This document shows positions 1 to 64,000 of a stretch of DNA of 64,000 nt, in pieces. Where the stretch lies: NCBI GenBank assembly GCA_021848345.1, contig JAJZUV010000001.1, forward strand, positions 248,001-312,000, in the 5' to 3' direction. This DNA is from Pseudomonadota bacterium. GTDB taxonomy: Bacteria; Pseudomonadota; Gammaproteobacteria; Burkholderiales; Burkholderiaceae_C. The stretch's first letter is position 1; every line of letters begins with the position of its first letter. The translations under genes were made by a program, and so were the position numbers. A model generated the notes under the pieces. That model saw only the letters and a program-made list of their open reading frames with translations. It had not been told where the DNA came from and ran no database searches.

Positions 1-714
1 GCCATGGTGGAGCACAACCTGCGCCTGGTGGTGTCCATCGCCAAGGGCTACGGCGGGCGCGGCGTCGCGCTGGCCGACCTGATCGAGGAAGGCAACCTGG
101 GGCTGATGCACGCGATCGAGAAATTCGAGCCCGAGCGCGGCTTCCGCTTCTCCACCTACGCCAGCTGGTGGATTCGCCAGAACGTCGAGCGCGCCATCAT
201 GCAGCAGGCGCGCACCATCCGCCTGCCGGTGCATGTCATCCGCGAACTCAACCAGGTGTTGCGCGCGCGCCGCCACCTGGAGGATTCCAGCCCCGACGGC
301 AGCGCCAGCGTGGAGGACATTTCGAGCCTGACCGGGCGAAGTGCCGACGAGGTGGCGGATCTGCTGACCCTGGGCGAATTGCCGGTGTCGCTGGACCTGA
401 TTCGCGAGAATGGCGGCGGCGAGAGTTTCGTCGAGCAGTTTCCCGACCAGCAGGCGCCGTCGCCGGACGACACCGCGCAGGTGCACGAACTCGAGCGCCT
501 GCTCGACGGCTGGCTGGGCACGCTGGGCGAGCGCGAGCGCGAGGTCATCGAGGCACGCTTCGGCCTGCACGGGCGCGAACTCGAGACCCTGGAAAGTCTG
601 GCACGCCGCCTGCAGCTCACGCGCGAGCGGGTGCGCCAGATCCAGCAGGAGGCGCTGGGCAAGCTCAAGCGCCGCCTGTCCGGCGGCGGCGTGGACAAAT
701 CCTCCGTACTCTGA
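1..714 (+). CDS. rpoS: RNA polymerase sigma factor RpoS, 5'-truncated by window edge
   Basis: Stationary-phase/general stress sigma factor that directs RNA polymerase to stress promoters. The reading frame is already open at base 1, and family members are usually 320-360 residues, so roughly the first third lies outside the window. The 237 visible residues hold region 2 with the core-binding and -10 recognition helices ([12 protein letters not shown] at about 47-58) followed by the RpoS-typical stretch [17 protein letters not shown]. Region 3 comes next, then the region 4 helix-turn-helix ([20 protein letters not shown]) near the C-terminus. The run ERAIMxQxRTIRLPxHV separates RpoS from RpoD and RpoH. 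Seventeen bases separate it from the exonuclease gene. Identity is firm; the true start cannot be seen. Confidence 0.93.
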
Positions 715-731
715 ACCTTCAAGGCAAGCCG

Positions 732-1517
732 ATGGCCGCACCGATCGTCGTGTTCGACATCGAGACCATTCCCGACGCACGTGCCGTGCGCGCGGCCGGC
801 CTGGCCGATGCCGGGCTGGACGACGCCGCCGCCATCGCCCAGGCGCGCCAGCGCAGGCTGGAGGCCACGGGCAGCGATTTCCTTCCCATCGTGTGCCAGC
901 GCGTGGTGGTCGTGTCCTGCATCTTCCGCGAGTCCAGCAAGGGCCTCAAGGTGCATTCCTTCGTCGATCGCGGGGACCAGGAGGCCTCGGTGGTGCAGGG
1001 CTTCTTCCGCCTGATCGACCGCCACGAGCCGCAGCTGGTGTCGTGGAACGGCGGCGGATTCGACCTGCCGGTGCTGCACTACCGCGCCATGGTGCATGGC
1101 GTGCAGGCCTCCAAGTACTGGGACATGGGCGAGGACGACCGCGATTACAAGTGGAACAACTACATCTCGCGCTACCACAGCCGGCATCTGGACCTGATGG
1201 ACCTGCTGGCGCTGTACCAGGCGCGTGCCAACGCCGGCATGGATACGCTGGCGCAGTTGTGCGGGTTGCCGGGCAAGCTGGGCATGGACGGCTCGCAGGT
1301 GTACGACGCCTGGCAGCGCGGCGAGCTGGAGGAGATCCGGCGCTATTGCGAGACCGACGTGCTCAACACCTATCTGCTGTATTGCCGCTTCCAGCTGATG
1401 CGCGGCGGGCTGGCCCCGCAGGAACATGCCGACGAGATCGAGCTGGTGCGCCGTACCGTGGGCGAGTGGGGCGCCACCGAGCCGCATTGGGCCGAGTACA
1501 TGCAGGCATGGTCATGA
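732..1517 (+). CDS. PolB-like 3'-5' exonuclease (DnaQ-fold)
   Basis: Predicted 261-residue exonuclease of the DnaQ/ribonuclease-H fold, related to the proofreading domain of family B polymerases (DNA_pol_B_exo2 type). It would cleave DNA 3' to 5' with two metal ions. Exo motif I is DIE with Asp9 and Glu11. Exo II is [10 protein letters not shown] with Asp111. Exo III is YCETD, Tyr205 to Asp209. All acidic ligands are present, so the enzyme should be active. The ATG at 732 puts the DIE motif close to the N-terminus, as is usual in this family. Its TGA overlaps the rlmD start in an ATGA arrangement at 1514-1517, so translation is probably coupled. The biological substrate is unknown. Confidence 0.85.
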
Positions 1518-3058
1518 ATCGACGCAGCACCCGGCGAGGCGCCCAGGCCATCGCGAACCGCCCCGCCCATCCCGCCGCCGCCGAGGCCGAGCTCGAGTGG
1601 CTGAGGGTCGAGTCGCTGGATCTGGAGGCGCGCGGCGTCGCCCATCGCGCCGACGGCAAGGTGGTGTTCATCCACGATGCGCTGCCCGGCGAGCAGGTGC
1701 GTGTGCGCGTGCTGCGCGGCAAGCCCAAATGGGAACAGGCGGAGGTGCTGCAGCGCCGCGGCGACGCCTCCACCCGGGTGAAGCCGCGCTGCGAGCATTT
1801 CGGCACCTGCGGCGGTTGCAGCATGCAGCACATCGAGTTGCGCGCGCAGCTGGCTTTCAAGCAGCGCACGCTGGAGGACGACCTGCGGCATCTCGCGCAA
1901 CTGCGCCCGGAGTTGATGCTGCGTCCGCTGGCCGGGCCCGACTGGGGCTATCGCCGGCGCGCGCGCCTGACGGTGCGCCTGGTGCCCAAGAAGGGCGGGG
2001 TGCTGGTGGGTTTCCACGAACGCGGCTCCAGCTACGTGGCCGACATGCGCTCGTGCCAGGTGCTGCCGCCGGCGGTCTCGTCGCTGCTGCTGCCTCTGCG
2101 CGCGCTGGTCGGATCCCTGTCCTGTCCCGACCGCCTGCCCCAGATCGAGCTCGCGATGGGGGACGACAGCACCGTGCTGGTGCTGCGCAACCTGCAGGAA
2201 CTCGATGCCCGGGACCTGCAGCTGCTGCGGGATTTCGCGGCGCGACACCAGGTGCAGTGGTGGCTGCAGCCGGGCGGTCCGCAGACCGCGCATCCGCTGG
2301 ACGAGCAGCAGGCGCTGCCGGCCTACACGCTTCCCGAGTTCGGCCTGCGCATGCCGTTCCGCCCCACGGACTTCACGCAGGTGAACCACAGCGTCAACCG
2401 CGCGCTGGTCTCGCGCGCGCTGCGCCTGCTGCAGGTGGCGCCCGGCGAGCGGGTGGCCGACTGGTTCTGCGGCCTGGGCAATTTCACGCTGCCGCTGGCC
2501 ACGCGGGCCGGTTTCGTGCTGGGCGTGGAGGGCAGCGAATCCCTGCTGGCCCGGGCGATGGACAACGCGCGCGCCAGCGGCCTGGGCGAGCGGGTCGCCT
2601 TCCGGGTGTCGAACCTGTTCGAGGCCGATGCATCGTTCCTGCACGATTGCGGGGTGTTCGACAAATGGCTGGTCGATCCGCCGCGCGAGGGGGCGCTGGC
2701 GCTGTGCAAGGCGCTGGTGCGGGCGATGGGACGCGCGGGGGCCGCAGAGCTGGCGCCGGAAGACGCGCCGCATGATGCGCCGGAGGACGCGTCGGAGGAA
2801 GTGACCGCCGGGACCGCTGCCCTCCCGGCCGCGCAGGAGCCCGCGCTCGTGTCCGGCGGCGTGCCCGGCTTCGTGCCCCCGCGGCGCATCGTGTACGTGT
2901 CCTGCAATCCGGCCACGCTGGCGCGCGACGCCGGCGTGCTGGTGCACCAGGGCGGTTACGCGCTGAAGGCCGCGGGCGTGGTCAACATGTTTCCCCACAC
3001 CTCGCATGTGGAGTCGATCGCCGTGTTCGAACTCCCCGAGGCATCCCTCGGCGCTTGA
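1514..3058 (+). CDS. rlmD: 23S rRNA (uracil-1939-C5)-methyltransferase RlmD
   Basis: SAM-dependent enzyme that methylates C5 of U1939 in 23S rRNA, 514 residues. An N-terminal TRAM domain spans about residues 30-85. The [4Fe-4S] ligands are C93-x5-C99-x2-C102 plus a later Cys181. The SAM-binding motif DWFCGLGNF starts at Asp316. The catalytic cysteine is Cys464 in [11 protein letters not shown]. An Asp/Glu/Ala-rich stretch at about 406-456 (for example [16 protein letters not shown]) sits between the last SAM-domain strands and is not part of the usual family core. The ATG at 1514 overlaps the previous stop; an in-frame ATG at 1508 would add two residues. Function is secure; the insertion is the odd part. 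Confidence 0.93.
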
Positions 3059-3213
3059 GGGGACCGCCATCATGTATCTGGTGCACATTCCAACTCCGGA
3101 ATGCGTGCTCGCGGCTCCTTGACCATGAGGGCCCGCCGTTCGGCGTCATTGTCAAGGCCCTGCGCCCGGCAGGTAGATGGCTTCGCAGGCGACTTTGGAT
3201 TACCCTACCTTCC

Positions 3214-3411
3214 ATGAACACGGTTCTCTCCCCGATCGAGTCCGAATTCGGTACCCAGCACGAAGCCCAAGCGCATGACGCCTGGTTCCGCGGCCGTGTG
3301 CTGGAAAGCATGGCCGACACACGACCAGCCGTGCCACATGATCAGGTGGTGGCCGAGACGGAAGCCATCATCCAGGCTGCCGAGCAGAGGCTGTCGGTCA
3401 GGCGGCGTTGA
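3214..3411 (+). CDS. Type II toxin-antitoxin antitoxin, RelB/StbD-like
   Basis: Small 65-residue protein with the look of RelB/StbD-type antitoxins. These are short, acidic-to-neutral proteins beginning MNTVLSPIESEFGTQ, with a conserved middle (DAWFRGRVLESM) and a proline-containing linker (RPAVPHDQVVAE) leading to a C-terminal helix that would wrap the toxin. Such proteins also repress their own promoter. The next gene encodes the toxin and its TTG start overlaps this stop by four bases (TTGA, 3408-3411), the typical antitoxin-first arrangement. The ATG at 3214 is chosen because upstream in-frame sequence has no family resemblance. Base composition around it is slightly less GC-rich than its neighbours, which fits horizontal gain. 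Confidence 0.75.
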   Translation: MNTVLSPIESEFGTQHEAQAHDAWFRGRVLESMADTRPAVPHDQVVAETEAIIQAAEQRLSVRRR

Positions 3412-3701
3412 CGCTGCTCATCCATTGGTCACAGCAGGCGCGCGCCGACCTGCTTGCGATTGTCCGTTACATCAGCGAGCGCGATCCAGACGCCGCACGC
3501 AAGCTGCGGGACTGCATCGTGAGCGCGGTGGCCACCACGGGCGATCATCCCTACCTGTACAAGCCCGGCAGGATCGCGGGAACGCGCGAGCTCATAGCCC
3601 ATCCGAACTACATCGTTGTCTACAAGGTCGGCGAACGTGTCGATGTGCTGGGCGTGTTGCACTCCCGCCAGCGCTACCCGCTGGATGAGCCAGTCCGGTA
3701 G
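3408..3701 (+). CDS. Type II toxin, RelE/ParE superfamily
   Basis: Predicted 97-residue toxin of the RelE/ParE fold. It begins with a TTG codon overlapping the antitoxin stop. The sequence runs IHWSQQARADLLAIVRYI, then an Arg-rich middle (DAARKLRDCI), then the strand-rich end PNYIVVYKVGERVDVLGVLH and a final RQRYPL. The two N-terminal helices and the VVYKV...VLGVLHSRQRYP ending are the family signature. RelE members cleave mRNA at the ribosome while ParE members poison gyrase; the fold alone does not decide, though the C-terminal HSRQRYP resembles ParE-like proteins. The pair is flanked by housekeeping genes on both sides and has no transposase nearby. Confidence 0.78.
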   Translation: MTLLIHWSQQARADLLAIVRYISERDPDAARKLRDCIVSAVATTGDHPYLYKPGRIAGTRELIAHPNYIVVYKVGERVDVLGVLHSRQRYPLDEPVR

Positions 3702-3902
3702 ATAGCGTTCACGCGTCGCAGTTGCCAAGACCATGCCGGGCGACACCTGTTCGCTCTCCCCGGTGGCAGTTGTTAGCCCGTGCGCCAAGTCGTTGATTTT
3801 TCGACTTTGTGCATCAGAGACATAATGGCGTGGGGGGACAAAAAAAGCCCGGCCTGGGCCGGGCTTGGGTGTCGCGGGGACGGCCCCCGCGCGGTCGGCG
3901 CC
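3702..3902. other. Intergenic stretch with no coding signal
   Basis: No gene is apparent between the toxin and the convergent Bax-inhibitor gene. A weak hairpin, AAGTCG/CGACTT (3787-3792 with 3802-3807, T-rich 9-base loop), lies about 90 bases after the toxin gene and might help end its transcript. The strong terminator at 3840-3866 belongs to the opposite strand. Confidence 0.5.
3840..3866 (-). terminator. Rho-independent terminator of the Bax-inhibitor-like gene
   Basis: A perfect 10-bp inverted repeat, AAGCCCGGCC at 3845-3854 and GGCCGGGCTT at 3857-3866, is joined by a 2-base loop. It is preceded on the + strand by seven A residues (3840-3846), which become the U-tract on the minus strand. 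It lies about 36 bases beyond the stop of the minus-strand gene at 3903. Confidence 0.85.
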
Positions 3903-4613
3903 TCAGCGCCGTCCGCCGCCGCCGCCGCCGAAGATGCTCAGCAGCGCCAGCAGGTTCACGAACACGTTGTACAGGTCGAGGTAGATCGCCAGCGTGGCCG
4001 AGATGTAGTTGGTCTCGCCGCCGTCGAGCACGCGCCGCACGTCGATCAGCATGAAGGCCGAGAAAATGCCCACCGCGGCCACCGAGAAGGTGATCATCAG
4101 CGCGGGCATCTGCAGCCAGATGTTCGCGATGCCGGCGATCATCAGCATGATCACGCCGACGAACAGGAACTTGGCCAGGCCGCTGAGGTCGCGCTTGACC
4201 ACCGTGGCCAGCGAGGCCATCGCGGCGAAGATGATGGCGGTTCCTCCGAAGGCCATGCTGATCAGCTGCACGCCGTTGGCCAGGCCGAGCACCACGCTGA
4301 GCATCTGCGACAGCATCAGCCCCATGAAGAAGGTGAAGCCGAGCAGGAAGGCCACGCCCAGGCCCGACTCGCGATTGCGCTGCACCGCGAACATCAGGCC
4401 GAAGGCGCCGGCGAGGAACAGCAGCATGCCCATGCCGGGGTTCAGGAGCATCCACTGCCCCAGGCCCGTGGCCAGGCCGGCCCAGGCGCCCGCCACCGTG
4501 GGCACCAGGGAGATCGCCAGCAGCGTGTAGGTGTTGCGCAGCACGCGGTTGCGCTCGACGGCGTAGCCCCCCGAGGCGTACGACGGGTATTGCGGTTGGA
4601 AGCGATCGTTCAT
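3903..4613 (-). CDS. Bax inhibitor-1 / YccA family membrane protein
   Basis: Inner-membrane protein of 236 residues from the UPF0005/Bax inhibitor-1 family, probably seven membrane segments starting at about residue 27 ([20 protein letters not shown]). In E. coli the relative YccA binds and modulates the FtsH protease. Other members act as pH-sensitive calcium leaks. The transmembrane stretches carry typical family motifs ([17 protein letters not shown], and [20 protein letters not shown] at the end). The C-terminus is a short glycine/arginine tail. The start at 4613 is chosen over one at 4742 because [10 protein letters not shown] matches family N-termini. The gene stands alone with its own terminator. 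ftsH lies 8 kb away, so the YccA parallel is only suggestive. Confidence 0.85.
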
Positions 4614-4996
4614 GTAGGGTTCTCCCGATACGAGATGTCGCGGTACGGTGGTTCGGCTTGCAGCGCCGCGCCGGCCGGATCGCGCTTTCGGTCCCAAGTG
4701 TAGGGCCTGCGGCTGAAGTGGGGCTGAAGGGATGGATTCCAAGAGTTGTCACCAGGGGCATCCCGGCGTGCTGCGCCGCGGCAATCCGGGCGAAGGTGCT
4801 CGTTTCGCGGTACAATATCAAGGATTTGCGTGCGGCCTGCGCGGCCGGCGCCCAACCCAAAAACGCCGCCGCCGAGGCGCCTTTCGCCGTACCGCTCCCG
4901 CCCTGCCAGCCTGGCGTCCCAGCACGCCTGAGCCGGCACGCGCCGCACGGTCAGCGAGCAGCACTCCGGCGCGGTGCTCGAGCGGAGAGAACATCC
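4614..4996 (+). promoter_or_regulatory. Upstream region and leader of carA
   Basis: This 383-base gap between the divergent Bax-inhibitor gene and carA has no coding signal. The best -10 hexamer for carA is TACAAT at 4811-4816; no convincing -35 is visible at 17 bases. It would leave a leader of about 175 bases, long enough for control by UTP or purines as is common for carAB. I could not fold a clear attenuator in it. Confidence 0.35.
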
Positions 4997-6157
4997 ATGC
5001 TGCCGTTGCAAGCGAAGGCGATCCTGGCCCTGGCCGACGGTTCGGTCTTCGAAGGGGTGTCGATCGGTGCCGCCGGGGAGAGCGCCGGGGAGGTGGTGTT
5101 CAACACCGCCATCACCGGCTACCAGGAAATCCTGACCGACCCGAGCTACAGCCACCAGATCGTCACGCTGACCTACCCGCATATCGGGAACGTCGGGGCC
5201 AACCCGGAGGATGCCGAGTCCACGCGCATCCATGCCGCCGGGCTGGTGATCCGCGACCTGCCCCTGCAGGACTCCAACTTCCGGCGCGCCGAAGGCCTGG
5301 CGCAGTACCTGCAGCGCCACGGCACGGTGGCCATCGCCGACATCGACACGCGTCGCCTCACCCGGCTGCTGCGTACCCAGGGCGCGCAAAACGGCTGCAT
5401 CGTCGCGCTGCCCGCCGGCGAGGCGGTGAGCGCCGAACTGCGCGAACGTGCCGTGGCCAGGGCTCGCTCCACGCCGAGCCTGGCCGGCATGGACCTGGCC
5501 AAGGTGGTCAGCACCGCCGAGGCCTATGCATGGACCGGCTCGGCCTGGGAGCTGGGCCGCGGCTACGTGGAACGCCAGGCCGACGGTCCCCACGTGGTGG
5601 TCTACGACTTCGGCGTGAAGCACAACATCCTGCGCCTGCTCGCCGAGCGCGGCTGCCGGGTCAGCGTGGTGCCGGCGCAGACCGCTGCGGCCGAGGTGCT
5701 GGCCATGCGCCCCGACGGCGTGCTGCTGTCCAACGGCCCCGGCGACCCGGAGCCCTGCGACTACGCGATCGCCGCCGCGCGCGAACTGATGCAGCGCGGC
5801 GTGCCGGTGTTCGGCATCTGCCTGGGGCACCAGATCCTGGCGCTGGCCGCGGGTGCGCGCACCTTCAAGATGAAGTTCGGCCATCACGGCGCCAACCACC
5901 CGGTGCGCGACCTGGACACCGGACGGGTCAGCATCACCAGCCAGAACCACGGTTTCGCGGTGGCCCCGGACAGCCTGCCGGCGAACCTGCGCGCTACCCA
6001 CGTGTCGCTGTTCGACGGCACGCTGCAGGGCTTCGCCTATACCGATCGCCCGGCGATGGGCTTCCAGGGGCACCCGGAGGCCAGTCCCGGCCCGCACGAC
6101 ATCGGCGAGCTGTTCGATCGATTCACCGCCATGATGCAACGCGCCAGTGCCGCCTGA
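4997..6157 (+). CDS. carA: Carbamoyl-phosphate synthase small (glutaminase) subunit
   Basis: The 386-residue glutaminase subunit of carbamoyl-phosphate synthase. It splits glutamine and feeds ammonia to CarB for pyrimidine and arginine synthesis. The N-terminal CPSase small-chain domain ([14 protein letters not shown] ... [16 protein letters not shown]) occupies about residues 1-150. The class I glutamine amidotransferase domain follows. The catalytic cysteine is Cys275 in VFGICLGHQ, with His359 and Glu361 in GHPEASPGP. The start ATG at 4997 is preceded by a GGAGAG-type ribosome site. An exporter gene separates it from carB, an order common in Burkholderiales. All catalytic residues are intact. 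Confidence 0.97.
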
Positions 6158-6210
6158 GCGCGGCACTCGCCATCCCGCAAACGCCCGCGCCCGTTCCCGA
6201 AAGACTCCCC

Positions 6211-6861
6211 ATGCACCCCTTCGGCATCACCGACCTCCCGCTGTACGTGCTCGGCGTGGTGTTCATCGTGCTGCTGCCGGGCCCCAACTCCCTGTACGTG
6301 CTCGGCGTGGCCGCGCAGCGCGGCGTGCGCAGCGGCTACCTCGGCGCCCTCGGCATCTTCCTCGGCGACAGCGTGCTGATGGTGCTGGCCGCGGCCGGAC
6401 TGGCCAGCCTGCTGGCCGCGATGGCCTGGCTGTTCCTGCTGGTCAAGCTCGCGGGCGCCGCCTACCTGGCGTGGATCGGACTGGGCATGCTGCGTGCCGC
6501 GCTGCGCAACTGGCGCCGCGCCGAGGCCGCGCCGGCGGCGCCGGCGAAGGTCGACACCGCGCACCCGCTGGGCAAGGCGCTGCTGATCAGCCTGCTCAAC
6601 CCGAAGGCCATCCTGTTCTTCATTTCGTTTTTCATCCAGTTCGTGCAACCGGGCTACGCCCATCCGGCGCTGTCCTTCCTGATCCTGGGCGCGATCGTGC
6701 AGTTTTTCAGCGCGCTGTACCTGTCCACGCTGATCTTCGCCGGCTCGCGCCTGGCCGAGGCCTTCCGCCGCCGGCGCCGCGTCGCCGCCGGGCTGACAGG
6801 CGCCATGGGCACGGCCTTCATGGCCTTCAGCCTGCGCCTGGCCACCGCCTCGCCGCACTGA
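6211..6861 (+). CDS. leuE: LysE/RhtB family amino-acid exporter, LeuE-like
   Basis: Predicted 216-residue inner-membrane exporter of the LysE superfamily with about six membrane segments. The N-terminal motif IVLLPGPNSLYVL is the LysE/RhtB signature. The later LISLLNPKAILFFISFFIQF is also diagnostic. Overall it most resembles LeuE, which exports leucine and some other hydrophobic amino acids in E. coli. A basic loop (FRRRRR) lies before the last segment. It sits between carA and carB, 53 bases after carA, and is probably co-transcribed. The link to carbamoyl phosphate is unexplained and may only reflect operon position. Family assignment is firm, substrate is not. Confidence 0.82.
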   Translation: MHPFGITDLPLYVLGVVFIVLLPGPNSLYVLGVAAQRGVRSGYLGALGIFLGDSVLMVLAAAGLASLLAAMAWLFLLVKLAGAAYLAWIGLGMLRAALRNWRRAEAAPAAPAKVDTAHPLGKALLISLLNPKAILFFISFFIQFVQPGYAHPALSFLILGAIVQFFSALYLSTLIFAGSRLAEAFRRRRRVAAGLTGAMGTAFMAFSLRLATASPH

Positions 6862-6918
6862 GGCCCGCCGCGCAGCGCGTCCGCACGAACCCCGCCAACA
6901 CCTGAACTCCGACGTCCC

Positions 6919-10152
<3,234 letters not shown>

Positions 10153-10159
10153 AAGTTTG

Positions 10160-10196
10160 GCCGGGCGCGAAAGCGCCCGGCACTTTTCCTTTTTGT
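10160..10196 (+). terminator. Rho-independent terminator after carB
   Basis: A 9-bp perfect stem, GCCGGGCGC (10160-10168) with GCGCCCGGC (10173-10181), is closed by a GAAA tetraloop and followed by a T-rich tract (10183-10194). It lies 8 bases after the carB stop and before the greA ribosome site, so it should separate or attenuate carAB-to-greA read-through. Confidence 0.85.
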
Positions 10197-10225
10197 CCAG
10201 ATTGTCCAGAGGATCCTTCGTCCCC

Positions 10226-10699
10226 ATGCCTACCCCCATGACCCGCCGCGGCGCGGAGAAACTGCGCGCCGAGTTGCAGCGTCTGAAGACGGTCGAACGT
10301 CACGCGGTGATCCAGGCCATCGCCGAGGCCCGCGCGCAGGGCGACCTGTCGGAGAACGCCGAGTACGAGGCGGCCAAGGACCGTCAGGGATTCATCGAGG
10401 GACGCATCGCCGAGATCGAGGGCAAGCTGTCGTCGGCGCAGGTCATCGACCCCGCCGAACTCGACGCCGGCGGGCGCGTGGTGTTCGGTGCCACCGTCGA
10501 GTTGTGCGACGAGGACAGCGGCGACGAGGTGGCCTACCAGATCGTCGGCGACGACGAGGCCGACCTGAAGCAGGGCATGATCTCGGTGAGTTCGCCCATC
10601 GCGCGCGCGCTGATCGGCAAGGAGGAGGGCGATCTGGTGAAGGTCATCGCTCCGGCCGGAACCCGCAGCTACAGCATCGTCAAGGTTTCCTACGCCTGA
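10226..10699 (+). CDS. greA: Transcription elongation factor GreA
   Basis: GreA, 157 residues, rescues backtracked RNA polymerase by stimulating its own RNA cleavage through the secondary channel. The N-terminal coiled coil (residues about 8-75) carries the tip acidic pair in [20 protein letters not shown]. The C-terminal FKBP-like domain ends [12 protein letters not shown]. The ATG at 10226 gives [22 protein letters not shown] at 10238 is an alternative start. It forms a run with a DUF4149 membrane protein 19 bases downstream, an association seen across betaproteobacteria. The preceding carB terminator suggests greA has its own promoter in the short gap. Confidence 0.96.
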
Positions 10700-10718
10700 G
10701 TCCGCGAGCCCTTCCGCC

Positions 10719-11168
10719 ATGTCTCCCCTTCGCCGACTCCGCCTGCAGATCGTCCTGGTGGGCCTGTGGCTGGGCGGACTGGCCGCGGTGGGCCTGATCG
10801 GCGCGCCCACGGCCTTCGCGCTGGTGGCGCCCAGGATGGCGGCCGCCGCGGTGGCCAGCAACATGTTCCACGCGATGGCCCTGGCTGGCGTGGTACTGGG
10901 CGCGGCATTGCTGGTGATCGAGAGGAACCGCAGCTCGGGCATGGATACGCCGCTGCTGCTGGTCATGGGCGGGCTGTTCTTCGACGTGCTGGGCGAGTTC
11001 GTGGTCGTGCCCAACTTGCTGGCGGCCGCAGCGAGCGCGGCGCCCGGCGCCTCCGCATGGCACGTGGCCGCCAGCGCCGCCTACGGCGCGCAGGCGCTGT
11101 GCGTGCTGGCCTATGCCTGGCTGCTGCCGTCGCAACTCGGGCGCGACCTGCCGCGCCCGAGTGCCTGA
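10719..11168 (+). CDS. DUF4149 family membrane protein
   Basis: A 149-residue hydrophobic protein with about four membrane segments (first LRLQIVLVGLWLGGLAAVGLI at residues 7-27). It contains the DUF4149 features GAPTAFALV near the N-terminus and a middle NMFHAMALAGVVLGAALLVIERN helix. The function of this family is unknown. It follows greA closely and precedes convergent yhbY. This greA-DUF4149-yhbY-rlmE-ftsH neighbourhood is conserved in related bacteria, which suggests a housekeeping rather than accessory role, but nothing in the sequence reveals a catalytic site. Confidence 0.72.
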   Translation: MSPLRRLRLQIVLVGLWLGGLAAVGLIGAPTAFALVAPRMAAAAVASNMFHAMALAGVVLGAALLVIERNRSSGMDTPLLLVMGGLFFDVLGEFVVVPNLLAAAASAAPGASAWHVAASAAYGAQALCVLAYAWLLPSQLGRDLPRPSA

Positions 11169-11170
11169 GC

Positions 11171-11650
11171 TCAGCCCAGGCGCACCTTCTTCACACTGGA
11201 GCGTCGCGGCTTGGCGCGCTTGACCTTTCCCGTCGGCGTCACGCGCTGGTTGCCCAGCACGGTCAGGCGCTTGACCTTCGGCCGATGGGTCGGGCTGCTC
11301 GAGGGCACCACCACCCTGACCTTGCGCGGTCCGGCGCCCCGGCCGGCGCGCTCGGGTGCTTCCGACTCCTTCGGCGGCAGGGGACGGAACAGCACCAGGA
11401 TGCGCCCGATGCTCTGCACCGGCGCGGCGCCGAGGCGCTCGCAGATGGTCTCGAGCATGCGCGCGCGTTCGTCGCGGTCGTCGCCGGCCACACGCACCTT
11501 GATCAGGTCGTGGGCCTTCAGGGCGCGGTCGATCTCGGCCAGCACGGCCTCGCTCAGGCCGGCGTCTCCGATCAGTACGCTGGGCTTGAGGGGGTGGGCC
11601 AGTGCGCGCATCGCGCTGCGCTCGGCCGGGGTCAGGAGTAGGGCGCTCAT
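11171..11650 (-). CDS. yhbY: YhbY/CRM-domain RNA-binding protein with long basic tail
   Basis: The first ~97 residues form a CRM (YhbY) domain that associates with pre-50S ribosomal particles in E. coli. It begins LTPAERSAMRALAHPLKPSVLIGDAGLSE, and the RNA-binding loop GxxG is represented by IGDAGL. The protein is 159 residues, about 60 longer than E. coli YhbY. The extra C-terminus is strongly basic and proline/serine-rich, ending VKRAKPRRSSVKKVRLG, probably a disordered RNA-binding tail. It is divergent from rlmE with 66 bases between them, so the two ribosome-assembly genes likely share a promoter region. The start at 11650 is the first family-like methionine. Confidence 0.85.
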   Translation of the reverse strand: MSALLLTPAERSAMRALAHPLKPSVLIGDAGLSEAVLAEIDRALKAHDLIKVRVAGDDRDERARMLETICERLGAAPVQSIGRILVLFRPLPPKESEAPERAGRGAGPRKVRVVVPSSSPTHRPKVKRLTVLGNQRVTPTGKVKRAKPRRSSVKKVRLG

Positions 11651-11716
11651 GGGCACATTATCCGTCTTCTGGCCGCCGCATCCCGCGCGCGGCCTGCAAA
11701 TTTCCGCGGCAAGCGC

Positions 11717-12367
11717 ATGAAGAAGAACCGTTTCAGCAAGAAGTGGCTCAACGAGCACCTGCACGATCCCTTCGTGAAACAGGCGCAGAAGGACAACTAC
11801 CGCTCGCGCGCCGTGTACAAGCTGCAGGAGATCGACGAGGCCCATCGGCTGGTGCGCCCCGGGCAGTTCATCGTCGAACTCGGCAGCGCCCCCGGGGCCT
11901 GGTCGCAATACCTGGCGCGGCGCCTGGGAAGCGACGCCGGCGGGGTGTTGCGCGGGCGCGTCGTCGCCCTCGACCTGCTTCCCATGGAACCGGTGGAGGG
12001 GGTGGAATTCATCCAGGGGGATTTCCGGGAGGCCGAGGTGCTGCGGCACATCGAAGGCCTGCTCGCCGGGCGGCGCGTGGACCTGGTGCTGTCCGACATG
12101 GCCCCGAATCTTTCGGGGATCGCGTCGGCCGACGCCGCGCGCGTCGAACACCTGGCGGACCTGGCGCTGGAATTCGCCGGCCAATGGCTGACCGAGGAGG
12201 GCTCGCTGCTGATCAAGACCTTCCACAGCGGCTACTTCAGCCAGATCGTCGCGCGCTACAAGCAGCGCTTTCGCAGCGTCAAGACCCTCAAGCCCAAGGC
12301 CTCGCGCGAGCGCTCGGCCGAGGTGTTCGTGCTGGCCATGCACCCGAAGCCGGACGCGGATGAATAA
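11717..12367 (+). CDS. rlmE: 23S rRNA 2'-O-ribose methyltransferase RlmE (FtsJ)
   Basis: A 216-residue SAM-dependent enzyme that methylates the 2'-O of U2552 in 23S rRNA at a late step of 50S assembly. The Rossmann SAM motif VELGSAPGAWSQYL lies at about residues 53-66. The catalytic K-D-K-E set appears as Lys in the N-terminal YRSRAVYKLQEID segment, Asp in LVLSDMAPNLSG, Lys in SLLIKTFHSG and Glu in the final RERSAEVFVLA. Length and motifs match the family closely. It precedes ftsH, the order from which the old name FtsJ came. A 218-base gap between the two genes may hold the ftsH promoter. Confidence 0.96.
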   Translation: MKKNRFSKKWLNEHLHDPFVKQAQKDNYRSRAVYKLQEIDEAHRLVRPGQFIVELGSAPGAWSQYLARRLGSDAGGVLRGRVVALDLLPMEPVEGVEFIQGDFREAEVLRHIEGLLAGRRVDLVLSDMAPNLSGIASADAARVEHLADLALEFAGQWLTEEGSLLIKTFHSGYFSQIVARYKQRFRSVKTLKPKASRERSAEVFVLAMHPKPDADE

Positions 12368-12585
12368 TCCGAGCTATCATGGGAACGCTTTCGATAGAAA
12401 ACGAGAATATTGATTTCGGGCCGGTGTTTGACCCTGCTGAGGCTACGGGAATTCCCGGATTTGCAAAGGACCCGCTCGCCGACTGAGCAGAATCAGGGCG
12501 TGGGGGCTTGATTCGCCTAGAATCGGCAACACATTGAAGGGAATGACGCGCAGCGTCGGTCCCCGCGGGGCTTGAGGAGTCTGTC

Positions 12586-14487
<1,902 letters not shown>

Positions 14488-14506
14488 TCCGGAGCGGCGG
14501 ATCCCC

Positions 14507-15379
14507 TTGGCCGAGCGCACGTCGAAGCTCGACGCGCCCGGCCTGCCCCCCGCGAGGGTGTGGCAGGCCGGGCGTTTCGCATTGGAGCTTCGGCGCACGC
14601 TGCTCATGGGCATCGTCAACCTGACGCCCGATTCCTTTTCCGACGGCGGCCGGCACGCCGGCCCCGACGCCGCGCTGGCCCATGCCCGGCGCCTGCTGGA
14701 CGAGGGCGCCGACCTGCTGGACCTGGGCGCCGAGTCGACGCGCCCGGGCGCCGTGCCGGTGGACGACGACGAGGAGTGGCGCCGCCTGCAGCCGGTGCTG
14801 CGCGAGCTGGTGAGCTGGCAGGTGCCGCTGTCGGTGGACACCTACCATCCGCGCACCATGCGAGCGGCCCTGGAACTGGGGGTCGACGTGATCAACGACA
14901 TCCGCGCGCTGCGCGCGCCGGGCGCGCTGGAGGCGCTGGCCCACAGCCCGGCCGCCGGGGCCTGCCTGATGCACATGCAGGGCGAGCCGTCGACCATGCA
15001 GCAGGCTCCGCATTACGACGATGTGACCGCAGAGGTGCTGGACTTCCTCGGCCGGCGCGTGCGGGTGTTGCGCGAGGCCGGCGTGGCGCTGGAGCGCCTT
15101 TGCGTCGATCCGGGCTTCGGCTTCGGCAAGACGCGCGAGCACAATCTGCGACTGGCGCGGGATCTGCCGCGCCTGCGCGAGCTCGGCTGCGCGGTGCTGG
15201 TGGGGGTGTCGCGCAAGTCCATGCTGGCCGCCACCTCGAGCCAGGCGCCCCACGAGCGCGTGGCCGCCAGCCTGGGGGCGGCGCTGGCCTGCGTGGCCGC
15301 CGGCGCGCACGTGGTGCGGGTGCACGACGTGGCCGCCACGCGTGACGCGGTACGTACCTTCGAGGCGATGCGCGCCTGA
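14507..15379 (+). CDS. folP: Dihydropteroate synthase
   Basis: Condenses 6-hydroxymethyl-dihydropterin pyrophosphate with p-aminobenzoate to make dihydropteroate for folate, the target of sulfonamides. About 290 residues form a TIM barrel. Motifs seen are [16 protein letters not shown] (pterin/diphosphate loop), [43 protein letters not shown] and the final VRVHDV. No ATG precedes the conserved core until the one inside LLMGIVN. I prefer the TTG at 14507, with GTG at 14558 (WQAGRF...) as an alternative closer to family starts. The coding sequence begins 19 bases after ftsH and leads into glmM. Function is certain, start is not. Confidence 0.93.
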
Positions 15380-15428
15380 GTCTGCGCGCGCGCATCGTTC
15401 ATCCACAGTCCTTACGGGAGCGGCGATC

Positions 15429-16754
15429 TTGGGCAGCAGGAAATACTTCGGCACCGACGGGGTGCGCGGGCGCGTGGGCACGGCGCCGATCGTTCCGGAA
15501 TTCGGTCTGCGCCTGGGCCATGCGGCCGGGCGGGTGCTGCGGGCGAAGGGTGCCAGGCGGCCGACGGTCCTGATCGGCAAGGACACGCGCATCTCCGGCT
15601 ACATGCTGGAGGCGGCGCTGGAGTGCGGCTTCGCCGCCGCCGGCTGCGACGTCGTGCTGGTGGGGCCGCTGCCCACGCCCGGCGTGGCCTACCTGACGCG
15701 CGCGCTGCGCCTGGACCTGGGCGTGGTGGTCAGCGCCTCCCACAACCCCTACGCGGACAACGGCATCAAGTTCTTCTCCGCCGACGGCAGCAAGCTGCCC
15801 GACAGCTGGGAGCTGGAGGTGGAGGCCGAATTGCCGCGCGCCGAGGGCTGCGTGCCCTCCGAGCAACTGGGCAAGGCGCGGCGCCTGGACGACGCCGCCG
15901 GACGCTACATCGAGTTCTGCAAGAGCACCTTTCCCAACGACCGCACGCTCAAGGGCCTGCGCCTGGTGGTCGACTGCGCGCATGGCGCGGCCTACCACAT
16001 CGCGCCCTCGGTGTTCCACGAGCTGGGCGCCGACGTCGTGGCCATCGGCGCGCAGCCCGACGGGTTCAACATCAACCAGGGCGTGGGCGCCACCGCGCCG
16101 CAGGCGCTGATCGCGGCGGTACGCGAACACCGCGCCGACTACGGCATCGCGCTGGACGGCGACGCCGACCGGCTGCAACTGGTCGATGCCAGCGGCCGGC
16201 TGTTCAACGGCGACGAGCTGCTGTACCTGCTGGCCATGGACCGCCGGCCGCCCGGCGTGGTGGGTACCTTGATGACCAACCTCGCGGTGGAGCAGGCGCT
16301 GGCGGCGCAGGGCATGGAGTTCGTGCGCGCCGCGGTGGGAGACCGCTACGTGCTGGAGGAGTTGCTGGCGCGCGACTGGAAGCTCGGCGGCGAGGGTTCC
16401 GGGCACATGCTGCTGCTGGACCGCCACACCACCGGCGACGGCATCGTCGCGGCCTTGCAGATGCTCGAACTGGTGGTGCGCAGCGGACGCTCGCTGGCCG
16501 AACAGCTGGCCAGCCTGCGCCTGCTGCCCCAGACCCTGCTGAACCTGCGCATGCGCGACGGGCTGGACTGGAAGACCCACGCCGGACTGGCGCAGGCCAG
16601 CAGCCAGGTACGCTCCGAACTGGGCGACCAGGGGCGACTGCTGGTGCGCGCCAGCGGCACCGAGCCGGTCCTGCGCATCATGGTCGAGCATCCCGATCCC
16701 GGATTCGGCAAGGCCTGCGCGCAACGCCTGGGCGATGCGCTGCAGCAGGATTGA
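15429..16754 (+). CDS. glmM: Phosphoglucosamine mutase
   Basis: Converts glucosamine-6-phosphate to glucosamine-1-phosphate for peptidoglycan and lipopolysaccharide precursors. It is 441 residues with the four-domain alpha-D-phosphohexomutase fold. The N-terminus [14 protein letters not shown] is family-typical. The phosphorylated serine is Ser104 in SASHNP. The Mg2+ loop is DGDADR (243-248). The sugar-specificity loop GEGSGH and the C-terminal phosphate loop [14 protein letters not shown] are both present. The start is TTG at 15429 with a GGGAGCGG ribosome site upstream. It closes the ftsH-folP-glmM operon; pstS follows after 122 bases with its own control region. Confidence 0.97.
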
Positions 16755-16778
16755 GGCTTCCGGCGGGGCGCGAGCGCG

Positions 16779-16822
16779 ACACTTCTGGGTCGTTCACCAA
16801 AGTGTCATAATTCAAGTATCCA
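16779..16822 (+). promoter_or_regulatory. Candidate Pho box upstream of pstS
   Basis: PhoB sites are direct 7-bp repeats like CTGTCAT spaced 11 bp apart. Here CGTTCAC (16791-16797) and GTGTCAT (16802-16808) lie exactly 11 bp apart, with a weaker ACTTCT-like copy another 11 bp upstream and CAAGTAT downstream. The last unit, TGTCATAA, is near consensus. The position about 70 bases before the pstS start fits activation by PhoB. A short hairpin (CACCAG/CTGGTG, 16836-16854) precedes the ribosome site. Confidence 0.5.
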
Positions 16823-16876
16823 ATGAGCGTCCAGACACCAGCCCCTGACTGGTGCATGACCTCAGGAGAAACTTGC

Positions 16877-17959
16877 ATGTCGATCAATACGACCCGCCGC
16901 CAACAGCTCAAGCTGGCTCTCGCCACCGCGGGCCTGGTGGTCGCCACCTCCGTGGCTCCGATGGCCGCCCACGCTGCCGACGTGACCCTGCTGGAGACCG
17001 GCTCCACGCTGCTGTACCCGCTGTTCAACCTGTGGGTGCCCGACTACACCAAGGCCCACCCGGGCGTGCGCATCACCACCCAGGGCACCGGCAGCGGCAC
17101 CGGCATCGCGCAAGCGATCTCCGGCGTGGCCCAGATCGGCGCTTCCGACGCGTACATGAGCGACGGCCAGATCAAGCAGAACCCCAGCATCCTGAACATC
17201 CCCCTGGCGATCTCGGCGCAGACCGTGAACTTCAACGTTCCGGGCCTGAACAAGGATCACCTGAAGCTCGACGGCCCGGTGCTCGCCGGCATCTACAGCG
17301 GCGCGATCAAGAACTGGGACGACGCCGCCATCAAGGCGCTGAACCCCGGCGTGAAGCTGCCGAACCACACCATCGTGCCGATCCACCGCACCGATGGCAG
17401 CGGCGACACCTTCATTTTCAGCCAGTACCTGTCCTTCTCCGACAGCAAGTGGAACGGCAGCGTGGGCTACGGCACCACGATCAGCTGGCCGGCGGTGCAG
17501 GGCGGCGTGGGCGCCAACGGCAACCCCGGCATGGTGCAGGCCTGCCAGCAGACCCCGTACTCGATCGCCTACATCGGCGTGAGCTTCCATGAGCAGGTCG
17601 CCAAGGCCGGCCTGGGTACCGCGATGCTGAAGAACCGCGCCGGCAAGTTCCTGCTGCCGACGCCCAAGACCGTCAGCGCCGCCGCCGACGGGCTGATCGC
17701 CAAGACCCCGGCCGACGAGCGCCTGAGCCTGGTGTTCGCCCCGGGTGCCGAGTCCTACCCCATCATCAACTACGAATACGCGATCGTCAACGCCAAGCAG
17801 GCCAACCCCGAGCAGGCCAAGGCGATCAAGGAATTCCTGGGCTGGGCGGTGGAAAGCGACGGCGGCAATGCCTCCAAGTACCTGGAAGCGGTGCGCTTCA
17901 TCGCGCTGCCGAAGCACATCCAGGAGCTGAGCAAGGCCCAGATCGCGAAGATCCAGTAA
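16877..17959 (+). CDS. pstS: Periplasmic phosphate-binding protein PstS
   Basis: Binds inorganic phosphate in the periplasm and delivers it to the PstCAB importer. It is 360 residues with a cleavable signal peptide (about 1-33, cleavage after AHA). The phosphate-binding motifs are LLETGSTLLYPLF near the mature N-terminus, TGSGTGIAQ, and HRTDGSGDTFIFSQYL. The signal peptide carries TTRRQQLK, somewhat like a twin-arginine motif though lacking the usual Phe; export could be Sec or Tat. The start has an AGGAGA ribosome site (16864-16869). Two hairpins follow the gene before pstC, which would let pstS message accumulate above that of the membrane genes. Confidence 0.96.
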   Translation: MSINTTRRQQLKLALATAGLVVATSVAPMAAHAADVTLLETGSTLLYPLFNLWVPDYTKAHPGVRITTQGTGSGTGIAQAISGVAQIGASDAYMSDGQIKQNPSILNIPLAISAQTVNFNVPGLNKDHLKLDGPVLAGIYSGAIKNWDDAAIKALNPGVKLPNHTIVPIHRTDGSGDTFIFSQYLSFSDSKWNGSVGYGTTISWPAVQGGVGANGNPGMVQACQQTPYSIAYIGVSFHEQVAKAGLGTAMLKNRAGKFLLPTPKTVSAAADGLIAKTPADERLSLVFAPGAESYPIINYEYAIVNAKQANPEQAKAIKEFLGWAVESDGGNASKYLEAVRFIALPKHIQELSKAQIAKIQ

Positions 17960-17970
17960 TCGGCATCACC

Positions 17971-18025
17971 GCACGCGCCCCGCGGCGCGTGCAACGCGCG
18001 TTCGGCACCCTCGAGGGTGCCGAAC
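17971..18025 (+). promoter_or_regulatory. Twin RNA hairpins between pstS and pstC
   Basis: Two perfect inverted repeats lie in tandem. GCACGCGCC/GGCGCGTGC (17971-17979 with 17984-17992) has a 4-base loop. Then comes a 26-bp uninterrupted palindrome at 18000-18025 (arms GTTCGGCACCCTC and GAGGGTGCCGAAC). Neither has a U-tract, so they are more likely RNA-stabilising or partial-termination elements that set the pstS-to-pstC ratio than a full terminator. Confidence 0.7.
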
Positions 18026-18068
18026 GTGTTCCCGAAGTTCGCAACCCGAGCCCCAGGTGTAAGCAAGC

Positions 18069-19022
18069 ATGAAATGGTTTCAACGCGGACTGCAGGCGAC
18101 TTCGGCGCTGATCCCGCTGGGTCTGATCGCCCTGTTCGTGTTCCTCACCGCCTACTCCTGGCCGGCCATCCGCTTCAACGGCTTCGGCTTCCTGTTCTCC
18201 AACACCTGGAGCCTGGGCAACCTGTACGGTGATCCGGTGCACGTGAACGGAGCGCTGGTGCCTCCGGGCGCGCATTACGGCATCTGGGTGTTCATCGTCG
18301 GCACGCTGGCCAGTTCCGCGCTCGCGCTGCTGCTGGCGGTTCCGGTGGGCATCGGCGTGGCCCTGTACCTGGTGGAATACGCGCCGCACCGGCTCAGCGG
18401 TGCCTTCGCGCAGATCGTCGAACTGCTGGCCATGGTGCCCAGCGTGGTCTACGGCCTGTGGGGTTTCGAGATCCTCGCCCCGTTGACCCTGAAGTACCTC
18501 GCGCCGGCCATTTCCTCCGCCGTTCCCTTCCTGTCCTTCTTCTCCACGCCGGCCAGCAGCGGCTTCGGCCTGTTCACCGCCAGCCTGGTGCTGGCGCTGA
18601 TGGTGCTGCCGGTGATCGCCAGCACCCTCATCGAGGCCCTGCGCCGGGTGCCGCGCGAGCTGCGCGAGTCCTGCTTCGCGCTCGGCGCCACCCGCGCCGA
18701 GGTGCAGCGCCGCGCGCTGCTGCCGGCGGTGCGCACGCCGCTGATCGGCGCCGTGATCCTGGCCCTGGGGCGCGCCCTGGGCGAGACCATGGCGGTGCTG
18801 ATGGTCAGCGGCGGAGCCTTGAACTACCTGCCCGGTTCCCTGTTCAGCCCGATCACCAGCATGGCCGCGTTCATCGCCTCGCAGCTCGACAGCGCCCTGC
18901 AGGACACCAGCGGCATGGCGGTTCGTTCGCTGGCCGAAATCGCCCTCGTCCTTCTCATCATCGCGGTCATCGTCAATGTCATCGCTCGCATCCTCACGCG
19001 ACGTGTTGCAGTCGCCGGCTGA
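18069..19022 (+). CDS. pstC: Phosphate ABC transporter permease PstC
   Basis: One of the two inner-membrane channel subunits of the PstSCAB phosphate importer. It is 317 residues with about six membrane segments, the first at residues 11-31 (SALIPLGLIALFVFLTAYSW). The binding-protein-dependent transport domain includes the EAA-like coupling loop LRESCFALGATRAEVQRRALLPAVRTPL. GRALGETMAVLMVSGG is the PstC/PstA family signature. The gene follows the twin hairpins, and its end overlaps the pstA start by 47 bases if the ATG at 18976 is used. Confidence 0.96.
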   Translation: MKWFQRGLQATSALIPLGLIALFVFLTAYSWPAIRFNGFGFLFSNTWSLGNLYGDPVHVNGALVPPGAHYGIWVFIVGTLASSALALLLAVPVGIGVALYLVEYAPHRLSGAFAQIVELLAMVPSVVYGLWGFEILAPLTLKYLAPAISSAVPFLSFFSTPASSGFGLFTASLVLALMVLPVIASTLIEALRRVPRELRESCFALGATRAEVQRRALLPAVRTPLIGAVILALGRALGETMAVLMVSGGALNYLPGSLFSPITSMAAFIASQLDSALQDTSGMAVRSLAEIALVLLIIAVIVNVIARILTRRVAVAG

Positions 19023-19863
19023 GTCCGTGCTGCGCGTATCGCGCCGGCGCCGCGTCGACGCGGTGCTGTTCGGCATTTTCTGCGCCATCTCCTTCGTGCT
19101 GGTGGTCGTGCCGCTGGCCGACATTCTGTGGACCGTGCTGTCGCGCGGCGCCAGGGCGCTGAACCTGACGGTGTTCACCCAGGTCACCAACGGCATCAGC
19201 GGCGGCCTGCTCAACGCCATCGAGGGCACGCTGGTGCTGAGCGCGGGAGCGATCCTGATCGCCGCCCCGGTGGGGGTGATCACCGGCATCTACCTGGCCG
19301 AGTACGGCGAGGGTGCCTGGGGTCGCTCGGTGCGCTTCCTGGCCGACGTGCTCACCGGAGTTCCGTCCATCGTGCTGGGGTACTTCAGCTACGTCACGCT
19401 GGTCGAGGGCCTGGGCTGGCAGTTCTCGGCGCTGGCCGGCGCGCTGACCCTGGCGCTGATGATCGTTCCCTACATCGCGCGCTTCACCGAACTGGCCATG
19501 CGCCAGAACCCGGCCAGCCTGCGCGAGGCGGGCTACGCGCTGGGCTGCAAGGAGCACCAGGTGGTGTTCAAGATCCTGCTGCCGGCGGCGCGCTCGGGCG
19601 TGATCACCGGGGTGCTGCTGTCGCTGGCCATCTCGGTGGGCGAGACCGCGCCGCTGATCTACACCGCGGGCTGGTCGAACTACCTGTGGAACGGCCAGCT
19701 CACCCGCGAGCCCATCGGCTACCTCACGTACGTGATCTGGAGTTTCATCAACCAGCCCTTCGCCTCGGCGCATGCGCTGGCCTACGCGGCCGCCTTCCTC
19801 GTGATCGCCGTGGTGCTGGTGATCAACATCGCCACCCGCATCTTCCTGCGCAAGCGCCTGTGA
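18976..19863 (+). CDS. pstA: Phosphate ABC transporter permease PstA
   Basis: Second channel subunit of the phosphate importer, 295 residues with about six membrane segments. The coupling loop is [34 protein letters not shown]. The signature [13 protein letters not shown] matches PstA. The ATG at 18976 would overlap pstC by 47 bases. A GTG at 19027, four bases past the pstC stop, gives a start [15 protein letters not shown] and is a realistic alternative. Neither has a strong ribosome site, so coupled translation from pstC is likely. pstB follows 23 bases downstream. Confidence 0.94.
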
Positions 19864-19886
19864 ACCTCGCCCTCCGAGAACCGACG

Positions 19887-20675
19887 ATGAATCAACCGGC
19901 AACCGAGCCGACCGCGCCGAGCAAGCCGCGCGTGTCGGTGCGCAATGTCAATTTCTACTACGGCAAGTACCGCGCGATCAAGGACGTGAGCCTGGACATC
20001 GCGGACCGGCAGGTCACCGCCTTCATCGGGCCGTCGGGCTGCGGCAAGTCCACGCTGCTGCGCATCTTCAACCGCATGTTCGAGCTGTACCCCGACCAGC
20101 GCGCCGAGGGCGAGGTGCTGTTCGACGGCCGCAACATCCTGGCCAAGACCGAAGACGTGTCGCTGCTGCGCGCGCGCGTGGGCATGGTGTTCCAGAAGCC
20201 CACGCCGTTCCCGATGTCCATTTTCGAGAACATCGCCTTCGGCATCCGTCTGTACGAGAAGCTGCCGCGCGCCGACATGGAGGAACGCGTGAACTGGGCG
20301 CTGACCAAGACGGCGCTGTGGGACGAGGTCAAGGACAAGCTGCACCAGAGCGGGCTGAGCCTGTCGGGCGGGCAGCAACAGCGCCTGTGCATCGCGCGCG
20401 CCATCGCCATCCGTCCCGAGGTGCTGCTGCTCGACGAGCCGACCTCGGCGCTGGACCCGATTTCCACCGGCAAGATCGAGGAGCTGGTCACCGAGCTCAA
20501 GAGCGACTACACGGTGGCCATCGTGACCCACAACATGCAGCAGGCCGCGCGCGTGTCCGACTACACGGCCTACATGTACCTCGGCGAGCTCATCGAGTTC
20601 GGCGATACCAACCAGATCTTCCTGAAGCCGCGCAAGCAGCAGACCGAGGATTACATCACCGGCCGTTTCGGCTGA
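19887..20675 (+). CDS. pstB: Phosphate ABC transporter ATP-binding protein PstB
   Basis: ATPase that powers phosphate import and, with PhoU, signals phosphate status to PhoR. It is 262 residues. Walker A is GPSGCGKST (about 53-61), the Q-loop is [12 protein letters not shown], the signature is [15 protein letters not shown], and Walker B is [13 protein letters not shown] followed by the switch His in IVTHNM. The [10 protein letters not shown] stretch is specific to PstB. The start [18 protein letters not shown] is preceded by a short ribosome site. It is translated with pstA upstream and phoU 22 bases downstream. Confidence 0.97.
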
Positions 20676-20697
20676 ACGCGTGCCAGGAGATCCAGCC

Positions 20698-21399
20698 ATG
20701 GACAAGCACCTTTCCACCCAGTTCGACGCCGAGATCAGCGCCATCACCACCCGCGTGCTGGAGATGGGCGGCCTGGTGGAGTCGCAGATCGCGCAGGCCG
20801 TGTACGCGCTGCGCCATTTCGACGCCGAAGCGGCGCGCGGCGTGATGCTCAACGAGAAGCGGGTCAACCAGCTCGAGGTGGAGATCGACGCCGACGTGGC
20901 GCAGATCATCGCCAAGCGCCAGCCCACCGCGCGCGACCTGCGCCTGATGCTGGCCATCTCCAAGACCATCACCAACCTCGAGCGCGTGGGCGACGAGGCC
21001 GATCGCATCGCGCGCATGGCGCGCGACCTGGTCGAGGCCGGCGCCAACCTGAGCATTTCCTTCAACGAGATCATCCGCGAATCCGATCTCGCGGTGGCGC
21101 AGATCCGCAAGGCGCTGGACGCCTTCGCGCGCCTGGACGAGCGCGCGGCGGTGGACATCGTCACCGCCGACAGCGCCATCGACGCCGAGTTCGATTCCTT
21201 CATGCGCAAGCTCATCACCTACGTGATGGAGGACCCCCGCAACATCTCGGCCAGCCTGGACATGGTGTTCATCGCCAAGGCCATCGAGCGCATCGGCGAC
21301 CACGCCAAGAACATCGCCGAGTTCGTCATCTACGTGGTGCGCGGCACCGACGTACGCCACAACAAGGAAGCCTTCAACGAGGTGGCGGGAACCCTCTGA
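20698..21399 (+). CDS. phoU: Phosphate signalling protein PhoU
   Basis: Cytoplasmic regulator that links PstB activity to inhibition of PhoR when phosphate is plentiful. It is 233 residues built of two repeated three-helix PhoU domains. The metal-binding motifs E/DXXXD appear as ERVGDEADRI in the first half and ERIGDHAKNI in the second. The start ATG at 20698 has an AGGAGA ribosome site at 20685-20690; a GTG at 20680 is less likely. It sits between pstB and phoB, the standard order, so the sensor, transporter and regulator are made together. Confidence 0.96.
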   Translation: MDKHLSTQFDAEISAITTRVLEMGGLVESQIAQAVYALRHFDAEAARGVMLNEKRVNQLEVEIDADVAQIIAKRQPTARDLRLMLAISKTITNLERVGDEADRIARMARDLVEAGANLSISFNEIIRESDLAVAQIRKALDAFARLDERAAVDIVTADSAIDAEFDSFMRKLITYVMEDPRNISASLDMVFIAKAIERIGDHAKNIAEFVIYVVRGTDVRHNKEAFNEVAGTL

Positions 21400-21448
21400 A
21401 CCTCAACGCGCGCGCCGAGGGAGGGAGGCGCGAGCCCGAGTCCGATCC

Positions 21449-22171
21449 ATGCCCAGCAACATCCTGATTGTCGAAGACGAGCCCGCGATCGCAGAACTTC
21501 TCGCGGTGAACCTGCGCCACGCCGGGCATTGCCCCATCGTGGCGGGAAGCGCAGAGGAGGCCCTGCGCCTGATCCGCGACGTGCTGCCGGACGTGATGCT
21601 GGTGGACTGGATGCTGCCGGGCATGTCCGGCGTGGCCCTGCTGCGCGAGCTGCGCCAGGGCGCGCGCACCCGCGCCATCCCGATGATCCTGCTGACCGCG
21701 CGCAGCGAGGAGACCGACACCATCGCCGGGCTGGACGCAGGCGCGGACGACTACATCACCAAGCCCTTCTCGCCCAAGGAACTGCTGGCGCGCATCCGCG
21801 CGGTGCTGCGCCGGCGTTCGCCGCAGCTCACCGACGAGCCTGTGCGCGCCGGGGCGCTTGCCGTCGACCCGGGCACCCGTCGGGTGACCTATACCGCGGG
21901 GGACGGCGCGGAGAAGGAACTGCGCCTGGGGCCCACCGAGTTCAAGCTGCTGCATTTCATGATGACCCACCCGGAGCGCGTGCACAGTCGGGGCGCTCTG
22001 CTCGACAAGGTGTGGGGCGACCACGTGTTCATCGAGGAACGCACCGTGGACGTGCACATCAAGCGTCTGCGCGAGGCGCTGGCCCCGGCGAACTGCGCGG
22101 AGCTGGTCGAGACGGTGCGCGGAGCCGGATACCGGTTCACGCAGCGCCAGGGCGCCACCACAGCCGGCTGA
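21449..22171 (+). CDS. phoB: Phosphate-regulon response regulator PhoB
   Basis: OmpR-family response regulator that binds Pho boxes when phosphorylated. It is 240 residues. The receiver domain (1-120) has the acidic pocket EDEP near the start and phospho-acceptor Asp53 in VMLVDWMLPG, plus the conserved Lys in ITKPFSPKEL. The C-terminal winged helix (about 135-235) has the DNA-recognition helix region ERTVDVHIKRLREAL. DWMLPG with the tryptophan is characteristic of PhoB. phoR follows after 16 bases. Targets in this window probably include pstS, ppk1/ppx and the OlsB-like gene. Confidence 0.97.
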   Translation: MPSNILIVEDEPAIAELLAVNLRHAGHCPIVAGSAEEALRLIRDVLPDVMLVDWMLPGMSGVALLRELRQGARTRAIPMILLTARSEETDTIAGLDAGADDYITKPFSPKELLARIRAVLRRRSPQLTDEPVRAGALAVDPGTRRVTYTAGDGAEKELRLGPTEFKLLHFMMTHPERVHSRGALLDKVWGDHVFIEERTVDVHIKRLREALAPANCAELVETVRGAGYRFTQRQGATTAG

Positions 22172-22187
22172 GCCCGCGGCTGCTCCC

Positions 22188-23540
22188 ATGCGTTCCCTGA
22201 TCATTCGCCTGGCCGGCATCGTGGCCGTGATGGCGCTGGCCGGAGCGCTGGCCGCGCATTGGCTGGGCGAGACGGCCGGCCTGGCGCTGGCCTGCGCGAT
22301 CGCGCTGGGGGTGGTCGGCTTCGACACCCTTGCCCGCGCCCGGCTGCTGAACTGGCTGCGCTTTCCCCAGCGCGACAGCATTCCGGCCTCGATCGGAGCT
22401 TGGGGCGAGGTGTTCTATCGCAGCGCGCGCCAGCTGCGCCTGTGGCAAAGCCGTGTGCAGCGCGAGGAGAACAAGCTCGCGCGGTTCATCGAAGCCTTGC
22501 AGGCGTCGCCCAACGGCGTGATGCTGATCGATGCGCAAGGGCAGATCGACTGGTGCAACGCCACCGCGGCCGGGCATTTCGGGCTCGACCCGCGACGCGA
22601 CATGCGCCAGCATGCGGTGCACCTGATCCGCAATCCGGAGTTCGTCGCCTATCTGGCCGGGCGCCAGTTCGCCGAACCCTTGCTGATGCGCCGCAGCGGC
22701 AGCCAGGGCACCCTGCTGCTGAGCGTGCAGGTGATTCCCTACGGCGACGGCGACCGCCTGCTGCTGTCGCGCGACGTCACCCAGATCGAGCGCACCGAGG
22801 CGATGCGCCGCGACTTCGTGGCCAACGTCTCGCACGAGATCAAGACACCCCTGACCGTGATCGCGGGCTTCGTCGAGACCCTGCGCAACCTGGATCTTTC
22901 CGCCGAGGAGCGCGAGCGCATGCTGGTGCTGATGCAGCAGCAAAGCGACCGCATGCGCCACCTGGTGGAGGACCTGCTGACCCTGGCGCACCTGGAAGGC
23001 GATCCGCACCAGCCTTCCGAGGAATTGCTGGACATGCCCAACATGGTGGCGCGCCTGGCCGCCGACGCGCGCGCGCTGTCGGGCGGGCGCCATCGCATCG
23101 AGGCCGAGGCCGACCTGAGCAAGCTGCGCGGCGCCGGCGGCGAACTCTCCAGCGCCTTCGGCAACCTGGTGAGCAACGCCGTGCGCTACACGCCCGAGGG
23201 TGGACTCATCCAGATCCGCTGGCGGGTGCTCGACACGGGCCTGGGCGATGCGGTGGGCGAGTTCAGCGTCACCGACGACGGCATCGGCATCGCCGCCGAG
23301 CACATCCCACGCCTGACCGAGCGCTTCTACCGCGTGGATCGCGGGCGTTCGCGCGAGTCGGGGGGCACCGGACTGGGCCTGGCCATCGTCAAGCATGCGC
23401 TGCTGCGCCACCAGGCGGAACTGCGCATTTCCAGCCAGCTGGGCGAGGGCAGCACCTTCAGCGCCCGCTTCCCGGCGCAGCGCGTGGTGCTCGCGCAGCC
23501 GGTGGCGCCGCAGGAGCCGGCCGTCGAGCACGGCGCCTGA
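22188..23540 (+). CDS. phoR: Phosphate-regulon sensor histidine kinase PhoR
   Basis: Membrane-anchored sensor kinase for PhoB, 450 residues. Two N-terminal hydrophobic segments (about 3-25 and 30-50) have almost no periplasmic loop, as in all PhoR proteins. A PAS domain (about 95-200) follows. The dimerisation/phospho-acceptor helix has His216 in VANVSHEIKTPLT. The ATP-binding boxes are N (GNLVSNAVRYTPEGG), G1 (VTDDGIGIAAEHI) and G2 (SGGTGLGLAIVKHAL). Lack of a sensing loop fits sensing through PstSCAB-PhoU rather than by direct ligand binding. Confidence 0.96.
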   Translation: MRSLIIRLAGIVAVMALAGALAAHWLGETAGLALACAIALGVVGFDTLARARLLNWLRFPQRDSIPASIGAWGEVFYRSARQLRLWQSRVQREENKLARFIEALQASPNGVMLIDAQGQIDWCNATAAGHFGLDPRRDMRQHAVHLIRNPEFVAYLAGRQFAEPLLMRRSGSQGTLLLSVQVIPYGDGDRLLLSRDVTQIERTEAMRRDFVANVSHEIKTPLTVIAGFVETLRNLDLSAEERERMLVLMQQQSDRMRHLVEDLLTLAHLEGDPHQPSEELLDMPNMVARLAADARALSGGRHRIEAEADLSKLRGAGGELSSAFGNLVSNAVRYTPEGGLIQIRWRVLDTGLGDAVGEFSVTDDGIGIAAEHIPRLTERFYRVDRGRSRESGGTGLGLAIVKHALLRHQAELRISSQLGEGSTFSARFPAQRVVLAQPVAPQEPAVEHGA

Positions 23541-23588
23541 TCGCGCCGTGCGCGGACGGGGCGGCGGCCGCCCGGGCCTTGTCCGGCC

Positions 23589-25679
23589 TCAGCCCGGCTC
23601 GGAGTTGCGCGAGTCGATCAGCACCTGGTGGCTGCTGCGGCCGGTGTGCCAGCCGCGGGCGCGGCGCCAGTTGCCGGCGCCGTCCATGTCCCAGGCGTTG
23701 CCGGGATTGGCCCAGTGCACGCGCAGGCCCTCGCGGATGACCTTCGCCTTGGCGGCGGGGTCGAGGATGGGCGCGGCGATCTCCACGCGCCGGAACAGGT
23801 TGCGCTCCATCCAGTCGGCCGACGAGATCCACACATCCTCGGCGCCGTCGTTGTGGAAACAGAACACCCGCGAATGCTCGAGGAAGCGTCCGATCACCGA
23901 GCGCACCCGGATGTTCTCCGACAGCCCGGCGATGCCCGGGCGCAGCATGCAGGGGCCGCGCACCAGCAGGCGGATCTCCACGCCGGCGCGCGCGGCCTTG
24001 TAGAGCTCGCCGATCACGGTGGGCTCGACCAGCGCGTTCACCCGCGCCCAGATGCGCGCGGTCTTGCCGGCGCGCGCCAGCCGAGCCTCGTGGCGGATGG
24101 AGCGGATCAGCTTGTCCAGCAGCGAGAAGGGCGACTGCCACAGCCGGCGCAGCGGGGCGAACTGGGAGGAGCCGGTGATTTCCAGGAACACCTGGTTGAC
24201 GTCGGCGCAGATGGCCTCGTCGGCGGTCATGAGACCGAAATCGGTGTACAGGCGCGCGGTGCGGGTGTGGTAGTTGCCGGTGCCCAGGTGCACGTAACGC
24301 CGCAGCTGCTCGGCGCGGCGTCCGATGCGCTCGCGGCGCACCACCATGAGCATCTTGGCGTGGCACTTGAAGCCCACGACGCCGTAGACCACGTGCGCGC
24401 CCTCCGCTTCCAGGCGCGCCGCCCAGTTGATGTTGGTCTCCTCGTCCAGGCGCGCCATCAGCTCGAGCACGACGGTGACCTCCTTGCCGTTGCGCGCGGC
24501 CTCGATCAGCGCCTCCATCAGATCGGAGGTGTGCCCGGCGCGGTAGATGGTCTGCTTGATGGCCAGCACCTGGGGATCGCGCGCCGCGGTGCGCACCAGG
24601 TCCACCACCGGAGCGAAGCTGTCGTAGGGGTGGTGCAGCAGCACGTCGCCGGCACGGATGCGCTCGAACAGCTCGGGCTCGGCGCCCGGCCAGTCGGGCA
24701 GCGCGGCCGGCAGGTGCGGAGGGTAGGTCAGGCGCGATTGCGGCAGCATGTCGATGACCGACTGCAGTCGCGCCAGGTTCACCGGGCCGTCCACGCGGAA
24801 GCAGTCGCGCTCGTGCAGCCCGTTCTCGCGCATCAGGCGCTCGAGCAGGGGCTGCGGGCAGGCGGCGGTGACCTCCAGGCGCACGGCGTCGCCGTAATGG
24901 CGCGCGCGCAGCTCGCCCTGCAGCGCCGTGCGCAGGTTGGTGATCTCGTCGTCGTCCACGAACAACTCGCTGTTGCGGGTGACGCGGAACTGGTGCACGC
25001 CCAGCACCTTCAGGCCCGGGAACAGATGCCCGGCGTAGGCCTGCATCAGCGAGGACAGCAGCACGAAGCTGTGCTGCTTGCCGTCCTCCACGAGCTCATG
25101 AGGCATCTCCAGCACCCGCGGCAGCGCCCGCGGCGCCTGGATGATGCCCAGGTCCACGTTGCGTCCGAAGGCGTCCGTGCCCTCGAGCATGACGGCGAAG
25201 TTCAGGCTCTTGTTGAGCACCTTGGGGAAAGGGTGCGCGGGGTCCAGGCCGATGGGCGTGAGCACCGGCAGCACCTCGCGTTCGAAGTACGAGCGCGCCC
25301 AGCGCTCCTGGCGCGCCGACCACTCGCCGCTGGTCAGAAAGCGCACCCCCACGCCGTGCAGCATGGGGTAGATGGCCTGTTGCAGCAGCCGGTACTTCTC
25401 GGCCACCAGCGCGTGCGCTTCGTCGGCGATCAGGCGCAGCGCCTCGGCCACCGGCAGCCCGTCCGGGGTCAGCGCCGCCGGTTCGTGTTCCAGCAGATCC
25501 TGCAATTGCGCCACGCGGGTCTCGAAGAACTCGTCCAGGTTCGACGCCACGATGCACAGGTAGCGCAGACGCTCCAGCGGGGGAATGTCGGGATCCTGCG
25601 CCTGCGCCAGCACGCGGCGGTTGAAGGCCAGGATGCCGATTTCTCGGTTGATCAGGGGGGAGGGCGCTGGCTTGGCCAT
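23589..25679 (-). CDS. ppk1: Polyphosphate kinase 1
   Basis: Makes long-chain polyphosphate from ATP and can run in reverse. It is 696 residues with the N, H, C1 and C2 domains of PPK1. The N domain begins INREIGILAFNRRVLAQAQD and the N/H junction NLDEFFETRVAQL is diagnostic. The autophosphorylated histidine is His471 in GNYHTRTARLYTDFG. The second histidine lies in VFCFHNDG of the C2 domain. The start at 25679 (MAKPAPSPL) is chosen over 25733 because it matches family N-termini. It is convergent with phoR and divergent from ppx. Polyphosphate storage fits the surrounding phosphate regulon. Confidence 0.97.
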   Translation of the reverse strand: MAKPAPSPLINREIGILAFNRRVLAQAQDPDIPPLERLRYLCIVASNLDEFFETRVAQLQDLLEHEPAALTPDGLPVAEALRLIADEAHALVAEKYRLLQQAIYPMLHGVGVRFLTSGEWSARQERWARSYFEREVLPVLTPIGLDPAHPFPKVLNKSLNFAVMLEGTDAFGRNVDLGIIQAPRALPRVLEMPHELVEDGKQHSFVLLSSLMQAYAGHLFPGLKVLGVHQFRVTRNSELFVDDDEITNLRTALQGELRARHYGDAVRLEVTAACPQPLLERLMRENGLHERDCFRVDGPVNLARLQSVIDMLPQSRLTYPPHLPAALPDWPGAEPELFERIRAGDVLLHHPYDSFAPVVDLVRTAARDPQVLAIKQTIYRAGHTSDLMEALIEAARNGKEVTVVLELMARLDEETNINWAARLEAEGAHVVYGVVGFKCHAKMLMVVRRERIGRRAEQLRRYVHLGTGNYHTRTARLYTDFGLMTADEAICADVNQVFLEITGSSQFAPLRRLWQSPFSLLDKLIRSIRHEARLARAGKTARIWARVNALVEPTVIGELYKAARAGVEIRLLVRGPCMLRPGIAGLSENIRVRSVIGRFLEHSRVFCFHNDGAEDVWISSADWMERNLFRRVEIAAPILDPAAKAKVIREGLRVHWANPGNAWDMDGAGNWRRARGWHTGRSSHQVLIDSRNSEPG

Positions 25680-25743
25680 GGATCGGCTTGGAACGGGCTC
25701 GGGCAGAACGGGGAAAGGCTTACGATCCCACATTCCCGTGAAA

Positions 25744-25776
25744 TCTACATGACATCGTCAAGGGCGTGTCATCCGG
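25744..25776 (+). promoter_or_regulatory. Candidate Pho box between ppk1 and ppx
   Basis: Three 7-bp units lie in exact 11-bp register in the 115-base divergent region: TCTACAT (25744-25750), TCGTCAA (25755-25761) and GTGTCAT (25766-25772). The third is close to the PhoB consensus CTGTCAT. They lie just upstream of ppx on the plus strand and could serve either gene. Confidence 0.45.
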
Positions 25777-25794
25777 TCGTGTTCCACTTGAGCC

Positions 25795-27324
25795 ATGTCC
25801 CTGAAAGTCCAGCATCTCGCCGCCGTCGACCTCGGATCCAACAGCTTTCGCATGCTGGTGGGCAAGGCCGCCGAAAGCCCGCATGGGGCGCAGATCTACC
25901 CGCTGGATTCGCTGCGTGAGCCGGTGCGCCTGGGCGCGGGCCTGGACGAGAACAAGAACCTGACCGAGGAGAGCCAGCAGCGCGCGCTGGCCACGCTGCG
26001 CCGCTTCGGCGAGCGGCTGCGCCAGTTCCACCCCGAGCGGGTGCGCGCGGTGGCCACCAACGCGGTGCGCGTGGCCAAGAACGCGCCGGCCTTCCTGGAG
26101 CGGGCGCAGCAGGCGCTGGGCTTTCCCATCGAGGTGATCGCCGGGCGCGAGGAGGCCCGGCTGGTGTATATCGGCGCGGCCCATTCGGTGACTCCGTCGG
26201 CCGGGCACCGCCTGGTGGTGGACATCGGCGGCGGCTCCACCGAGTTCATCATCGGCTCCGGCCTGGAGCCGCGCATGATGGAATCCCTGTACATCGGCTG
26301 CGTGTCCATGACCCGCGAGTTCTTCCCGGCGGGGCGGGTCGACGAGCAGCGCATGAAGTCGGCCGAGCTGGCGGCGCGGCGCGAGATCCAGATCATCGCG
26401 CGCAACTTCCGCAAGACCGGCTGGGCCTCGGCGGTGGGCTCCAGCGGCACGGCGCGCGCGCTGGCCGACATCCTGGTGGGCAGCCAGCTCAACGATTCCG
26501 GCGCCAGCCTGGGCATCACGCGCGGCGGGCTGCGGCGCCTGCGCAAGATCTACGTGCAGGCCGAGGACCTGAGCACCCTTCGCATGCCCGGGCTCAAGCC
26601 CGACCGCCTGCCGGTGGCCGCCGGGGGACTGGCCATCATGCTGGCGGTGTTCGAGGAACTGGGCCTGAAGGACATGGAGGCCACCGATGCCGGGCTGCGC
26701 CTGGGCGTGCTGTACGACCTGCTCGGACGCGAGCAGCAGCAGGACATGCGCGAACTCACGGTGCAGCAGTTCACGCAGCGCTACGCGGTCGACGCGCGCC
26801 AGGCCGCGCGCGTCGAGCAGCTGGCGCTGAGCCTGCTCGGACAGATCGACCCGCTGGCCACGCCGGAGCGCCGCCAGGCGCTGCGCTGGGCCGCGCAACT
26901 GCACGAGGTGGGGTTGTCGATCTCGCACAGCGCCTACCACAAGCATTCCGCCTACATCGTGGGCAATGCGGACATGCCGGGGTTCTCGCGCAGCGAGCAG
27001 GCGGCGATGGCCGAGATGCTGCTCTGCCACGGCGGAAAGCTGAAAAAGCTGGGAGCCTTGACCGGCCCGCCGGTGGACCTGCGCGCGCTGCTGGCGTTGC
27101 GCCTGGCGGTGCTGCTGGCGCGCAACCGGCGCGACGTGGAACTCGACGGCGGGCTGCGTCTGCTGGGCGGGCCGCAGGGCGTCTCGGGCACGCGCATCGA
27201 GGCCGCCGCCCGCTGGCTGCGCGCCTCGCCGCTGACCCAGTACAGCCTGGAGCAGGAAGTCTCCGAGTGGCAGCGCGTCGGCCTGGACCTGCAACTGCAG
27301 TTGCAGTCCCAGGCGCTGTCCTGA
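25795..27324 (+). CDS. ppx: Exopolyphosphatase (Ppx/GppA family)
   Basis: Releases phosphate from the ends of polyphosphate or, in related GppA enzymes, hydrolyses pppGpp. It is 509 residues. The N-terminal actin-like fold has phosphate loop 1 (AVDLGSNSFRMLVG) and loop 2 (VVDIGGGSTEFIIGSG), with the catalytic glutamate in the ATNAVRVAKNA-to-EEARLVYIG region. The C-terminal half (about 315-509) is the HD-like helical domain with HEVGLSISHSAYHKHSAYI. It is divergent from ppk1, so synthesis and degradation of polyphosphate are set next to each other. Ppx is favoured over GppA by the ppk1 neighbour. Confidence 0.93.
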   Translation: MSLKVQHLAAVDLGSNSFRMLVGKAAESPHGAQIYPLDSLREPVRLGAGLDENKNLTEESQQRALATLRRFGERLRQFHPERVRAVATNAVRVAKNAPAFLERAQQALGFPIEVIAGREEARLVYIGAAHSVTPSAGHRLVVDIGGGSTEFIIGSGLEPRMMESLYIGCVSMTREFFPAGRVDEQRMKSAELAARREIQIIARNFRKTGWASAVGSSGTARALADILVGSQLNDSGASLGITRGGLRRLRKIYVQAEDLSTLRMPGLKPDRLPVAAGGLAIMLAVFEELGLKDMEATDAGLRLGVLYDLLGREQQQDMRELTVQQFTQRYAVDARQAARVEQLALSLLGQIDPLATPERRQALRWAAQLHEVGLSISHSAYHKHSAYIVGNADMPGFSRSEQAAMAEMLLCHGGKLKKLGALTGPPVDLRALLALRLAVLLARNRRDVELDGGLRLLGGPQGVSGTRIEAAARWLRASPLTQYSLEQEVSEWQRVGLDLQLQLQSQALS

Positions 27325-27349
27325 AGGGCGGCCGCGCGGAAGGACGGCC

Positions 27350-28132
27350 TCAGGTGTTGCCGAGGAAGTGCCGCGCGTAGCGCTGCTGCACGGCGTCCAG
27401 GCGCATCAGCAGCGGGAAGTCGGCGGTGTTGAAGTCCGGATCCCAGGCCGGCGCGCCGCAGATCCGCGCGCCCACGCGCAGGTAGCCCTTGAGCAGTGCC
27501 GGGGGCTCGGTGGGCAGGTCGTGGCGCAGGTTGTCCACGGGCAGCGCGACCCGCGGCTGCACCTGGTCCTCGGCCGGTGCCAGGTGCGACGCGCGCAGGC
27601 GTGCCCACAGGCTGGCGGCGTAGTGCCCGCCGTCGCGCATGGATACGCTGGAACAGCCGATCATCGCCTGCAGTTCATGGCGGCGCATGTAGTCGGCCAG
27701 ACCCGCCCACAGGGCCATGATCACGCCGCCGCTGCGGTGGTCGCGGTGCACGCAGGCGCGGCCCAGCTCGAGCAGGCGAGGGCGCAGGTGCAGCAGGCGC
27801 GTCAGGTCGAATTCGGTTTCCGAGTACAGGCCGCCGATGCGCTTGGCCTGGTGCGGGGGCAGCACGCGGTAGGTGCCCACCAGCCGATCCTCGGAGTCGC
27901 GCGCCAGCAGGTGGTCGCAATAGGGGTCGAAGATGTCGATGTCGTAACCGGGCTCGGGGCTTCCGGTGCGCGCGCCGAGTTCGTCGACGAAGATCTTCCA
28001 GCGCAGTCGTTGGGCCTCGCGCACTTCTTCGGCGTGGCGAGCCCAGGAGATGCGCAGCTTGCTGCGCGCGCCGGCCGCCTCGGGCGCCAGACGGCCCTGG
28101 CGGGAGGACCCCGCGGGGTCGTGATCGAACAT
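27350..28132 (-). CDS. olsB: OlsB-like ornithine N-alpha-acyltransferase (GNAT)
   Basis: Predicted to transfer a 3-hydroxyacyl chain from acyl carrier protein to ornithine, the first step of ornithine-lipid synthesis. These phosphate-free lipids replace phospholipids when phosphate is short. It is 260 residues of the hemolysin-related Acetyltransf_5 family. Motifs include AQRLRWKIFVDELGAR, DIDIFDPYCDHLLARD, GTYRVLPPHQA, and the acyl-carrier-binding ELGRACVHRDHRSGGVI. The C-terminus carries GYLRVGARICGAPAWDPDFNTADF, usual for OlsB. It stands next to the pst/pho/ppk genes and has a strong Pho-box array upstream. The partner O-acyltransferase olsA is not in the window. A different acyl-acceptor is possible. 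Confidence 0.8.
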   Translation of the reverse strand: MFDHDPAGSSRQGRLAPEAAGARSKLRISWARHAEEVREAQRLRWKIFVDELGARTGSPEPGYDIDIFDPYCDHLLARDSEDRLVGTYRVLPPHQAKRIGGLYSETEFDLTRLLHLRPRLLELGRACVHRDHRSGGVIMALWAGLADYMRRHELQAMIGCSSVSMRDGGHYAASLWARLRASHLAPAEDQVQPRVALPVDNLRHDLPTEPPALLKGYLRVGARICGAPAWDPDFNTADFPLLMRLDAVQQRYARHFLGNT

Positions 28133-28177
28133 GCCATGCTCCTCGTGTCAGGTGTTGCAACACGATACGAGAGCCAC

Positions 28178-28217
28178 ATGTCGTTCCCATGACCGAACCG
28201 TGACGTCCCCATGACAA
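28178..28217 (-). promoter_or_regulatory. Four-unit Pho box array upstream of the OlsB-like gene
   Basis: On the minus strand GTCAT, GTCAC, GTCAT and GACAT recur every 11 bp. On the plus strand they are ATGTC at 28178, ATGAC at 28189, GTGAC at 28200 and ATGAC at 28211. The spacing and core match tandem PhoB half-sites and the array ends about 45 bases before the start codon. This is the clearest PhoB-type array in the window. Confidence 0.75.
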
Positions 28218-28230
28218 CGGCGGGTATCGG

Positions 28231-28903
28231 GTCGCGTCCCGCGACGAAGGGGGCCACCACCCCGCGCGAGCGACAGGCGGGGCCCGCGGGCGGCCGGTGA
28301 CCGGGTGGTCGGCCCCTTCGGGCCCGACTGCGCTTGCGCTGCTCGGTCGGCAGGCGCGCGGCAGAACTCGCTCCGCGCTGCGCGCTGCGCTCACACAGCT
28401 GCCGCAAGCATGATGTTGGAAGCGCGCTGCGCGCGCCGCCTGCCGCCCTGCGCTGCTCGCCACCCGGCACACCGTCCGCCCGCGGACCCCGCCTGCCGCT
28501 TCCACCTTCCCGCACGCCCAGGAAACACCCACCCACCCCGCCTGACGCAGCCAGTTCCTGCACTGGTCGCGTCCCGCGACGAAGGGGGCCCACCACTCCG
28601 CGCGAGCGACAGGCGGGGCCCACGGGCGGCCGGTGACCGGGTGGTCGGTCCCTTCGGGCCCGACTGCGCTTGCGCTGCTCGGTCGGCAGGCGTGCGGCAG
28701 AACTCGCTCCGCGCTGCGCGCTGCGCTCACACAGCTGCCGCAAGCATGAGGTTGGAAGCGCGCTGCGCGCGCCGCCTGCCGCCCTGCGCTGCTCGCCACC
28801 CGGCACACCGTCCGCCCGCGGACCCCGCCTGCCGCTCCCACCGCATTCCCGCACCCCGAAGAGACCCCCAACCCATCCGGCCCGACGCAGCAAGTTCCTG
28901 CAC
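28231..28903. repeat. ~335-bp tandem duplication, two copies
   Basis: Copy A covers 28231-28565 and copy B 28566-28903. Both begin GTCGCGTCCCGCGACGAAGG and run in step with an offset of 335-336 bases. Only scattered single-base differences separate them over the first ~270 bases; the last ~60 bases diverge more. All frames give low-complexity Arg/Ala/Pro-rich products, so I regard it as non-coding. Confidence 0.85.
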
Positions 28904-29020
28904 CTCACCTCGCTGCCGGCCCTTGCCCGCCTGAGACAGTCAGTTCCTGCACCTCACCTCGCTGCCAGTCCTTGCCCGCCTGACACAGTCAGTTCCTGCA
29001 CCTCACCCCGCTGCCAGGAG
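28893..29020. repeat. 49-bp direct repeats, three copies
   Basis: AGTTCCTGCACCTCACC recurs at 28893, 28942 and 28991, exactly 49 bases apart. The intervening unit also carries CGCTGCC and CCTTGCCCGCCTGA. The same unit appears in reverse orientation near 48700-48745, so it belongs to a wider repeat family. Confidence 0.8.
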
Positions 29021-29026
29021 CACCCC

Positions 29027-29105
29027 CGCCGCCGGGCCGCCCCAAGGCGGGGTGCGTCCCCCACGGGGGGACGGAGCCGGGCCCGCGCCCGGCGACGGAG
29101 GGGGC
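29027..29105 (-). repeat. Hairpin-rich interspersed repeat, copy 1 (reverse orientation)
   Basis: The reverse complement of this stretch closely matches the two copies at 48621-48834: a GCCGGGC...GCCCGGC hairpin, then a GTCCCCC...GGGGGAC hairpin, then ACCCCGCCTTGGGGCGGCC. It ends directly at the sixA stop region, as its relatives end directly after tauB. Confidence 0.8.
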
Positions 29106-29106
29106 C

Positions 29107-29586
29107 TCAATCCACCAACTCGGGACTCACGCAGGCGCGCAGCACGCGGGCGGGCTGGCCCGCGCGTTCGCGCTCGCAGACCCAGATCAGGCCGCCCTTG
29201 CGCAGCGTGAACGGGGCATCCAGCCCGCACAGCCAGTGCAGCGCGGCGCTACCCAGCGAGGGCTGGTGCCCGCACAGCACCAGTGCGTGGCCGTCGTCGC
29301 GGCTCGACTCGACCAGTTGCACGATGTCCATCGGCGTTCGATCGGGCGCCAGTTCGGCGCGCTCGACCGGGTAGTCGGCCAGCGCCAGCGCGGTCTGGCG
29401 ACTGCGCAGCGCGGGGCTGCAGCACACGGTCCAGGGCTTGGGCACGTGGGCCTTGATCCACGCCGCCATCGCGCTGGCATCGCGCCGGCCCTCACGGGTC
29501 AGCGAACGGCGCAGGTCGTCGCCGCCGGGGGCGGATTCCTCGGCATCGGCATGGCGCCAGAAAAGGACATGCAGCAGGGTGCTCAT
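29107..29586 (-). CDS. sixA: SixA-type phosphohistidine phosphatase
   Basis: Histidine-phosphatase-superfamily protein of 159 residues, the size of SixA, which removes phosphate from phosphohistidine in sensor or phosphotransferase proteins. The catalytic RHG-type motif is FWRHADAEE with Arg11 and His12. The second catalytic His lies in VLCGHQPSLG. A third conserved arginine is in CSPALRSRQTA. The start at 29586 (MSTLLHVLFWRHADAE) puts the catalytic motif at the N-terminus as in SixA. The gene is isolated between a repeat island and a spermidine-synthase-like gene. Its physiological partner is not evident. Confidence 0.85.
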   Translation of the reverse strand: MSTLLHVLFWRHADAEESAPGGDDLRRSLTREGRRDASAMAAWIKAHVPKPWTVCCSPALRSRQTALALADYPVERAELAPDRTPMDIVQLVESSRDDGHALVLCGHQPSLGSAALHWLCGLDAPFTLRKGGLIWVCERERAGQPARVLRACVSPELVD

Positions 29587-29697
29587 CGGGAAGGTCCGGC
29601 GGGCCCGGGTTCGGCGCGCTGCCTGCGGCGCCCGTGCCGGCACTGTAGCGTGGCGCGGTCGCGCCGTGCAGGCCTTATCCGCAACAAACCAGGGGTT

Positions 29698-30455
29698 TCA
29701 GCAAGAATCCGGCTCGACCGGCGCGCCCTGCAGGGCCATCGCGAGGCGGCGTGCCGCCGCCTGCAGGTCCAGTTCATGCTCCGCCGCGAGCTCGCGCGCG
29801 CGCTCGAACAGGCGTTCCTGCGCGGGCCAGCCGGCCGCGTGGCGCGCCAGCGCGATGGTGTTCTCTCCCTGCTCCGCGCTCATCGCGGCGACGCCGGACT
29901 CAAAGGCGGCGCGCATGCGCGCGATGGCCTGTTCGCGCCGGAACTCCGGGGCCCACAAGTTGGACACCAGCACGCCGCCGGGGCGCAGCGCGCGCGCGCA
30001 GGCGTCGTAGAACTCCTGGCTGGACAGGGACTCCGGCAGGCCTTCGGAATCGAAACCGTCGAGCAGCAGCACGTCGCAGGACTGCTCGTGCTCGCGGATC
30101 CACACCGCGCCGTCGGCCTGCACCACGGCGAAGCGCTGGTCGTCGGCAGGCACGGCGAAGGCGCCGCGCATCGCGATCACCTCGGGGTTGATCTCCACCG
30201 CCGTGAAGCGCGAGTGGGCCAGGTGGGCATGGCAGTACTTGGCCAGCGAGCCGCCGCCCAGGCCGATCATCACCACGTGCTCCGGGCGGGGGTGCAGCAG
30301 CACGAAGCACATCATGGCCCGCGTGTAGTCGAGCACCAGGCGGTTGGGTTCGGTCGCGCGCATGCGGCTTTGCAGCGCCGACATCCCGAAGTGCAGCGAG
30401 ACCTCTCCGCGCTCCTGGCACAGGAAGGGCTCGTCCGGCCGGCGTCGACGTCGCA

Positions 30456-30459
<4 letters not shown>
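29698..30459 (-). CDS. Spermidine-synthase-like methyltransferase-fold protein
   Basis: A 253-residue protein with the Rossmann fold of the spermidine synthase family. It has the nucleotide-binding motif [15 protein letters not shown], the acidic VEINPEVI, and [21 protein letters not shown] with the aspartate used in aminopropyl transfer. The N-terminal beta domain typical of true SpeE is short, so the protein may be an aminopropyltransferase or a SAM-binding relative. The start ATG at 30459 overlaps the lysS stop (ATGA), so it is translated with lysS. This gene is often found next to lysS in related bacteria. The exact substrate is uncertain. Confidence 0.75.
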
Positions 30460-31981
<1,522 letters not shown>

Positions 31982-31985
<4 letters not shown>

Positions 31986-33490
31986 GAGGCGAGTTGTTGG
32001 CGGAGGTAGTCGATGGATGCGGCGGTCTCGTCGCTCAGGCCCTGGGCGTCGCGGGTCAGCAGCGCCTGTTCGATGCGCGTGGCCAGGGTCTTGCCGAGTT
32101 CCACGCCCCACTGGTCGAAGGGGTTGATGCCGTACAGCCATCCCTCGACCACGGTGCGGTGCTCGTACAGCGCGAGCAGGGCGCCGAGCTGGCGCGGCCC
32201 GAGTTCACGAATCCAGATGAAGGTGGACGGGCGCCCGCCGGGGCAGGCGCGGTGATGCGCGGCGCGCAGCGCCTCGGCCGCGGGCATGCCTTGCTGCATC
32301 AGCTCGCGCTGCCAGCTCGACGCGTCCTTGCCGTTCCACAGCGCGTCGGCCTGGCCGAGCGCGTTGGACAGCAGCGCCAGGTGCTCGGCGTGACGCGCGT
32401 GCCAGGGCCTGGCCACGGCGACGATCTCGTGGAACACCGGCACCGCGGCCTGGTGCAGCAGCTGGAAATAGGTGTGCTGCACCGGCGTGCCCACGCCGCT
32501 GATCACCGCCGGGCCGCTGACCGCCACCGGTTGCAGCCCGTCGGCCGAGGTGGACTTGCCCAGCGATTCCATCAGCAACTGCTGCAGGTACAGGGGCATG
32601 TGGGCGAAGGCGTCGCCGTACAGGCCGATGGACAGCAGCGGCAGGCCGAAACGCACCCGGTAGGCGTGCGACAGTCCGGCCAGCAGACCGGGGGCGCTGG
32701 CGCCCAGCGGGGTGTCGAGGAAATGCCGGTCCATGTCGAGCGCGCCGGCGTGCAGTTCGGCCACCGCGTCGGCCCCGAAGGCCAGCAGCAGCGCCATGCC
32801 GTGGGCGCTCCACAGCGAGAAGCGTCCGCCGATCTCGGGCAGCGAGCGGAACACCTGCGACATGGGCATGCCGAAGCGCTGGTGGGCCGCCTCGGCATTC
32901 GCGGTCAGCGCCACCAGGCGCTTGCGCGCCTCGGGGGCTCCCAGGTGGCCCTGCAGCCACTGCACCACCGATTCGGCGTTGCGCATGACCTCCTGGGTGC
33001 GAAAGGACTTGCTGTTGATCAGCACCCAGGTGCGCGCGGGGTCGCTGGCGCCGAGCGCGGCGTCGAGTGTCGATCCGTCGAGGTTGGCCACCCAGTGCAC
33101 GCGGCAGCGCGGCGCCTGCAGCACCGACAGCGCGGTGTGAAGCGCCAGCATGGGGGTCTCGGAACCCCCGGCGCCGAGGTGGATGATGTCCAGCGGCTGC
33201 TCGGACGAGACGATCAGTTGCTCGGTCCACTCGACCATGCGGGCGTGCTCGGCCTGCAGGAATTCGGCGGCCGCCGTGGCCGGGGCATCGCGCCCGCGCG
33301 CGCCCAGGCGGGACAGCATGTGCCAGGCCGGCCGCCCTTCGCTGCCGTTGAGCACGCTGCTGGAAACCAGGTCGGCGGGCTGCTGCGGCAAGGTGGCCAG
33401 CGTGGTGCGGGCCGTGGCCAGCGCCTGCGCGCCGTGGCGCGTGAACTCCAGGCGCAGACCCGAGGTGTCGATGGAGGAGCTTGCGGGCAT
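31982..33490 (-). CDS. pgi: Glucose-6-phosphate isomerase family protein
   Basis: Interconverts glucose-6-phosphate and fructose-6-phosphate. It is 502 residues with two SIS domains. Recognisable family blocks are SKSFRTQEV (phosphate loop), [31 protein letters not shown] (the ring-opening His) and [16 protein letters not shown] (the essential Lys). The block that normally reads GEPGTNGQH in well-studied enzymes reads SGVGTPVQH here, so the catalytic-base glutamate is replaced by glycine. GIGGSDLGP is likewise altered to GAGGSETPM. Either the residue is supplied differently in this subgroup or activity is changed. The gene leads the pgi-lysS unit and is divergent from rfbB. Confidence 0.88.
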
Positions 33491-33688
33491 GTCGGGCGTC
33501 GGCCCGGCGCGCCGGGCGGTTCGGGAGAGCGGGTGGCCCCGCCGGCGGGAGTGTCCGCCGGGGTATGGCCCGCGCCAAACCTGGGGATTCTACCGGGTCC
33601 ACGGGCATTTTCCGGCGGCGGCGGCCGCGGCGGCTTCTAGAATGCGTGCCGGGGCAAGCCGCCGCCGTTTCCACGAGACCGCCCATCC

Positions 33689-34735
33689 ATGATCTTCGTC
33701 ACCGGAGGCGCCGGATTCATCGGCGCCAATTTCGTGCACTCCTGGCTGAGCCGCCACGACGAGCCGGTCCTGGTGCTGGATGCGCTGACCTACGCCGGCA
33801 ACCTGGAAAGCCTGGCGGATCTGCGCGCCGACCCGCGCCTGGACTTCGAGCGCGTGGACATCTGCGAACGCGCGGCGGTGCAGGACCTGCTGGGCAGGCA
33901 CCAGCCACGCGCGCTGGTGCATTTCGCCGCGGAAAGCCATGTGGACCGATCCATCGACGGCCCCGGAGCCTTCATTCGCACCAACGTCCAGGGCACCTTC
34001 GAATTGCTGGAGGCGGCGCGCGCGTATCACGCGGGCCTGCAGCCGGCGCGAGCGGCGGCCTTCCGCTTCCTGCACGTGTCCACCGACGAGGTCTACGGTT
34101 CGCTGGGGCCGCAGGACGCGCCGTTTCGCGAAACCACGCCCTACGCGCCCAACAGCCCCTACGCGGCGAGCAAGGCGGCCAGCGATCATCTGGTGCGCGC
34201 CTGGCATCACACCTACGGCCTGCCGGTGCTGACCACCAACTGTTCGAACAACTACGGTCCGTACCAGTTCCCGGAAAAGCTCATTCCGCTGATGATCCAC
34301 CATGCGCTGGCGGGCAAGCCCCTGCCCGTGTACGGCGACGGTGCCAATGTGCGCGACTGGCTGTACGTGGAGGATCACTGCCGGGCCATCGAGCAGGTGC
34401 TGGCGCGCGGCGAACCCGGCAGCAGCTACAACGTGGGAGGGCACAACGAGGTGCGCAACATCGATCTGGTGCGCCGCCTGTGCGGCCTGCTGGACGAGCT
34501 GCGCCCGCGCGCCGACGGGCAGGGCTACGCGGCGCAGATCGCCTTCGTCGCCGATCGTCCCGGGCACGATCGGCGCTATGCCATCGACGGGGCGCGCATC
34601 CAGCGCGAACTGGGCTGGGCGCCGCGGGTGGACTTCGCCGAGGGGCTGCGGCGCACCGTGTGCTGGTACCTGGAGCACCAGGACTGGACCGCCCACGTGC
34701 TCAGCGGCAGCTATCGCGAGGCCAGCCTGCGGTGA
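33689..34735 (+). CDS. rfbB: dTDP-glucose 4,6-dehydratase
   Basis: Converts dTDP-glucose to dTDP-4-keto-6-deoxyglucose for rhamnose and other deoxysugars of surface polysaccharide. It is 348 residues of the extended short-chain dehydrogenase family. The NAD-binding motif is [11 protein letters not shown] at the N-terminus. [10 protein letters not shown] carries the catalytic Thr-Asp-Glu, and YAASKAASD carries the Tyr-x3-Lys. [12 protein letters not shown] is the sugar-nucleotide block. Its stop overlaps the GTG start of rfbD. rfbA and rfbC, which complete the dTDP-rhamnose pathway, are not next to it. Confidence 0.95.
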
Positions 34736-35673
34736 CGACGCCGGAGTCCGCGGACCGGGGCCCGCGCATCCTGCTGCTGGGTGCCGACGGGCAGCTCGGC
34801 TGGGAATTGCGCCGTGCCTTGCTGCCCCTGGGGGAACTGCTGCCCATGGGGCGCGCGCGGGCCGACCTCGGCGATGCCGCCGCCATGCGGGGGTTGCTGG
34901 CGCGCCTGCGCCCGCGGGTGGTGGTCAACGCCGCCGCCTACACCGCGGTGGACCGCGCGCAAGGCGAGCCGGAAGCCGCCCGGCGCGTGAATGCCGAGGG
35001 CCCCGCGCTGCTGGCCGACTACGCGGCGGCCAATGACGCCTTGCTGTTGCACTATTCCACCGATTACGTGTTCGACGGCAGCGGCACCCGGCCGTGGCGC
35101 GAGAGCGATCCGACGCGTCCGCTGGGCGTGTACGGGAGCACCAAGCTGGCGGGCGAGCAGGCCATCCGCGCCAGCGGCTGCGCGCACCTGATCCTGCGCA
35201 CTTCGTGGGTGTTCGCGGCGCGCGGCTCGAATTTCGCGAAGACCATGGTGCGCCTGGCGCGCGAGCGCGACAGTCTGCGCGTGGTGGCCGACCAGGTGGG
35301 CGCGCCGACCTCCGCCGAACTGATCGCCGACCTCAGCGCGCTGGCCTTGCACCGCCTGTTGCGCGAGCCGGAACTGGCGCGGGCCAACACCGGCCTGTAC
35401 CACCTGAGCAGCAGCGGCTGCACCAGCTGGCACGGCTATGCATGCCACGTGCTGCGCCACGTCGCGCAGCGCGGCATGAGCCTGCGCTGCGACGCCGACA
35501 AGGTGCAGGCGGTGACCAGCGCGGACTATCCGGTGGCGGCGCCGCGCCCGGCCAATTCCCGCCTGGACTGCCGGGCCCTGCAGGACTGGCTGGGGGTGTG
35601 GCTGCCGCCCTGGCAGCCCCAGGTGGAGCGCATGCTCGACGAGGCCTGGGGCCTCGGCACCGACCCGGGCTGA
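34732..35673 (+). CDS. rfbD: dTDP-4-dehydrorhamnose reductase
   Basis: Reduces dTDP-4-keto-rhamnose to dTDP-L-rhamnose with NAD(P)H. It is 313 residues with the Rossmann motif [28 protein letters not shown] and [12 protein letters not shown] are RfbD hallmarks. [12 protein letters not shown] carries the catalytic Tyr-x3-Lys, and [14 protein letters not shown] follows. The start is GTG at 34732, overlapping the rfbB stop (GTGA), so the two are translationally coupled. The next gene downstream is minE on the opposite strand, so this rhamnose unit contains only two of the four pathway genes. Confidence 0.94.
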
Positions 35674-35683
35674 GGCCCGGGGC

Positions 35684-35935
35684 TCAGGATTGCTGGATCT
35701 CGATCTTGACTTCCAGCACCTCGAGCGACTCGTGGCGTTCGAGCTTGACCTGGATGTCGTTCGGGTCGATGCGCACGTAGCGCGAGATCACTTCCATGAG
35801 GTCGCGTTGCAGCGCCGGAAGGTAATCCGCCGGGGCGCCGGAGGCGCGTTCGTGCGCGAGGATGATCTGCAGGCGCTCCTTGGCGATGGTCGCGGTCTTC
35901 TTCTTCTCGCCCAGCAGGAAAGACAGGATGGACAT
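35684..35935 (-). CDS. minE: Cell-division topological specificity factor MinE
   Basis: Drives pole-to-pole oscillation of MinD by stimulating its ATPase, so that division occurs at midcell. It is 83 residues. The N-terminal membrane/MinD-binding part is [30 protein letters not shown]. The dimerisation domain contains [18 protein letters not shown] and ends [11 protein letters not shown]. The ATG at 35935 has a GGGAG ribosome site seven bases upstream, preferred over an ATG at 35941. It closes the minC-minD-minE operon. Confidence 0.96.
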
Positions 35936-35949
35936 GGGCATTCTCCCGC

Positions 35950-36762
35950 TCACCGGCCGAACAGACGCTTGAACAGCCCGGGCTTCTGGTACTCGGTGAA
36001 GCGCAGCGGGCGCTCCTCGCCGAGGAAGCGTGCGATCACGTCCTGGTAGGCGCCCGCCACGTCGGAGCCCTCGAGGTGGATGGCCGGCGTGCCCTGGTTC
36101 GAGGCCTGCAGCACGGCCTCGCTTTCCGGCACCACGCCGATGAGCTTCAGGCGCAGGATCTCCTGGATGTCCTCGATGGACAGCATTTCCCCGTCGGCCA
36201 CGCGCCGCGGGTTGTAGCGGGTGATCAGCAGATGTTCGCGCACCGGCTCGGCCCCCTCGATGGCGCGCCGCGTCTTGGACCCCAGGATGCCCAGGATGCG
36301 GTCGGAGTCACGCACCGAGGATACCTCGGGGTTGGTGACGATCAGCGCCTCGTCGGCGAAGTGCATGGCCAGCAGCGCGCCGCTCTCGATGCCCGCCGGG
36401 CTGTCGCAGACGATGTAGCTGAAGCCCATCGCGTCGAGTTCCTCCAGCACCTTCTGCACGCCTTCCTTGGTCAGCGCGTCCTTGTCGCGGGTCTGCGACG
36501 CGGGCAGCACGAACAACTGGTCGCAGACCTTGTCCTTGATCAGTGCCTGGTTCAGGTTCGCCTCGCCCTGGATGACGTTGATGAAGTCGTACACCACGCG
36601 GCGCTCGCAACCCATGATCAGGTCCAGGTTGCGCAGGCCGACGTCGAAATCGATGACCGCGGTCTTGTGCCCGCGCAGGGCCAGGCCGGAAGCGAAGGCC
36701 GCGCTGGTGGTGGTCTTGCCGACTCCGCCTTTGCCCGAGGTGACGACGATGATTTTTGCCAT
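35950..36762 (-). CDS. minD: Septum site-determining ATPase MinD
   Basis: Membrane-binding ATPase that recruits MinC to the poles and is displaced by MinE. It is 270 residues. The deviant Walker A motif is [10 protein letters not shown] (9-18, with signature Lys11 and Lys16). Further motifs are [16 protein letters not shown] and [13 protein letters not shown]. The C-terminal amphipathic membrane helix is [10 protein letters not shown]. The start at 36762 matches the family N-terminus [11 protein letters not shown]. It lies 14 bases before minE and about 70 bases after minC. Confidence 0.98.
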
Positions 36763-36833
36763 GGTGACGGAAAACGAATGGGAAGGGGGCTGCTGGGGAA
36801 AAGAGGAAGGTCTGCGCGAGCGGCGCGTGGGGG

Positions 36834-37565
36834 TCAGCGCGTGCGGAGCGGCTCGAAGCGAAGCGTTTCGCCGTCGAGCAGCACCTGCGCGCTCTTGCCC
36901 GCCACCTGCGGCGGAAGCGGCTGTTCCGCGGTTCGATACACGCCGGCGATGGCCACCAGCTCGGGTTCCAGGCAACTGCAGAAGATGCGTGCGCTGGTGT
37001 CGCCGTGGGCTCCGGCCAGCGCGCGTCCGCGCAGTGCCGCGTAGACGTGGATATTGCCTCCGGCGATGATCTCCGCGCCGTGGCTGACGGCGTCGAGCAC
37101 GATCACGTCGCCGGCCGAGTACACGCGCTGGCCCGAGCGCAGCGGGCGATCCACCAGCACCGTCGAGCCGCCCGCGGCGGGCGGCGCGGAGCCGTGCTGT
37201 TCGGCGTCGGCAGCCGGCGCCGTGGCGCCGGGCTGCGGGGCGGCCTCGGCCGCGCGGCGCTCCTGGCCGTGCAGCAGCGGCAGGCGCGTGGCCGGCGCAG
37301 CGCCGGCTTCGGCCAGCAGGCCCAGCGGGCGCAGTCCGCGTTCGGCTAGCCAGTCGGCCAGCGCGTCCACGTCCAGGGTTTGTGCTTCGGGCAGGCGGCG
37401 CAGGTCGATGACCAGCGCCTCGTCGCGAAAGAACCCGGGGGACGCGCCCAGGTGCTGGTCCAGCGCCTCGCGCAGCGCGTCCAGGTCGGCGCTGCGCGGG
37501 CTCAGCTGCAGCGCCTCGATGGCGCCGGCGCGCAGGTCGAACAGGGTGGGTTTGCGCGCCGTCAT
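36834..37565 (-). CDS. minC: Septum site-determining protein MinC
   Basis: Inhibits FtsZ polymerisation away from midcell. It is 243 residues. The N-terminal FtsZ-interacting domain spans about 1-100. A flexible linker rich in Ala, Pro and Glu follows (about 105-145, EAAPQPGATAPAADAE). The C-terminal beta-helix domain dimerises and binds MinD, with RSGQRVYSAGDVIVLDAVSHGAEIIAGGNIHVYAALRGRALAG matching the family. The linker is longer than in E. coli MinC, a common trait of high-GC proteobacteria. First gene of the min operon; the start at 37565 has no competing upstream methionine. Confidence 0.93.
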   Translation of the reverse strand: MTARKPTLFDLRAGAIEALQLSPRSADLDALREALDQHLGASPGFFRDEALVIDLRRLPEAQTLDVDALADWLAERGLRPLGLLAEAGAAPATRLPLLHGQERRAAEAAPQPGATAPAADAEQHGSAPPAAGGSTVLVDRPLRSGQRVYSAGDVIVLDAVSHGAEIIAGGNIHVYAALRGRALAGAHGDTSARIFCSCLEPELVAIAGVYRTAEQPLPPQVAGKSAQVLLDGETLRFEPLRTR

Positions 37566-37768
37566 GGGCGGCGGGCCGGGGCGCCGGCGGCGGGCGAGCG
37601 GCCGGGCTGCGTGCAGCCCGCTGTCCGCGGGGGGAGGTTCGACTCGGGGCGGGACGGCAAAATCACGATGCGAAACGCTGACTCGAAGGATGGCTGTGAA
37701 GGCGGGGCAGGTGCGGGCGGGCAGGCGCGCGATCCGGCCCAGGGTGCCTATGGTACTTGGCTGCGTGC

Positions 37769-37797
37769 TTGCCGGGCCGCGCGGACGGGCCTATAAC
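37769..37797 (+). promoter_or_regulatory. Candidate sigma-70 promoter of aidB
   Basis: TTGCCG (37769-37774) and TATAAC (37792-37797) are separated by 17 bases in the 299-base gap between divergent minC and aidB. It points at aidB and would start transcription about 60 bases before its ATG. The rest of the gap shows no gene. Confidence 0.5.
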
Positions 37798-37864
37798 GCG
37801 AGGGCAACCACGGCCATTGCCGTCGGATCCGCGGGGCCGCGAAGGCGGCGCCCGCCGCGCCGCG

Positions 37865-39508
37865 ATGCAGGACTGGACCACCCACGAGGTCGACAACGTC
37901 GTCGAGGAGCCTCTCGAGTACAACCTGTTCGATGCCGATGCGGCCTTGCGCGAAGCCGTGTTGCGCGAGGGCGCTGCCTGGGCCGACGACGCGCTGCACG
38001 GCATCGGCGCCGAGCTCGGGCAGGCTCGGCAGGCGGAGCTGGCGCGCCTTGCCAACGCCTGCGCGCCCCGGTTGCAGGCCTACGACCCCCAGGGCCGGCG
38101 GGTCGACCGCCTGCAGTTCCACCCGGCCTGGCACGAGCTGATGCAGGGCATCTGGCGCCGCGGACTGCATTGCTCGCCGTGGCTGCAGGCGCGCCCAGGC
38201 GCCTTCGTCGCGCGCGCCGCGGCCTTCGTGCTGCAGGGGCAGGTGGAGGCCGGCACTCTGTGCCCGACCACCATGACCTTCGCCTCGGTGCCGCTGCTGC
38301 GCGCCGAGCCGCAGCTGTGGGAGAGCCTGCGCGAGCACATGCTGAGCGCCGAGTACGACCCGGCCGATGCGCCGCTGCAGACCAAGCGCGGCATGCTGGT
38401 CGGCATGGGGCTGACCGAGAAGCAGGGGGGCTCGGACCTGCGGGCGCTGAGCACCCGGGCGGACGCGCTGGAGCGGCCCGGGCGCGGCCGGGCTTACGCG
38501 TTGCGCGGTCACAAGTGGTTCTTCTCGGTACCCCAGTCCGACGCGCACCTGGTGCTTGCGCGAGAGCCCGATGCGTCGCCGAGCTGTTTTTTCGTGCCGC
38601 GCTGGACGCCCGACGGCCGGCGCAACGCGTTGCGCCTGCGGCGCCTGAAGGACAAGCTGGGCAACCGCTCCAACGCCAGCGCGGAGGTGGAGTTCGAGGA
38701 CGCCTGGGGCCTGATGGTGGGCGAGCCGGGGCGCGGCATCGCCACGCTGCTGCGCATGGCCCACTACACACGCATGGACAACGTGCTGGGGTCCACCGCG
38801 CTGCTGCGCGCGGGCCTGGTGGCCGCGCTGCATCATGCCCGACGGCGGCGTGCCTTCGGCCGGTCCTTGCAGGACCATGCCGCGATGCAGGCCGTGCTCG
38901 TCGACCTGGTGCTGGAGAGCGAGGCGGCCACCGTGCTGGCGCTGCGCCTGGCGGCTTCCTTCGAGCGTGCCGACGCCGACCCGCTGGCCGCCGCGCTGCA
39001 GCGCATCCTGACCCCGGCGGCCAAGTTCTGGGTGTGCAAGCGCACGGTGCAGGCCTTGGCCGAGTGCATGGAAGTGCTGGGAGGCAACGGCTATGTGGAG
39101 GAATCGGTGCTGCCGCGCCTGCTGCGCGAGGCGCCGGTGAACTCGATCTGGGAAGGCAGCGGCAACGTGGTGGCGCTGGACGTGTTGCGCGCCCTGCGCG
39201 CAGAGCCCGAGGCCGCGGAGGCGCTGCGCGAATGGCTGGCCCAGGCGGGCGCGTTGCCGGCGCAGGCGCTGGCCGAGCTCGACGCTCTGTGCGCGCAGGC
39301 GCAGCACGACGCCTCGCTGGCGCGCCAGGTCGCGCAGCAGCTGGTGCTGCTGGTGCAGGCCGCGCTGCTGGGGGCGCATGCGCCCCGGGCGGTGGCCGAT
39401 GCCTTCGTCGAAACCCGTCTGCGCGGGCAGGGCGGACGCGTGTTCGGGGTCGGCGTGCCCGTCGGCGAGGCCGCCGCCTTGCTGCGCCGGGCCTGGCCGC
39501 TGGATTGA
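37865..39508 (+). CDS. aidB: AidB-like acyl-CoA dehydrogenase family protein
   Basis: Flavoprotein of the acyl-CoA dehydrogenase superfamily related to E. coli AidB, part of the adaptive response to alkylating agents. It is 547 residues against 541 for AidB. Matching blocks include RRVDRLQFHPAWHELMQ, FVLQGQVEAGTLCPTTMTF, GMGLTEKQGGSDLRA, GHKWFFSVPQSDAHLVLA, RLKDKLGNRSNASAEVEFEDA and PVNSIWEGSGNVVALDVLR. The last of these holds the catalytic-type glutamate. AidB binds DNA and has weak dehydrogenase activity; its protective mechanism is debated. No ada or alkB gene is adjacent. The ATG at 37865 is chosen over 37757 because MQDWTTHEV matches AidB. Confidence 0.9.
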   Translation: MQDWTTHEVDNVVEEPLEYNLFDADAALREAVLREGAAWADDALHGIGAELGQARQAELARLANACAPRLQAYDPQGRRVDRLQFHPAWHELMQGIWRRGLHCSPWLQARPGAFVARAAAFVLQGQVEAGTLCPTTMTFASVPLLRAEPQLWESLREHMLSAEYDPADAPLQTKRGMLVGMGLTEKQGGSDLRALSTRADALERPGRGRAYALRGHKWFFSVPQSDAHLVLAREPDASPSCFFVPRWTPDGRRNALRLRRLKDKLGNRSNASAEVEFEDAWGLMVGEPGRGIATLLRMAHYTRMDNVLGSTALLRAGLVAALHHARRRRAFGRSLQDHAAMQAVLVDLVLESEAATVLALRLAASFERADADPLAAALQRILTPAAKFWVCKRTVQALAECMEVLGGNGYVEESVLPRLLREAPVNSIWEGSGNVVALDVLRALRAEPEAAEALREWLAQAGALPAQALAELDALCAQAQHDASLARQVAQQLVLLVQAALLGAHAPRAVADAFVETRLRGQGGRVFGVGVPVGEAAALLRRAWPLD

Positions 39509-39520
39509 CCGGGGGCCGGC

Positions 39521-40093
39521 TCAGCGCCGGCCGTAGCCGGTCCAGCTCAGCAGCTGGGTGGCCAGCCAGGCCGAGAACAGTCCGATCAGCGCGCCGCCCA
39601 GCACGTCGGCCGGGAAATGCGCCCCCACGGCCATGCGCGACCACGCCACCCAGACCGCGTAGACCACCAGCAGCCCGCGCAGCCCCCAGTGCGCTCCAGG
39701 CAGCAGGCTGGCCATGGCGGTGAAGGCGAAGGCGCAGTGGCCCGACGGGAAACTGTGGAAGAACTCGGGGCGCCCGATTACGTGCACCGCCGCCAGGCCC
39801 AGCGCGCGAGGCGGGCGCGGGAAGTCCAGCCACGGTTTGATGGAGGCCACCAGGACCCAGTCGAACACGTAAGCGACGAGAAAGGACAGCACCGCGCGCT
39901 GGTCCAGCAGGTTGGGGCGCTTGTGCGCCAGCGCCAGCGCCAGCGCGGCCCACAAGGGGTAGTACAGATGGTCGCCCGCCAGCGTGCCCCAGGCGGCCAG
40001 GTGGTCCCACAGCCAGCCCGAGCCGGCATGGTTGATCTCGAGGAACAGGCGCTGGTTGAGCCCGCCCCAGCTGTACCACCAGGGTCCGCTCAT
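39521..40093 (-). CDS. PAP2-family membrane phosphatase
   Basis: Predicted integral-membrane lipid phosphatase of 190 residues with about five to six membrane segments. The three PAP2 motifs are present: KPWLDFPRP (K-x6-RP), PSGHCAF, and SRMAVGAHFPADVLGG (S-R-x5-H-x3-D). Such enzymes dephosphorylate undecaprenyl pyrophosphate, phosphatidic acid or phosphatidylglycerol phosphate; the sequence does not tell which. The ATG at 40093 overlaps the TGA of the upstream DUF4337 gene in ATGA form, so the two are coupled. Confidence 0.85.
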   Translation of the reverse strand: MSGPWWYSWGGLNQRLFLEINHAGSGWLWDHLAAWGTLAGDHLYYPLWAALALALAHKRPNLLDQRAVLSFLVAYVFDWVLVASIKPWLDFPRPPRALGLAAVHVIGRPEFFHSFPSGHCAFAFTAMASLLPGAHWGLRGLLVVYAVWVAWSRMAVGAHFPADVLGGALIGLFSAWLATQLLSWTGYGRR

Positions 40094-40674
40094 GCCAGGA
40101 CCTTCCAGCCCAGCGCCGCGAGCCACAGCCCGGCGCCGGCCAGCGCACTCAGTCCGGCCAGCGCGAACAGCCAGCGCTTGCCGGTCAGCGCGGTGATCGA
40201 GGCCAGGGAGATGGCGATCTGCAGCGCGATGATGGCGCGCAGGATCGCCCCATGCGGGCGGCTGAGATGCAGGGAGTGTTCGTTGGCGTGGGCCGAGGCG
40301 GCGTCGAGTTCACGCGCCTTTTTCGCGATCTCCTCCTTCTGCGCCACGTATTTCGCGATCTTCGCGTCGATCGCCTCGCGCCGCTCGGGGGGCGCGAGGT
40401 CGCGCGACAGTTCCATCAGGTGCTGCTTGGTGCTCACAGCCTGGTAGTAGTTCCACTGGTCGGTCGCATGGGCCTTCTCGAGCACCGCCTCGTTCTTGTT
40501 CAGCAGCACTTCCTCCATGAGCACCGAGCCCTGGTAGCTGACCAGCGCGCCCAGCGCGGCCAGCACCGCGGTGAACACGGCCACCCACTGGTTCAGGCGC
40601 GAGGGGTGCGCCTGCGCGGCGTGGTGCAGCATTTCCTCGTGGGGGGCGTGGACGTGGACGCCATGCTCGCTCAT
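40090..40674 (-). CDS. DUF4337 family membrane protein
   Basis: A 194-residue protein of unknown function. A His-rich soluble N-terminus (EHGVHVHAPHEEMLHHAAQAH) leads into a membrane segment at about 30-47 (WVAVFTAVLAALGALVS). Then comes a long charged helical, probably coiled-coil region (about 55-135, with many Lys, Glu and Gln), and two closely spaced C-terminal membrane segments. This matches DUF4337 proteins found in many proteobacteria. The coupling to a PAP2 phosphatase suggests a role at the membrane, but no motif indicates catalysis. Confidence 0.72.
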   Translation of the reverse strand: MSEHGVHVHAPHEEMLHHAAQAHPSRLNQWVAVFTAVLAALGALVSYQGSVLMEEVLLNKNEAVLEKAHATDQWNYYQAVSTKQHLMELSRDLAPPERREAIDAKIAKYVAQKEEIAKKARELDAASAHANEHSLHLSRPHGAILRAIIALQIAISLASITALTGKRWLFALAGLSALAGAGLWLAALGWKVLA

Positions 40675-40723
40675 GTTGTTCGATCCTTGGGCTCGGGTCA
40701 GGGGCGCTCGCGGCGCCGGTCTT

Positions 40724-41995
40724 TCATTCGTAGCGCAGCGCGGCCGCGGGTTGCACGCGGGAGGCGCGCCAGCTCGGGTACAGCGTGGCCAGCAGGCTCA
40801 GGCCCAGCGCGATCAGGGTGATGGTCAGCACGTCGCCCAGGCGCGGGTCGCTGGGCATGGTGTGGATCAGGTACACGCTGCTGGGCAGGAACTGGGTGTG
40901 GAACAGCCACTCCAGGAAGGACACGATGGGGTCCACGTTGAAGGCGATGAGCAGGCCCAGCGCCACGCCGGACAGCACGCCGAACACGCCGGTGACGGCG
41001 CCCTGGATCACGAAGATGCCCATGATCGAGCGCGGACTGGCGCCCTGGGTGCGCAGGATGGCGATGTCCGACTGCTTGTCGGTGACCGTCATCACCAGCG
41101 TGGACACCAGGTTGAACGCGGCCACCGCGACGATCATCGCCAGGATGATGAACATCATGCGCTTCTCGATCACCACCGCCTCGAACCAGGTGCGGTTCTG
41201 CGTGGTCCAGGGCTGGGCGACCAGGTTGGGGGGCAGCATCGCCTGGATCTGCTGCGCCACCGCGGGCGCGTCGTCGACGGAGCGGGTCTGCAGACGCAGC
41301 CCGGTGGGCCCCTGGGTGAGGAACAGGCGCGAGGCGTCGCGCAGGTCCAGCAGCGCCAGGCTGGAGTCGTATTCGTAGTGCCCGATGCGGAACACCCCGA
41401 CCACGCGCAGGCTGCGCAGGCGCGGGATCATGCCCGCCGGGGTCAGCGAACCGCTGGGCACCACCATGGTCACCAGATCGCCCACGCCCACGCCCAGGCG
41501 CTGCGCCAGGTCCTCGCCCAGCACCACGCCGAATTCGCCGGGACGCAGCGCGTCCAGCGAGCCGGCCACCATGTGCGAGGCGATGCTCGAGACCTGCGGC
41601 TCCAGCTTGGGGTCGATGCCCCAGGCCAGCACGCCGAACAGGGAATTGCCCTGCGCCAGCAAGGCCTGTCCCTGCACCACCGGGGCGATGCCGGTGACCT
41701 GAGGATCGCTTCGCAGGCGCGCGGCCAGCGCCCGCCAGTCCGGCCCCAGGGAGCCGCCGTCGGCGGCCAGCACCTGCACGTGGGGGACCACGCCGAGCAT
41801 GCGGTCGCGCACCTGTTCCTGGAAGCCGTTCATGACCGAGATCACCACGATCAGCGCGGCCACGCCCAGCGCGATGCCCGCCACCGAGATGAAGGAAATG
41901 AAGGAGATGAATCCGTTGTGCCGCGTGCGCCTGCCCGCCCGCGTGTAGCGCCATCCGATCAGCAACTCGAAGGGCCAGGCCGAAGGGGTGGACAT
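40724..41995 (-). CDS. lolC: LolC/LolE family lipoprotein-releasing ABC permease
   Basis: Inner-membrane subunit of the LolCDE machine that extracts outer-membrane lipoproteins for LolA. It is 423 residues. The N-terminal block IGWRYTRAGRRTRHNGFISFISFISVAGIALGVAALIVVISVMNGF with one membrane helix is diagnostic. A large periplasmic domain follows (about 55-270), then three C-terminal helices including LRTQGASPRSIMGIFVIQGAVTG, and the end RVQPAAALRYE. A longer start at 42043 would add a Pro-rich stretch; 41995 matches the family. No lolD ATPase gene lies beside it, so the ATPase must be elsewhere or the complex uses a single permease type. Confidence 0.88.
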   Translation of the reverse strand: MSTPSAWPFELLIGWRYTRAGRRTRHNGFISFISFISVAGIALGVAALIVVISVMNGFQEQVRDRMLGVVPHVQVLAADGGSLGPDWRALAARLRSDPQVTGIAPVVQGQALLAQGNSLFGVLAWGIDPKLEPQVSSIASHMVAGSLDALRPGEFGVVLGEDLAQRLGVGVGDLVTMVVPSGSLTPAGMIPRLRSLRVVGVFRIGHYEYDSSLALLDLRDASRLFLTQGPTGLRLQTRSVDDAPAVAQQIQAMLPPNLVAQPWTTQNRTWFEAVVIEKRMMFIILAMIVAVAAFNLVSTLVMTVTDKQSDIAILRTQGASPRSIMGIFVIQGAVTGVFGVLSGVALGLLIAFNVDPIVSFLEWLFHTQFLPSSVYLIHTMPSDPRLGDVLTITLIALGLSLLATLYPSWRASRVQPAAALRYE

Positions 41996-42139
41996 GGGAG
42001 GCGGCGGCGAACCGGCGGAGACAGGGGGCGCGGACATGGGCACGCAGTGTATGCGTGTTGGGCGCGCGCCAGCGCGCGGCGGGAGATGCCGGCGCGCAAG
42101 GTCGGTGCGCGGCTAGGGCAAATCCCGATGCACGGAACG

Positions 42140-42168
42140 TTGTGGTCCGAAGCGGCGACGTCTATAGT
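42140..42168 (+). promoter_or_regulatory. Candidate promoter of the MHS transporter gene
   Basis: TTGTGG (42140-42145) and TATAGT (42163-42168) are 17 bases apart in the 311-base gap between divergent lolC and the transporter gene. Downstream lies an A/T-rich tract with CGGAACAAAACG (42177-42188); CGGAACAAAATG recurs in the tauY/tauX intergenic region at 45214-45225. The rest of the gap has no gene. Confidence 0.45.
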
Positions 42169-42306
42169 GGCCTCTACGGAACAAAACGTACCATTTTTCA
42201 AAAACAATTCGCGCGGGCCCCGAGTCCGCGGGTTCCGTTCCGAGCCGCGGCCGCCCTGCCGGAGCGCCGCGATGCAGCCGAAACGTCCTTTCGTCGAGGA
42301 GACACC

Positions 42307-43653
42307 ATGAGCGCATCACCATCACGGGCGACGCCCGATTCCAGGGCAGCCCCGGGCGTCGCCGCGCCGAGCGCCAGCAAGGCCTTGATCGTGTTCGCCA
42401 GCACGCTGGGAACGACCATCGAGTGGTACGACTTCTTCCTGTACGGCGTGCTCACCCCGCTGGTGCTCAACCGCCTGTTCTTCCCCGACCTCTCGCCGGT
42501 GATCGGCACCATCGCCGCCTACACGACCTTCGCGGTGGGCTTTCTATCGCGGCCCATCGGCGGCATCATCTTCGGGCATTTCGGAGACCGGATCGGGCGC
42601 AAGACCATCCTGGTGTTGACCATGCTGATCATGGGGGGCTCGACCTTCCTGATCGGCGCGCTGCCGACCACCGCGGCGGTGGGCGTGGCCGCGCCGCTGC
42701 TGCTGCTGGTGCTGCGGGTGCTGCAAGGCATCGGCATCGGTGGGGAATGGGGCGGCGCGGTGCTCATGACCATCGAGCACGCCAGCCCGGGCAAGCGTGC
42801 GCTGTACGGAAGCTGGCCGCAGCTGGGCGTGCCGCTGGGCCTGATGAGCAGCGCCGCGGTGGTGGCCCTGCTGAACCTGCTGCCGGATTCGGCCTTCATC
42901 TCCTGGGGCTGGCGCGTGGCCTTTTTCATGAGCGGACTGCTGGTGGCCATCGGCCTGTACGTGCGCCTGAAGATCATGGAGACGCCCGACTTCGAGCGCG
43001 CGCAGCGGGAAAAGCGCATCGTGCCGGTGCCGGTGGCGGTGATGTTCCGCGACTTCAAGCGCGAGGTGCTGCTGACCCTGGGCGCGCGCTACGTGGAGGG
43101 CGCCTGTTTCAACACCTTCGGCGTGTTCAGCATCTACTACATCACCCATTCGCTGGGCCTGAGTCGAGGCGACGCGCTCAACGCGGTGATCATCTCCTCG
43201 GCGCTGATGCTGCCCTTCATCGTCCTGTCGGGCTGGGCGGCGGACCGCTTCGGGCTGCGCCGGGTGTTCTCCATCGGCTCGGTGTTCATCGCCGCGGCCT
43301 CGGTGTTTTCCTTCTGGATCATGCACACGTGGGGCGCCCACAACTACGGCGTGGTGCTGCTGGGCCTGATCGTCCCCTTCACCCTGGGCTACCCGATGGT
43401 CTACGGGCCGGAGTCCTCGCTGTTCGCGAGCCAGTTCGATGCCCACGTGCGCTACACGGGCGTGTCCTTCGCCTACCAGTTCTCCGGCATCTTCGCCAGC
43501 GGGCTCACGCCGCTGATCGCCACCGCGCTGATCGGCCTGGGCCACGGCAAGCCGTGGCTGGTGGCCGGCTACATGGTCGTGGTCGCGCTGGTCAGCCTGG
43601 TGTCGGTGACCTTCATGCGGGGAGTGTCGCGCGAGGATGCGCTGCGCGCCTGA
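42307..43653 (+). CDS. MFS metabolite:H+ symporter (MHS family)
   Basis: A 448-residue, twelve-helix major-facilitator protein of the metabolite:H+ symporter group (relatives KgtP, ProP, ShiA), which import organic acids, betaines or related solutes. Signatures are STLGTTIEWYDFFLYGVLTPLV at the first helix, HFGDRIGRKTILVLTMLIMG between helices 2 and 3, and RVLQGIGIGGEWGGAVLM. The start has a CGAGGAGA ribosome site. It is the first gene of the sulfonate region, convergent with the TauY-like oxidoreductase gene. A sulfonate or other organic anion substrate is an inference from position only. Confidence 0.85.
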   Translation: MSASPSRATPDSRAAPGVAAPSASKALIVFASTLGTTIEWYDFFLYGVLTPLVLNRLFFPDLSPVIGTIAAYTTFAVGFLSRPIGGIIFGHFGDRIGRKTILVLTMLIMGGSTFLIGALPTTAAVGVAAPLLLLVLRVLQGIGIGGEWGGAVLMTIEHASPGKRALYGSWPQLGVPLGLMSSAAVVALLNLLPDSAFISWGWRVAFFMSGLLVAIGLYVRLKIMETPDFERAQREKRIVPVPVAVMFRDFKREVLLTLGARYVEGACFNTFGVFSIYYITHSLGLSRGDALNAVIISSALMLPFIVLSGWAADRFGLRRVFSIGSVFIAAASVFSFWIMHTWGAHNYGVVLLGLIVPFTLGYPMVYGPESSLFASQFDAHVRYTGVSFAYQFSGIFASGLTPLIATALIGLGHGKPWLVAGYMVVVALVSLVSVTFMRGVSREDALRA

Positions 43654-43693
43654 GCCGAGCCGCCGGGGTCGCGACGCGCGGCCCCGGGCAGAC

Positions 43694-45121
43694 TCACAAT
43701 CGCTCGTCGCGCAGGTAGTACCAGCGGTACAGGAAGCGCTGCCCCAGGCGGCGCATCGGGGCCAGCAGGGGCGAGCGCACGAGGTCGAAGGCGTTCGGAT
43801 ACTCGAGTTCGCCGGCGTAGATCGGAAGGTCCAGCACCGGCGGTGCCTTGCCCGCGACGCGCTGGGCCATGCGCCGTCCGGCGTGGGCCGAGAAGGACAC
43901 GCCGTTGCCGCCGTAGCCCAGGGCGTAGAACACCTGTTCGGCCGGATCGGGCTGGGTGATGCGGGGCATCATGTCGTGGCTCACGTCCACCCATCCCCAC
44001 CACGAATAGTCGATGTCGATGCCCCGCAGCGCGGGGAATTTGCGGTGCAGACCGTCGATCAGCAGCCGCAGGTGCCGGGGGTTGGGCGCGTCGGCTCCGG
44101 TGATCGAGCTGCGGCTGCCGATCTGCACCCGGCGGTCGGGCAGCAGGCGGTAATAGAAGCGCAGCGTGCGGGTGTCGGTGATCACCTCGTGGGTGCGAAA
44201 GCCCGTGGCCTCGATCTCCTCGTCGCGCAGCACCCGCGTGACCAGGGAGTTGGACAGGATGGGCAGGATCTTGTTGCGCAGCCGCGGGTGCAGCGCGTTG
44301 CTGGTGTAGCCGCCGGTGGCGAAGGCCACCGCGCGCGCGCGCACCACGCCGCCCGGGGTGTGCAGCAGGTAGCGGCCCTTCGAGCCCTCGAAACGCGTGA
44401 CCGGGCTGGCCGTGTGGATGCGCACGCCGAGGGCGCGCGCGGCGCGCTGGTAGGCGAAGGCCAGTTTCAACGGATGCACGCCGATGCCGTCGGGCTCGTG
44501 CAACGCCCCGCTGCATTCGGCGTCGCGCACGTAGCGTTCATGCACCTCCCCGCGGCTGAGCATGCGGGTGTCGTAGCCGAACACTTCCCGCATGACCCGA
44601 GCCTCGTTGCGCAGGAAGTCCATCTTCTTGTCCCGATGCGCGATGTACAGATGCCCGCCGGGCTGGGGCTCGCACTCGGGGAACTCGGCCACCAGGGACT
44701 TGAAGGTGTCGAAGCCCTCGCGGATCTCGCGGTCCAGGCGCAAGGCGGTCTCGCGCCCCCAGCGCGCGATCCACTGCGAGCGATACAGGCGGCCGCTGGC
44801 GTTCTGGCCCTGTCCGCCGTTGCGGCTGGTGCAGCCCCAGGCGGTCTGGTTGGCCTCCAGCACGGTGGCGCGGATGCCGTGTTCGCGCGCCAGGAACAGC
44901 GCGGTGGAAAGACCGGTGAAGCCCGAGCCGACGACCGCGACGTCGACCTCGATGTCGCCCCGCACCGGGCCGTCGTCGTCCGGCGGCGTGCCCGCCGTTC
45001 CCACCCAGTAGGTGGGCGCGTAGGCCTTGCCCTGGCCCGGCGTGGAGTTCACCAGCGGGTCGTAGCGTGGGTCGTAGGGGGACTGCGGGGAAGGCGGTGC
45101 GTGATCGGCGGAAACATTCAT
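43694..45121 (-). CDS. tauY: FAD-dependent amine oxidoreductase, TauY-like (taurine dehydrogenase large subunit candidate)
   Basis: A DadA/PuuB-type flavoprotein of 475 residues. The dinucleotide motif VAVVGSGFTG lies at about 61-70, followed by VLEANQTAWGCTSRNGGQGQN, a stretch shared by amine-oxidising flavoenzymes. The proposed role is oxidative deamination of taurine to sulfoacetaldehyde and ammonia with electrons passed to the respiratory chain. Support comes from its neighbours: a TauABC-type importer, a TauR-like regulator, and Xsc and Pta at the end of the same region. By sequence alone it could also be a gamma-glutamylputrescine oxidase or another amine dehydrogenase. It is divergent from the NTF2-fold gene, with a 382-base motif-rich control region between. 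Confidence 0.62.
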   Translation of the reverse strand: MNVSADHAPPSPQSPYDPRYDPLVNSTPGQGKAYAPTYWVGTAGTPPDDDGPVRGDIEVDVAVVGSGFTGLSTALFLAREHGIRATVLEANQTAWGCTSRNGGQGQNASGRLYRSQWIARWGRETALRLDREIREGFDTFKSLVAEFPECEPQPGGHLYIAHRDKKMDFLRNEARVMREVFGYDTRMLSRGEVHERYVRDAECSGALHEPDGIGVHPLKLAFAYQRAARALGVRIHTASPVTRFEGSKGRYLLHTPGGVVRARAVAFATGGYTSNALHPRLRNKILPILSNSLVTRVLRDEEIEATGFRTHEVITDTRTLRFYYRLLPDRRVQIGSRSSITGADAPNPRHLRLLIDGLHRKFPALRGIDIDYSWWGWVDVSHDMMPRITQPDPAEQVFYALGYGGNGVSFSAHAGRRMAQRVAGKAPPVLDLPIYAGELEYPNAFDLVRSPLLAPMRRLGQRFLYRWYYLRDERL

Positions 45122-45203
45122 GGGAGTCGTGCCCGAGGATTCAAGGAAACCCGTGGAGACATGGGTTTACGAGCCATGATAGGGGCCGATTTTGCGCGGG
45201 GAT

Positions 45204-45430
45204 GGAGCCAGATCGGAACAAAATGATGGTCCAGATTCGGTGCATCCCGCGCACCATAATCGAACACTCGATTTCCGCGCCGCACAATCCAGGTGCGGAG
45301 TCCGGCGATCGGAGAATCGTCGGGGTTTACCAGATCGGTGGAAACCCGAGTTTTCAGGGCGAAGGCCAAGGGATTCGCCCAGCAAGATCCGGGCCGCCGA
45401 TCTGGACCAATCAAAAGCCACGAACTGGAT
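45204..45430. promoter_or_regulatory. Repeated CCGATCTGG boxes between tauY-like and tauX-like genes
   Basis: The 382-base divergent gap (45122-45503) holds no gene but four copies of one motif. CCGATCTGG reads on the minus strand at 45208-45216 and 45330-45338 and on the plus strand at 45397-45405. A CCGAATCTGG variant lies on the minus strand at 45231-45240. Two copies continue as CTGGACCA, and a further CTGGATCTAC follows at 45425. The CTGGAC core resembles published TauR sites (CTGGACYTAA). I propose these are operators for the MocR-type regulator. Confidence 0.5.
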
Positions 45431-45503
45431 CTACACAGCCGAGGCCGCGCATCACTATATTGAAAAAACCGAACACATCGCCAAAACCGCGGGGCTGTTG
45501 AAT

Positions 45504-45881
45504 ATGAATCCCACCGTAGATACTCTCCAGGCATTTTCGGATGCGTGGAACGCCCATGACCTGGAACGCTTGATGAGTTTCATGGCCGATGACTGCGTAT
45601 TCCATGCGGTGGGCGGCCCGGACGTGCTGGGCCGCAGTTTCCGCGGCCGCGACGAGGTGCGTGCCGGATTCGAACTGGCCTGGAAGACCTTTCCCGACGC
45701 GGCCTGGCTGGACCCGGTGCATTTCGTCTGCGGCGAGCGCGGGGTCACCGAATCGACCTTTCGCGGTACCCGAGCCGACGGTGTGCGCATCGAGGCGCGC
45801 ATGGTCGACGTATTCACCTTCGCCGGCGGCCGCATCGCGGTGAAGAACGCATTCCGCAAGGAACGCACCCCCGCTCGCTGA
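45504..45881 (+). CDS. tauX: NTF2/SnoaL-fold protein, TauX-like (taurine dehydrogenase small subunit candidate)
   Basis: A 125-residue single-domain protein of the SnoaL/NTF2 alpha+beta-barrel type. It begins TLQAFSDAWNAHDLERLMSFMADDCVFHAVGG, then RSFRGRDEVRAGFELAWKTFPDAAWLDPVHF and ends ARMVDVFTFAGGRIAVKNAFRKER. Members bind small ligands or serve as partner subunits. It heads a run with the TauC-like permease 14 bases downstream and is divergent from the TauY-like flavoprotein. To my recollection the small TauX subunits of taurine dehydrogenase have this fold, which would make the pair functional partners, but I cannot check that here. Confidence 0.55.
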   Translation: MNPTVDTLQAFSDAWNAHDLERLMSFMADDCVFHAVGGPDVLGRSFRGRDEVRAGFELAWKTFPDAAWLDPVHFVCGERGVTESTFRGTRADGVRIEARMVDVFTFAGGRIAVKNAFRKERTPAR

Positions 45882-45895
45882 CGGAGGCACCTTCG

Positions 45896-46747
45896 ATGAG
45901 CGCGATTCCCGAACAGCAAGGCCAGAACATGAACGTCTCCGCGCCACCCCCCTCCGCCCGTCCCGGGCGCAGGGTTCGCCTGAAGCTGGCGCCGCAGTGG
46001 ATCACCGTGCTCGTGCTGCTGGGCGCGCTGGTGGTGTGGCAACTGGTGGCGGTCGCGGGGGTGTTCCCGCCCTTCGCGTTGCCCTCGCCGGTGGCGGTGT
46101 GGAAGGCCTTCGTCGGCATCCTGCGCCAGGGCTACGGCGGGCAGTCGCTGAGCGCCGACATCGGCATCAGCTGCTTTCGCATCCTGATCGGATTCGTCGG
46201 CGCCATCGTCATCGGGGTGCCGGTGGGCCTGCTGATGTCGCGCAACAAGGTCGTGTTCGACATCATCGATCCGCTGTTGCAGTTCGTGCGTCCGGTGCCG
46301 CCGCTGGCCTACATCCCGCTGCTGGTCGTGTGGTTCGGCATCGGCGAATTGCCGAAGGCCATCCTGATTCTCGTGGGCACCATCCCGGTGATCATCATCG
46401 GCACCATCTCCGGGGTGAAGAGCACGCCGCCGCTGCGCGTGTCGGTGGCGCGCACGCTGGGCGCCAGCCATGCGCAGATCTTCCGCAAGGTGATCCTGCC
46501 TTCGGCGCTGCCGGAGATCTTCACCGCCATGCGCGTGGGCATCGGCGTGGCCTGGACCTGCCTGGTGGCGGCCGAGCTGATCGCCGCCAGCAGCGGGCTG
46601 GGCTGGCTGGTGCAGTTCGCCGGACAGGCGCTGCAGGTCAGCATCGTCATCGTCGGCATCGTGATCATCGGGCTCATCGGCTACGCGATGGAACTGGTGA
46701 TCCGCAAGATCGAGACCCTGGTCGTGCCCTGGCGCGGGCACAACTGA
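45896..46747 (+). CDS. tauC: TauC-type sulfonate/taurine ABC permease
   Basis: A 283-residue inner-membrane permease of the nitrate/sulfonate/taurine ABC group with about six helices after a polar N-terminus. The first helix is TVLVLLGALVVWQLVAV. The coupling loop is VARTLGASHAQIFRKVILPSALPEIFTAMRVGIG, with the EAA glycine. Starting at 45896 there is a GGAGG site nine bases upstream; an internal ATG at 45929 is less likely. The order here is permease, binding protein, ATPase. The substrate is inferred to be taurine from the surrounding genes; other alkanesulfonates are possible. Confidence 0.82.
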   Translation: MSAIPEQQGQNMNVSAPPPSARPGRRVRLKLAPQWITVLVLLGALVVWQLVAVAGVFPPFALPSPVAVWKAFVGILRQGYGGQSLSADIGISCFRILIGFVGAIVIGVPVGLLMSRNKVVFDIIDPLLQFVRPVPPLAYIPLLVVWFGIGELPKAILILVGTIPVIIIGTISGVKSTPPLRVSVARTLGASHAQIFRKVILPSALPEIFTAMRVGIGVAWTCLVAAELIAASSGLGWLVQFAGQALQVSIVIVGIVIIGLIGYAMELVIRKIETLVVPWRGHN

Positions 46748-46804
46748 TCCATTCCTCCAAGGCCCGCAGGGCTTCGATTCCATCCCCAACGCAGGAGAGA
46801 GCAC

Positions 46805-47824
46805 ATGAACAAGCGATCCTGGATGCGCGGCGCGCTCGCCGCCTGCACCCTGGCGGCAGGCCTGGTCCCGGTGGCGGCCATGGCCGCCGACAAGCCCGAC
46901 GTGATCATCGGCTACGAGAACAACGGCGCCGATCCGTACATGGTGTCGATGGCACGGCACCTGTTCGAGAAGACCATGGGAGCCGACGTGCAGTACAAGC
47001 TGTTCAGCTCCGGGCCGGCGGCGATGAGCGCGCTGGCCTCCAACAGCCTGACCTTCATGTGCGGCCTGGGCGTTCCCCCGCTGGTGACCGCCATCGCGCA
47101 GGGACTGCCGATGACCATCGTGTACAACCAGGAGCGCTACACCACGGCCGCCGGCATCGTGGTCAAGCCCGCCAGCGGCATCACCAGCGTGGCCGGGCTG
47201 AAGGGCAAGAAGATCGCCATCGTCGCGGGTTCCCAGTCCTCCTTCGAGCTGGCCACCTTCCTCGCCGAGGCGCACGTGGCCTATGACTCGGTGACCCAGA
47301 TCAACATGGCGCCGCCGCAGATGCGCACTTCGTGGGTGACCGGCGCGATCGACGCGGCCATCGTCTGGGACCCGGTGTTCAGCGCCCTGCAGGCCGCCGG
47401 CGGCAAGGTGCTCAAGACCGACGGGGACCTGCCGCGCACGGCCTCCAGCTACAACGTGTGCATCGCCGACTCCAAGTGGGCGGCCGCGCACCCGGCGCTG
47501 GTGCGAGGTTTCGTCGCTGCCATGGACGAGGGCTACCAGATCACCCGCAAGGATCCGGAAAAGGCGCTGGCCGACATGGCGCGCGAGACCGGGGTCACGG
47601 TGCCGGTGGCGCGCAAGGAGCTGGCCGGCTACGAGCTGTTCTCGGGCGCCGACCAGGTCTCGCCCAAGGGCATGGGGCAGGGCGCCGGCGTGAAGACCTC
47701 GGCCACCTACATGACCCTGGTGAACACCGCCAAGGTGCTGCAGCAGATCGGGCGCATCCAGCAGGTTCCGGCGAGCTTCGCGGACAACGTGGCCCCGCAG
47801 TACTCCGAGCACCTGACGCATTGA
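46805..47824 (+). CDS. tauA: TauA-type periplasmic sulfonate-binding protein
   Basis: Periplasmic solute-binding protein of the NMT1/SsuA/TauA family, 339 residues, with a signal peptide (about 1-27, cleavage after AMA). The mature start DKPDVIIGYENNGADPYMVSMA replaces the usual TVAY/IGYQ block. TSWVTGAIDAAIVWDPVFSALQAAGGKVL is the TauA/SsuA signature near the ligand cleft. A ribosome site lies at AGGAGAGA just upstream. It is followed by a stable hairpin and then the ATPase gene. The binding-protein class is firm; taurine as ligand is an inference from context. Confidence 0.82.
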   Translation: MNKRSWMRGALAACTLAAGLVPVAAMAADKPDVIIGYENNGADPYMVSMARHLFEKTMGADVQYKLFSSGPAAMSALASNSLTFMCGLGVPPLVTAIAQGLPMTIVYNQERYTTAAGIVVKPASGITSVAGLKGKKIAIVAGSQSSFELATFLAEAHVAYDSVTQINMAPPQMRTSWVTGAIDAAIVWDPVFSALQAAGGKVLKTDGDLPRTASSYNVCIADSKWAAAHPALVRGFVAAMDEGYQITRKDPEKALADMARETGVTVPVARKELAGYELFSGADQVSPKGMGQGAGVKTSATYMTLVNTAKVLQQIGRIQQVPASFADNVAPQYSEHLTH

Positions 47825-47840
47825 TGCAGCGTTTGAACCG

Positions 47841-47862
47841 CGGGGCGGCGCGAGCCGCCCCG
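47841..47862 (+). promoter_or_regulatory. RNA hairpin between tauA and tauB
   Basis: CGGGGCGGC (47841-47849) pairs perfectly with GCCGCCCCG (47854-47862) around a GCGA tetraloop, in the 52-base gap after the binding-protein gene. It has no U-tract. It probably protects the tauA transcript end, as similar hairpins do after other binding-protein genes. Confidence 0.6.
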
Positions 47863-47876
47863 CCGAGGACAGCCAC

Positions 47877-48614
47877 GTGAACATCGTCATCGATTCCCTG
47901 TACAAGACCTTCGGCTCGACCACCGCGCTGGAGAACATCAACCTGCAGTTCCAGGGTGGCGAGTTCGTCACCGTGCTCGGGTCCTCCGGCTGCGGCAAGA
48001 CCACGCTGTTGCACCTGCTGGCGGGTCTCACGACGCCGTCGCGCGGGGCCATCTACATCGACGGGGAGGTGAAGAGCCGGCCCGGGGCCGATCGCGTCGT
48101 GGTGTTCCAGCAGGCGGGGCTGTACCCCTGGCTGAACGTGCAGGACAACATCGAGTTCGGGCTGGAGCTGCAGGGCATGCCGCGCGACAAGCGCCGGCGG
48201 GAAAGCTCCGAGATCCTGCGCATCATCGGTCTGGAGGGCTTCGCGCGCCACAAGCCCTACGAGCTGTCCGGCGGCATGCAGCAGCGCGTGGCCATCGCCC
48301 GCGCGCTGGTGATGAAGCCCAAGGTGCTGCTGATGGACGAACCCTTCGGCGCGCTGGACGCGCAGACCCGCGCCTCCATGCAGTCCTTCCTCACCTCGCT
48401 GTGGGAAAAGCTGCAGTGCACCATCGTGTTCATCACCCACGACATCGACGAGGCGATCTTCCTGGGCACGCGTCTGGTGGTGTTGTCGGCGCGGCCCGGC
48501 AGGGTGGCGCTGGACGTTCCCATCGAACTCGAACGTCCGCGCACGCCGGAGACCACCTTCGAGCCGCGATTCCTGGAGCTGAAAAAGCAGGCCATGGGCA
48601 TCCTGGCGCATTGA
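47877..48614 (+). CDS. tauB: TauB-type ABC transporter ATPase
   Basis: ATP-binding subunit of the taurine-type importer, 245 residues. Walker A is GSSGCGKTT (about 35-43), the Q-loop is VVFQQAGLYPWLNV, the signature is LSGGMQQRVAIARAL, and Walker B is VLLMDEPFGALDAQTR with the switch His in FITHDIDEA. GLYPWLNVQDNIEFGLE and the DAQTRASMQ block are typical of the nitrate/sulfonate/taurine ATPases. The start is a GTG at 47877. The operon ends here: a hairpin-rich repeat begins six bases after the stop. Confidence 0.87.
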   Translation: MNIVIDSLYKTFGSTTALENINLQFQGGEFVTVLGSSGCGKTTLLHLLAGLTTPSRGAIYIDGEVKSRPGADRVVVFQQAGLYPWLNVQDNIEFGLELQGMPRDKRRRESSEILRIIGLEGFARHKPYELSGGMQQRVAIARALVMKPKVLLMDEPFGALDAQTRASMQSFLTSLWEKLQCTIVFITHDIDEAIFLGTRLVVLSARPGRVALDVPIELERPRTPETTFEPRFLELKKQAMGILAH

Positions 48615-48620
48615 GGGTGG

Positions 48621-48834
48621 CCCCCTTCGTCGCCGGGCGCGAGCCCGGCTCCGTCCCCCCAAGGGGGACGCACCCCGCCTTGGGGCGGCCCTGCGGCGGG
48701 TGTGCTCTCGGCAGCGCTGCGGGGTGCAGGAACTGGCTGCCTCAGGCGGGGTGGGTGCCCCCTTCGTCGCCGGGCGCGAGCCCGGCTCCGTCCCCCCAAG
48801 GGGGACGCACCCCGCCTTGGGGCGGCCCTGCGGC
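48621..48834 (+). repeat. Hairpin-rich interspersed repeat, copies 2 and 3 in tandem
   Basis: Two copies (48621-48697 and 48758-48834) lie 137 bases apart. Each starts CCCCCTTCGTCGCCGGGCGC and contains a GCCGGGC-GCGA-GCCCGGC hairpin, a GTCCCCC/GGGGGAC hairpin and CCCCGCCTTGGGGCGGCC. The spacer holds a reverse-oriented relative of the 49-bp unit from 28893-29020 (GTGCAGGAACTGGCTG). This fills most of the 305-base gap between convergent tauB and the MocR gene. Its stacked hairpins could end both transcripts. Confidence 0.8.
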
Positions 48835-48919
48835 GCGAGTGCGCGTGACATTGGAGCCGTGTCGCAGTAGCCGGGGATTTCAGGTGGGCACCGTAGCCGC
48901 CTTTGGTGGCCTCGGGGGC

Positions 48920-50413
48920 TTACAGGCTTTGTAGAGTCTTACCCAGCAGCGCGATGCCGGGTTCGATGGCCTTGTCGAGGATCGATTGCCAGCCCAGGCG
49001 CAGGAAGGAGCCGGGGGCAGGTTGCTGGAAGAAGAATACGTCGCCGGTCTCGATCAGCACTCCGGCGGCGGCCGCGCGACGTGCCAGCTCGCCGGTGTCG
49101 ACGCCGTCGGGCAGGCGCAGCCAGCAGGATCCGCCGCCGATCACGGGGGTGACCACGCACTGCGGCGCGTGCCGCGCCAGCGCCTCCAGCGCGGCGCGGC
49201 TGCGCTGCTGCTGGGCCATGGCGATGCGCCGCAACTGGGCGTCGTGGTGTCCCAGGGAAAGAAACAGCGCGAAGGCCCGCTGCACGAAGGCCGAAGGATG
49301 GCGCAGCATGAGCCGGCGCAGCGCGCGGAACTCCCGCGCCAGCGGGGCCGGGGCCACGATGTAGCCCAGACGAAGCCCGGGCGCCCAGCTTTTGGACAGG
49401 CTGCCGATGTAGATCACGCGATGGTTGTGGTCCAGGCTCTTGAGCGCCGGAATGGGTTCGCCGCCGAAGCGGTTCTCGCTCTCGAAATCGTCCTCGATGA
49501 TGATGCGGTCGTGGCGGTCGGCCCATTGCAGCAGGCGCCGCCTGCGCTCCAGCGGCATGGTCACGCCGGTCGGGCACTGGTGGCTGGGCGTGACGTACAG
49601 GTAGTCGGCCTCGCGCAGGCGCTCGTCCACCGGCAGGCCGTCGGCATCGACGTCGATGGGCAGCAGGCGCGAGGTGCGCGCGGCGAAGATGTTGCGCGCG
49701 TCGGGATAGCCGGGGTTTTCCAGCGCGAGCGTGGTGTGTTCCCCCAGCAGCAGGTCGGCCGCCATGTATAGCGCGTGCTGCGCGCCCACCGTGACCACGA
49801 TCTCGTCGGCCTGCGCCCACACCCCGCGGCGCGGCAGCACGCGGGTGCGGATCTGCTGCACCAGGGTTTCGTCGTCGCGGTTGATGTGATCGGGCGCCCA
49901 GTCGCGGATGTCCAGCACGGACAAGGCCTTGAGGCAGCACTCGCGCCAGTTGGCGGTGGGAAACAGCGAGGCGTCGAACTGCCCGTAGAGGAAGGGGTAG
50001 GGGAATTTCTGCCAGTCGGCCGGTTTGTGGATGCTGCGCTGGCGCGTCGGCTGCAGGCGCAGGCGGCGTTCCCAGTCGGCCGGCGCCATGGCCGCGTCGC
50101 CGTTCGCGGTGCCGGGTTCGCGCGCGCGCAGGCCGGCGACGAATTCCGCGTTCACGAAATGCCCGCTGCGCTGACGCGACAGCAGGTAGCCCTCGTCGGC
50201 GAGTTGCTTGTAGGCCAGCACCACGGTGTTGCGCGCCACGCCCAGCTGCTCGGCCAGTTCGCGCCCGGACGGCACCGGAGTGCCCGGATCGATCATGCCG
50301 TCCAGGATCGCCGACACCAGCATCTCGCGGATCTGGCCCTGCAGGCTCAGGTTGCTGCGTGCGCTGCGTTGCAGCAGTTGCTTCCACAGCAGGGTGTTCG
50401 TGCGGTGGTTCAT
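48920..50413 (-). CDS. tauR: MocR/PdxR-type GntR transcriptional regulator, TauR candidate
   Basis: A 497-residue fusion of an N-terminal GntR winged helix and a C-terminal aminotransferase-like domain. The winged helix (about 20-90) carries GTPVPSGRELAEQLGVARNTVVLAYKQLADEGYLLSRQRSGHFV. The PLP-binding lysine is Lys341 in IYIGSLSKSWAPGLRLGY, and NPGYPDARNIF and IIIEDDFESE are further fold-type I blocks. TauR of Rhodobacter is a MocR regulator that activates taurine genes, and this gene lies between the TauCAB-like operon and the sulfoacetaldehyde genes. It is read in the same direction as sauS, 55 bases beyond it, so it is probably co-expressed with that gene. Confidence 0.75.
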   Translation of the reverse strand: MNHRTNTLLWKQLLQRSARSNLSLQGQIREMLVSAILDGMIDPGTPVPSGRELAEQLGVARNTVVLAYKQLADEGYLLSRQRSGHFVNAEFVAGLRAREPGTANGDAAMAPADWERRLRLQPTRQRSIHKPADWQKFPYPFLYGQFDASLFPTANWRECCLKALSVLDIRDWAPDHINRDDETLVQQIRTRVLPRRGVWAQADEIVVTVGAQHALYMAADLLLGEHTTLALENPGYPDARNIFAARTSRLLPIDVDADGLPVDERLREADYLYVTPSHQCPTGVTMPLERRRRLLQWADRHDRIIIEDDFESENRFGGEPIPALKSLDHNHRVIYIGSLSKSWAPGLRLGYIVAPAPLAREFRALRRLMLRHPSAFVQRAFALFLSLGHHDAQLRRIAMAQQQRSRAALEALARHAPQCVVTPVIGGGSCWLRLPDGVDTGELARRAAAAGVLIETGDVFFFQQPAPGSFLRLGWQSILDKAIEPGIALLGKTLQSL

Positions 50414-50468
50414 CGAGGGGGCGGCACGCGGCGTGGCCGCGCCGCGTGCGCGCGCGGCGAGTTCGGGC

Positions 50469-51902
50469 TCAGGCGAGCCCGTGGCGCCTGCGGTACGCGC
50501 CGAACATGTCGTCCAGGGTCGGCTCGTCCGGCGTGCACGGCGTGGATACGCGCGTGATGTTGAGATAGTGCTTGTAGTTCAGGTTATCAGAGATGCTGTT
50601 GCGCCCCCAGGTGCCGCAGCCCATGGACAACGAGAAGGGCAGTCCGTTGTCGAAGCTGCCGCCGGTCGCGAAGCAGTGGGCCTGGTTGACGATGATGCGG
50701 CAGGCCGGCATGCCCAGGCCCATGCGCAGCGCGCGCTCCGGGAGCTTGGAATGCAGTCCGATGGAGTGGCCCGCGCCTTCGTGGGCGTAGATCGCGCGCA
50801 CGATGTCCTGCGCGTGCTCGAAGTCGCGGGCGCGGTACACCGTCAGCACGGGGGAGAGCTTTTCGCCCGAGAAGGGATGCTGCGCTCCGGCGCCGGTCTC
50901 CTCCACCATCAGGAAACGCGCGCGCTCGAAGGCCTCGCCCTGCAGTCCGGCCAGCGCGGCGATCACCGGCGCCGCCTTCGCGGTGACCGCGGGCGACAAC
51001 TTTCCGGCGGGCCACATGGTGTCCTGCAGTCGCTGCTTCTGCGCCGCGTCCAGCAGCACGCCGCCCTGGGCGCGCAGCGCGTCGAGCATGGCGTCGTACA
51101 CGGCATCGACGATCACCACGCTGTTCTCGGAGGAACAACTGGTGGCGTTGTCGAAGGTCTTGGAGCGCCGGATCTTCTCGGCCGCCTGTGCCAGTTCGGC
51201 CGTCTCGTCGACGATCACGGCCACGTTGCCCGCGCCCACGCCGATCGCCGGGGTTCCGCTCTCATAGGCCGCGCGCACGTTGTTCTGCGAGCCGGTCACC
51301 ACGACCAGGTCCACCTGGCGCATCAACTCCTGCGTGGCCGCCTTGTTCACGGGCGCCGGCAATTGCTGCACCAGGTCGCGCGGCGCGCCCACGCGATCGA
51401 GTTCCTCGGCGATGTAGCGCAGCAGCAGGGTGCTGGTGCCGTAGCCCTTGGGCGATGGCGCCAGGATCACCGCGTTGCGCCCCTTGAGGGCGTTGATGAT
51501 CTTGTTGGCCGGCGTCGCGCCGGGGTTCGTCGACGGCGTCACCGCGCCGACCACGCCGACCGGGCGCGCGATCTCGATCACGCCCTTGGCCTTGTCCTCG
51601 GCGATCACGCCCACCGACTTCGCGCCGCGCAGGTCGCGCAGCAGGCCGAGGGTCTTGCGGTGATTCTTGATCACCTTGTCCTCGACGTTGCCCAGGCCCG
51701 TGTCGGCCACGGCGAGCTCGGCCAGCGCGCGGTTGCGCGCCGGCTCCATGATCGCCCAGCCGACGGCCAGCACCACCTCGTCGACCCGCTGCTGGTCGTA
51801 GCTTTCGTAGGCCTGCTGCGCGGCGCGCGCGCGCGCCACGCATTCGGCCACCTGGCGACGCACGGCGTCGAGCTCGGGGGAGGGGGATGTCTTCATGTCC
51901 AT
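50469..51902 (-). CDS. sauS: Acylating sulfoacetaldehyde dehydrogenase, SauS-like
   Basis: CoA-acylating aldehyde dehydrogenase of 477 residues. Its proposed job is to reduce sulfoacetyl-CoA to sulfoacetaldehyde, feeding Xsc. The catalytic thiol is Cys256 in FDNATSCSSENSVV, and the nucleotide-binding run is PVGVVGAVTPSTNPGATPANK. The family also includes EutE/AdhE acetaldehyde dehydrogenases, but the size and the adjacent ligase, Xsc and Pta genes favour SauS as in Cupriavidus necator. The ATG at 51902 has a GAGGA ribosome site. An IclR gene precedes it by 71 bases and the MocR gene follows, all on the minus strand. Acetaldehyde or another aldehyde cannot be excluded by sequence alone. Confidence 0.78.
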   Translation of the reverse strand: MDMKTSPSPELDAVRRQVAECVARARAAQQAYESYDQQRVDEVVLAVGWAIMEPARNRALAELAVADTGLGNVEDKVIKNHRKTLGLLRDLRGAKSVGVIAEDKAKGVIEIARPVGVVGAVTPSTNPGATPANKIINALKGRNAVILAPSPKGYGTSTLLLRYIAEELDRVGAPRDLVQQLPAPVNKAATQELMRQVDLVVVTGSQNNVRAAYESGTPAIGVGAGNVAVIVDETAELAQAAEKIRRSKTFDNATSCSSENSVVIVDAVYDAMLDALRAQGGVLLDAAQKQRLQDTMWPAGKLSPAVTAKAAPVIAALAGLQGEAFERARFLMVEETGAGAQHPFSGEKLSPVLTVYRARDFEHAQDIVRAIYAHEGAGHSIGLHSKLPERALRMGLGMPACRIIVNQAHCFATGGSFDNGLPFSLSMGCGTWGRNSISDNLNYKHYLNITRVSTPCTPDEPTLDDMFGAYRRRHGLA

Positions 51903-51973
51903 GCGGAAGTCCTCGATGCGGGGAAAAGGGGAGCGCGCCGGCGCCAGGAGCGTGGCGGGACTCGTGCGCGCCT

Positions 51974-52783
51974 TCAGGCCGTCGCGCCCTCCTGCGCCGC
52001 CATCTGGGCCTGCGCCTTGCGCGAGGACGCGGGCACCATCGCGGCGATGGCGTCGGCGGCCTCGCGCATGGCCGGCACATGGCGCAGCAGCGCCTCGATG
52101 TCGTAGCGAGCCAGCGGGGCCTGCACGGCGACCGCGCCCCATGCGCGGTAGGCGTCGCGCATCACCGGCACGGCGATCGACACCATGCCCTGGATGAACT
52201 CCTGGTCGTTCATGCCGATGCGACGGCGCCGCGTATCGGCCAGTTCCTGGCGCAGGCGGGTTGGGTCGATGATGGTGTGTTCGGTCATCTTGCGCAGCGG
52301 CAGCGAGTCGACGATGCGGTTGCGCATCGCCGCCGGCTGCAGGCTGAGCAGCAGCTTGCCGCTGGAGGTGCAGTGCAGCGGCACGTGCGAGCCGGGCTGC
52401 AGGTGCATGCGCAGCGGCGAGTCGGTCTCCACGCGGTCGAGGTAGACGATCAGGTCGCCGTCCAGCGCCGTCAGGTTCACGGTTTCGCCCAGGCGCTCGC
52501 CGAGCTTGCGCAGCACCGCGCGCCGCGCCGTGGCCGGCCCCGTGTGCATCAGCGCCGACACGCTCATCTGGCGCACCCGGGGCCCGCATTCGTAGCCCTG
52601 TCCGTCGAGGTTGCGTACGACCAGCTGCGCGGCGGCGAGGGTCTTGAGGATGCGATGCACCGTCTGCTTGGGCAGTTGCAGCCCGTCCGAGATCTGCATC
52701 AGGCTCATGGATTCGGCGGTGCTGAGCAGCTCGAGCACGCGAAAGGCGCGCACCGCCGCGGCATTGGACTGGTTCGAGGTCAT
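51974..52783 (-). CDS. sauR: IclR-family transcriptional regulator, SauR candidate
   Basis: A 269-residue IclR regulator. The N-terminal winged helix has RVLELLSTAESMSLMQISDGLQLPKQTVHRILKTL (about 15-50). The C-terminal effector domain has NLTALDGDLIVYLDRVETDSPLRMHLQPGSHVPLHCTSSGK. It is divergent from the SauT-like ligase gene and leads the operon containing the SauS-like gene, the position and family expected for SauR of the sulfoacetate cluster. The ATG at 52783 is chosen because MTSNQSNAAAVRAFRVLELL fits the family; the frame is open further upstream but crosses the AT-rich control region. Confidence 0.75.
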   Translation of the reverse strand: MTSNQSNAAAVRAFRVLELLSTAESMSLMQISDGLQLPKQTVHRILKTLAAAQLVVRNLDGQGYECGPRVRQMSVSALMHTGPATARRAVLRKLGERLGETVNLTALDGDLIVYLDRVETDSPLRMHLQPGSHVPLHCTSSGKLLLSLQPAAMRNRIVDSLPLRKMTEHTIIDPTRLRQELADTRRRRIGMNDQEFIQGMVSIAVPVMRDAYRAWGAVAVQAPLARYDIEALLRHVPAMREAADAIAAMVPASSRKAQAQMAAQEGATA

Positions 52784-52886
52784 GGCTTTTCGGCTGGACA
52801 CGGCAGGCGGTGGTTCGGAGTGGGTAGGGCGGGGCGCGAAGCGGACCGGTAGCCCATGAACTGAACTGTATCCAGTTCCTGGCGCG

Positions 52887-52994
52887 AAAAACGGCCTCAA
52901 AACGTCCCGAAAAACGCAAAAAACGCGGGGGGCAGTAGACATTCTCCATCAAAGTAAAAAACGGGACTGTTTGTGGGCATTTTTTCCCTAAATT
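52887..52994 (+). promoter_or_regulatory. AT-rich divergent control region of the sauT-like/sauR-like genes
   Basis: The 296-base gap 52784-53079 contains five AAAA(A)ACG boxes (52887, 52899, 52910, 52918, 52956). It also has an inverted pair, AAAACGTCCCG (52899-52909) with CGGGACTGTTT (52962-52972). A similar box, CGAGACGTTGC, sits just downstream of the xsc promoter at 60893. These are candidate IclR operators. No convincing -35/-10 pair could be fixed, though TAAATT at 52989-52994 is a possible -10. Confidence 0.4.
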
Positions 52995-53079
52995 GCCAAC
53001 ACGCTTTGCGCGGAGGGAGGGATCCGAAGCCGCCCGCCGACACAGACGCCCCTGCGATGCGACCGACGCCACGCCTTCC

Positions 53080-54681
53080 ATGAACCGTCCCGAAAGCCCC
53101 TTCGCACAAGCCCTGCTGCCCGCCGAGGGAGGACCCGCGTGCAGCATCCAGGCCCTGGTGGACGCGAACGCCCTGCGCGCCCCCGGCGCGACCTACTTCG
53201 TGGCCACCGACACCGGGCGCGAGATCAGCTTCGCCGAGTTGCAGCGCGTGTGCGCGGAACTGGGTTCGCTGTTCGCCTCCCACGGGCTGGGCCAGGGCGA
53301 CGTGGTGTCGCTGTTCCTGCCCAATGGCGTGGAAGCCGCGATGCTGATCCTGGCCGCCATGTACCAGGGGATGGTGATCAATCCCATCAACCTGTTGTCG
53401 CAGCCCGCGCAACTCGGCTACATCCTGGAGCACAGCGAGACCCGCCTGGTGCTCACCCTGCCGGAGCACGAGAGCCTGTTGCGCGGCCTGGCCGCGCGGT
53501 TGTCGCGCGAGCTGCATGTCGAGGTGATCGGCGACGCCGGGTGGCTGGACCGCGCGCGCGGCGCGGCGCGCCAGCCGGCGCGGACGCCCGCGCTCGACGA
53601 CGCTGCGCTGCTGATGTACACGTCCGGCACCACCGGCACGCCCAAGGGAGTGCTGCTCAGCCACGGCAACCTCTGCGCCAACGGCGTGAACATCAGCCGC
53701 GAGCACCTGCTGGGGCCGGGCGATCGGGGCCTGGCGCCGCTGCCGCTCTATCACATCAATGCGCTGGTGGTGAATCTGGTCACCCCGCTCGCGCATGGAG
53801 GTTCGCTGGCGATGCCGGCGCGCTTCTCGGCCTCGAGCTTCTGGCGCGATGCGCTGCGCTTCCAATGCACCTGGGTGAACGCGGTGCCCACCATCATCGC
53901 CTACCTGATCCAGTCCGCGCCGTCCGAGCTCGGCCCGCGCGAGCTCGCGGGCATCCGCTTCTGCCGTTCGGCCTCGGCGGCGCTGCCGCCCGAGCACCAT
54001 CGCGCCTTCGAGTCGCGCTTCGGCGTGGACATCATCGAGACCATGGGGCTGACGGAAACCGCCGCCCCGTCGTTCAGCAATCCGGTACAGCGCGAGCTGC
54101 GCAAGATCGGCAGCATCGGCAGGCCCTCGGGTACCGAGGCCCGCGTGGTCGGCGCCGACGGCGCGGTGCTGAAGGACGGCGACGTGGGCGAGATCCAGTT
54201 GCGCGGCGCAAACGTGATGCGCGGCTACCTGAAGAATCCCGAGGAAACCGCCAAGGCCTTCACCGCCGACGGCTGGTTCCGCACCGGCGACCTCGGCTAT
54301 CGCGACGCCGACGGCTACTACTTCATCACCGGACGCGCGAAGGAGCTGATCATCAAGGGCGGCGAGAACATCGCGCCGCGCGAGATCGACGAAGCCCTGC
54401 TCAAGCATGCCTCGGTGCTGGAAGCCGCCGCAGTGGGCGTGAAGGACAGCAACTACGGCCAGAATATCGAGGCCTACCTGGTGCTGCGACCGGGCGCGGA
54501 GGTGCAGGAACAGGAATTGCGCGAGCACTGCTTGCAGCACCTGGGTCGGTACAAGATGCCCAGGGCATGTCATATCGTCGACGATCTTCCGCGAGGGCCG
54601 TCGGGAAAGATCCAGCGCCTGAAATTGACCGAACTTCCGGCGGAGGCCGTGCGACGCTCCCTGCGTCTGCACCCCGCCTGA
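53080..54681 (+). CDS. sauT: AMP-forming acyl-CoA ligase, SauT-like (sulfoacetate-CoA ligase candidate)
   Basis: ANL-superfamily ligase of 533 residues that would activate sulfoacetate with ATP and CoA to sulfoacetyl-CoA for the SauS-like enzyme. The P-loop is YTSGTTGTPKG at 180-190, the hinge/adenylate block is GWFRTGDLGYRDADGYYFITGRAKELIIKGGENI, and the catalytic lysine is Lys510 in PSGKIQRL. The start ATG at 53080 (MNRPESPF) lies after the divergent control region. The next genes are a complete TctCBA importer. Relatives activate oxalate, malonate or aromatic acids, so the substrate call depends on the sauS-xsc-pta neighbourhood. Confidence 0.7.
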   Translation: MNRPESPFAQALLPAEGGPACSIQALVDANALRAPGATYFVATDTGREISFAELQRVCAELGSLFASHGLGQGDVVSLFLPNGVEAAMLILAAMYQGMVINPINLLSQPAQLGYILEHSETRLVLTLPEHESLLRGLAARLSRELHVEVIGDAGWLDRARGAARQPARTPALDDAALLMYTSGTTGTPKGVLLSHGNLCANGVNISREHLLGPGDRGLAPLPLYHINALVVNLVTPLAHGGSLAMPARFSASSFWRDALRFQCTWVNAVPTIIAYLIQSAPSELGPRELAGIRFCRSASAALPPEHHRAFESRFGVDIIETMGLTETAAPSFSNPVQRELRKIGSIGRPSGTEARVVGADGAVLKDGDVGEIQLRGANVMRGYLKNPEETAKAFTADGWFRTGDLGYRDADGYYFITGRAKELIIKGGENIAPREIDEALLKHASVLEAAAVGVKDSNYGQNIEAYLVLRPGAEVQEQELREHCLQHLGRYKMPRACHIVDDLPRGPSGKIQRLKLTELPAEAVRRSLRLHPA

Positions 54682-54772
54682 TCCGGACTCGGCACGGCGC
54701 CGGCCGTCGTCGGGGTATGTCCCGGCGACACATCTGGCAGTACCTTGATACAAAGCCAAGAGGAGACAGACC

Positions 54773-55765
54773 ATGCTGCACACATCGATTCGAGAAGGCG
54801 ACGCGCCGCGAGCGTCATGGACGGGGCGCCTGCGCAAGGCCGCGGTCGCGCTGGGCCTGGCCGCGGCGTTGCCGCTGGCGCACGCGGCCTATCCCGACCA
54901 CCCGATCAACTTCATCGTGCCCTGGGGCGCGGGCGGCGGCGCGGACCTGCTGGCGCGCACCTCGTCGAAGATCATGGAAAAGCAGCTCGGCGTATCGCTG
55001 CCCGTGATCAACGTGCCCGGCGCCGACGGCGTGGTGGGCATGACCAAGCTGCTGACCTCTCCGGCCGACGGCTACAACGTGGCCGTGCTGATCGGCGACA
55101 CTTTCGCGCTGCTGACCGGCAAGAACCCGCCGTTCAAGCTCAACCAGATCATTCCGCTGGCCATCATGATCCAGCAGCCTTCGGGTTACTGGGTGAATGC
55201 CAAGGGCCCGTGGAAGACCTGGCAGGACGTGGAGAACGCCGCCAAGAAGAAGACCCTCACCGTCGCGGTGACCGGCTTCGGCAGCGCGGACGACATCACC
55301 ACCCGCTACCTGGCCCACAAGCTGGGCATCAAGCTGGAGTCGGTGCCCTTCGCCAAGCCCGGCCAGCGCTACAGCTCGATCCTGGGCGGCAATGCCGACA
55401 TCGTGTACGAGCAGACCGGCGACGTGCGCAGCTACTTCGACTCCGGCAAGTTCCGTCCGGTGCTGTTCTTCTATCCCAAGCCGGTGCCGATTCCCGCCTT
55501 CGCCAAGGTGCCGGTGTCGGGCCAGCTCGGGCTGGACGTGACCCTGCCGCAATTCCGGGCCATCGTGGTCAAGGCCGGCACGCCGCCGGACCGCGTGAAG
55601 AAGCTGGCCGACGCGCTGGCCAAGGTGGCGCAGACCCCGGAGTTCAAGGCCTACCTGAACCAGCAGTACGCGGATCCGAACAGCTACGTGCCGATGCAGA
55701 ACGCCGATGCCTTCATGGCCGGCTGGCTGCGCCAGGCCGAGCACACGATCGAGATCTCGAAGTGA
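54773..55765 (+). CDS. tctC: Tripartite tricarboxylate transporter binding protein (TctC family)
   Basis: Periplasmic binding protein of the TTT importer family, 330 residues with a signal peptide (about 1-38, cleavage after AHA). The mature start AYPDHPINFIVPWGAGGGADLLARTSSKIMEKQLG is the Bug/TctC signature, with the carboxylate-binding loop PWGAGGGADL. It has an AGGAGA ribosome site. TctB and TctA follow, so the importer is complete. Family members carry citrate and many other carboxylates. Placed directly after the SauT-like ligase, sulfoacetate is the natural guess for ligand, but there is no direct evidence. Confidence 0.85.
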   Translation: MLHTSIREGDAPRASWTGRLRKAAVALGLAAALPLAHAAYPDHPINFIVPWGAGGGADLLARTSSKIMEKQLGVSLPVINVPGADGVVGMTKLLTSPADGYNVAVLIGDTFALLTGKNPPFKLNQIIPLAIMIQQPSGYWVNAKGPWKTWQDVENAAKKKTLTVAVTGFGSADDITTRYLAHKLGIKLESVPFAKPGQRYSSILGGNADIVYEQTGDVRSYFDSGKFRPVLFFYPKPVPIPAFAKVPVSGQLGLDVTLPQFRAIVVKAGTPPDRVKKLADALAKVAQTPEFKAYLNQQYADPNSYVPMQNADAFMAGWLRQAEHTIEISK

Positions 55766-55820
55766 GCGCCGCGGCGCCGCGCGGTGTGCGCGGCGCCGGA
55801 TCGATTGCCAGGGAGAGGCG

Positions 55821-56351
55821 ATGTCCACCAGCATGCTCAAGCGCGTGATCCCGTACCTGATCACGCTCGCGCTGGCCGTGTTCCTGTACCTGCAGGCCGA
55901 CCAGTTCCCCGTTCTCACGAGCGCCCGCATGCCGGGGCCGGACCTGTGGCCGAAGATGATCTGCGTGCTGCTGGCCGCGGTATCGCTGATCGGACTGGTG
56001 GGCGCGGCCTTCGCCTCGGGTGACGCGCAGGAGGTGGAGCCCGTCGACGAGGCGCTGGTCTCGCCGCCCGAGACCCACCCCTACCTGGTGTGGATCGGCG
56101 TGGCGGCCACCGGCCTGTACGTGGGCGCGATGCCCTACCTGGGCTTTTTCATCGCCACCGTGCTGTTCGCGGCGGCCTTGCTGCTCATCGGCGGCATGCG
56201 CCGCTGGGCCTGGCTGGCGCCCACGGCGCTGGTGCTGTCCGGGGTGTTCACGCTGCTGTTCATGAAGGTCGTGTACGTGTCGCTTCCGCTGGGCGTCGGA
56301 GGCTTCAAGCAGGTGTCGCTGCTGGTGTTCAAGCTGATGGGGATCCACTGA
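55821..56351 (+). CDS. tctB: Tripartite tricarboxylate transporter small membrane subunit (TctB family)
   Basis: Small membrane subunit of 176 residues with about four membrane segments (first VIPYLITLALAVFLYL at 9-24). It has the typical ARMPGPDLWPKMICVLLAAVSL block between helices one and two. A poorly conserved acidic cytoplasmic or periplasmic loop (DAQEVEPVDEALVSPPETH) precedes helix three. Its stop overlaps the tctA start by one base (TGATG), so both membrane subunits are made together. The low conservation of TctB proteins makes order and context the main evidence. Confidence 0.8.
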   Translation: MSTSMLKRVIPYLITLALAVFLYLQADQFPVLTSARMPGPDLWPKMICVLLAAVSLIGLVGAAFASGDAQEVEPVDEALVSPPETHPYLVWIGVAATGLYVGAMPYLGFFIATVLFAAALLLIGGMRRWAWLAPTALVLSGVFTLLFMKVVYVSLPLGVGGFKQVSLLVFKLMGIH

Positions 56352-57907
56352 TGTACGTACTCCACGATCTGGCCATCGGGCTGATGCACGTATTCCAGCC
56401 CTACGACCTGCTGATGCTGGTCGTGGGCATCCTGGTGGGCATGCTGGTGTCGATCATGCCCGGACTGGGTTTCGTCATGGGGGTGATCCTGGCGCTGCCC
56501 TTCACCTACAAGATGCAGATCGAGCCGGCGGTGATCCTGCTGACCTCGATCTATTTCTCCGGCACCTACGGCGGCTGCTTCACCACCATCCTCTACCGCA
56601 TCCCGGGCGAGCCCAACGACGTCCCGCTGCTGTGGGACGGCTACACCATGGGCCAGCGCGAGGGCGCGGCCAAGCCGCTGGGCTGGGCGCTGGTCGCCGC
56701 GCTGATCGGCGGCCTGGTGTCCTCCGCGGTGATGGTCGCGCTGACCCAGCCGCTGACCGACGTGGCGCTGAAGTTCAATTCCGAGGACTATTTCGCCGCC
56801 ATCGTGTTCGGCCTGACCACGGTGGTGTCGCTGGCCGGCAAGTCCCTGGTCAAGGCCTTCGTCAGCCTGTGCCTGGGCCTGCTCGTGGCCTGCATCGGCG
56901 TCGACAGCATCTACGGCGTGAGCCGCTACACCTTCGGCGTTCCGATCCTGGGCGACGGCGTGCAACTGGTCGCGGTGCTGGTGGGCATGTACGGCCTGGG
57001 CGAGGTGTTCAAGCGCATCGGCCAGGGCCTGGCCATCAAGGGCTCGCCGGCCGGTGCCAAGCTCAAGGTGCAGACCAGCTTCCCGCGCCTGCGCGAGATC
57101 TGGGGCGTGCGCGGCGCCATCCTGCGCAGCAGCGCGCTGGGCACTCTGCTCGGCGTGGTCCCGGGGGCCGGCGCGACCATCACCTCCTTCATCTGCTACG
57201 GCGTGGAAAAGCAGTACGGACGCGAGCGCGCCAAGCTCGGCACCGGCCACCCCAGCGGCATCGTGGCCCCGCAGATCGGCTCCACCGCGTCGGTGGCCGG
57301 ACACCTGATCCCCATGCTCACGCTGGGCATTCCGGGCAGCGCGGCCACCGCGGTGATCCTGGCCGCGTTCCTGTTGCACGGGGTGCAGCCCGGGCCCATG
57401 CTGCTGTCGGATCCGGCCTCGCGCGTGACGGTCTACACCATCCTGGCCTCGATGTTCGTGGCGGTGATCGGCATGTGCCTGATCGGGTTCTTCTGGATCC
57501 GCCTGGTGGTGCGCGTGCTGCTGATCCCGCAGTACCTGCTCAACGCCATCGTGGTGCTGTTCTGCCTGGTAGGCGCCTATGCCGACCGCAACTCCATGTC
57601 CGACGTCTGGATGATCCTGATCTTCGGCGTGCTGGGCTACCTGTTCGAGAAGTTCCGCTTCCCGATCTCGCCCATGGTGCTGGGGGCGATCCTCGGGCCG
57701 ATCGGCGAGACCAACTTCATGCGCAGCATGGTGGTGCATCACGGCAACTGGACCGCGGCGTTCACCGAGCCGCTCAGCGGAACCCTGCTGGCCATGTCCG
57801 CCTTCGCGGTGTTCTACCCCGTCACGCGCGAACTGCTGCACTGGCTGCGCCGGCGCGCGCGCCGCCCGGCGATCGCCGGCACCGCTTCCAGCAGTCCGCA
57901 TGGTTGA
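56351..57907 (+). CDS. tctA: Tripartite tricarboxylate transporter large membrane subunit (TctA family)
   Basis: Main transport subunit of 518 residues with about twelve membrane segments. Family blocks are LVGMLVSIMPGLGFVMGVILALPFTY near the N-terminus, YFSGTYGGCFTTILYRIPGEPNDVPLLWDGY, GVVPGAGATITSFICYGVEKQ and HLIPMLTLGIPGSAATAVILAAF. The paired PGLG and PGAG loops are the family hallmark. A strong terminator follows, so the sauT-tctCBA unit ends here. This is the only complete secondary importer inside the sulfoacetate arm. Confidence 0.88.
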   Translation: MYVLHDLAIGLMHVFQPYDLLMLVVGILVGMLVSIMPGLGFVMGVILALPFTYKMQIEPAVILLTSIYFSGTYGGCFTTILYRIPGEPNDVPLLWDGYTMGQREGAAKPLGWALVAALIGGLVSSAVMVALTQPLTDVALKFNSEDYFAAIVFGLTTVVSLAGKSLVKAFVSLCLGLLVACIGVDSIYGVSRYTFGVPILGDGVQLVAVLVGMYGLGEVFKRIGQGLAIKGSPAGAKLKVQTSFPRLREIWGVRGAILRSSALGTLLGVVPGAGATITSFICYGVEKQYGRERAKLGTGHPSGIVAPQIGSTASVAGHLIPMLTLGIPGSAATAVILAAFLLHGVQPGPMLLSDPASRVTVYTILASMFVAVIGMCLIGFFWIRLVVRVLLIPQYLLNAIVVLFCLVGAYADRNSMSDVWMILIFGVLGYLFEKFRFPISPMVLGAILGPIGETNFMRSMVVHHGNWTAAFTEPLSGTLLAMSAFAVFYPVTRELLHWLRRRARRPAIAGTASSSPHG

Positions 57908-57960
57908 AGGACGGGGCGCCCCTCGGGGTGCTTCATCCGCATCGAGTCGTCGCGGTTTTC

Positions 57961-57996
57961 AGGGCCTCGTCGCGCATGCGCACGAGGCCCTTTTTT
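57961..57996 (+). terminator. Rho-independent terminator after tctA
   Basis: AGGGCCTCGT (57961-57970) pairs with ACGAGGCCCT (57982-57991) and is followed by a run of T residues (57991-57996). It lies about 55 bases after the tctA stop and before the convergent pta gene. Confidence 0.88.
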
Positions 57997-58027
57997 GCGC
58001 CCCGGGCCGTGGCGGGCGCCGTGGAGC

Positions 58028-59026
58028 TCAGGCCACGGTGGCGTCGGCTCGGGTGGCGATGGCCGCCAGCGCGACCGAGGCCACGCGCGCGGTGAGGGAG
58101 TCGGCGCGCGAGGTCAGCACGATGGGTACGCGCGCGCCCAGCACCAGCCCGGCGCAATCGCCGCCGCCGACGTAGACGAAGCTCTTGTAGAGCATGTTGC
58201 CGGCGTTCAGGTCGGGCACCACCATGAGGTCGAAGTCGCCGGCGTGGCCGGATTCGATGTGCTTGGTGCGCGCCGCCTGGGCCGAAAAGGCGTTGTCGAA
58301 GCCCAGCGGGCCCTCGATGCCGGCGTCGCCCCAGCGCCCCTCACGACCCAGGCGCACCAGTTCCTGCGCGTCCAGCGTGGCGGCGATGGCCGGGTTCACG
58401 GTTTCCACCGCGGCCACGACGGCCGCGGCGGGGCGCTGCACGCCGATGCGACGCAGCAGGTCCAGCGCGTTGCCGACGATGTCGAGCTTGGATTTCAGGT
58501 CCGGCGCGATGTTCACCACGCAGTCGGCCAGGGCCAGCAGCTTGTGATAGCGGGGCAGGTCGAACACGAAGGCGTGGCTGATGCGCGTGTTCGAGCGCAG
58601 GCCCGTTTCCCGATGCACCACTGCGGACATCAGTTCGTCGGTGTGCAGCGAGCCCTTCATCAGCGCGCGCAGCGTGCCGTCGCGGGCGAGTTCCACCGCG
58701 CGGGCGGCTGCCGCCTGCGGGGCGGCGTCGGTGTCGACGATCTCGAAGTCCCGCGCATCCAAGCCGGCCTTCTCGGCAGCGGCCTCGATCAGGCGCCGAC
58801 AGCCCACCAGCACCGGCTGCGCGACACCCTCGTCGCGAACCAGACCGGCCGCCTGCAGCGCCAGGGCGTCGCAGGGATGCACCAGGCCGATGCGCGCGCG
58901 CTCGCACGAGGCGATGAACCGCGCGCGCTCGATGAGTTGACGCAGGCGCGGGAACTCGCGCGACAGCCCCGGGGCACCCCGGGGCTGCTCGCTCGCCCCG
59001 CCGCGGGGGGCGGGCGGCGTGTTCAC
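58028..59026 (-). CDS. pta: Phosphate acetyltransferase (short form)
   Basis: Converts the acetyl phosphate made by Xsc to acetyl-CoA. It is 332 residues, the short phosphate acetyl/butyryltransferase type found beside xsc. Motifs seen are LMKGSLHTDELMSAVV, RISHAFVFDLPRYHKLLALADCVVNIAPDLKSK, GPLGFDNAFS and GNMLYKSFVYVGGGDCAGLVLGARVPIVLTSRADS. The start is a GTG at 59026 that overlaps the xsc TGA (GTGA), so the two enzymes are translationally coupled. The butyryl-type family resemblance leaves acyl specificity open, but the coupling with xsc makes acetyl phosphate the likely substrate. Confidence 0.87.
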   Translation of the reverse strand: MNTPPAPRGGASEQPRGAPGLSREFPRLRQLIERARFIASCERARIGLVHPCDALALQAAGLVRDEGVAQPVLVGCRRLIEAAAEKAGLDARDFEIVDTDAAPQAAAARAVELARDGTLRALMKGSLHTDELMSAVVHRETGLRSNTRISHAFVFDLPRYHKLLALADCVVNIAPDLKSKLDIVGNALDLLRRIGVQRPAAAVVAAVETVNPAIAATLDAQELVRLGREGRWGDAGIEGPLGFDNAFSAQAARTKHIESGHAGDFDLMVVPDLNAGNMLYKSFVYVGGGDCAGLVLGARVPIVLTSRADSLTARVASVALAAIATRADATVA

Positions 59027-60843
59027 ACGTAGTCCTTGTACTTGTCGAGGAAGCGCACCGGCTTGCTCAGGGCGTCGCGCCGGAACGGATCGCCCAGCTC
59101 GCGGGTGCACATGATCTCGATCACGCAGGTCTTGCGCTGGTTCATCTGCATGTCCACCGCGCGCTTGAGGGCCGCGCCCACGTCCTCCAGGCGATCGACC
59201 ACGATGGCCTCCGAGCCCATGGCGCGGGCGATGCCGGCGAAGCTCTCGCTTTCCAGCTCGCCGGCGACGAAGCGGCGGTTGTAGAAGTCCACCTGGTTCT
59301 TCTTTTCCGCGCCCCACTGGCGGTTGTGGAACACCACCGCGGTGACCGGGATGTCGTGGCGCACGCAGGTCATGATCTCCACCATGCTCATGCCCCAGGC
59401 GCCGTCGCCGGCGTAGGCGATGGCCGGGCGGTCCGGCGCGGCCAGCTTGGCGCCGATGATGGTGGGCAGCGCGTAGCCGCAGTTGCCGAAGCTCATGGGC
59501 GCAAAGAAGCTGCGCGGCTCCTCGAAACGCAGGTAGCTGTTGGCCACCGAGTTGATGTTGCCGATGTCGGTGGACACCATGGCGCGCGCCGGCATGGCCT
59601 TCTCGAGCTCACGCAGAACCTGGCGCGGGTGCAGGTATTCGCCACCGCTGAAGGGCTTCTCCTGCTTCGCCTCCTCGATCATGTCCAGGCTGTAGGCGTC
59701 GCGCTCGTGGGTCCAGGAATCGAGCTCCTTCTCCCAGGCCTCCTTCTCGGAGCGGATGGTCTCGGCGCGCTGGGCCTTGCTCGCGTCGCAGGCCAGGGCG
59801 CGGCCTTGCAGGCGCTGCGCGATGGCCTTCGCGGCGGCCTTGGCGTCGCCGCAGATTCCGACCGTGATCTTTTTCACCAGGCCCAGGTTGGTGTGGTCGG
59901 CCTCGACCTGGATGATCTTGGCGTTCTTGGGCCAGTAGTCCATGCCGTGCTGGGGCAGGGTGCCGAAGGGGCCCATGCGCGAGCCCAGCGCGACCACCAC
60001 GTCGGCCTGCGAGATCAGTTTCATCGCCGCCTTGGAGCCCTGGTAGCCCAGCGGGCCCGCCCACAGCGGGTGGCTGGCGGGGAAGGCGTCGTTGCGCAGG
60101 TAGCCGGTGACCACCGGGGCGCCCAGGCGCTCGGCCAGTTGCCTGCACTCCTCGACCGCGTCGCCCATGACCACGCCGCCGCCGGCCAGGATGACCGGGA
60201 ACTTCGCCTGCGCCAGCAACTCGGCCGCGTCGCTCAGGCTCTGTTCGCCGCCGGCGCCGCGCTCCACGCGCATCGGGCGCGGGATCTCGCACTGGATCTC
60301 GCCGTAGAAGTAGTCCCGCGGAATGTTCAGCTGGGTCGGGCCCATCTCGCTGATCGCGCGGTCGAAGCAGCGCCCGGTGAACTCGGCCATGCGCTTGGGG
60401 TTCACCACATGGCCCTGGTACTTGGTGAACTCCTGGAACATGGGCAGCTGGTTGGCCTCCTGGAAGCCTCCGAGGCCCATGCCCATCGTGCCGGTCTCCG
60501 GGGTGACGATGACCACCGGGCTGTGCGCCCAGTAGGCGGCGGCGATCGCGGTCACGCAATTGCTGATGCCGGGGCCGTTCTGGCCGATGACCACGCCGTG
60601 GCGCCCGCTGACGCGGGCGTAGCCGTCGGCCATGTGCGCGGCGCCCTGCTCGTGCACCACCGGGATCAGGCGGATGCCGGCGGGCGCGAAGATGTCCATC
60701 GCATCCATGAAGGCCGAGCCCATGATGCCGAAGATGTCCGTCACCCCGTTGGCGACCAGGGTTTCGACAAAGGCCTCGGAAGGGGTCATTTTTTGCACGC
60801 CGGTGACGACTTTGCGGTTGTCGGCGGGAGGGGTCTGGCTCAT
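59023..60843 (-). CDS. xsc: Sulfoacetaldehyde acetyltransferase Xsc
   Basis: Thiamine-diphosphate enzyme that cleaves sulfoacetaldehyde with phosphate to acetyl phosphate and sulfite, the key desulfonation step for taurine, isethionate and sulfoacetate. It is 606 residues with three domains. The catalytic glutamate is Glu65 in PVVHEQGAAHMADGYARVSG. The ThDP/Mg motif is YAGDGAWGMSMVEI...NRQWGAEKKNQ in the C-terminal third. The stretches MGSAFMDAMDIF and TPETGTMGMGLGGFQE are characteristic of Xsc rather than acetolactate synthase. The start is 60843. It has a near-perfect promoter upstream and is coupled to pta downstream. Confidence 0.95.
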   Translation of the reverse strand: MSQTPPADNRKVVTGVQKMTPSEAFVETLVANGVTDIFGIMGSAFMDAMDIFAPAGIRLIPVVHEQGAAHMADGYARVSGRHGVVIGQNGPGISNCVTAIAAAYWAHSPVVIVTPETGTMGMGLGGFQEANQLPMFQEFTKYQGHVVNPKRMAEFTGRCFDRAISEMGPTQLNIPRDYFYGEIQCEIPRPMRVERGAGGEQSLSDAAELLAQAKFPVILAGGGVVMGDAVEECRQLAERLGAPVVTGYLRNDAFPASHPLWAGPLGYQGSKAAMKLISQADVVVALGSRMGPFGTLPQHGMDYWPKNAKIIQVEADHTNLGLVKKITVGICGDAKAAAKAIAQRLQGRALACDASKAQRAETIRSEKEAWEKELDSWTHERDAYSLDMIEEAKQEKPFSGGEYLHPRQVLRELEKAMPARAMVSTDIGNINSVANSYLRFEEPRSFFAPMSFGNCGYALPTIIGAKLAAPDRPAIAYAGDGAWGMSMVEIMTCVRHDIPVTAVVFHNRQWGAEKKNQVDFYNRRFVAGELESESFAGIARAMGSEAIVVDRLEDVGAALKRAVDMQMNQRKTCVIEIMCTRELGDPFRRDALSKPVRFLDKYKDYV

Positions 60844-60886
60844 GGCGGGAAGTCTCCGGTGGAAATGGGGCCTTGGCGGAAATTGC

Positions 60887-60903
60887 AAAAAACGAGACGT
60901 TGC
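60887..60903 (-). promoter_or_regulatory. Candidate operator in the xsc leader
   Basis: AAAAAACGAGACGTTGC lies just downstream of the expected xsc transcription start. It resembles AAAAAACGGGACTGTTT at 52956-52972 and the inverse of AAAACGTCCCG at 52899-52909 in the sauT/sauR control region. The position suits repression by one of the two IclR proteins. Confidence 0.35.
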
Positions 60904-60924
60904 ATTCCATCCAACGGTGGGCGA

Positions 60925-60953
60925 ACTATAGGATCGGCCCGCCTGGGCGTCAA
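60925..60953 (-). promoter_or_regulatory. Sigma-70 promoter of xsc-pta
   Basis: Read on the minus strand, TTGACG (plus-strand CGTCAA at 60948-60953) and TATAGT (plus-strand ACTATA at 60925-60930) are separated by exactly 17 bases. It is close to the full consensus, unusual in this GC-rich DNA, and predicts a leader of about 75 bases. Such a strong promoter normally implies tight repression. Confidence 0.75.
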
Positions 60954-60980
60954 CAGAGAATTCCGGATTTCGGTATATGA

Positions 60981-61000
60981 TGTTTCAAAATTCGAAATCA
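60981..61000 (+). promoter_or_regulatory. Palindrome upstream of the second iclR gene
   Basis: TGTTTC (60981-60986) and GAAATCA (60994-61000) form an imperfect palindrome 29 bases before the iclR ATG. A matching GATTTCG lies further upstream at 60966-60972. It is the likely autoregulatory site of the IclR protein. Confidence 0.45.
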
Positions 61001-61028
61001 GAACTCACCCCCATGCGAGGCAACAGCC

Positions 61029-61847
61029 ATGGAACGCGTTGAAATCCCGCTGCCCGAGCCCGCCGCGGGCGGCGTCGACACGCCGCTGGCCCGGCTGTTC
61101 GGCCTGCTCGAGGCGGTGGCCGGGCGCGACCAGCCGTTCACCCTGCAGTCGATGGCCGTGGAACTCGGGTTGCCCAAGCCCACGGTGCACCGCCTGCTGG
61201 CCCAGCTCGAACAGGCCGCGTTGCTGCAGCGCCAGGGAGACGCGCGCCACTACGCAGCCGGGGTGCGCCTGCGCCGCCTGGCCGAACGCCTGATGCTCAA
61301 CGACAGCTTCAACGGGGCGCGCCGCATGGTGTTGCGCTCGGTGGTGCAGGAACTCGGCGAGAGTTGCAACATCACCGCGCTGGCGGGAAGCGAGGTGGTG
61401 TACCTGGACCGCGTGGAAACCGCGGCGCCGCTGCGCTTCTACCTCCACCCCGGATCGCGCGTGCCGGTGCATTGCTCGGCCAGCGGCAAGCTGATGCTGG
61501 CGCAGATGCCCCCCGCGCAGCGCCGACGCCTGCTGGGCCACGTGCCGCTGGACGCCTACACCGGCGCCACCATCACCGATCCCGCGCTGCTCGAGCGCGA
61601 GCTCGAGCAGGTGCGCGAGCAGGGCTACGCGCTGGACCGGGAGGAATTCCTCCCCGGCCTGCTGTGCGTGGCGGTGCCCGTGCCGGCCGAGGCCGGGCGA
61701 AGCCACAACCTGTGCGTGGCGGTGCAGGCGCCGGTGATGCGCCTGAACGCCGAGCGCGCGCCGCAGGTGCTGCCGGCGCTGCGCCGCGCGGCCGAGGCGC
61801 TGGCGCGCATCGAGGCCGACGCGATGCCGCGCGCGAACCGGGCCTGA
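61029..61847 (+). CDS. IclR-family transcriptional regulator divergent from xsc
   Basis: A 272-residue IclR protein. The winged helix is RLFGLLEAVAGRDQPFTLQSMAVELGLPKPTVHRLLAQLEQ (about 22-62). The effector domain has NITALAGSEVVYLDRVETAAPLRFYLHPGSRVPVHCSASGK and ends in a typical amphipathic helix. It is divergent from xsc with a 185-base shared control region containing the xsc promoter, so it most likely controls xsc-pta and itself. It resembles the SauR candidate in its effector domain (both read VYLDRVET and HPGS/QPGSxVPxHC), suggesting related ligands. CobS/T-like genes follow 26 bases downstream and could be co-transcribed. Confidence 0.82.
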   Translation: MERVEIPLPEPAAGGVDTPLARLFGLLEAVAGRDQPFTLQSMAVELGLPKPTVHRLLAQLEQAALLQRQGDARHYAAGVRLRRLAERLMLNDSFNGARRMVLRSVVQELGESCNITALAGSEVVYLDRVETAAPLRFYLHPGSRVPVHCSASGKLMLAQMPPAQRRRLLGHVPLDAYTGATITDPALLERELEQVREQGYALDREEFLPGLLCVAVPVPAEAGRSHNLCVAVQAPVMRLNAERAPQVLPALRRAAEALARIEADAMPRANRA

Positions 61848-61873
61848 GAACTCCCTTCCCACCGCGATATCCC

Positions 61874-62848
61874 ATGACCGACCTGAACGAACTGCGGCCC
61901 GAGCGCATGCTCGGCGTGCGCGAGACCTTCGGCATCGATTCCGACCTGCAGGTACCTGCCTTCGCCGAACGCGACGACCACGTGCCCGAGGTGGACGAGG
62001 CCTATCGATTCAACCCCGACGTCACGCTGGCCCTGCTGGCCGGCTTTCGGCGCAACCGGCGCGTGCTGGTGCAGGGCCTGCACGGAACCGGCAAGTCCAC
62101 CCACATCGAGCAGGTGGCGGCGCGCCTGAACTGGCCATGCGTGCGGGTGAACCTGGACGCGCACATCAGCCGCCTCGACCTCGTCGGCAAGGACGCGGTG
62201 GTGTTGCGCGACGGCGCGCAGGTCACCGAATTCCAGGAAGGCATCGTGCCCTGGGCGCTGCAGCGTCCGGTGGCGCTGATCTTCGACGAGTACGACGCCG
62301 GACGCCCGGATGTGATGTTCGTGATCCAGCGCATCCTCGAGCGCGACGGCAAGTTCACCCTCACCGACCAGAACCGCGTGCTCAGCCCCCACCCGCACTT
62401 CCGGCTGTTCGCCACCGCCAACACCGTCGGCCTGGGCAACCTCAACGGCCTGTACCAGGGTGTGCAGCGCCTGAATCATGCGCAGATGGACCGCTGGGAC
62501 ATCGTCGCCTCGCTGAGCTACCTCCCCGCGGCCGAGGAGATCGCCATCGTGCTGGCGCGCGTGCCGGGCAAGGACACGCCGCCCGGGCGCGAACTGGTGG
62601 CGCGCATGGTGGCCGTGGCCGAGCTCACGCGCCGCGGCTTCGCCGCCGGCGACGTGTCCACGCTGATGTCCCCGCGCACGGTGATCACCTGGGCCGAGAA
62701 CTGCGAGATCTTCCGGGATCCCGCCGTGGCCTTCCGCCTGTCCTTCCTCAACAAGTGCGACGACGCCGAGCGCGCGCTGGTGGCCGAGTACTACCAGCGC
62801 TGTTTCGACCAGGAGCTCGACCTGGGGACTGCCGCCGCGGCGGCCTGA
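61874..62848 (+). CDS. cobS: CobS-like AAA+ ATPase
   Basis: A 324-residue AAA+ ATPase of the CobS/MoxR group. The Walker A motif is GLHGTGKST at 68-76, Walker B is VALIFDEYDAGRPDVMFVIQ, and sensor 1 is FRLFATANTVGLGN. The N-terminal 50 residues contain FGIDSDLQVPAFAERDDHVPEVD, as in cobaltochelatase CobS. With CobT and CobN, CobS inserts cobalt in aerobic cobalamin synthesis, but no cobN or other cobalamin gene is present here. Many genomes carry stand-alone CobS/CobT-like pairs of unknown role. It follows the xsc-linked IclR gene by 26 bases and precedes the VWA partner by nine bases. Confidence 0.82.
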   Translation: MTDLNELRPERMLGVRETFGIDSDLQVPAFAERDDHVPEVDEAYRFNPDVTLALLAGFRRNRRVLVQGLHGTGKSTHIEQVAARLNWPCVRVNLDAHISRLDLVGKDAVVLRDGAQVTEFQEGIVPWALQRPVALIFDEYDAGRPDVMFVIQRILERDGKFTLTDQNRVLSPHPHFRLFATANTVGLGNLNGLYQGVQRLNHAQMDRWDIVASLSYLPAAEEIAIVLARVPGKDTPPGRELVARMVAVAELTRRGFAAGDVSTLMSPRTVITWAENCEIFRDPAVAFRLSFLNKCDDAERALVAEYYQRCFDQELDLGTAAAAA

Positions 62849-62857
62849 GGGCGGGCC

Positions 62858-64000
62858 ATGGACGAGGAACGGGCGCTGGCGCGCCGGCAGCGCCACCTGG
62901 AGGAACTGTGCGGCGCGACCATCCGCGCCGTCTCGGGGCAGCCGCAGCTGCAGTGGCGCGGCGGACGACTCTGGCGCGGCGCGCAGCGTCTGCCGCGGTT
63001 CGCCGCCCATCTGTACCCGGTGTTCGGGCAGGCCGACCTGGGCTCGCTGCGGGGCGCGGCCGACGGCCTGGCGCTGCGCGTTTCGCGTTCGGACGCGGCG
63101 CTGCACCGATCCGTGCAGCCCGCCGACGCAGTGGAGCGTCTGGTGTTCGACATGCTGGAGCAGTTTCGGGTCGAATCCCTGGCGCCGGCGGTGCAGCGCG
63201 GGCTGCGCCGCAACCTGGAGCATCGCTTTCGCGCCTGGTCCGACGAGTTCGCGGCCTCCGGCCTGACCGAGGGCGCATTGGGCATCCTGGTGTTCACGGT
63301 GGCGCAGGTGGCGCGCACCCGCATCACCGGCGAGGAGTTGCCCGAGCCCGTCGCCGATCTCATCGAGGGCACGCGCTTCGGCCTGGCCGACGTGCTGGGC
63401 CCGGCCATGCGCGAGCTCACGCGCCTGCGCGACGACCAGCGGGCGTATGGGCGCGTCGCTCTCCAGCTGGCCGCGCAGGTGGGCGCGCGTGCGCGCGACC
63501 TGCGCGAGCAGGGCGATGCGCCGGATGCGTCGGATGCCGCCGAGGCGAAGGACGGGCGCAACGGCTTCCAATGGCTGATCGAACCCGACGGCGGCGAGGG
63601 CGACGCCCTGCCCGCGGCGGCGTCCAGCCGCGGCGGCTCGGACCTCGAGGGCGCCGGATACCGCGTGTTCACGCGCGCCTGGGATCGCGAGGTGCAGGCC
63701 GCCGCGCTGGTGCGCCCGCAACTGTTGCGCGAGTTGCGCCAGCGCCTGGACGCGCTGGCCGCCGCCAGCGGCATCCACGTCGGGCGCCTGGGGGCGCAGT
63801 TGCGCGCGCTGCTGGCGCGCGCCCAGCCGGACGGGTGGGAGGGCGGGCACGAACAGGGGCGCATCGACGGTCGCCGCCTGGCCCGCCTGGTGGCCTCGCC
63901 GGCCGAGCGCAGGCTGTTCGTCGAACAGCCCCATCAGCCGCTGGCCGATTGCATGCTGAGTTTCCTGATCGACTGCTCGGGCTCGATGCGCCAGCACGCC
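62858..64000 (+). CDS. cobT: CobT-like VWA-domain protein, cut by window edge
   Basis: The first 381 residues of a CobT-type protein; the frame is open at the window edge. The N-terminal helical region is rich in Arg and Glu. A low-complexity acidic stretch (about 230-265) follows, then a second helical part. The start of the von Willebrand factor A domain is FLIDCSGSM, with the metal-site residues Asp372, Ser374 and Ser376. CobT pairs with CobS as the ATP-driven chaperone part of cobaltochelatase, or with other metal-dependent targets in orphan pairs. The ATG at 62858 lies nine bases after the CobS-like stop. Confidence 0.78.
   Translation, partial: MDEERALARRQRHLEELCGATIRAVSGQPQLQWRGGRLWRGAQRLPRFAAHLYPVFGQADLGSLRGAADGLALRVSRSDAALHRSVQPADAVERLVFDMLEQFRVESLAPAVQRGLRRNLEHRFRAWSDEFAASGLTEGALGILVFTVAQVARTRITGEELPEPVADLIEGTRFGLADVLGPAMRELTRLRDDQRAYGRVALQLAAQVGARARDLREQGDAPDASDAAEAKDGRNGFQWLIEPDGGEGDALPAAASSRGGSDLEGAGYRVFTRAWDREVQAAALVRPQLLRELRQRLDALAAASGIHVGRLGAQLRALLARAQPDGWEGGHEQGRIDGRRLARLVASPAERRLFVEQPHQPLADCMLSFLIDCSGSMRQHA

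Follow-up and report, generated by a model that had tools for sequence, protein, structure and literature searches.

A probable C2-sulfonate catabolic island joining taurine and sulfoacetate entry genes to a single xsc-pta pair in a Thiomonas-like bacterium

Introduction

The described systems closest to the present locus are the tau locus on pSymB of Sinorhizobium meliloti (tauR, tauABC, tauXY, xsc, pta) and the sauRSTU cluster of Cupriavidus necator H16. In S. meliloti, deletions of tauR, tauC and tauY abolish growth on taurine, according to excerpts of PMC4254191. Excerpts of PMC5320631 give CTGGACYTAA as the TauR operator consensus and describe the use of taurine nitrogen via the same enzymes. 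Hybrid clusters that combine sauST with a TTT importer are already in print (PMC12625764, in excerpt). Genes for both taurine and sulfoacetate entry are co-located on pBPHY01 of Paraburkholderia phymatum, on pNK83 of Caballeronia sp. NK8 and in further Burkholderiales; on pBPHY01 and pNK83 both arms, xsc, TauY and a CobS/CobT-like pair lie within 31-42 kb.

Here we describe a Thiomonas-like stretch of 64,000 nucleotides (the window). Judged from its gene content, it very probably holds an island for C2-sulfonate catabolism in which two entry arms lead to a single exit. The joining of the two arms is not special to the present locus, and the island is known in kind.

Results

A sequence-only reading had placed genes of a taurine arm and of a sulfoacetate arm between 43694 and 60843, and all of them were found there as intact open frames. 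The taurine arm comprises the following features.

43694..45121, minus strand: TauY-like large subunit of taurine dehydrogenase (FAD, DAO family); DAO-type match, GxGxxG motif
45402..45434, plus strand: candidate TauR operator upstream of tauX, two CTGGAY direct repeats 23 bases apart; conserved
45504..45881, plus strand: TauX-like small subunit (SnoaL/NTF2-like); SnoaL-like match
45896..46747, plus strand: TauC-like ABC permease; TauC model 222 bits, cut-off 342
46805..47824, plus strand: TauA/SsuA-like substrate-binding protein; TIGR01728 139 bits, cut-off 163.5
47877..48614, plus strand: TauB-like ABC ATPase; TauB model 262 bits, cut-off 357
48920..50413, minus strand: MocR-type regulator, probable TauR; above the PdxR cut-off, 44% identity with the MocR protein of the S. 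meliloti tau locus

TauY is 62% identical to the protein of the S. meliloti pSymB tau locus and TauX 44% to its counterpart; the two genes are adjacent, with the MocR and ABC genes beside them, as in S. meliloti. The ABC genes match taurine or sulfonate models, all below the equivalog cut-offs (the binding protein scores 124 bits against the TauA model, cut-off 304), and it is their linkage to these genes that points to taurine transport. The MocR protein reaches 356 bits with the PdxR model (cut-off 320), and the model scan returned no TauR model among its matches. Each CTGGAY repeat agrees with the TauR consensus at 8 of 10 positions. A search of the island for the published motif with one mismatch gave no site, and no TauR-like repeats precede xsc in the window.

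The sulfoacetate arm follows directly.

50469..51893 (start provisional), minus strand: SauS, acylating sulfoacetaldehyde dehydrogenase; NF047625
51974..52786 (start provisional), minus strand: IclR-family regulator, SauR-like (IclR1); IclR family match, conserved order
53080..54681, plus strand: SauT-like AMP-binding CoA ligase; general AMP-binding models, two intact motifs
54773..55765, plus strand: TctC, binding protein of a TTT importer; Pfam PF03401
55821..56351, plus strand: TctB-like small TTT subunit, labeled by its position; conserved order
56351..57907, plus strand: TctA, membrane subunit of the TTT importer; Pfam PF01970

SauS belongs to the curated family NF047625, with 790 bits against an equivalog cut-off of 600, and 31 of 36 other SauS loci contain a SauT homologue. 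TctB gave no match among the NCBIfam models. As described in excerpts of PMC12625764, the H16 cluster has the IclR regulator, SauS and SauT in common with the window, in which the TTT importer takes the place of the MFS transporter SauU, as it does in the hybrid clusters described there. The importer was considered as a unique feature and rejected, since TctA recurs at 50% or more in 9 of the 36 other SauS loci and the hybrid is already published.

It could be argued that the taurine arm is the only sulfonate route, and that SauST-TTT handles another small acid through its CoA ester and aldehyde and lies here by chance. No dedicated SauT model appeared among the matches and general acyl-CoA ligase models score best, the substrates of TTT importers are not readable from sequence, and 3 of 37 SauS genomes (G048, G144, G363) gave no Xsc in the same search of 399 Burkholderiales genomes. 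We consider this highly improbable, given that SauS exceeds the sulfoacetaldehyde dehydrogenase cut-off by 190 bits and that, across the same genomes, 21 of 50 Xsc places have a SauS gene no more than 20 kb away.

Both arms adjoin a single exit module.

58028..59026, minus strand: Pta-like phosphotransacetylase, overlapping the xsc end; subfamily models
59023..60843, minus strand: Xsc, sulfoacetaldehyde acetyltransferase, taurine-clade form; TIGR03457, 9-residue insertion at 393-401
60925..60953, minus strand: candidate xsc promoter TTGACG-17-TATAGT; TTGAC and TATA in 11/11 aligned loci
60983..60997, no strand: IclR-type palindrome TTTCAAAATTCGAAA, candidate IclR2 site; 6/7 pairs
61029..61847, plus strand: IclR2 regulator, divergent from xsc; IclR family model

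Xsc is a member of the TIGR03457 equivalog family (1057 bits, cut-off 676), carries the TPP motif GDG...N and is the one full-length Xsc encoded in its genome. Pta passes NF006045 (362 bits, cut-off 282) and misses NF008852 (342 bits, cut-off 413). Since SauS and Xsc stand above their cut-offs and TauY and TauX match the S. meliloti tau locus, taurine and sulfoacetate would converge on sulfoacetaldehyde and one Xsc-Pta. The earlier proposal that the two arms share one xsc-pta is thus backed by homology, gene linkage and the conserved candidate TauR operator.

The island shares MocR, the ABC transporter, TauX, TauY, Xsc and Pta with the pSymB locus, which differs in that the sulfoacetate arm and CobST are absent from the 17 kb examined; the Xsc proteins of the two loci share only about 46-48% identity. 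The pBPHY01 and pNK83 loci differ in gene order and in the presence of a GMC oxidoreductase and an MFS gene; no TctA was found in the stretches examined, and pBPHY01 carries two xsc. Thiomonas sp. FB-6 shares a 16-gene order with the window. Since the island gene order recurs in this strain and in five same-genus genomes (G400, G405, G407, G408, G420), it is not due to chance.

Two further genes lie beside xsc.

61874..62848, plus strand: CobS-like AAA+ ATPase; CobS model, alignment to solved CobS
62858..64000, plus strand: CobT-like VWA protein, running past the window end; CobT model, VWA

Walker and MIDAS-type motifs are readable in these sequences. The analysis covered a 58-row Xsc tree (without L127, a 42% enzyme, and L086, the frame-broken S. 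meliloti Xsc) and gene neighborhoods in the 399 Burkholderiales genomes. Burkholderiales Xsc form two clades, one mostly taurine-linked and the other more often sulfoacetate-linked: SauS lies within 20 kb of 2/14 taurine-clade versus 19/36 other Xsc places. The SauS label requires 9 changes on the tree, with the five rows lacking an assigned label left out. Of the 14 high-scoring Xsc genes (the taurine clade), 12 have CobT within 35 kb, against none of the 36 others.

Discussion

From these genes we infer the substrates, reactions, regulation and sulfite fate of the island as follows. The TauABC-type transporter would take up taurine, and TauXY would oxidize it, releasing ammonium and forming sulfoacetaldehyde. 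Sulfoacetate would enter via the TTT transporter, be converted to sulfoacetyl-CoA by SauT and then be reduced by SauS, again to sulfoacetaldehyde. Xsc would cleave sulfoacetaldehyde to yield sulfite and acetyl phosphate, from which Pta would form acetyl-CoA. The three modules are probably regulated separately, the taurine arm by MocR/TauR, the sulfoacetate arm by IclR1/SauR and xsc-pta by IclR2. The island can be regarded as a clear example of exchangeable sulfonate arms assembled around one desulfonating enzyme.

Like Thiomonas, the host lineage presumably oxidizes sulfur. In agreement with the earlier suggestion that sulfite disposal is encoded elsewhere, SoxC, a SorAB-like pair (both proteins below their model cut-offs) and four TauE-family proteins are encoded at distant loci of the genome, and their products may oxidize or export the sulfite; the lineage may also gain energy from it. 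The presumed sulfur-oxidizing habit and the presence of SoxC, together with the use of taurine nitrogen mentioned above, would also suit an island serving mainly sulfonate sulfur or nitrogen assimilation, or sulfoacetaldehyde detoxification, rather than carbon feeding. This seems improbable to us, as the predicted formation of acetyl-CoA by Xsc-Pta and the two dedicated importers would fit catabolism, and a taurine dioxygenase was not noticed among the island genes.

Within the catabolic reading, the description as a generalist C2-sulfonate island is supported for two substrates, taurine and sulfoacetate. No GMC oxidoreductase (IseJ-type isethionate dehydrogenase) is among the identified island genes, in contrast to pNK83 and pBPHY01, and an isethionate arm within the island was therefore rejected.

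Among the MoxR AAA+/VWA activases, CbbQO acts on Rubisco and NorQD on nitric oxide reductase. The CobS/CobT-like pair resembles them in that AAA+ and VWA genes stand beside a putative client enzyme; it differs in belonging to the CobST family, and its tie to Xsc is one of gene linkage. We tentatively propose, as a possibility suggested by this linkage, that the pair is a dedicated AAA+/VWA helper (activase) of taurine-clade Xsc. By analogy, such a helper may activate or repair this thiamine-diphosphate enzyme through metal or cofactor loading or the clearing of dead-end adducts.

A plain cobaltochelatase module unrelated to Xsc appears rather unlikely, although the CobS-like protein aligns along its length to solved CobS (466 bits) and CobN occurs in 5 of the 12 Burkholderiales genomes with xsc-linked CobT. 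The other 7 have none, nor was CobN found in the host's own genome (94% complete), and both proteins miss the cobaltochelatase equivalog cut-offs (CobS 508/559 bits, CobT 273/759 bits), CobT by far; the confinement of nearby CobT to taurine-clade Xsc also argues against it. On its side, similar Xsc occur with no CobST pair nearby in Rhodococcus (2 inspected), G464, G469, G142 and G328. Outside Burkholderiales the CobST-xsc linkage is patchy (1/3 in the class sample, 1 Photobacterium, 0/3 Rhodococcus), and no AAA+/VWA substitute is annotated beside xsc in the two of three Rhodococcus records inspected.

Alternatively, the linkage of CobST may be with TauXY instead of Xsc. The stretches from Rhodococcus, G464 and G469, which hold a similar Xsc with SauS and neither TauY nor CobST, are consistent with this. 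In contrast, G403, a congener, has no taurine arm between the MFS gene and SauS and retains xsc and CobST, Cupriavidus campinensis has CobST with xsc and no TauY within 42 kb, and the four clade-B Xsc that have TauY no more than 35 kb away all lack CobT.

No paper on an Xsc-CobST link was found in the literature searched. The wider value of the locus lies in the repeated encoding of taurine-linked Xsc next to a CobST-like motor pair. If the pair serves Xsc, biochemistry on taurine-clade Xsc may lack a partner, 'cobalt chelatase' labels beside xsc mislead, and CobST-type machines have a second client beyond cobaltochelatase.

The CobS-like, CobT-like and IclR2 genes flank the region covered by the sequence-only reading and were overlooked there, as was an MFS gene at the opposite edge.

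42304..43653 (frame start provisional), plus strand: MFS transporter at the island edge; Pfam MFS_1, conserved beside the island in FB-6 and congeners

A role of this transporter as SauU was rejected, as it gave only short, weak matches to the MFS beside sauST in pNK83. It is 53% identical to the pBPHY01 MFS protein whose gene adjoins the GMC oxidoreductase.

Island and host genome

The window occupies G000:C2:248001-312000. The host genome (G000; 3.26 Mb, 48 contigs, completeness 94%) has Thiomonas sp. FB-6 as its closest named relative by SauS (91%), where 16 genes from the MFS gene at the island edge (42304-43653) to the second IclR-type regulator gene, IclR2, lie in the same order with 86-98% identity. 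The host would thus be Thiomonas-like, judging from the SauS match and this gene order. The sulfonate-island genes listed in the sequence-only reading are all intact frames, and its picture of two arms converging on a single xsc-pta was right in substance. As a kind of system, such an island is already known. Its interest is the taurine-clade Xsc (above 1000 bits) together with the neighbouring CobST-like pair (window 61874-64000, on to G000:C2:312576), which is linked to this Xsc form in many lineages.

61029-61847, + strand, IclR2, divergent from xsc
61874-62848, + strand, CobS-like AAA+ ATPase
62858 to past 64000, + strand, CobT-like VWA protein

CobST-like pair and Xsc

Xsc was found in 48 of 399 Burkholderiales genomes, at 50 places, 14 of them with the taurine-clade form. 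Of these 14, 12 have CobT (PF06213) no more than 35 kb away (10 within 2.4 kb), versus none of the other 36 (Fisher p 7e-10, relatedness ignored), and any CobT occurs in just 20 of the 399 genomes. In nine such loci inspected in other genomes (eight and locus L150), a CobS of 68-78% stands alongside CobT. Within the window's genus, where 11 of 25 genomes have Xsc, CobS adjoins xsc in all 10 others and CobT in nine, the contig ending first in the tenth. Seven of 10 plasmid records with an Xsc of 80-90% carry CobT (42-51%) no more than ~4 kb away, and all other CobT matches in the plasmid collection rank below these seven. On the Xsc tree, 3 changes explain the CobST label when two unknown rows are excluded, and 5 when those are scored as absent. 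The order and orientation of the pair relative to xsc vary between lineages, which speaks for a functional tie.

The linkage has exceptions. Two genomes (G142, G328) have a taurine-clade Xsc without CobT nearby, and in G158 and G314 CobT is 22-29 kb from Xsc. The Rhodococcus plasmids, two of three inspected, lack the pair. A class sample of 158 genomes adds three with an Xsc of 78-81%, and CobST adjoins just that of G564; in G464 and G469, SauS stands beside Xsc in place of CobST. Such loci show that not all enzymes of this kind require the pair, which may be tied to taurine use instead of to Xsc.

Both proteins of the pair score below the cobaltochelatase cut-offs. CobN was not found in the host genome, nor in 7 of 12 genomes with an xsc-linked CobT; it is present in the other 5. 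The closeness of the CobS-like protein to true CobS makes recruitment from a chelatase likely. Our literature searches, covering part of the matching papers, found no link of the pair to Xsc; in the accessible part of PMC4334477, the terms searched for occur in unrelated places. Downstream of cobT, past the window end, is an ABC transporter of the amino-acid type, made up of SBP_bac_3, a permease and an ATPase (L170:5752-8187, G000:C2).

Xsc clades and spread of two-arm islands

The Xsc of the window passes TIGR03457 and is the sole full-length Xsc of its genome. In a quick tree, 58 Xsc proteins fall into groups of 33 and 25 rows (SH-aLRT 100), and a 9-residue insertion at 393-401 is common to representatives of the first group (15 versus 19 sequences compared). 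TauY lies within 35 kb of Xsc at 12 of the 14 taurine-clade places and SauS at 2; for the remaining 36, the counts are 4 and 19, respectively. By these counts, the window combines a taurine-type Xsc with a sulfoacetate arm. Explaining the SauS label on the tree takes 9 changes, implying that the sulfoacetate arm was gained (joined) or lost repeatedly.

SauS exceeds its cut-off in 37 of the 399 genomes and TauY reaches at least 60% in 19, one partial. Six have both, and in three (G000, G064, G387) both are within 35 kb of an Xsc. Plasmids pNK83 of Caballeronia and pBPHY01 of P. phymatum hold SauS, SauT, TauY and Xsc inside 31-42 kb. The design therefore recurs but is uncommon.

The full two-arm order is found in six congeneric genomes (G000, G400, G405, G407, G408, G420); G402, G413, G418 and G422 were left out of this judgement owing to contig ends. 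In congener G403, the sulfoacetate arm is present, the MFS gene adjoins SauS directly, and the whole taurine arm with the MocR gene is absent (L315, G403:C5:107600-127500), making it a natural comparison strain. In G374, of another family, a 4 kb contig (L243, G374:C36:1-4038) carries TauY and MFS genes matching the window's at 94% and 87%; neither Xsc nor SauS was found in that genome, and the contig is perhaps misbinned.

Taurine arm and regulation

The divergent tauY and tauX have a common intergenic region, and their products show 62% and 44% identity, respectively, to their counterparts encoded in the pSymB tau locus of S. meliloti. S. meliloti no longer grows on taurine when tauR, tauC or tauY is deleted (PMC4254191). 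Downstream of tauX, tauCAB match taurine/sulfonate transporter models with scores below cut-off. The MocR regulator, the probable TauR, passes the PdxR model (44% versus S. meliloti MocR).

In a tauY-tauX intergenic alignment of three genomes, the longest conserved stretch contains two CTGGAY direct repeats with a spacing of 23 bases, the first being GTGGAC in the third genome. TauR of Rhodobacter capsulatus binds CTGGACYTAA direct repeats (PMC5320631, section 14). A one-mismatch search for that sequence missed both repeats because each matches at just 8 of 10 positions. As the window contains six such CTGGAY pairs, the case for this candidate operator lies in conservation and place, not in rarity.

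Upstream of xsc is a candidate promoter, TTGACG-17-TATAGT, with TTGAC and TATA in 11 of 11 aligned loci. In the window, an IclR-type palindrome precedes this promoter, and no CTGGAY pair was found before xsc; together, these features suggest that the three modules may have one regulator each, three in all.

The expectation that sulfite disposal is encoded outside the island was borne out, as candidate genes were found elsewhere in the genome: SoxC (606 bits, cut-off 420), four proteins of the TauE family and, on the window's own contig ~51 kb ahead of the window, SorA-like (412 of 600 bits) and SorB-like (84 of 93) proteins.

Sulfoacetate arm

SauS passes the NF047625 cut-off and has an IclR gene upstream. 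SauT is an AMP-binding ligase; of 36 other SauS loci examined in Burkholderiales, 31 hold a homologue, and several of the remainder are on short contigs. The TctC-TctB-TctA importer follows sauT, and a TctA of at least 50% occurs in 9 of those 36 loci. Clusters that join sauST to a TTT importer are reported from sponge symbionts as a hybrid type (PMC12625764). Congener G408 has two SauT matches, 84% each, ahead of the TTT genes (L316, G408:C74:39300-59200).

On Rhodococcus pDK3 plasmids (L284, L289), xsc and a 60% SauS adjoin genes annotated as CoA-binding protein and succinate-CoA ligase beta, which, by annotation, may represent an ADP-forming-type alternative to SauT. A thiS/thiazole synthase and a TauE-family gene are also in this neighbourhood.
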